NCBI GenBank assembly: GCA_027604185.1
Contig: JADGKB010000143.1
Span: 1 to 30,309 of the forward strand
Direction of reading: 5' to 3'
DNA: 30,309 nucleotides
Source: Boothiomyces macroporosus
Lineage: Eukaryota > Chytridiomycota > Chytridiomycetes > Rhizophydiales > Terramycetaceae
Shown: piece after piece, positions 1 to 30,309 of the stretch
Layout: each line of letters opens with the position of its first letter
Numbering within the stretch: the stretch's first letter is position 1
Notes under the pieces: generated by a model
Seen by the model: the letters and a program-made list of their open reading frames with translations, nothing else
The model's database searches: none
Told to the model about the DNA's origin: nothing
Program-made: the position numbers and the translations under genes

Positions 1-1123
1 GGAAGGCATAAGCAATTCTATCGAATGAACCATGATTTCTGCTGTCGTTGAATTTACCAAGTCTTGCCTTTAGGGTTAAAGTATAGTCTGGTGCAACAGA
101 GTGGATAGGCACTATTGGGACCAATTGGGTTTCGTCCAAAGTGAATGCTGGTACTGGCCCTGTGTAGTTGAACATTGGCGCAGCAGGGTCGTACTGCAAT
201 GTAGAAATGACCGATTTGGAGTAGTTTGCAGGAAAATTGTTTCCAAACATGTCTTCATTGAAATCAACATGGATTTGGTAGTTGTAATCCGTGCTATCCA
301 AAGTTTGTACAACAACAGAGTATCTTTGAGCAGCACCAAGTAGCACACATTCAACATCGTATGGTTGAACACTGACTCCATCAACTTCAATAATAGTCAA
401 GTTGTGATTTTCGATCCAGAATTGCATTGGTGCATAAGTACCCATCAGGATTAATCTAAATCTGTAACCTTGTCCTGGCTGAACTGAAAATATTTGATTT
501 GGTGCATCATTCACGATAGGAGCACTTGGTATTGGCTCAGTACCTTCTCCATTAAACTGCAAAAAGTAGTCGTTGTACTATGTTAGGTTGAAACTTACAA
601 ATATATCCTCATAGGTGCGATCATACCAGTCTGCCAAGCCAAGCGTGAATTCATCCACGTATCCGTATCTTGCTGGATCGCTACTGTCCTTGATAACAAG
701 AGGCGTTCTAAATCCATTTGGATAATCACCGAACCCGTGGCCGTGAATCCTAAATTACTTTTTTTAGTACCAGTATGAGCCAGTTTGACTCAGGTTGATC
801 ACATATGTATAGTTGGAGTTGAACGGAATCCCACAATCATTGATTCCCAGGGCACCGTCATAATAGTTGGTGCCATTCTGGAAAAGTCCATGGAAATGGA
901 CAGAAGTTACAAGGCCTTCCTTTAATACATTCCTTGCGTTGATGACTAGAGTATCGCCTTGATTAGCAATAACTGGCGGGATTGGCCACTGTCCATTTAC
1001 ACCAATAACTTGTCTAGGGAAACCACCTCTTGGATCTCCACCGTCAACGTAGCCAATATCCCAGTTCAAAGTGATCACTTCACAGTGAATAACGGCGAGC
1101 AAATTTAACCAAAGCCACTGCAT
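1..1123 (-). CDS. Multicopper oxidase (laccase-like), tandem copy 1, 3' end cut by window
   Basis: This is the 5' two thirds of a secreted blue-copper oxidase, which couples one-electron oxidation of phenolic or metal substrates to reduction of O2. The ATG is at 1123, exon 1 is 771-1123, intron 1 is 750-770 (21 nt), exon 2 is 599-749, intron 2 is 578-598 (21 nt), and exon 3 runs off the left edge. The N-terminus has a short hydrophobic signal-like segment (residues 2-13). Copper motif 1 (HFHG, residues 76-79) and motif 2 (HGH, 120-122, formed across intron 1) are present. Motifs 3 and 4 lie outside the window. Apart from a few bases it is identical to copy 2 at 1474-3144. The substrate cannot be decided from sequence; Fet3-type ferroxidase and ascomycete-type laccase are both possible. 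Confidence 0.9.
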
Positions 1124-1473
1124 ATTTGAATGTATTCTTTTTTTCCACCTTCTATTAATAGACTTTGGTTCCTGTATTGGGCTGATCAAACCGCGTGGGG
1201 GCTGGTTACACAAGAACCAGGAATTGAGTTGGATTTGTCCGTTAAACAGGATGTACGAGGTAACTATAGGGCAGATAAAGCACTAACGTATTCCGTCCGT
1301 TAGTATTTTGCTTGTATTGCACAGGAAGAATTGTTGTCTGATTTTAGTGTTTAATGTGCACAGAGCAAGCATGTGTCTGTACCTCAACACCAACAGCAAT
1401 ATTAGCTCAGGTGCAACCATGCAGTTTACCGCAAGGTAATGCAAGACAATTGACTTATTAAAAAATTACTGTT
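1124..1473 (-). promoter_or_regulatory. Upstream region of oxidase copy 1
   Basis: This is the 350-bp spacer between the copy 1 start and the copy 2 stop, and it should hold the copy 1 promoter and the copy 2 3' end. It is repeated almost unchanged at 3145-3494 and 5166-5516. It contains a perfect 7-bp inverted repeat at 1282-1304 and a TATTAATA stretch around 1152-1160, about 30 bp before the ATG, that could act as a weak TATA element. I see no gene in it. Confidence 0.6.
1282..1304. promoter_or_regulatory. Inverted repeat ACTAACG-N9-CGTTAGT (copy 1 promoter)
   Basis: Two perfect 7-bp arms separated by 9 bp lie about 160 bp upstream of the oxidase start. The shape suits a dimeric transcription-factor site. 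It is conserved in all three near-identical promoters, but because these are recent duplicates that is not independent evidence of function. I did not find it upstream of copy 4. Confidence 0.4.
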
Positions 1474-3144
1474 TTATTCCAAGATATAACGCAATGGTGG
1501 GGCCAATCCGGTAAAAGTGGAATTGTCTGGATATCCAGCAGCGTTTCCAGATATTTTCATTCCTCTTGCTCTGCAGTTATTCTTCATTTGAGTAGGAATG
1601 ACTTGAGTCTTTTGCATTTGTAATGGAGCCTCGATAATTTGTGCTGCCAATCCAGTGGCGAAATGCCATTGGATATGGCAGTGGAACGGCCATACACCAG
1701 GGTTATCAGATCTAAATCTAATAGCTACCCATCCTTTCTTTGGTACGATAACTGTATCTCTTCTTACAGGGTTCTTTAGTGAGTTGAACACTGGAAGCAA
1801 AGCAGTTTCATTGTAGTAAGGGGTATCGCTTTTCCCTACAATTTGGAAAGAATGACCATGCAAATGGAATGGATGATCACCTTCTTTGTCCAAATTCAAT
1901 ACCACAAGTTGAATCATTTGGTTGTGTGGCAACACATTCGAGTGAGTAGCAGGGCCGTAAATGGCATTCTGGGTTGCTAAATCACCCATAGTAGTAGCGG
2001 ATAGGATTGCAGGGACATTTGGGAAGGCATAAGCAATTCTATCGAATGAACCATGATTTCTGCTGTCGTTGAATTTACCAAGTCTTGCCTTTAGGGTTAA
2101 AGTATAGTCTGGTGCAACAGAGTGGATAGGCACTATTGGGACCAATTGGGTTTCGTCCAAAGTGAATGCTGGTACTGGCCCTGTGTAGTTGAACATTGGC
2201 GCAGCAGGGTCGTACTGCAATGTAGAAATGACCGATTTGGAGTAGTTTGCAGGAAAATTGTTTCCAAACATGTCTTCATTGAAATCAACATGGATTTGGT
2301 AGTTGTAATCCGTGCTATCCAAAGTTTGTACAACAACAGAGTATCTTTGAGCAGCACCAAGTAGCACACATTCAACATCGTATGGTTGAACACTGACTCC
2401 ATCAACTTCAATAATAGTCAAGTTGTGATTTTCGATCCAGAATTGCATTGGTGCATAAGTACCCATCAGGATTAATCTAAATCTGTAACCTTGTCCTGGC
2501 TGAACTGAAAATATTTGATTTGGTGCATCATTCACGATAGGAGCACTTGGTATTGGCTCAGTACCTTCTCCATTAAACTGCAAAAAGTAGTCGTTGTACT
2601 ATGTTAGGTTGAAACTTACAAATATATCCTCATATGTGCGATCATACCAGTCTGCCAAGCCAAGCGTGAATTCATCCACGTATCCGTATCTTGCTGGATC
2701 GCTACTGTCCTTGATAACAAGAGGCGTTCTAAATCCATTTGGATAATCACCGAACCCGTGGCCGTGAATCCTAAATTACTTTTTTTAGTACCAGTATGAG
2801 CCAGTTTGACTCAGGTTGACCACATATGTATAGTTGGAGTTGAACGGAATCCCACAATCATTGATTCCCAGGGCACCGTCATAATAGTTGGTGCCATTCT
2901 GGAAAAGTCCATGGAAATGGACAGAAGTTACAAGGCCTTCCTTTAATACATTCCTTGCGTTGATGACTAGAGTATCGCCTTGATTAGCAATAACTGGCGG
3001 GATTGGCCACTGTCCATTTACACCAATAACTTGTCTCGGGAAACCACCTCTTGGATCTCCACCGTCAACGTAGCCAATATCCCAGTTCAAAGTGATCACT
3101 TCACAGTGAATAACGGCGAGCAAATTTAACCAAAGCCACTGCAT
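1474..3144 (-). CDS. Multicopper oxidase (laccase-like), tandem copy 2, intact
   Basis: This is a complete secreted multicopper oxidase of 542 residues. Exons are 2792-3144, 2620-2770 and 1474-2598; both introns (2771-2791 and 2599-2619) are 21 nt. Splicing keeps the frame and rebuilds motif 2 (YWIHGH, residues 117-122). Motif 1 is HFHG (76-79), motif 3 HPFHLHGH (410-417) and motif 4 HCHIQWH (474-480), with the type 1 copper Cys at 475 and Leu ten residues later as the axial position, typical of medium-potential enzymes. There is a signal-like hydrophobic N-terminus, several N-glycosylation sequons and no C-terminal membrane anchor, so it is probably extracellular. The start at 3144 is preferred over a longer upstream frame because copy 3 has a one-base insertion that breaks that extension. 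The domain order is that of Fet3 and fungal laccases; the substrate is unknown. Confidence 0.93.
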
Positions 3145-3494
3145 ATTTGAATGTATTCTTTTTTTCCACCTTCTATTAATAGACTTTGGTTCCTGTATTG
3201 GGCTGATCAAACCGCGTGGGGGCTGGTTACACAAGAACCAGGAATTGAGTTGGATTTGTCCGTTAAACAGGATGTAAGAGGTAAATATAGGGCAGATAAA
3301 GCACTAACGTATTCCGTCCGTTAGTATTTTGCTTGTATTGCACAGGAAGAATTGTTGTCTGATTTTAGTGTTTAATGTGCACAGAGCAAGCATGTGTCTG
3401 TACCTCAACACCAACAGCAATATTAGCTCAGGTGCAACCATGCAGTTTACCGCAAGGTAATGCAGGACAATTGACTTATTAAAAAATTACTGTT
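3145..3494 (-). promoter_or_regulatory. Upstream region of oxidase copy 2
   Basis: Second occurrence of the spacer seen at 1124-1473, with only scattered base changes (for example near 3276-3286 and at 3464). The same inverted repeat is at 3303-3325. No gene seen. Confidence 0.6.
3303..3325. promoter_or_regulatory. Inverted repeat ACTAACG-N9-CGTTAGT (copy 2 promoter)
   Basis: Same element as at 1282-1304, unchanged, upstream of oxidase copy 2. Confidence 0.4.
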
Positions 3495-5165
3495 TTATTC
3501 CAAGATATAACGCAATGGTGGGGCCAATCCGGTAAAAGTGGAATTGTCTGGATATCCAGCAGCGTTTCCAGATATTTTCATTCCTCTTGCTCTGCAGTTA
3601 TTCTTCATTTGAGTAGGAATGACTTGAGTCTTTTGCATTTGTAATGGAGCCTCGATAATTTGTGCTGCCAATCCAGTGGCGAAATGCCATTGGATATGGC
3701 AGTGGAACGGCCATACACCAGGGTTATCAGATCTAAATCTAATAGCTACCCATCCTTTCTTTGGTACGATAACTGTATCTCTTCTTACAGGGTTCTTTAG
3801 TGAGTTGAACACTGGAAGCAAAGCAGTTTCGTTGTAGTATGGAGTGCTGCTTTTCCCTACAATTTGGAAAGAATGACCGTGCAAGTGGAATGGATGAGAT
3901 CCTTCCTTGTCCAAATTCAATACCACAAGTTGAATCATTTGGTTGTGTGGCAACACATTCGAGTGAGTAGCAGGGCCGTAAATGGCATTCTGGGTTGCTA
4001 AATCACCCATAGTAGTAGCGGATAGGATTGCAGGGACATTTGGGAAGGCATAAGCGATTCTATCGAATGAACCATGATTTCTGCTGTCGTTGAATTTACC
4101 AAGTCTTGCCTTTAGGGTTAAAGTATAGTCTGGTGCAACAGAGTGGATAGGCACTATTGGGACCAATTGGGTTTCGTCCAAAGTGAATGCTGGTACTGGC
4201 CCTGTGTAGTTGAACATTGGCGCAGCAGGGTCGTACTGCAATGTAGAAATGACCGATTTGGAGTAGTTTGCAGGAAAATTGTTTCCAAACATGTCTTCAT
4301 TGAAATCAACATGGATTTGGTAGTTGTAATCCGTGCTATCCAAAGTTTGTACAACAACAGAGTATCTTTGAGCAGCACCAAGTAGCACACATTCAACATC
4401 GTATGGTTGAACACTGACTCCATCAACTTCAATAATAGTCAAGTTGTGATTTTCGATCCAGAATTGCATTGGTGCATAAGTACCCATCAGGATTAATCTA
4501 AATCTGTAACCTTGTCCTGGCTGAACTGAAAATATTTGATTTGGTGCATCATTCACGATAGGAGCACTTGGTATTGGCTCAGTACCTTCTCCATTAAACT
4601 GCAAAAAGTAGTCGTTGTACTATGTTAGGTTGAAACTTACAAATATATCCTCATATGTGCGATCATACCAGTCTGCCAAGCCAAGCGTGAATTCATCCAC
4701 GTATCCGTATCTTGCTGGATCGCTACTGTCCTTGATAACAAGAGGCGTTCTAAATCCATTTGGATAATCACCGAACCCGTGGCCGTGAATCCTAAATTAC
4801 TTTTTTTAGTACCAGTATGAGCCAGTTTGACTCAGGTTGACCACATATGTATAGTTGGAGTTGAACGGAATCCCACAATCATTGATTCCCAGGGCACCGT
4901 CATAATAGTTGGTGCCATTCTGGAAAAGTCCATGGAAATGGACAGAAGTTACAAGGCCTTCCTTTAATACATTCCTTGCGTTGATGACTAGAGTATCGCC
5001 TTGATTAGCAATAACTGGCGGGATTGGCCACTGTCCATTTACACCAATAACTTGTCTCGGGAAACCACCTCTTGGATCTCCACCGTCAACGTAGCCAATA
5101 TCCCAGTTCAAAGTGATCACTTCACAGTGAATAACGGCGAGCAAATTTAACCAAAGCCACTGCAT
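3495..5165 (-). CDS. Multicopper oxidase (laccase-like), tandem copy 3, intact
   Basis: This complete 542-residue oxidase is built exactly like copy 2: exons 4813-5165, 4641-4791 and 3495-4619, separated by 21-nt introns. All four copper-binding motifs are present. It differs from copy 2 mainly in a short patch (about 3830-3905) encoding the segment around motif 3. There, Asp before HPFHLHGH becomes Ser, and Asp in the following KSDTPYY becomes Ser, along with several silent changes. Part of that patch (the stretch giving KSSTPYYNE) matches copy 4. This looks like gene conversion or selection at the type 1 copper side. A single-T insertion near 5190, upstream of the start, closes the longer reading frame seen in copies 1 and 2 and supports the ATG at 5165. 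Confidence 0.93.
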
Positions 5166-5516
5166 ATTTGAATGTATTCTTTTTTTTCCACCTTCTATTA
5201 ATAGACTTTGGTTCCTGTATTGGGCTGATCAAACCGCGTGGGGGCTGGTTACACAAGAACCAGGAATTGAGTTGGATTTGTCCGTTAAACAGGATGTACG
5301 AGGTAACTATAGGGCAGATAAAGCACTAACGTATTCCGTCCGTTAGTATTTTGCTTGTATTGCACAGGAAGAATTGTTGTCTGATTTTAGTGTTTAATGT
5401 GCACAGAGCAAGCATGTGTCTGTACCTCAACACCAACAGCAATATTAGCTCAGGTGCAACCATGCAGTTTACCGCAAGGTAATGCAAGACAATTGACTTA
5501 TTAAAAAATTACTGTT
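5166..5516 (-). promoter_or_regulatory. Upstream region of oxidase copy 3
   Basis: Third occurrence of the shared spacer, one base longer through an extra T in the poly-T near 5190. It carries the inverted repeat at 5325-5347. Its left part is the copy 3 promoter and its right end is the 3' flank of copy 4. No gene seen. Confidence 0.6.
5325..5347. promoter_or_regulatory. Inverted repeat ACTAACG-N9-CGTTAGT (copy 3 promoter)
   Basis: Same element as at 1282-1304, unchanged, upstream of oxidase copy 3. Confidence 0.4.
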
Positions 5517-7183
5517 TTATTCCAAGATATAACGCAAAGGTGGAGCCAGCCCGGTAAAAGTGGAATTGTCTGGATATCCAGCAGCGTTTCCAGATATTTT
5601 CATTCCTCTTGCTCTGCAGTTATTCTTCATTTGAGTAGGAATGACTTGAGTCTTTTGCAGTTGTAGTGGAGCTTCGATAAACTGCGCAGCCAATCCAGTG
5701 GCTAAATGCCATTGGATATGGCAGTGGAATGGCCAAACACCAGGGTTATCAGCCCTGAACCTTAGAACTGCCCATCCTTTCTTTGGTACGATAACGGTAT
5801 CTCTTCTTACAGGATTCTTTAGTGCATTGAACACTGGATTCAATGCAGTTTCATTGTAGTATGGAGTGCTGCTTTTCCCTACAATTTGGAAAACATGGCC
5901 GTGCAAATGGAATGGATGATCACCTTCTTTGTCCAAATTCAACACCACAAGTTGAATCATTTGGTTGTATGGGAGTACATTTGAGTGAGTGGCAGGTCCA
6001 TAAATTGCGTCTTGCGTAGCCAAATCTCCCATCGTAGTTGCAGACAATAAACGTTAGGCAAAGCATATGCAACTCTATCAAAGGAGCCATGGTTTCTATC
6101 GTCATTGAATTTTCCAAAGATCACTTTATAAGTCAAGGTAAAGTCAGGAGCAACAGAGTGGATTTTTTCCAAAGGAGCCAATTGAGTTTCATCCAAAGTG
6201 AAATTTGGTTCAGTACCAGTATAGTTGAACATTGGAGAACCTGAAAAGTATTCCAAAGTAGCAGTAACAGATCTAGTATAGTTTGCAGGGAAATGTTCAC
6301 CAAACATGTCTTCGTCAAAGTCAACGTGAACTTTGTAGTTGTAATCAAACGAATCATATGTGTTTACCAAGACAGAGTATCTTTGTGAGGCACCAAGTAG
6401 CAACACGTCGACTTCATACGGCTCTACTCGAATACCGTCTACTTCAATAATAGTAAGGTTGTGGTTTTCAATCCAGAACTTCATGGAAGCAAAAGTTGCC
6501 ATAGAGATAACACGGAATCTATAAGTAGAGGATGGCATGACTGAGAATACTTGATTTGGAGCATCGTTGATAACTGGCCCAGAAGGAATAGGCTCACTTC
6601 CTTCTCCGTTAAACTTGATAAAGAATTGATTGTACTAGCATTAGGAAATTATTACGAATAAGTCTTCGAATTCAGAGTCGTACCAATCAGACAATCCCAA
6701 GGTGAATTCATCCAAGTATTCATAAGTAAGGTTATCTTCCAAACTTTGAATAACAAGAGGAGTGCGGAAACCATTTGGATAATCGCCAAATCCATGTCCA
6801 TGAATCCTATCATAAGTAATCTATTACCAATAGCTTCCAACTTGATCCAACTTTACACGATAAGTATAGCTGTTACCATATGGAATACCGCAGTCATTTA
6901 TACCCAAAGCACCATCATAATAATTGGTTCCGTTTTGGAAAATACCATGGAAATGAATTGAAGTAGGTGGCCCTCTTTGCATATTATTTTTAGCGTGGAT
7001 AACCAGTTCATCATACTGATTAGCAATAACTGGTGGAATTGGCCATTGTCCATTGACACCAATAACTCTTCTTGGAAATCCTCCTCTTGGGTCGGCATTT
7101 TCAACGTAATCAATTTCCCAATTGAGCTCGATCACTGCTGCGCTGATCAGAGCGATACATGCTGGTAATAATTTCCACTGCAT
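5517..7183 (-). pseudogene. Multicopper oxidase copy 4, diverged and frameshifted
   Basis: This paralogue of copies 1-3 has the same exon plan: exon 1 6828-7183, intron 6807-6827 (21 nt), exon 2 6656-6806, intron 6635-6655 (21 nt), exon 3 from 6634 down. Motif 1 (HFHG) and motif 2 (HGH) are intact. Near 6046-6056 the sequence is 7 bp shorter than copies 2 and 3, just after the codons for AYALPNV, and the frame shifts. The original frame stops at 5957. The rest (motif 3 HPFHLHGH, motif 4 HCHIQWH and the C-terminus) is open only in another frame, ending at 5517. The intact frame would give an enzyme without its type 1 and trinuclear C-terminal ligands. No plausible 19-22-nt intron repairs it. 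A base-calling error is the alternative to a real pseudogene, since the downstream frame is otherwise clean. The last ~140 bp are almost identical to copies 2-3 while the rest is clearly diverged. Confidence 0.75.
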
Positions 7184-7859
7184 CTATTTTTATTCTTGTT
7201 CTTTTTTTGAATGTGGGCTTTTATAGTGTTTTTATTTGGAAAGTCCCTTGCAAAAATGTGATCATAGTCTGGACCTACATGTGCAAATGCGGTCAAGAAA
7301 ACCCAATTCACGAGAAACAAGTGCGCGATCTGAGATCAATTCAAAATAAATTCGATATCCGAGGAGTTTGCGCTGGATACTACTTAAGAGGGAGCTTTGA
7401 TTGTGATTCAAGTTGTAGTCTTTCTAGGTTCCTGTTTTCTCGGTCTGGGGTTACACTGACTTATCGGGATAAACGCCTATCGCAAAAAAGACGCAGCATG
7501 GTTGGAGTTAATGGCTGTGGTATGATATACGGTTACTGTTAATTAAACGAACAGTGTAGTATCAAATGAAAATATTTTAAACGATTCATGTCCGCGGAAT
7601 TTTATCGGGACGAGTTTGGCGTTCCGTGTAAACGATATTTTTGGTTTACCTGGTTAACACTCGTAGACGCTCAAAACTCCGAAAATATCCGTGAATACAC
7701 TGATCAGCAATCTAGACGAATACTATACCGTGTCAAGTGAATGCTTGCGTTTCATTGAGCACACTTAATTACCCGGATATAACCAAGTAACAAACGTTGA
7801 ACTTAATTATCTAGAATTATATTCAACAAAAACTGCTTCAAGAATATTATATTCTTACT
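7184..7859. other. Intergenic region upstream of oxidase copy 4
   Basis: 676 bp separate the copy 4 start (minus) from the S28 peptidase stop (minus). The part next to copy 4 is its promoter, with a TATAAAAG box at 7218-7225. It does not resemble the copy 1-3 promoters and lacks their inverted repeat. A 127-codon open frame on the plus strand (7159-7542) begins inside copy 4 exon 1 and resembles nothing I recognise; I treat it as chance. 7543-7859 is AT-rich and shows no gene. Confidence 0.6.
7218..7225 (-). promoter_or_regulatory. TATA box of oxidase copy 4
   Basis: The minus strand reads TATAAAAG about 35 bp upstream of the ATG at 7183. At normal TATA-to-start distances this puts transcription initiation within a few bases of the start codon, implying a very short 5' leader. 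Confidence 0.55.
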
Positions 7860-10188
7860 CTAACATTGATCATTATTAACAGGGGTTGTGGTTGCGGCTG
7901 CTGGATTAAAGATAAAGCTAAACCCTCCCAAAGTAGCTGTTTGACCAGGCACAGTAAAATTTGGGAATACTATAATTTGGTCAGTTGGTGTTGCAGAAGA
8001 ACTACTTGTGCCAGAACTTGCTAGTGGAGAAGGGCAAACAGTTATAGTGCTCGAACTACCAGCGCTACCTATTTGAGTAGTTGGAGTGCTTAAAGATTGG
8101 TTAGTGGGGTAACTTGGCGTTTGGCTGGAAGCAACGAAAGACATTTGTGTTGGAGTACTAGCTGTTTGACTAGGTGTAGGGATAGATGTTTGTGCAGTAC
8201 CAGTACTCGATGTTTGAACGACAGAGGTGCTAGGGGCTTGTGCGGTACTGGGGATTTGAGTAGTCGAAGTAGGTATTAAAGTGAAAACGCCAACAGTAGA
8301 CTGGATGTAAGGACTGCCAACTGTCGATGTTAAACTAGATACTGTCGGTGATGGGTTTAAAGTAGACAAAGTAATTTGAGGTATTACGCTATCCGTAGTA
8401 ACAAGTGTACTGGTAGTGCCAGTATTCCACAGAGCACTAGATGCAGCTGGGGGATTGGAAGATGTAAAAACTGAGCTGTTGGGTGTGGCAGTCAACAAAG
8501 GAACTATAGTTGTTGAAAATGCAGCACTAGTCATTGTTTGAGCGTCAATAGTTGCAGTTCCGGCGGTTGAACTAATAGTCGCGGCAGCAGAATAATTAGG
8601 GATTGTTCCACCATTTGGCAAATTCGGATTAAAGTTTATGTACAAATCCCAACTTTGAAGGATCCTGCTATGGGTTTCAATGAATGCAGGGGATGAACTT
8701 GAAGATGGTAGTGATAAATCTTGACAATGTCGGCCACCGCTATTATTGAGCACAATATTTGGGAGTTCGAATCCAGGACCTGGCTGTCCAGGATTTGTAC
8801 TCAATTGAACATCATTTGGAGTCACAGAGAGGAAAGAATATGGGTCTGTATCGCCATTTACAAAAACTATTCTGGTTGTAGCAGTGTAAATTCCTAATCC
8901 CAGGTATTGTGAATTGACCCGAGTTACATTTGGTCTAAAGTTTGGAATATTAAACGTGACAGTACATAACCAATGAAAGTAATCGACAGTCAAATACCTG
9001 GAATACGCTGTTGTAGATTGGGTGGAATGAACTTGGAAATATCCAAAATCCCTGCAAATCTGACATAAACAACTAATTACCTGCCAAGTCCACAGTTTAA
9101 GCGAAGGATTTGTCTCGTTCGCCAACGTATCCAACTTTGAGAAACTCTGCGGGGTAGGATATTTGATTTTAATAAACTGTATATAATCAGCCAACAGCTC
9201 TGCGTCGCTGGAGCTTGGATCAATGAATGCAGGAACAAAGTCCCCAGAGCACACATAAGTAACTGATTTTGTGTAGTTGAAATTACCTAAATCCACATAA
9301 TCAGAAATTCCATACTGAACCAATGTAGCGAAATTGGTTGAAACCCCAGCCAAGTCACGGACATCAAGATTGGGAGGTGCTCCGACAGCATTTAGAACAA
9401 CTGAAGCGTTGTTTGAAGCGATAAAGTCATCAAACAACCCAACTGCTCTTCTCCAGCCAGCTGCGCACACTTGCGAACCTCCACTTTTAGATAATCCGAT
9501 ATCAACTCCATAGCCATACTGCCAAAAGTCTTCAATTGCGTTTAAAGGAGCCGAAGAAGAGTGAGCTGCGTATACAAGATTAGGGTATTTGAGCCTCATC
9601 CATGCCGCTAAATTTCCTACATTTTAAACGAAAAGTACCTGCATAACTCCCACCTATGGTTATCCATTTACTAGTCAATAAAGTTGAATTGTACCCTTTA
9701 ATGAACTCTGCAGTGTCGGCTAGCACTTGGTCAACAGTCAACCATTGCAAATTGTCTGGGGTGAAATCTTTGACAGTCAAATTTGCGACTGGCTGAGAAG
9801 TTCCTTTTCCGTAGTAGCGGTGCTCCAGTGCGATATGCAGACCGCTATAGCGCTTGGTCATTTCTGATATTAGGGAAAAGTCAGCATAGTACTGTCCTAA
9901 TGGCGCTTCTCCTCCCAATTCTAGAAATATTGGGCCTCCAGGCTGATAAAACCTCGAGTCTACATAGTACAGCTGCTGCCAGGTGTTGTTATCGCTCGGG
10001 TTGAAGTGGTCTCTTTTCTGTGTGAAATAGTAATATGGATATCGTCCTGATGGCGTGTCTGAAGCAGATACTGGCTTGTTGAACAATCCTTGTTTGTTAT
10101 GAATTCTCATCTGATTCGCCTCGGCAAGTGATACATGATGCAGCTTTGAAGTCACTGCGACAATCAGCAACACAAGTTCAAACAACAT
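7860..10188 (-). CDS. Secreted serine carboxypeptidase, family S28 (prolyl carboxypeptidase/DPP2-like)
   Basis: This 761-residue secreted peptidase of family S28 is expected to cleave proline-containing peptides outside the cell or in the vacuole. Exons are 9639-10188, 9081-9616 and 7860-9059; introns are 9617-9638 (22 nt) and 9060-9080 (21 nt). The first splice joins GGSYAG (nucleophile Ser181) to NLAAWMRLKYP, and the second rebuilds WTWQICRDFGYFQ, both highly typical of S28. The acid is the Asp in NGDTDPY and the base the His in GGRHCQDL. A hydrophobic signal peptide covers residues 2-13, followed by the family start FTQKRDHFNP. Beyond the catalytic part, roughly 200 residues rich in Ser, Thr and Pro form a mucin-like tail that typical S28 enzymes lack, probably O-glycosylated. 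There is no C-terminal hydrophobic segment, so a GPI anchor is unlikely. Confidence 0.92.
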
Positions 10189-10934
10189 TTATGAATGATC
10201 AAGAATGACTTTTGTGGTGTTTATAAGCAAGCCCTGACGGCCCTTTCGTTCCCCTGCCCACTTGAATAAAAACAGCAACTTGAGTGGTGAAATCGGGTGT
10301 TGGCCCCGAATCACATCGTTCGTGACCTGTCGCCATCCAAGGATAGAAAAAAAAGTGGTTCTATTCATGTATGAACAGTACCAATAGAAATGGCTATACT
10401 GAATTGCACTTACAGAGTTTTACCAAGCCATGCCTTGTTTGATCTATGGAGGAATCTCAGTTTTGCTGGTCCCTCACACCCTGATTGTCTTTGTAGATGC
10501 GAAATTCTCGCAACCAAACACACCGTCAGCATCCGGGTTCTCAAGATTCTCTTTTGGAATGAGAGAGAGTACAACATTTTGTTACTATTCTATTCGACGG
10601 AGAATTATGATTTTTTAATTTTGCTTAGCTGGAAGCAAGTCTAGGGTGGGTAGCTGCTTTCAAGCCGAAACTGCAAAGGTATCGGCCGAGTTGTAGTTAC
10701 CTCCTCAGGTGTTTAATGGGACTTCTTGATCGGGAACCATCATTAATGTTTCTCCGATAAAACTCGACAAGTAGTGGTGATCCATCTGTGCTCGATTTTG
10801 ATATATTTAGGAATGGTATGACCGTTTACCTTGATCAACCGAAACAATGTGTTACTCTACCGGTTCAATACTCAACAGCAGGAGAGCTGGGTTTCGACAA
10901 CAACTCCAAAAGCATTCACCGGTAATTGGACTTG
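10189..10934. other. Long intergenic region between S28 peptidase and argininosuccinate lyase
   Basis: At 746 bp this is the largest apparently gene-free gap, unusual in so compact a region. The left end is the S28 promoter with a TATAAA at 10220-10225. Two overlapping plus-strand frames (10390-10644, 84 codons; 10430-10618, 62 codons) have no recognisable similarity, and I could not extend either with 19-22-nt introns. A short unrecognised gene, a non-coding RNA or a decayed gene is possible, but nothing in the sequence supports one over the others. Confidence 0.4.
10220..10225 (-). promoter_or_regulatory. TATA box of S28 peptidase
   Basis: The minus strand reads TTATAAAC here, about 32 bp before the ATG at 10188. 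The spacing is like that of oxidase copy 4 and the first FG-GAP gene. Confidence 0.5.
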
Positions 10935-12387
<1,453 letters not shown>

Positions 12388-12434
12388 TTTTTGACAACTT
12401 TTTTTGAAACTAACTTTCATCTCATCTCACTTTT

Positions 12435-12453
12435 CACGTGACAAAAGACTCAT
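12435..12453. promoter_or_regulatory. E-box CACGTG and Gcn4-like half site upstream of ARG4
   Basis: The 82-bp gap between the ARG4 start (12387) and the neighbouring stop (12470) contains CACGTG at 12435-12440 within a TCACGTGA palindrome, and GACTCAT at 12447-12453. The latter is one base from the Gcn4 site TGACTCA. In yeasts, amino-acid genes including ARG4 are under Gcn4 control, so the site is plausible, but one mismatch and a single case make it weak. Confidence 0.3.
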
Positions 12454-12469
12454 CACTGCAAAGCAATTA

Positions 12470-13667
12470 CTATATTAAACATATACTAATAAGCTGTCTA
12501 GTTACAAATTCTGCACCGCTAGAGTCAACCTGAATGTCAGTTGAAATATTTCCAGCTTTTTCCACGTAACTGCTCCAATTTCCAGATTGGAATTTATCCA
12601 ACGGCATTTCAACAGCCAATGAGCCCATCATCTTGATCAACCCCACCTCTTCGATAAACTGCGGTCTTGATACGTATACTAGTGGTGTTTTGCTAGCAAG
12701 TGTTTCTGAACAAACACCGTATCCGCATTTGCCAAGCACCACATCACAGCACTCAATTATATCCGGCATGTATGTTGCAGATGGATCAATAACAATAAAT
12801 CTATCAAGATTTAGCGTCTTGTTGAATGTTATTCCTATCCAACCGTCAGGAAGCAGCTGGACAGTTTCCGTTGCCTGAATTAACAATCAGTTACACTGGT
12901 CGTGAGCTGAAAAGCACCAAAGTTGATCAGCAGCACTTTTGCATTTAGCGAGATCCCTAGCTCTTTGCGAACTTGAAATGCACTCTTTCTAGGTTTCCTC
13001 ACAACCAAAGGTGTCTGAATCTGAAATTTTGAATCTGAATCAGGTATTTTGTGATATACTGGATGTATATCAAACACGGGCATTTCGATAAAGCCAGGCA
13101 GTCTAAGTAACCCGTTACACTCTGCGTACGAGGTTCTGATTTTATCCAGAATATCCAGATGGAAGCTTTGGCTCGCCAAATGTTGGAGGATAACATCAAA
13201 CGTAAAATTAGTAACAATCACACAAGGAATTCCTATAGACTTGCAAGCTTTCGCTGGGTACGGAGTTGCATCCAAGAAACAGATATCCGGTTTGACTGTT
13301 TGAAGCCATTGCGTCTCCATTTCTATGAATTTATGTACAAATATATGGTAATCCGCTTGCGCCTGCCAAGTCTTTTCCAGATCTATAGTTACTGCATCCG
13401 ACTGGATAACGCCTAGATAAATCCAGAAATACCAGGATCGATTATGGGTGAGGACCTCGTCTGAATGTATGGGTATATTGCCTTCAAATCGTTGAAAATA
13501 AACAACTCTCTTGCTGTTACTACGGTTACTCTGTGTCCCTGTTTGAGCAGTTCCTGTATTATCGCATAGCATCTGGTTGCATGGCCCAACCCATGCCCAG
13601 TGATGTAGCAGACGACATGCAGTGTTTTCATTACCATCTTGGCGTTGGAATTCGAAGCCTCCTGCAT
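12470..13667 (-). CDS. GT-B-fold glycosyltransferase-like protein, similar to the N-terminal half of arabinokinase
   Basis: This 385-residue predicted cytosolic protein has exons 13433-13667, 12895-13412 and 12470-12874; introns are 13413-13432 and 12875-12894, both 20 nt. The N-terminus carries a glycine-rich nucleotide-sugar-type loop, GHGLGHATR (residues 24-32), followed by a Rossmann-like LKQGHRVTVVTA. The C-terminal half has a UDP-sugar-site-like segment, VVLGKCGYGVCSETLA, then PLVYVSRPQFIEE. This is the pattern seen in the glycosyltransferase-like N-terminal domain of plant L-arabinokinase and related bacterial proteins. The GHMP kinase half is absent, and the frame ends about 80 bp before ARG4, so this is a stand-alone version. 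No signal peptide or membrane segment. Start Met1 is the longest option; Met11 or Met13 are also possible. The substrate is unknown. Confidence 0.75.
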
Positions 13668-13893
13668 TATTTATAATTTATAATTTTTAATAATTAGGAA
13701 ACTCAGCGTAACACTGACCAGTCCCAAAATTAAATAAGAGTTTTTCATTTGCAGAATTTAATTCCATCAACGTTTCTATGCCGCTCTTATTGATATTGCA
13801 CAGTAGAGCAATCTGGGTGTCTTGTCTAAATTGCCAGAAAGATTATCCAGATGATCAACCACCAAGTAAATCGAGATAACTAGTCTATTTTAT

Positions 13894-15048
13894 TCAGTAA
13901 GAGTATTTCACCAACATTCCGCTGTCGTAGCATGGAATATAAAGCTCCACACCACCATCATTATCTAAATCACCAACAGCAATACCACCAGTGGTCCCTT
14001 TGCAGTCGTGCAGCATATTGGTATTGAACGCAAAGTCGTTGTTGTTTTGGTTAGCCGCATCAATCAAATATACTTGTTGAGCTCCATCTCCAGAAACTAC
14101 AATGGATGGCTTGTTTTGACCTGGGACGGGGTAGAACGCAGTTGCAAACCCGGGAGCAGCCTGGTTGAATCCACCTTCACGGATTTTATATGGCCCTTGA
14201 GAAATTGTATGTCTTGTCCACTGTCCATTGACAAATTCGTATCCCCAAACTCCTCCATTTCCAGATCCATCGTGATTGGTAGCCAAGATATCCATTTTGC
14301 CATCACCGTTCAAGTCAACAACTTGTACACCAAACATTGCTTTCATGGAGCTGTCAACAGTAGTCTTTTTCAGTTTAGAGTCGTCATCGAATCGTCCATT
14401 GTTTGATTCAATGATAGTCAGTTTGTCCCCCCAGAATTCTGAAGCAACAAGGTCAATATTTCCGTCTCCATTTACATCTTTCAAGTGGAAGAAAGTATCA
14501 CATCCCTTTCCAATAATAGTTTCTGTCCATGGACCTAATGGGTTTGAACGGTCAGCTGGTTGCAACCATGTCAAATCGCCGCCTGCTGGCGGTCCAAATA
14601 TTGGAGTTCCAGCAGTGCCACGGCATGTAATAATATCCAACTGTCCATCTTGGTTGACATCATAAAATTCTGCTTGATGGTAAAAGTATCCATGCGCCTT
14701 GAACAATACAGTAATACCACCAGATGCAGCAGCAAACGAAATAGTACCATCGGTCTTTAAAGGCACCAAGAATCCTCCTGCAATGATTGAGCCTGGAACA
14801 CCAAAAATAGAGTCTGGTGCAACTGTAGCAGTGTTTGGCCAACTCGTAGTTCCCAAATAACTAACGACCATATCATCGACATTATTGATTGCGAATGCAG
14901 AGTTGGCTGCAAAAGGATCAACACCAAAGCACGACAATACAAGTGAGTTGTTTACAGCACTCGCAAATGCGACATTTTTAACCTTTACTTGGGTGACAAG
15001 AGATGGTGCTGTAGCAGTAGCTAAACTGAAAAGAAGTTGAGAGATCAT
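13894..15048 (-). CDS. Secreted FG-GAP/VCBS repeat protein A
   Basis: This intronless protein of 384 residues has a short signal-like N-terminus (MISQLLFSLATATA). The body is a set of FG-GAP/VCBS-type blades, each with an Asp-rich calcium-binding loop: DVNQDGQLDI, DVNGDGNIDL, DLNGDGKMDI and a degenerate DLDNDGGVEL. Such repeats build beta-propellers like those of integrin alpha heads and are common in secreted or surface proteins. There is no catalytic motif, transmembrane helix or GPI signal. The protein is highly similar throughout to the next gene upstream (15445-16584), so the pair arose by tandem duplication. A TATA box lies 31 bp before the ATG. The molecular role is unknown; extracellular binding or adhesion is inferred from the fold only. 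Confidence 0.85.
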   Translation of the reverse strand: MISQLLFSLATATAPSLVTQVKVKNVAFASAVNNSLVLSCFGVDPFAANSAFAINNVDDMVVSYLGTTSWPNTATVAPDSIFGVPGSIIAGGFLVPLKTDGTISFAAASGGITVLFKAHGYFYHQAEFYDVNQDGQLDIITCRGTAGTPIFGPPAGGDLTWLQPADRSNPLGPWTETIIGKGCDTFFHLKDVNGDGNIDLVASEFWGDKLTIIESNNGRFDDDSKLKKTTVDSSMKAMFGVQVVDLNGDGKMDILATNHDGSGNGGVWGYEFVNGQWTRHTISQGPYKIREGGFNQAAPGFATAFYPVPGQNKPSIVVSGDGAQQVYLIDAANQNNNDFAFNTNMLHDCKGTTGGIAVGDLDNDGGVELYIPCYDSGMLVKYSY

Positions 15049-15444
15049 ATTCTATTATTACTGGTGAATTTCAAGAGATTTTATACTGCTTTGCGGGCCT
15101 AAAAAATTTGGCGCTGATGCTCGTAAACCGATTTGGCATGTTTCAATTCCCTTTTGGTGCAACCAAAACACTTGCAACGAGTTTGAAAAAAAAGCGTGGA
15201 TACCTTCAAGCCTGCCCTACAGTATCATTCAAAGAATTCCCTTGCAGATTTCCCGTCTGAAATTGCTTCTTGTTCTTGACAGTCCTTGCCTGATTCCACC
15301 ACTGGCCCGAATGATTCCCCGCCTACCATATGATAACCCCACGTACGAGAAAAAAAGGGAACTCGCCAAGAACAATTATGGAATCTAAACCAGACTCAAA
15401 GAAATAGTTTAATCTCCTCTTTGACTTCACAGCGGGGATTTTAT
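15049..15444 (-). promoter_or_regulatory. Upstream region of FG-GAP gene A
   Basis: 396 bp between the two FG-GAP genes. It contains TATAAAA at 15079-15085 and short A-runs; I see no gene or RNA. By position it holds the promoter of gene A and the 3' end of gene B. Confidence 0.5.
15079..15085 (-). promoter_or_regulatory. TATA box of FG-GAP gene A
   Basis: The minus strand reads AGTATAAAATC, ending about 31 bp before the ATG at 15048. This again implies a leader of only a few bases. Confidence 0.5.
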
Positions 15445-16584
15445 TCAATAAGAGTATTTAACCAAGTATCCCTTGTCGTAGCAAGGAATATAGAGTTCAT
15501 AATTACCATCATTGTTCAAATCTCCAACTGCAACTCCTCCAGAAGTACCTTGACAGTCGTGCAACATGGTTGTGTTGTAAGAGAAATCGTTTGTAGTTTG
15601 AGAGGCTGGAGTAACTAGATATACTTGTTGTGCGCCATCTCCAGATACAACGATTGTTGGTTTGTTCAATCCCGCGGTTGGGAAATAAGCGCTTGCAAAT
15701 CCTGGAGCTGCTTGATTTAATCCCCATTCTCTAATTGGGTAATATCCAACTGATAAATCATGTCTAACCCAAGTTCCGTTTTGATTCTCATAACCATAGA
15801 CACCACCATTACCTGAACCATCGTGGTTAGTTGCTAAAATATCTAGTTGTCCATCACCGTTCAAGTCAATTACCTGGACGCCAAACATTGAACCCAAAGT
15901 ACTGTCTACAGTAGTTTTTACCAATTGGGTGTCTACATCAAATCTCCCTTGGTTCGATTGGATAATGGTCAGCTTCTTTCCCCAGAATTCAGAGGCAACA
16001 ATATCAACATATCCATCGCCATTGATATCCTTCAAGTCAAAGAAGGTGTCACATCCTTTTCCAATGACAGTTTCTTTCCATGCACCAAGTGGTTTAGTAC
16101 GATCAACAGGTTCCAGCCAAGTTAAATCACCACCAGCAGACGAGAAAAATCCTCCATTTTTACCTCTGCAAGTGAGGATATCCAGTTTTCCATCTTGGTT
16201 TACATCGTAAAATTCTGCCTGGTGGTAAAAGTACCCACTGGCTTTAAAGAGAGTAGTGATTCCTCCGGATAATGGAGAGAATGCAATTGTTCCATCAGAT
16301 TTGCCAGGAACCAAGAATCCTCCAGCAATGATTGCACCTGGCATTCCAAAGAGAGAATCTGGGGCTTCAGTGGCAGTATTTGGCCAGTTGGTGTTTCCAA
16401 GCTTTCTAGTTGTAAATGTATTGACATTATCGATAATGTATTCAGCATTAGTCCCAAAGGCAGCAAAAGTGGACAGATATAGCGAAGAATTAACAACATT
16501 GGCAAAGGCAACATTGGACAAACTTACTCTTTGGACTTCGGAAGGAGAAGCAGTAGCAAGTGAAAACAAGAGATTTGAGAGCAT
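15445..16584 (-). CDS. Secreted FG-GAP/VCBS repeat protein B
   Basis: This intronless, 379-residue paralogue of the protein at 13894-15048 has the same length and order of blades: DVNQDGKLDI, DINGDGYVDI, DLNGDGQLDI and DLNNDGNYEL, a signal-like start (MLSNLLFSLATA) and the same C-terminal end (LVKYSY). The two align almost without gaps but differ at many positions, so this duplication is much older than that of the oxidases. It is probably secreted and calcium-stabilised. An AGATAAAAAG stretch about 20 bp before the ATG may be a weak TATA-like element. Function unknown beyond the propeller fold. Confidence 0.85.
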   Translation of the reverse strand: MLSNLLFSLATASPSEVQRVSLSNVAFANVVNSSLYLSTFAAFGTNAEYIIDNVNTFTTRKLGNTNWPNTATEAPDSLFGMPGAIIAGGFLVPGKSDGTIAFSPLSGGITTLFKASGYFYHQAEFYDVNQDGKLDILTCRGKNGGFFSSAGGDLTWLEPVDRTKPLGAWKETVIGKGCDTFFDLKDINGDGYVDIVASEFWGKKLTIIQSNQGRFDVDTQLVKTTVDSTLGSMFGVQVIDLNGDGQLDILATNHDGSGNGGVYGYENQNGTWVRHDLSVGYYPIREWGLNQAAPGFASAYFPTAGLNKPTIVVSGDGAQQVYLVTPASQTTNDFSYNTTMLHDCQGTSGGVAVGDLNNDGNYELYIPCYDKGYLVKYSY

Positions 16585-16765
16585 TACTCTTTTGTAGATG
16601 TTTATCTTTTTATCTTGAAGCTTGCGTTTCGGTCCGCAAAATCTGGGAACTCACTCCACATTTGCATCAAGTAAGAAGCGGGAATTCTCGAAAACGATAG
16701 GGTCGTGGAATGTAATATGACCATCTATCGATAGCCAAATAGATCCAAGAGAGCTAATCCTTTAT

Positions 16766-17418
16766 TCAATTCTTGCCCACATAAACGTACTTTTCGACTT
16801 TGCTCAAGGCTTGTTGATATGAAGGCATCTGGTGAATTTGGTTTGCCCAACGTTCCATGCCTTTTGTGTCAATGTCGACGATTCGCTTCATCAGGAAAAT
16901 TTCGATTGGCATGGACATTGCTTGATTAATAACTAATTACCAATATCTGCACCGCTAAACTCACCTGCAAACCATTCATGTTCCTTCAAGTGTTGTTCAA
17001 TGAATCCAAATATGTTGATTAGCCGCGGATACACTTTGGTTTTGAGTAACTCTTCTCGCTCCATATTGGCGGTATTCGCATGGATTACGATATCAGTCAT
17101 GGCTGATCCTTCAGCGAAATGCAACCAGAATCTAACCTGCAGCTTATCATCTAATGATTTTGGCAAGAGATTGATTGGATCAGTAAATGTTTCAACCAGA
17201 TATTCAATAATCGCTCCTGTTTCGACAATAACCCTTCCATTATGAGAAATCATCGGACATCTTCCCAGCGGATGTATTTGCTTCAATTCAACCGGCGCTC
17301 TTCGAGTAAGAGTGTCCATATCATACGCCTTGATCACATAATCAACTTGAAGGTGTTGCAAGAGCCAAATAATTCTTTGCGATCGGGAATTGTTCAAATG
17401 GTAGACAGTAACGCTCAT
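16766..17418 (-). CDS. Glutathione S-transferase, fungal Gtt1-like
   Basis: A cytosolic glutathione transferase of 210 residues. Exon 1 is 16941-17418, the intron 16921-16940 (20 nt) and exon 2 16766-16920, which ends in LSKVEKYVYVGKN and a TGA. The thioredoxin-like N-terminal domain (about residues 1-80) contains NSRSQRIIWLL, HPLGRCPMI with the cis-proline of the glutathione site, and ETGAIIEYLVE, the Glu-Ser/Thr pair that binds the glutamyl group. The all-helical C-terminal domain follows, with FSGADIAMSMP as the N-capping region formed across the splice. The residue layout is that of fungal Gtt1-type enzymes, which conjugate glutathione to electrophiles or reduce peroxides. It is divergent from the membrane protein gene on its right, with 176 bp between starts. 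Confidence 0.88.
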
Positions 17419-17594
17419 TGGTAAACATTTTTTAGTGTCGAGTCATGTACGACCACAACTTAATGAAAGAGAAGGAGGCTTGAACTAATCTCGTGTCTGC
17501 ATTATTGGATTAAAGTCTGTAGCCAAAACGATACCTCGGCATCCTACCAAAGAGCTGCGTCTGCCACGAAAAAACTTGAATCGCTTTTATCGCA

Positions 17595-18356
17595 ATGATA
17601 CCGACAGGCAAAGACCTTTTGGTTCAGAATTGCCAAGTAACCACAAGCCCGCAAAAAACACTTTCGGTTTCACTAGCCGACTGTCAAAAAGAATGCACCA
17701 GTTGTATCTGGGTATACGATGGCCAGTGCAAAATATACCACCAAGGATTACTTGAACCAGGAAACAGTATTTGCGGACACACCTCGAATTGTAATGTTCT
17801 TGGAAACGAAATCATTTGTCCAACAATACTAGAGCGGCAAACAACACAAGGAATTGTTGTTGACAGTGGAACAACTAACCAGCCAACTTACACTCCACCA
17901 CCACCACAGTCATCACCCCAAAAACAAGATTATACGGCGTACTATATAGGCGGTGGAGCAGTCTTTCTCATTATTCTAATAACAATGTTGGTAATCTACT
18001 ATATACGCAAGTCAAACCAAGAGGAGTATCAGCAGGATATAAAGACAGATAGCACATCGATTAAGAGTTCGCCAGTTACAGTATCGAGCCAAATGACAGT
18101 TAATTACATGGTAGATGAAAAGTTGGTGCAGTTCAAGGATGTTGATACTATGGATGGAATAGTCTCGCCTTATCCAAAACGGAATGTGCCACTTTCGCCC
18201 AATACTAATAGAATGTCGGGATTGACGAGGGAGTCGACAGTTGTAGGAATGACATTAGCAACCAACTCGACGTTTTTCAATAGAGAATCGTCTTTGGATG
18301 CAAAGATTGCAGATATACAACCACCTATTCTACACCCATCGTTATTTGAAAAATAA
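17595..18356 (+). CDS. Single-pass membrane protein with cysteine-rich PAN-like ectodomain
   Basis: I do not recognise this 253-residue protein as a known family member. Residues 1-75 contain eight cysteines (13, 30, 34, 37, 45, 60, 66, 75), with a stretch SLADCQKECTSCIWVYDGQC that resembles PAN/apple-type folds. A Thr/Pro-rich linker with a PPPP run follows, then a strong transmembrane helix (about 116-137) and a basic stop-transfer sequence (YYIRKSNQ). The remaining ~115 residues are a polar Ser/Thr-rich tail suited to phosphorylation. This is the layout of a type I surface protein, but the frame lacks an N-terminal signal peptide and an in-frame TGA lies 18 bp before the ATG. A signal-peptide exon upstream is possible but I could not place one. 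It converges on TPX2 with only 12 bp between stop codons. Confidence 0.7.
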   Translation: MIPTGKDLLVQNCQVTTSPQKTLSVSLADCQKECTSCIWVYDGQCKIYHQGLLEPGNSICGHTSNCNVLGNEIICPTILERQTTQGIVVDSGTTNQPTYTPPPPQSSPQKQDYTAYYIGGGAVFLIILITMLVIYYIRKSNQEEYQQDIKTDSTSIKSSPVTVSSQMTVNYMVDEKLVQFKDVDTMDGIVSPYPKRNVPLSPNTNRMSGLTRESTVVGMTLATNSTFFNRESSLDAKIADIQPPILHPSLFEK

Positions 18357-18368
18357 AACATTATATTA

Positions 18369-19918
18369 TTATTTCCTAGCTCTTCTTACAAACCTAGGAG
18401 TCTTTGGTTCAGTCAATGGTTTGTCACTAGGCTTGATTGCAAGCGGCTTTTGTTTCTTTACTGGCTGAGCTTTATGAACGATTTGCCTGCGCAATCTCTT
18501 GATTTCCTTTTCTTCTTGTTCCTACATTAGTCAAAAATACCTTTTTTAGTTTCTCCATCTTTTCAAGCAGCTCTTGTTCTTGCTGTTGTTTTTCCTTTAA
18601 TGATTGCTCATATTTTTGACGTTCTTTTTGTCTATTAGAGAGGTGCGACTGGAATTCTTGTATCTCTGTTAACGGTTTGTCGCTCTTCTTTGGAAGGAAC
18701 GGGTCTAATGGTGGCAGTGGTTGGGCTCTGAATTCTGCTTGCTTCTGTAGTTCCTCTTGTTCTTGTTCCAGCTTTTCTTGCAGCTGGTGTTTGTACAACT
18801 CTCCTCTTTTATCAGTCTCTAAATTAAACGGTTGTGGTTCTGTGATTTTGGTGTCATGATGTACTTGGAACGTCTGTATCAGCAATATTTACTTGATTTA
18901 GTTTTGGTTCATGAGCCTTGAATTCTCTTTGCTTTTTCAGTTCCATTTCTTCTTTTTCTTTCAATTCTTGGATTTCTCTTTGTTTCTGTTCATGAATATA
19001 ATCGCCAGGAAGATGAAACTCTGGAACTGGAATCTTGCGGTGCTCAATTTCCGGTTTAAATGGATTAGAGAGATCCGGAACTGGATTTGCTTTGATTATT
19101 TTAGGTGAAGGTGGTTTGATTTCTTTGGGTTGAGGTTTGTGGATGGCAGGCGATTGCGGAATTGTTAGTGGTAGAGGTGCCGGTTGTGGAAGGGAGTCTT
19201 TTAATTCCAGAATCTACATTAACTACACGTACTCTCTTGTTTAACGGCTTTGCTTTAAATGGCTGGATCTTTTTTAATTCCAATTCTTCCAATTCAGCAG
19301 CGGATGGCACATGCGGTCTTGTTAACATATAATTACTTGTTGTGCTGGGCTCTCAATTTCGTAGTAAGGAACGGAGACTGCGGATGTGTGAGTTTATCAT
19401 TCTGGGTAACTTTTTGAACAGGCTTCTTTGCAGGCTTTGTTTTGAATCTAGCTGGTGTCTGTTGGTGGAATTTGGATACTTTTACTGCCAATGGAACAAA
19501 TGGCGATTTTGGCTGAACTTGCGATTTGGTTTTGGAAAGATTAAATGGCTTTGGAATCGTCAACCCTCGCTTTGTTTTTTTCTATATTAATATAAAGTAC
19601 TTGAACTGCAGCTGGTTCAGCACGCTTTCGGAGAGTCATTGGATGGGTTAAACTCCTCTTTCTCAATTTCATTTTCGTTGGTGCAGGTCGTTTCTTTTCC
19701 TTCTTAGGTTTCTCTTCAGGCAGATCTGGTGTCTCTGTTCTTGTATCTATGGTTATAATATAATTACCAAACCAATTGTCCGGGTTTTTATCCTCTTGCT
19801 GAGAAAAGTCATGGAACTGCGGAGCATTAAATTCGAATGAAGGCGACTGCGATTTGTTTGTTGGTGTTGCTTCGTCATCATCGCGAGTCCTCTTTGGTTT
19901 TGGAGTTTCCAAGTCCAT
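18369..19918 (-). CDS. TPX2: TPX2-like spindle assembly factor / Aurora A activator
   Basis: TPX2 is a microtubule-binding protein that activates Aurora A and nucleates spindle microtubules. This copy has 477 residues in seven exons: 19768-19918, 19601-19746, 19337-19581, 19233-19317, 18893-19213, 18541-18873, 18369-18521. The introns are 21, 19, 19, 19, 19, 19 and 19 nt in all but count six: 19747-19767, 19582-19600, 19318-19336, 19214-19232, 18874-18892 and 18522-18540. Residues 28-38 (FEFNAPQFHDF) plus Trp49-Phe50 match the bipartite Aurora-binding motif of animal TPX2. Exon 4 gives ELEELELKKIQPFKAKPLNK; exon 6 gives QPFNLETDKRGE (330-341) then a charged coiled coil; exon 7 ends with RLRRQIVHKAQP, the classical TPX2 C-terminal block that in animals leads to the Eg5-binding tail. 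It is shorter than the ~750-residue vertebrate protein but complete at both ends. Confidence 0.9.
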
Positions 19919-20050
19919 TTGAGATGCTGTCCAGAAATTTTCATGTGGCTTGTTGTTTATATGGACAACACAGTAGTGATAGAACTAGAGATCTGAATAA
20001 GCTTAAAGATACTATAGTAATATGAAGCACGGATAAATTAAAAAAGAGAA

Positions 20051-20883
20051 TTATGTATTTTTTTCAACTACATCGCCTTTGTACAACCCATTCTGATGGA
20101 TGTAATCAACAACAGGGTCAGGCAAGAGGTACCGGATACTCATACCCCTACGGATAAACAATCTGATTTTAGTCGAGGAAATGTCGTTATGAATGTACTG
20201 TTTCACTACCCATACGTTTTTCTACGTTAATTCGAATTACCCTATGTACAAATAACGAATCATTCGTTAATAGGAAGTCATGAACATTGGCGCCAGTCCT
20301 TTCTATGATTAAACAGCCAAATCCGCCTAGAATGTAATACAACTACATTAGCTTCAATTACATCTTGCTCTTTCCATAAATTTGGTACGGCAAACGACTG
20401 AATCAAATCGCCTCCAGCTAGTAATACAATACGGATATGTTTGCGTTCATTGTTAACCAATAATCCACCATCCTTGTTCAAATACTCGTTAAAATGATCC
20501 AACACTTTTGCAGTTCTTATATAATCTACTTGACTAGGTTCCCAGCTATCTACCATGATCCATGTACTATCCTGGCAAGCCAAGGCACACATATTCACCC
20601 GATGTTGCCACGGTGCTAATCCTGGTTTCGCATATGCATCTGATACTGGCGAAAAGTATCCTCCAATAATTTCAAAGTTAGTATCTTGGATATAATCATA
20701 AGCCATTTCAAACATTCGCAAATGGAGATAAGTTACCGGCGAATAGGAACCACAGGCAACTACTACTAGAGGTGTTTTGGAGGTATCTTTTAATTTAGCT
20801 TTTAGTTTATGCGCTGGGAATTCGTAGTCTAATGGGAGAGTCGGTGATGCTTGAGAGTTCATTCTTGTAATTACTGCAGACAT
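20051..20883 (-). CDS. NMA1: Nicotinamide/nicotinate mononucleotide adenylyltransferase
   Basis: This enzyme transfers AMP from ATP to NMN or NaMN to make NAD or its deamido form. It has 264 residues; exons 20362-20883, 20241-20342 and 20051-20221; introns 20343-20361 and 20222-20240, both 19 nt. The nucleotidyltransferase signature GSYSPVTYLH is at residues 45-54, and the second ATP-binding motif, ISSTKIR, lies in exon 3 followed by RYLLPDPVVDYI. GGDLIQSFAVPNLW in exon 1 is the usual substrate-pocket segment. The first splice gives KEQDLYYILGGFGCLIIER, closely matching yeast Nma1/Nma2. Only 41 bp separate its ATG from the stop of the upstream WD40 gene. A CATGTGACTT stretch sits in that gap. 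Likely cytosolic or nuclear. Confidence 0.94.
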
Positions 20884-20924
20884 TTTTTAGATTTAAAAAA
20901 GACGCAAGTCACATGATTTGCAGA

Positions 20925-22028
20925 TTAAGATTGATCTTTACTAAAAAATTTCAAGATGGTGTTTTGCTTCTTTTTTTTAACTGGTTTGATGGGAGTGATT
21001 GATTTCAACTTTACTTGTTTTTTCTGTTTTGGTGGAATATTTTCCATGTCATTATTTTGGTTGTCGGATATATTAAATTGCACCTCCTTTAGTGGCTCTT
21101 TTTCTTTAATATTCCCGATACATGGTAATTGGTCCGATAAAGGTTTGTTTCCAAGTGGGAAATACAGTGATTTCCTGTAATTATTCTTTACTTTAAAAGT
21201 CCATTCTCTTAGTTGAAAGTCGTCAGCAACACTGCATAATTTGTAATCATATTCAGACCAACCGATTCCAGACACATCATTCATATGTCCTTTTAATACA
21301 TTGTCAGTTCCAAATAGAATTATATCATGGCTCTTGCTTCCAACTGCCAGGAATTTCCCACAAAAGGACACATCAATCTTGTTGAAAAAACCTACTTGTA
21401 AAGAATGATGATTGAATATTTTCTTTACTTGTAAATCAAGTGATATTTCGTAAATCTGATTGTTCATTGATAAGCAAAAGAGATTGCCATTAAGACAGCT
21501 ATTTACAAACCCATACTTTCTACTATTCTCATATACATTCAATTCAATAGGTTTGTAGTTTCTAAAATCCCATAATTTCACAATCCCTTCTGATCCCATA
21601 GAGTACAGGTTATACTGGTATTGCAGAGTCGTACTATTATCTTGAATTACTTTTCTGTTTTGAGATCTCGTATCCAGTATGGTAATTGTTTTATCTTTAC
21701 ATCCAACTATTATTTCATTATCATTCTTTATAATTGATTTCACTGCACCATTGAATTTCAAGAACGATTTCGCTTCTGACTTTAAATCGAATAAACACAC
21801 TGTATGATCTTGAGAGCAGCTGTAAATAAGGGAATCTTTGATTATAAAATCATGAATCAAGTTTGAATGCAGTTTAAAATTCTGAAATTTATCATTATGT
21901 TTCTGAATTATACTTCCATTTTCAGTAGATACGAATATCTGGTCCTGGTAATATTTGCAAACCAGAGGTAATTCTTTTAGTGGATGATTTACTGATCCTG
22001 TATTTGTAATTCCGATTTCGACTTTCAT
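20925..22028 (-). CDS. CDT2: Cdt2/DTL-like WD40 substrate receptor of CRL4, with C-terminal PIP box
   Basis: A single-exon WD40 protein of 367 residues. Cdt2 is the CRL4 ubiquitin-ligase receptor that destroys Cdt1, Set8 and other PCNA-bound targets in S phase. Evidence for this identity: GIVKLWDFRNYKP (149-160) contains a WDxR motif (153-156), used by DDB1-binding WD40 proteins, and matches the equivalent DTL blade. ITILDTRSQN (115-124) matches the blade before it. LKGHMNDVSGIGWSEYD followed by DDFQLREW matches the last blade. The extreme C-terminus has a textbook PIP box, QNTILKFF (355-362), after a lysine run, and Cdt2 proteins carry a C-terminal PIP box. The protein is much shorter than animal DTL and lacks its long disordered tail. 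CMR1/WDR76-like proteins also have WDxR motifs but are not known for a terminal PIP box. Confidence 0.75.
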   Translation of the reverse strand: MKVEIGITNTGSVNHPLKELPLVCKYYQDQIFVSTENGSIIQKHNDKFQNFKLHSNLIHDFIIKDSLIYSCSQDHTVCLFDLKSEAKSFLKFNGAVKSIIKNDNEIIVGCKDKTITILDTRSQNRKVIQDNSTTLQYQYNLYSMGSEGIVKLWDFRNYKPIELNVYENSRKYGFVNSCLNGNLFCLSMNNQIYEISLDLQVKKIFNHHSLQVGFFNKIDVSFCGKFLAVGSKSHDIILFGTDNVLKGHMNDVSGIGWSEYDYKLCSVADDFQLREWTFKVKNNYRKSLYFPLGNKPLSDQLPCIGNIKEKEPLKEVQFNISDNQNNDMENIPPKQKKQVKLKSITPIKPVKKKKQNTILKFFSKDQS

Positions 22029-22070
22029 TCGGACAAAAAAATTGGAGAAAACCTAGGTTAAACAGTCTTT

Positions 22071-22180
22071 AAGGTTCAGACAAAGTTTATTTAAGGTTCA
22101 GATAAAGTTTATTTAAGGTTCAGATAAAGTTTATTTAAGGTTCAGATAAAGTTTATTTCAGGTTCAGATAAAGTTTATTT
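22071..22180. repeat. 22-bp minisatellite, five units
   Basis: Five head-to-tail 22-bp units (starts at 22071, 22093, 22115, 22137, 22159), each built on AGGTTCAGATAAAGTTTATT. Unit 1 has C for T in AGATAAAG and unit 5 begins CA instead of AA; otherwise they are identical. The block is bracketed by a second direct repeat, GGTTAAACAGTCTT, at about 22057 and 22184. It lies 43 bp upstream of the Cdt2-like ATG, within its promoter. There are no unique spacers, so it is not a CRISPR array. Confidence 0.9.
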
Positions 22181-22227
22181 AAGGTTAAACAGTCTTAAAG
22201 GATAAATTTTCAAATTTTTGACAAAAC

Positions 22228-22845
22228 TTAGTTTAATATAAGAGTGCTGGCAAATTTATCTTGTTCATTAATAGTGTCAAGCTCTATTATTTCAATTTTC
22301 TCTTCGATTACAACATTCATGTGATCCACAATGTAACAATACAGTAATACCTTTACAGACTGCATAACAACATTTATATCCAGAATCAATCCAATGAACC
22401 CGCAAACCACAAAAACGAAATATCCTAATTGTTGAATAATTGGTAACTGGAACGCTACATGTACAAATTGCATTGTTTCGTATATCAGTACCAGTGAGTT
22501 GAAGACGTAGTGGCCATAGTATTGGTACTCTGTTATCCACGACCGAGTTGATAGCAGTGGTTCAAAACAGCATACAATATACGCAGATATAGAGCAACTA
22601 AGTAACAAGTGACTATCAATTAATTGCAGCTCTAGTATAACCATCAACAATATCTGAAAATCTTGAATAACTGCAATGTCGAAAATCTCGAGTATACCAT
22701 TGATAATAGACACCAATAATATCGCTATTTTCAGTTTCTGATATTTATAGAATGTGGAAGGTATAGTCAGTAGTATTAGTATGAATGATAGTATTGAAGC
22801 AATCATCGTGGATGCGTGAAAAATGGTACAGGATTTATTTGGCAT
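22228..22845 (-). CDS. Multi-pass membrane protein, possible diverged member of the 7TM cluster
   Basis: A 205-residue hydrophobic protein with five to seven probable membrane helices and no recognised family. The open frame continues nine codons upstream to a TTG, but the first ATG is at 22845 (MPNKSC). Helix-like stretches include STMIASILSFILILLTI, KIAILLVSIINGILEIF, QILLMVILELQLI, and GYFVFVVCGFIGLILDI near the C-terminus, followed by VKVLLYCYIV and an acidic tail with EIIELDTINEQD. The last helix and acidic tail vaguely recall TM7 and LTEMEE of the neighbouring 7TM genes, and SWITEYQYYGHYVFNSL recalls their TM5 entry. The protein is about 65 residues shorter. It also lacks the ACGTCA start-proximal element. 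Either a decayed or diverged paralogue or an unrelated membrane protein. Confidence 0.6.
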   Translation of the reverse strand: MPNKSCTIFHASTMIASILSFILILLTIPSTFYKYQKLKIAILLVSIINGILEIFDIAVIQDFQILLMVILELQLIDSHLLLSCSISAYIVCCFEPLLSTRSWITEYQYYGHYVFNSLVLIYETMQFVHVAFQLPIIQQLGYFVFVVCGFIGLILDINVVMQSVKVLLYCYIVDHMNVVIEEKIEIIELDTINEQDKFASTLILN

Positions 22846-22971
22846 ATTTCTTATCTGATAAGGTTCATGCAAAGAAATACTATCAAGAAATTACTTTATA
22901 CCTAATGGAAATGTAATCCGTACAGATGCTAGTTATTCACTATTTATTTCCACGGGAATGATTAAAGCAAA

Positions 22972-23787
22972 TCAGGGGCTAATTTTGACAGTTTTCGCCA
23001 TAGATTCTTCTACTTGCAAAGGCCTGGTCTTCAATCCCAACAATGAGAGCTTCTTGAGCATTTCCAAAACATAAATTAGACATACACAGTGTATTCCCAC
23101 CATGACCTGCACAGTGGTTTGAAGAAGGAAATTGGCTTCTAAATTCACGTTATCTACTTGGTTGATAGTTTCAATAACAAACAAGCCCATTCCAAACCAA
23201 TCGAATAGTAAAATTGATAGATTTAATAGGATCATTCGTTTTAGCTGTTTATGCACACCGCCTTGGTCTCTAGAATACTTCTTTAATTTGAACACAAGAT
23301 TAGTGAGATAGAATCCTTGAGAGTTGTCATAGAGCACAGTCATGCCACCAAACACGTTTATCCCTATTGCATTTGTATCTTGATACCAGATATTCGATGA
23401 TACTGCTGACAGGATGCTAGGAAATAGCACTATTATCACATATGCTGATAATATTACCATTTGCATTACTCTTAGTTTTGAATCAGTGATTTTTTCATTT
23501 AGAACTGAAAATACACGCAGTATCTCTATATTCACCAATGAAATCAACAGTATCTGGAAATTTGAGATATATACACACACGGTGACTAGTACATTAGTAT
23601 GCTGAATGATTTTAATGATATTCAATACACAAATAAGCATATTTGTAAATGTAACAAAGAGAAACAGCTTGAGGATTGTGGACGGCGATTTGCGAATGTA
23701 GTTTAGTGTGTATAATGTGAATAAGATTAGTATTGAAAGGGTACTGATTAGTAGGATGCAAATTGGATTTGACAGTGTGATGGGCAT
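22972..23787 (-). CDS. GPCR-like 7TM protein 1 (minus-strand member)
   Basis: An intronless protein of 271 residues with seven probable transmembrane helices and a very short N-terminus. It belongs to the same family as the five plus-strand genes at 25247-29862. It shares NIEILRVFSVLNEKITDSKLR at the end of TM3, a TM5 segment with DNSQGFYLTNLVFKLKK, LLFDWFGMGLFV in TM6 and a TM7 ending VGIHCVCLIYVLEMLKKLSL. It is the most divergent of the six typical members. Positive residues in the loop after TM1 (YIRKS) and in the TM5-TM6 loop suggest these face the cytosol, so the N-terminus is probably outside, as in GPCRs. ACGTCAC sits 7 bp before the ATG. Ligand and coupling unknown. Confidence 0.78.
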   Translation of the reverse strand: MPITLSNPICILLISTLSILILFTLYTLNYIRKSPSTILKLFLFVTFTNMLICVLNIIKIIQHTNVLVTVCVYISNFQILLISLVNIEILRVFSVLNEKITDSKLRVMQMVILSAYVIIVLFPSILSAVSSNIWYQDTNAIGINVFGGMTVLYDNSQGFYLTNLVFKLKKYSRDQGGVHKQLKRMILLNLSILLFDWFGMGLFVIETINQVDNVNLEANFLLQTTVQVMVGIHCVCLIYVLEMLKKLSLLGLKTRPLQVEESMAKTVKISP

Positions 23788-23794
23788 TTGGCAA

Positions 23795-23801
23795 GTGACG
23801 T
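23795..23801 (-). promoter_or_regulatory. ACGTCA element before 7TM gene 1
   Basis: The minus strand reads ACGTCAC with 7 bp between it and the ATG at 23787. It is the same core found close to the start codons of the five plus-strand 7TM genes. Confidence 0.5.
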
Positions 23802-23910
23802 GTTTCTTTGAAAAATACAGCGATATAGTTGGCTCATATTAATACTATATTGTTTGAAACTTTGCATACTGGGTGTATTTAGGCAAAGAGAAAGATTTAA
23901 ACTGAATATA

Positions 23911-24809
23911 TTAAACTCTAGCTTTTATCCACTCAATGTAAGACTGGATAGTTTGCTCTTTATCCAATTCGTTATGCAGCTCATGGCGCGCTTCTGGAAT
24001 AGATACAAATTGCTTGTCTATACTTTGAATAATTTCAATAAACTTTTCAGAGGCATCGTGGCTAGTCAATTCATCATCAGTTCCATGAGTAATTAGAATA
24101 GGGGTTTTGAAATCAGCAGAGAATTTGTTTAGTATATCATCTCCGTTTGAAAACATATCATCAACCAGTTTGAAATTTACCCACGTGTGAATGAAAGGAT
24201 CTTCCCTGTAAACCTGAACTGCATATTCATCCCTTGAAATGATGTTGTAGTCAAATACTAGAGGGATGCGGGCAGAGTGTAGCAATTTTTGTGATATAAT
24301 AGTCTTGAAAGCTTTTTGCAAAATATTAGGCTCGTGCCCTGCAGAGCTAGGTCGATAAGTCCCTGAAATTAGCAATAATAACCTTCAATTAGAGGAGAGC
24401 AAGCAACTACACCGTCAACTAATTCGGGAAATTCAACAGCGAATCTAATACACAATCCACCACCCATGGAGTGACCCATACTAAAGTGTTTCTTCCCAGG
24501 GATCTTTATCATATTTGTGACCGCTAGTGCATCCTGCATAGTGTATTCCAGACCATCGGTTACACCTTGTTTCCCATATCGCTTTGCAGTTCTACCGAAC
24601 CCTCGTTGATCAAAGGCGCCAATCATCATCCCAGCTTTTGCCATACCAGCAAACAAATGTTCATACCGATTGATATGCTCTCCAAGCCCATGAAAGAAAA
24701 TCACAGTACACAAGACTGGCTGGTTGAATGGAATCCATTGCTTTGTGTATATTTGAGCTTTTTCAGGTCGGTCCAACCAAATTTCTTTGAATTCGTAGGT
24801 AGTGGCCAT
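23911..24809 (-). CDS. YJU3: Monoglyceride lipase-like alpha/beta hydrolase
   Basis: A serine hydrolase of 292 residues, expected to release fatty acid from monoacylglycerol. Exon 1 is 24383-24809, the intron 24363-24382 (20 nt, with an unusual GTTATT 5' end) and exon 2 23911-24362. The oxyanion-hole HG is at residues 40-41 (FFHGLGEH), the nucleophile elbow GHSMG at 112-116 with Ser114, the acid Asp in THGTDDELT and the base His in EARHELHNE. Length and spacing match yeast Yju3 and animal MGLL. The open frame continues 41 codons upstream, but the ATG at 24809 gives the normal family N-terminus (TYEFKEIWLDRP). It interrupts the 7TM cluster; nothing else suggests a functional link. Likely on lipid droplets or membranes, as known for Yju3. 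Confidence 0.9.
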
Positions 24810-25246
24810 AAGATTTTTTAATATCGCAAGATGTTTTGAATCAACTTTTTCATGTGAAACCCGTTTGGACTCCCTATTTCGGAATTGGCACTGGATCAAA
24901 CGGACCGTTAAATTAAGACTGTTCTTAATCAATGGGGCTCATTTATTTGGACAATAGTCCTTGAAAGCAACTCCATGCGGGCAAATTATTCCTGTCGAGA
25001 CGGGGGCATTGACATCCAATATTTCAATTTGTTTGAAATTCATAAATGGAAGGTCGCCGTTTGATACTAGTTGCACAAGATCAAACAGGAATCTGGCACA
25101 ACAAGAGCCTTTCCTGAGAATATCTTTTACAAGGCACCATCTTGTGACAGCCGGTACATTGTGAAACCTGAATATCCTCTGCTAGCCAGCATAAAACCTT
25201 TTGAAATGTTTTTGACACATTTCTCAGGACGTCATTCTTTATCAAA
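24810..25246. other. Divergent intergenic region between lipase and 7TM gene 2
   Basis: 437 bp between two divergent starts. It should carry both promoters. CATAAAAC lies near 25190 and the ACGTCA element at 25229-25235. A 67-codon plus-strand frame (24961-25164) has no recognisable content. No RNA gene seen. Confidence 0.5.
25229..25235 (+). promoter_or_regulatory. ACGTCAT element before 7TM gene 2
   Basis: ACGTCAT with 11 bp to the ATG at 25247; the core resembles a CRE/ATF half site. The position, almost at the start codon, is shared by the other 7TM genes. Confidence 0.55.
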
Positions 25247-26083
25247 ATGACAAGTGACTACCTAATGTTAGTCGCTGTGTTCTTACAAATCACCGCAACA
25301 GTGTACATGATATATAGAGTCATTACCAGAAAGACTGTTAGGATTTTCTTCAATGGATTTCTCACTTTGCTCGTTTTCAACTTGCTGCTGTCATTCGTTA
25401 ATATTAGTTACACGGTGGCGATCATTTCAGGAGGAAGTATTCAGAATTTTTCAATCCCAGCATCTTCAGTTTTGATCTCCGTAATTATATTGATCATCAT
25501 GCTTCTAAATGTCGAATTGCTACGCGTATTCTCCATCCTAAACGATAAAATAACCAGTTTCAAATTGAAAATGGTTTCCTTGGTTGTGATTACTGCTTAT
25601 ATTGGATTAGAATTGATACCGTTTTTGGTTAAATACATTCTAGGTACAACCAGTACTGCAAGATATTATTTCTACAGTGCTCAAGTTTTTGCACTACTGG
25701 GAATTGTTTTAGATAATACGACAGCTTCATATCTATCATTTCTGGTATACAATTTCAAGCAAACTAAATTAAAACTAATTTCAAAGTCTCTTCATGCCCA
25801 ACTCAAGAGACTGGTGCTACTAAACTTGGGTACCATGCTTATTGATTGGTGTGCTCTGGGTGTCTCATTCTACATTGGCATGCATAAAAACATATTTTCA
25901 GCTGAGCAATATGTACCACAGGATGGATACTACGTTATGGTAACAGAGATACTGGTTGGCATCCATTCAATACTACAAATTATCATTCTTAATTCTTTGA
26001 AAACTCTGACATTAACAGAGATGGAAGACGTGCCGTCAGTCATACCAGTTACTACTGTTCAGCTGTCTCCTACATTACAATAA
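25247..26083 (+). CDS. GPCR-like 7TM protein 2
   Basis: An intronless protein of 278 residues; first of five paralogues in a row on plus. Seven helices at roughly 5-25, 35-60, 71-97, 108-130, 145-168, 188-212 and 227-252. Basic TM1-TM2 loop (RVITRKTVR) and a basic TM5-TM6 loop (KQTKLKLISKSLHAQLKR) imply cytosolic loops and an outside N-terminus. Family marks are NVELLRVFSILNDKITSFKLK after TM3, DNTTASYLSFLVYNFKQT through TM5, MLIDWCALG in TM6, VGIHSILQIIILNSLKTLTL in TM7 and an acidic LTEMEDVPS at the start of a short tail. It matches no fungal receptor class I know (Ste2, Ste3, Gpr1, cAR-like, Pth11, PAQR, opsin). A receptor role is inferred from topology only. Confidence 0.82.
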   Translation: MTSDYLMLVAVFLQITATVYMIYRVITRKTVRIFFNGFLTLLVFNLLLSFVNISYTVAIISGGSIQNFSIPASSVLISVIILIIMLLNVELLRVFSILNDKITSFKLKMVSLVVITAYIGLELIPFLVKYILGTTSTARYYFYSAQVFALLGIVLDNTTASYLSFLVYNFKQTKLKLISKSLHAQLKRLVLLNLGTMLIDWCALGVSFYIGMHKNIFSAEQYVPQDGYYVMVTEILVGIHSILQIIILNSLKTLTLTEMEDVPSVIPVTTVQLSPTLQ

Positions 26084-26149
26084 TAAATCCATTCCCATAA
26101 CTATTGTGAAATTCTAATTACAAGTTTTGCAAATAAATTCAACTAATAC

Positions 26150-26156
26150 ACGTCAT
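26150..26156 (+). promoter_or_regulatory. ACGTCAT element before 7TM gene 3
   Basis: ACGTCATTT with 17 bp between ACGTCAT and the ATG at 26174. A TAAATTC stretch lies about 15 bp further upstream. Confidence 0.55.
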
Positions 26157-26173
26157 TTACTCTTTTCAATCAA

Positions 26174-26992
26174 ATGCTGATAGACTATCTTGTTATGCTG
26201 ATCGCCTCAATTCAGATATGCGCAACAGGGATAATGCTGTACAGAGTAATAGTTAGAAAGACTGTCAGAGCATTCTATTACGGATTCCTGTTGCTGATGA
26301 TATTCAACTTGCTTCTGGCAATACTGAATCTCAGCTATCCATTATTATTACTATTTGCAGCTGATATCAATCAGGTTTCCTTTCCTCTATCAAATTTTTT
26401 GCTGAATATTATCGTACTCTTGATAATTCTCTTGGATATAGAATTACTGGGACTATTTTCAATACTGGACCAGCACATTACAGTTTTCAAATTGAAACTA
26501 GCCTCCAGTGTTGCCATTATATTGTACTTGGGTTTAGGGTTAGTTTCACAGATACTTCGGGAGTTTGTTCAAAGTGACTGGGCTCTTCGGTACTATTATT
26601 ACGGATGCGAGATGTTTGCTTTGATAGGGATACTGGTCGACAACTCGATCGCATTCTATCTCCCATTTCTAGTCTACAATTACAAGCAAACCAAAAACAA
26701 ACAAATTTCGCAATCATTGCATCACACTCTAAAGAAACTTGTCGTGTTGAACTGCACGATTATGATAATCGATTGGATCGCATTCGCGCTGTCATTTTAT
26801 GCCAATATCATACTAACAACTTATGGCCCGCGGGATAATTACTATGTAATAATTGCGGAAATCTTTGTAGGCTTTCACTCAATATTTCAAATTATTATAC
26901 TGAACTGGTTAAAGACTTTATCCCTTACACAAATGGAAGATATTCCGTCATTGCCACCGCCATCAACGGTGATCCTTCCAACCAAGACCTGA
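26174..26992 (+). CDS. GPCR-like 7TM protein 3
   Basis: An intronless protein of 272 residues, 90 bp after gene 2. Helices at about 5-25, 36-60, 71-97, 108-128, 143-168, 188-210 and 222-247. The post-TM3 motif reads DIELLGLFSILDQHIT: the Arg otherwise found in the ELLR position in this family is Gly here, which could affect coupling if that Arg plays a role like that of DRY in class A receptors (inference). TM5 has VDNSIAFYLPFLVYNYKQT, TM6 MIIDWIAFALSFY and TM7 VGFHSIFQIIILNWLKTLSL. The tail is LTQMEDIPSLPPPSTVILP, short and proline-rich. Confidence 0.82.
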   Translation: MLIDYLVMLIASIQICATGIMLYRVIVRKTVRAFYYGFLLLMIFNLLLAILNLSYPLLLLFAADINQVSFPLSNFLLNIIVLLIILLDIELLGLFSILDQHITVFKLKLASSVAIILYLGLGLVSQILREFVQSDWALRYYYYGCEMFALIGILVDNSIAFYLPFLVYNYKQTKNKQISQSLHHTLKKLVVLNCTIMIIDWIAFALSFYANIILTTYGPRDNYYVIIAEIFVGFHSIFQIIILNWLKTLSLTQMEDIPSLPPPSTVILPTKT

Positions 26993-27213
26993 ATTAGTTT
27001 CCTAAACAGTAGATTCTAATTTGAAAGTGCTCGGATTGAAGGCATTTGTATGCTGGGAAGACCACCTATCCGATCTTGCCATAGAAAGATTCAGCAGCCT
27101 ATTTTACCAAACAGGCCAATGCCATACCCAGCGCCTCTAATCCAATTTAAAGATAAAACTGCGCACATTCTTGCAGGAAACTCTATTTTGTTGCTCTATT
27201 ATTACGCTCCTCT

Positions 27214-27220
27214 ACGTCAT
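27214..27220 (+). promoter_or_regulatory. ACGTCAT element before 7TM gene 4
   Basis: ACGTCATTTG with 18 bp between ACGTCAT and the ATG at 27239. Its location also argues that the ATG at 27239, not the upstream one at 27050, is the real start. Confidence 0.55.
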
Positions 27221-27238
27221 TTGCACTTTGCAAAAATA

Positions 27239-28063
27239 ATGATATCTGACTATGTTATTTTAACAGCAGTAGCAATTCAAATCGGAGTAACAATAGCAAT
27301 GATTAGATTCGTAATTATCAAGAAAACTGCAGGATTGTTCTTCTACGGCTTTCTGGCGTTGCTAATTTTCAACACGTTATTGGCAATTACAAACTTTTGT
27401 TATGTAGTGGGATTAATCGTTGGAATTGATACTGAAGTATTTTCCTTTCCTTTTGCAAGCTTTCTGCTCTCTTTCATTATCCTTTGTATCGTATTTCTGG
27501 ATATTGAAGTATTGCGAATATTTGCAATTCTAAACAACAAAATCACACCGCTAAAATTAAAGATGCTGACTATATTTTCAATATTCTGCTATATTGCGCT
27601 GGATCTACTCCCACAGGTGTTGGCATTTTTCCTAAAGTTAACGTGGTCTTTTAATTACTATTACTATGGAGCGCAGTACTTTGGATTGTTTGGAATGGTG
27701 ATGGACAATACTATCGCCTTCTATGTTTCATACCTCGTCTTTTCTTTCAAACAAACACAGTCGAAAGAAATTTCTATTGCACTGCATCAAAACATGAAGA
27801 AATTGGTTCGCATGAATTTGGGAATAATGCTTTTAGATTGGACCGCCTTTGGAATATCGAGTTACCTCAGTGCATCACTGTCTAATACGGCAAACCCTCC
27901 TAATCCTGTCATAAGCGCGTACTTTATCATAATAACTGATATACTGGTTGGAATTCACTCAATATGCCAAGTGCTAATTTTAAATTCATTAAAGAAACTG
28001 ACGTTGACTGAAATGGAAGAAGCAGAATCAGTAATTCCTTCCACTGTGGCAGTTGAGCGCTGA
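27239..28063 (+). CDS. GPCR-like 7TM protein 4
   Basis: An intronless protein of 274 residues. The frame is open from an ATG at 27050, but the extra 63 residues are not hydrophobic, are not shared by paralogues and would overlap the ACGTCA element. The start at 27239 (MISDYVIL) matches gene 5 (MISDYLII) and the general family length. Motifs: DIEVLRIFAILNNKITPLKLK after TM3, MDNTIAFYVSYLVFSFKQT through TM5, MLLDWTAFGISSYL in TM6, VGIHSICQVLILNSLKKLTL in TM7, and LTEMEEAESVIPS in the tail. An aromatic run NYYYYGAQYF before TM5 is shared with the other members. Confidence 0.82.
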   Translation: MISDYVILTAVAIQIGVTIAMIRFVIIKKTAGLFFYGFLALLIFNTLLAITNFCYVVGLIVGIDTEVFSFPFASFLLSFIILCIVFLDIEVLRIFAILNNKITPLKLKMLTIFSIFCYIALDLLPQVLAFFLKLTWSFNYYYYGAQYFGLFGMVMDNTIAFYVSYLVFSFKQTQSKEISIALHQNMKKLVRMNLGIMLLDWTAFGISSYLSASLSNTANPPNPVISAYFIIITDILVGIHSICQVLILNSLKKLTLTEMEEAESVIPSTVAVER

Positions 28064-28143
28064 AAGGATTTCAAATAAATATCATTAGCCATCCAATTCA
28101 TTAGCTTGTGCTTGCCCAGTAGAATGAATTTGATTTTCTGTAT

Positions 28144-28150
28144 ACGTCAT
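28144..28150 (+). promoter_or_regulatory. ACGTCAT element before 7TM gene 5
   Basis: ACGTCATTA with 15 bp between ACGTCAT and the ATG at 28166. Confidence 0.55.
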
Positions 28151-28165
28151 TATTTTTTCATTTTA

Positions 28166-28987
28166 ATGATATCAGACTACCTTATTATAATTGCTATCCT
28201 ACTACAGGTAATCTCTACCTTAGCCACAATGTATTATATCATAAAGAGAAGGCGAATTAAATCATTCCGATACGGATTTCTAATTTTACTTGTTTTCAAC
28301 ATTATTATTGCAGTGATAAATCTAGTGTATCCTGCAGGACTATTAGCAGGAATCGATTTACAGAATACGACCTTTCCGATTACCAATTTCCTAGGATCAT
28401 TAATTATCCTGATTGTGTTGGTGCTTGACATTGAACTAGTTCGCGTATTTGCAATACTCAACGAAAAGATCACACCATTCATACTGAAATTAATTTATAT
28501 ACTTTCAATAAGCATGTACGTGGGGCTTCCATTTATTTCGCTAATCATCAAATGGACAGTTCCGCAGCCTTGGGCTTTGACATACTACTATTATTCAGCA
28601 CAGCTATTTTCTCTGTTTGGCATTGTAGTAGACAATTCAATTGCATTCTATCTTCCGTTTTTAGTGTACAACTACAAACAATCACGATCAAAGATGGTTC
28701 CAAGTTCAATGCACCAGACTCTGAAAAGGATTGGGACGCTGAATTTGGCAACCATGGTAATTGACTGGGCGGCATTTTTATCATGCTTTTACGTTAATCT
28801 GATTATTGGCGATTTCAGGATTCCACAAGATGGTTACTACATTTTGTTGGCGGAAATTCTCTTGGGGGTTCACTCAATATTTCAAGTATTGATCTTGACC
28901 TCGTTAAAAGAGCTATCACTAGCAGAAATGGAGGAGATTCCATCTCAGTTGCCACCAGCTACTATAGTACTTCCTCGCGACGGTTAA
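28166..28987 (+). CDS. GPCR-like 7TM protein 5
   Basis: An intronless protein of 273 residues, 102 bp after gene 4. The open frame extends 20 codons upstream to a TTG, but the family start MISDYLII at 28166 is preferred. Motifs: DIELVRVFAILNEKITPFILK after TM3, YYYYSAQLFSLFGIVVDN then SIAFYLPFLVYNYKQ at TM5, MVIDWAAFLSCFY in TM6, LGVHSIFQVLILTSLKELSL in TM7, and AEMEEIPSQLPPATIVLP in the tail. It is close to genes 3 and 4, so these are probably the youngest duplicates. Confidence 0.82.
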   Translation: MISDYLIIIAILLQVISTLATMYYIIKRRRIKSFRYGFLILLVFNIIIAVINLVYPAGLLAGIDLQNTTFPITNFLGSLIILIVLVLDIELVRVFAILNEKITPFILKLIYILSISMYVGLPFISLIIKWTVPQPWALTYYYYSAQLFSLFGIVVDNSIAFYLPFLVYNYKQSRSKMVPSSMHQTLKRIGTLNLATMVIDWAAFLSCFYVNLIIGDFRIPQDGYYILLAEILLGVHSIFQVLILTSLKELSLAEMEEIPSQLPPATIVLPRDG

Positions 28988-29015
28988 AACAGCTTGACAT
29001 GAAATAAATAATGTG

Positions 29016-29022
29016 ATGTCAT
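29016..29022 (+). promoter_or_regulatory. Variant ATGTCAT element before 7TM gene 6
   Basis: One base different from ACGTCAT; 21 bp to the ATG at 29044. Fits the series but is the weakest instance. It follows an AAATAAATAA stretch. Confidence 0.35.
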
Positions 29023-29043
29023 CTGTATAACTTTACACTCCAT

Positions 29044-29862
29044 ATGATTGATTTTCTAATCAGCGAAATCGCTCTAGGGATAGAAATGCTTGGCATTATA
29101 TATACAACATATTATCTGTATAAGGGTAACACACTGCGTTCTCTTACAACCGGGTTTACAATAGTTCTATTCATCAACTTGGCTCTAGCCATTTCAAATT
29201 TCTCCACTTCAATAATATCGCAGTACGGAACAGATTTAAGTATGGTTAACGATATTATTGTTACACTAGTTTTATTGTCTGGAATCATGTTGGATGTAGA
29301 ATTGCTAAGAATCTTTTCAATCCTAAATGAGCAAATCACATCAGCAAAGCTAACAATATTGCAAATTATGTACATTCTACTATACCTAGTACTAATTGTT
29401 GTATGTGGTCTTGGTAACCTGTTCATTTCCAGTCAAAATTTTGGTAAGCTCTACGCTCTGAGTGGGGAAGTCTTTGCGCTGACTTCAGTCATACTCGACA
29501 ATGCAATATCAATCTACTTGACAGTTCTTGTCTACAACTACCGTAGAAAAAAATCCAATTCGGTTTCTCTGACTTTATTCAACAACCTGAAAAAGATGGT
29601 GCTTTTGATAATAGCCATCATGCTTATAGATTGGATTGCACTATTTCTTTCTTTTTATCGGAACTACCTCAAAGTTTCTTTGGGCATTAATGCCGACTAC
29701 CTTCGCGTATTTGCAGATATTTTGCTTGGTGTACACTCGGTTGGCCAAATACTGATACTGCAGTCCCTCAGAACATTGTCTCTCACAGAGTTGGAGGAGC
29801 CACAATCAGAGCCTCCTCCGCCAACGGTAGTATTACCAAAGACAACACTTTCAGAGCAATAA
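29044..29862 (+). CDS. GPCR-like 7TM protein 6
   Basis: An intronless protein of 272 residues, 56 bp after gene 5. More diverged than genes 2-5 but with all family marks: DVELLRIFSILNEQITSAKLT after TM3, LDNAISIYLTVLVYNYRRK through TM5, MLIDWIALFLSFY in TM6, LGVHSVGQILILQSLRTLSL in TM7 and LTELEEPQSEPPPPTVVLP in the tail. The tyrosine run before TM5 is lost. It converges on the alcohol dehydrogenase with 10 bp between stop codons. Confidence 0.82.
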   Translation: MIDFLISEIALGIEMLGIIYTTYYLYKGNTLRSLTTGFTIVLFINLALAISNFSTSIISQYGTDLSMVNDIIVTLVLLSGIMLDVELLRIFSILNEQITSAKLTILQIMYILLYLVLIVVCGLGNLFISSQNFGKLYALSGEVFALTSVILDNAISIYLTVLVYNYRRKKSNSVSLTLFNNLKKMVLLIIAIMLIDWIALFLSFYRNYLKVSLGINADYLRVFADILLGVHSVGQILILQSLRTLSLTELEEPQSEPPPPTVVLPKTTLSEQ

Positions 29863-29872
29863 ATAGAATTTA

Positions 29873-30309
29873 TTAAGCAGATTCCACTTTGACATCCTTG
29901 TTCAAAGTTTTTTCAATATCAATAACAAACCTGAACTTGACATCCGATTTCAACATTCTTTCCCAAGCCTTGTTGGCATATGAAGCAGGAACAAGTTCAA
30001 TGTCAGCAGTGATGTTCTTTTCACCACAGAAATCAAGCATTTCCTGAGTTTCCTTGATACCGCCAACTAGGGAGCCACCAATCTTTAATCTACGAGGGAT
30101 CAAACTGAAGGTTCTTAATTCCAATGGTTCTGGGACACCACCAACAATGACCATGGTTCCGTCAGTCTTGAGCAGAGTCAAGTAAGCTCCTAAATCGTGT
30201 TTTGCAGAGACAGTATCCAAAATGTAATCAAATGATCGGTTGGCAGCTTTGAAGGCCTTTTCATCGGTAGTAATCAAAACTTTTTCAGCACCTAATTTGA
30301 ATGCTTCAT
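29873..30309 (-). CDS. Zinc-type alcohol dehydrogenase (CAD/ADH6-like), 5' part outside window
   Basis: The C-terminal ~145 residues of a medium-chain NAD(P)-dependent alcohol dehydrogenase; the frame is open to the right edge (reading EAFKLGAEKVLITTDE at the entry). The visible part covers the end of the Rossmann domain (FDYILDTVSA, LLKTDGTMVIVGGVPEP) and the C-terminal strand-helix elements GSLVGGIKETQEMLDFC, NITADIELVP and RMLKSDVKFRFVIDI. These are hallmarks of the cinnamyl-alcohol-dehydrogenase group, including yeast Adh6/Adh7, which reduce a wide range of aldehydes with NADPH. Zinc ligands and cofactor-specificity residues lie outside the window. No intron in the visible part. Confidence 0.9.
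   Translation of the reverse strand, partial: EAFKLGAEKVLITTDEKAFKAANRSFDYILDTVSAKHDLGAYLTLLKTDGTMVIVGGVPEPLELRTFSLIPRRLKIGGSLVGGIKETQEMLDFCGEKNITADIELVPASYANKAWERMLKSDVKFRFVIDIEKTLNKDVKVESA

Follow-up and report, generated by a model that had tools for sequence, protein, structure and literature searches.

The closest described systems of ultra-short introns are those of chlorarachniophyte nucleomorphs and ciliates. The nucleomorphs of Bigelowiella natans and Lotharella oceanica hold ~1000 introns of 18–23 bp, with a mode of 19, in genomes of 0.37–0.61 Mb (PMC4035089). The introns of Boothiomyces macroporosus considered here resemble them in being GT-AG, A+T rich and most commonly in phase 0; however, the chlorarachniophyte genomes are reduced endosymbiont genomes (PMC4035089), whereas Boothiomyces has a 15.2-Mb nuclear genome with, by rough estimate, 15,000 introns and a mode of 20. 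Stentor coeruleus shares with Boothiomyces GT-AG ends, A+T richness, a 5-nt tail past the branch A, canonical U1/U2 recognition sequences and nuclear introns confined to a single rigid length class (PMC9505925). Specifically, the Stentor introns are described as 15–16 nt long, with the branch A at position 10–11 and no strong branch consensus (PMC9505925), as compared with 19–22 nt, positions 14–16 and a clear TTAAY/CTAAY motif in Boothiomyces. Slu7, reported as not found in Stentor, was found in Boothiomyces.

Paramecium and Nyctotherus likewise have ultra-short introns only, but these are ~25 bp long, with 3n introns depleted and stop-rich (PMC5014332). Yarrowia lipolytica, Giardia and Trichomonas are similar in that the branch site lies a few nucleotides before the AG with no polypyrimidine tract between, yet they are intron-poor and anchored at the 3′ end only; in most fungi the branch point is given as ~13–25 nt from the intron end (PMC2483917). 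The original prediction, which had likened the Boothiomyces introns to those of the Bigelowiella nucleomorph and of ciliates, agrees with the literature on both; the lengths come near the lower limit recorded in these groups. Genomes with ultra-short introns are already known from nucleomorphs and ciliates, and our literature search found no description of 19–22 nt introns as the norm in any fungus.

Introns of the contig window

The window is the whole 30,309-nt stretch of Boothiomyces macroporosus contig JADGKB010000143.1 that was analysed. All 26 introns that can be placed in it had been predicted to be 19–22 nt long, and renewed scripted placement returned the same counts (19 nt, 8; 20 nt, 7; 21 nt, 10; 22 nt, 1). 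The span proposed for the set, 599..24382, is correct at its end and one base off at its start, the first intron being 578–598. The introns and their support are as follows.

578..598, minus strand: multicopper oxidase copy 1 (cut by contig end), intron 2, 21 nt; script, position as in scanned copy 3
750..770, minus strand: multicopper oxidase copy 1, intron 1, 21 nt; script
2599..2619, minus strand: multicopper oxidase copy 2, intron 2, 21 nt; script
2771..2791, minus strand: multicopper oxidase copy 2, intron 1, 21 nt; script
4620..4640, minus strand: multicopper oxidase copy 3, intron 2, 21 nt; script, junction within Cu-oxidase match
4792..4812, minus strand: multicopper oxidase copy 3, intron 1, 21 nt; script, junction within Cu-oxidase_3 match
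6635..6655, minus strand: multicopper oxidase copy 4 (diverged, broken), intron 2, 21 nt; script
6807..6827, minus strand: multicopper oxidase copy 4, intron 1, 21 nt; script
9060..9080, minus strand: S28 peptidase, intron 2, 21 nt, stopless; script, Pfam, P0241/P0242 without insertion
9617..9638, minus strand: S28 peptidase, intron 1, 22 nt; script, Pfam, 7-residue insertion in P0241
11178..11196, minus strand: ARG4, intron 4, 19 nt; script, PDB 1aos alignment
11422..11441, minus strand: ARG4, intron 3, 20 nt; script, PDB 1aos alignment
11538..11557, minus strand: ARG4, intron 2, 20 nt; script, PDB 1aos alignment
12349..12368, minus strand: ARG4, intron 1, 20 nt; script, PDB 1aos alignment
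12875..12894, minus strand: putative glycosyltransferase, intron 2, 20 nt; frame and motif
13413..13432, minus strand: putative glycosyltransferase, intron 1, 20 nt; frame and motif
16921..16940, minus strand: glutathione S-transferase (GST), intron, 20 nt; frame and motif, outside Pfam match
18522..18540, minus strand: TPX2, intron 6, 19 nt; script, spliced in P0122, retained with frame loss in P0121
18874..18892, minus strand: TPX2, intron 5, 19 nt; script, splice agrees with P0122, not P0121
19214..19232, minus strand: TPX2, intron 4, 19 nt; script, homologues
19318..19336, minus strand: TPX2, intron 3, 19 nt; script, homologues
19582..19600, minus strand: TPX2, intron 2, 19 nt; script, homologues
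19747..19767, minus strand: TPX2, intron 1, 21 nt, stopless; script, absent from P0123, retained in P0121/P0122
20222..20240, minus strand: NMNAT, intron 2, 19 nt; script, Pfam
20343..20361, minus strand: NMNAT, intron 1, 19 nt; script, Pfam, homologue
24363..24382, minus strand: lipase/serine hydrolase, intron, 20 nt; script, junction within Hydrolase_4 match

Every one of the 26 starts with GT, ends with AG and contains a branch-like motif. The set comprises 22 distinct sequences at 20 distinct gene positions and is not fully independent, as eight introns sit in four tandem multicopper oxidase copies, of which copies 1–3 have identical introns. With the introns removed, nine complete genes read through without an internal stop, as had been claimed for complete, intact genes; oxidase copy 1 is truncated by the contig end, and copy 4, with a true frame break and a stop at 5957, is compatible with the claim's restriction to intact genes. 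Retention would bring an early stop for 24 of the 26. The remaining two, the 21-nt introns at 9060–9080 (S28) and 19747–19767 (TPX2), read through in frame if kept, and their placement therefore rests on homologues.

Homologous proteins or paralogous copies back 23 of the 26 junctions, and to this extent the claim that conserved protein is restored in eight kinds of gene is upheld; for the glycosyltransferase (two junctions) and GST (one) it rests on frame and splice motif, the only Pfam match of the glycosyltransferase being below cut-off (E 6.5e-4, residues 9–42). The four ARG4 junctions are supported by gapless alignment to PDB 1aos. Two oxidase junctions lie within Pfam matches (copy 3) and six more are supported by paralogy, while further junctions within Pfam matches are found in S28 (two), NMNAT (two) and the lipase (one). 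Five TPX2 junctions are supported by Terramyces P0122, which differs by one residue beside the junction at 19318–19336, and one by Kappamyces P0123.

With respect to the public proteins, neither S28 orthologue, P0241 or P0242, shows an insertion at 9060–9080, and P0241 (Boothiomyces sp. JEL0866) carries a 7-residue insertion at the 9617–9638 site that resembles a retained 21-nt intron. The TPX2 intron at 19747–19767 corresponds to no insertion in P0123, and is kept as seven residues in P0121, the public model of the same gene, and also, with other residues, in P0122. Apparently retained 21-nt introns are found in public proteins of both Boothiomyces sp. JEL0866 and Terramyces sp. JEL0728. On the practical side, across the eight tiny introns of NMNAT and TPX2 this public gene model, P0121, agrees with the present placement at four and differs at four; it also joins two genes into one and lacks the TPX2 domain.

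Intron lengths beyond the window

A gene finder without length preference, modelling coding introns up to 400 nt, was applied to a 230-kb sample picked mostly around RRM genes. At 19–22 nt it called 217 introns with real splice signals and 3 with decoy signals, as against 165 and 274, respectively, for all other lengths to 400 nt. Beyond 22 nt, real-signal calls were fewer than decoy calls in each length bin; the longer calls, including one of 253 nt (locus L033) and one of 167 nt (locus L041), are taken as background since decoys yield more. Within coding regions of this sample and up to 400 nt, no longer intron class rises above decoy level. In the window the gene finder recovered 21 of the 26 introns; it fuses adjacent genes and chooses wrong long introns, taking a 50-nt version from the 13413–13432 donor instead of 20 nt. 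Its 46-nt alternative to the 19-nt intron at 18874–18892 was rejected, as homologous proteins favour the tiny intron.

The combined donor/branch/acceptor pattern gave 719 matches genome-wide and 90 in reversed controls, an approximately eightfold difference, and 88 of the 100 matches listed are 19–22 nt long. A longer pattern of 50–80 nt shows a small excess (119 versus 83), and some of the long matches listed, inspected by eye, enclose a tiny intron or run from the donor of one tiny intron to its neighbour's acceptor. Frame-restoring GT..AG pairs in the 230 kb numbered 44, 83 and 31 at 19, 20 and 21 nt, whereas the highest counts reached by any of seven control pairs of dinucleotides were 24, 28 and 8; pairs of 22 nt were not separated from control (23 versus 23). 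An apparent excess of 31-nt pairs (14 clusters) was dropped as noise because it had no splice signal. In-frame stops occur in 15/38, 65/105, 48/54 and 5/20 of the sample introns of 19, 20, 21 and 22 nt, counts that are biased because a 3n intron lacking a stop may pass for exon; enrichment of stops in 3n introns, which the 21-nt figure would fit, was set aside for this bias.

Taken together, these results describe an ultra-short-intron genome, with nearly all introns below ~35 nt and in one narrow class. The central claim, of real GT-AG introns following a 19–22 nt rule in the free-standing nuclear genome of a fungus, is supported. A genome dominated by introns of 50–100 nt is contradicted by the genome-wide pattern, the longer-pattern count and the gene-finder decoys.

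Splice signals and spliceosome components

The introns are U2-type in appearance, combining GT-AG ends with a GTAATT-like donor, a YTRAY-like branch motif (TTAAY/CTAAY) and a YAG acceptor. A branch-like motif could be assigned in 223 of the 224 sample introns of 17–24 nt; by this motif-based assignment, the branch A falls at intron position 14–16 in 216/223 and lies 5 or 6 nt from the 3′ end in 205/223. Genes for U1, U2 and U6 snRNAs with canonical recognition sequences are present: the U1 5′ end reads AUACUUACCUG (match 68.8 bits, slightly under the gathering score of 69.5), two U2 copies carry GUAGUA, and U6 carries ACAGAGA. U2AF65-like and Slu7 genes were also found, each with 19–21 nt introns of its own. 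A search of the assembly returned no 5.8S rRNA.

A G at donor position +5 is a usual, though not absolute, feature of U2-type introns. In the sample it occurs in 36/217 donors, with T in 100/217, so that +5G pairing with U1/U6 is not the rule here. Its rarity despite a canonical U1 5′ end is unexplained by an ordinary U2-type reading, and no clear relation between AG at −2/−1 and G at +5 was seen in the sample introns. A possible pairing of GUAAU with AUUAC of U6 (locus L029) was noticed by eye. Human cells depend on RED for their short introns; the RED_N and RED_C Pfam models had no match in the genome, in a search run without a positive control, and absence is not claimed.

Origin, mechanism and significance

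Judging from sequence, we consider it highly probable that these are ordinary U2-type introns that have shrunk, in a nuclear genome, to about the minimum allowed by the two catalytic steps. That the segments are instead unspliced, reflecting ribosome bypass or assembly and sequencing errors, is hardly credible: the true frame break in oxidase copy 4 is of the kind such an account expects, but every segment has the splice ends and branch-like motif, the pattern is enriched genome-wide over its reversed control, canonical U1, U2 and U6 exist, and relatives' proteins (predictions from other genomes) lack the segments there or carry apparent retained introns of differing sequence. It is rather unlikely that the tiny class, though the major one, is accompanied by a fair number of missed ordinary introns in UTRs, above 400 nt or with other signals. 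The range modelled, the slight 50–80 nt excess, and the introns of 24 and 33 nt suggested by two proteins of Kappamyces, a member of a related family, would fit this reading, whereas the predominance of decoys in each bin beyond 22 nt and the composite nature of some long matches speak against it.

Very uniform lengths with end motifs common to all could also result if introner-like insertions of one fixed size had recently created many introns at once, yet we regard this as very improbable. Intron interiors, judged by eye, are unalike, and peptide comparisons suggest that two TPX2 positions bear introns of other lengths in Kappamyces and that one S28 position bears an intron in Boothiomyces sp. 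JEL0866; positions in common with these relatives favour shrinkage of older introns. Chytridiomycota have been reconstructed as ancestrally intron-rich (PMC8476143).

In terms of mechanism, shrunken U2-type introns would be removed by the major spliceosome through intron definition, forming lariats whose loop spans ~14–16 nt, and the first AG past the branch point would be used without scanning. Human B-complex geometry is said to need ~52 nt from donor to branch site (PMC6692369); since the spacing here is far below this, U1, U6 and U2 would have to occupy the donor and branch regions successively or in a changed geometry. The narrow spread could follow from the two minimum spacings, with anything longer lost by deletion, and need not imply an active ruler. 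The length-measuring spliceosome of the original prediction is not established by the two short spacings seen.

More tentatively, and with considerable doubt, Boothiomyces and perhaps all Terramycetaceae may possess an obligately short spliceosome, with introns above ~22 nt no longer handled, the +5G requirement dropped, perhaps the Smu1/RED bridge lost, and both spacings fixed in effect; if so, no system of this kind would precede it among opisthokonts, and it would be culturable as well. The fungus is closer than ciliates or nucleomorphs to the yeast and human spliceosomes of known structure, and seems to manage a branch A at 14–16 with canonical U1, U2 and U6 recognition sequences. The occurrence of such introns in a fungus would thus make minimum intron size testable, both by comparing chytrids with one another and through structural work.

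Introns of the window

Scripted segment removal in 11 gene copies of the window gave 26 introns of 19 nt (8), 20 nt (7), 21 nt (10) and 22 nt (1), the same figures as in the original prediction. The nine complete genes then read through, in agreement with the earlier claim that every intact complete gene is open after removal. Because the oxidase copies are duplicates, the 26 introns amount to 22 distinct sequences at 20 distinct gene positions. If retained, 24 of the 26 would introduce an early stop; the two exceptions, each 21 nt long, are backed by related proteins in which the corresponding seven residues are missing. Homologues or paralogues support 23 of the 26 junctions, with two in the putative glycosyltransferase and one in the GST lacking such support. 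Other features of the window are as follows.

1-7183 (-), multicopper-oxidase gene in four tandem copies
13860-16600 (-), intronless tandem gene pair encoding secreted proteins
22070-22200, short tandem repeat built on AGGTTCAGATAAAGTTTATTTA or a closely similar unit, adjoining a WD-repeat-like gene
25247-29862 (+) and 22200-23800 (-), tandem, apparently intronless cluster whose genes encode multi-pass membrane proteins resembling one another

Oxidase copies 1-3 form near-identical units of ~2 kb, copy 1 being truncated at the contig end; copy 4 is diverged, with its frame broken near 6045 and a stop at 5957. The two secreted proteins are presumably FG-GAP/VCBS-like.

Length class and intron anatomy

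The B. macroporosus assembly comprises 15.2 Mb in 216 contigs, of which the window is one entire contig (C143, 30309 bp). Our sample consisted of twenty 10-kb stretches plus the window (230,309 bases), and it is not random, as the stretches were mostly picked around RRM matches. A frame scan of these bases, recording which GT..AG removals restore the coding frame, returned 44 pairs at 19 nt, 83 at 20 nt and 31 at 21 nt, against highest counts among seven control dinucleotide pairs of 24, 28 and 8, respectively; at 22 nt there was no separation (23 versus 23). A gene finder with a flat intron-length preference from 12 to 400 nt, re-trained on its own output, called 382 introns, 217 of them at 19-22 nt (38, 105, 54 and 20, respectively), whereas reversed splice signals yielded 277 introns with just three in this range. 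Outside 19-22 nt, real calls (165) fell below decoys (274) in every bin. Re-training was seeded with introns of 15-30 nt, and signals peculiar to long introns would therefore be under-weighted; already in the initial pass, which used no signals, 20 nt was the commonest length (24 of 103).

Genome-wide, the pattern GTAATTN{0,30}YTAAYNYAG matched 719 times versus 90 for its reverse, and among 100 matches listed, 57 were 19 nt, 24 were 20 nt, three were 21 nt and four were 22 nt long. The same donor, branch and acceptor pattern with a gap of 35-65 matched 119 times versus 83 reversed. The claim that 19-22 nt is the rule is supported by both the gene finder and the pattern counts. The sample contains ~0.97 introns per kb; extrapolated to the whole genome, this makes some 15,000, with recovery of 21 of the 26 window introns by the gene finder as a guide to sensitivity.

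The introns are 71% A+T and share the donor consensus AAG/GTAATT (A at +3 in 92%, A at +4 in 64%, T at +6 in 62%), with T at +5 in 100 of 217 and G in 36. The branch motif is chiefly TTAAT, TTAAC, CTAAT or CTAAC. By motif assignment, 216 of 223 introns have their branch A at position 14, 15 or 16, and 205 of the 223 have a tail of 5 or 6 nt behind it.

Spliceosome parts and public protein models

The snRNA elements read to date are canonical: the U1 gene starts with AUACUUACCUG, both U2 copies contain GUAGUA and U6 contains ACAGAGA. The U6 gene also reads AUUACAGAGA where yeast and human U6 have AUACAGAGA; its AUUAC is complementary to GUAAU of the donor consensus, which may be chance. Genes for a U2AF65-like protein and Slu7 were found. 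Gene-finder introns at the former locus measure 19, 19, 20, 19 and 19 nt, one belonging to a neighbouring gene joined through a 253-nt call, and those of Slu7 measure 21 and 20 nt, plus a 167-nt call. A search for RED, run without a positive control, gave no match with either of two Pfam models.

The organism (Chytridiomycota, Rhizophydiales, Terramycetaceae) is a chytrid fungus with an ordinary nuclear genome. Among the closest public proteins to the window genes are two from B. macroporosus, P0121 (TPX2) and P0243 (S28); next by protein are Boothiomyces sp. JEL0866 and Terramyces sp. JEL0728. P0121, a model on the window contig itself, fuses NMNAT and TPX2 into one protein and agrees with our splicing at four of eight introns. 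Of the other four, one 21-nt intron is left in and read as seven residues, one has a boundary displaced by three residues, and two are mis-spliced or retained; as a result, the TPX2 domain is missing from the model. In the window, a stop separates NMNAT from TPX2, the two genes being on the same strand with 133 bp between them (20051-19918). The Terramyces model P0122 is likewise fused. At the position of the 21-nt intron left in P0121 it too has an unspliced in-frame stretch of 21 nt, coding for different residues, and its remaining TPX2 junctions match our splicing. The JEL0866 S28 protein carries a seven-residue insertion where the window gene has its 22-nt intron; judged from the peptide, this would back-translate to 21 nt of the form GTAAT...AG. 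Comparison of two Kappamyces proteins shows differences of 11 residues and 8 residues at two of the TPX2 intron places, suggesting introns 33 and 24 nt long at these points; this hints at stepwise shrinkage of older introns.

Proposed mechanism and known systems

Genomes with ultra-short introns are an already known kind. We found no description of one in a fungus in the literature searched, most subscription papers lying outside it; a survey of 644 fungal genomes quotes a short example with a mean of 63 bp and has a density table with two chytrids (PMC8476143). Since public gene models already include some of the tiny introns, the databases contain the fact in latent form.

Signals, spacing, length class and canonical snRNA motifs are established by the sequence. 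With respect to mechanism, the major spliceosome would remove these introns via intron definition, with a lariat loop of ~14-16 nt and the first AG used as acceptor. The human B complex has been estimated to require ~52 nt from donor to branch site (PMC6692369), so U1, U6 and U2 would have to work sequentially or in an altered arrangement in Boothiomyces. That spacing of this kind is workable is shown by Stentor, whose introns of 15-16 nt have their branch A at position 10-11 and a 5-nt tail (PMC9505925), and by the nucleomorphs of chlorarachniophytes, with introns of 18-23 nt and a mode of 19 (PMC4035089). The short tail after the branch A is common to Stentor and Boothiomyces, and looks like convergence on one minimum.
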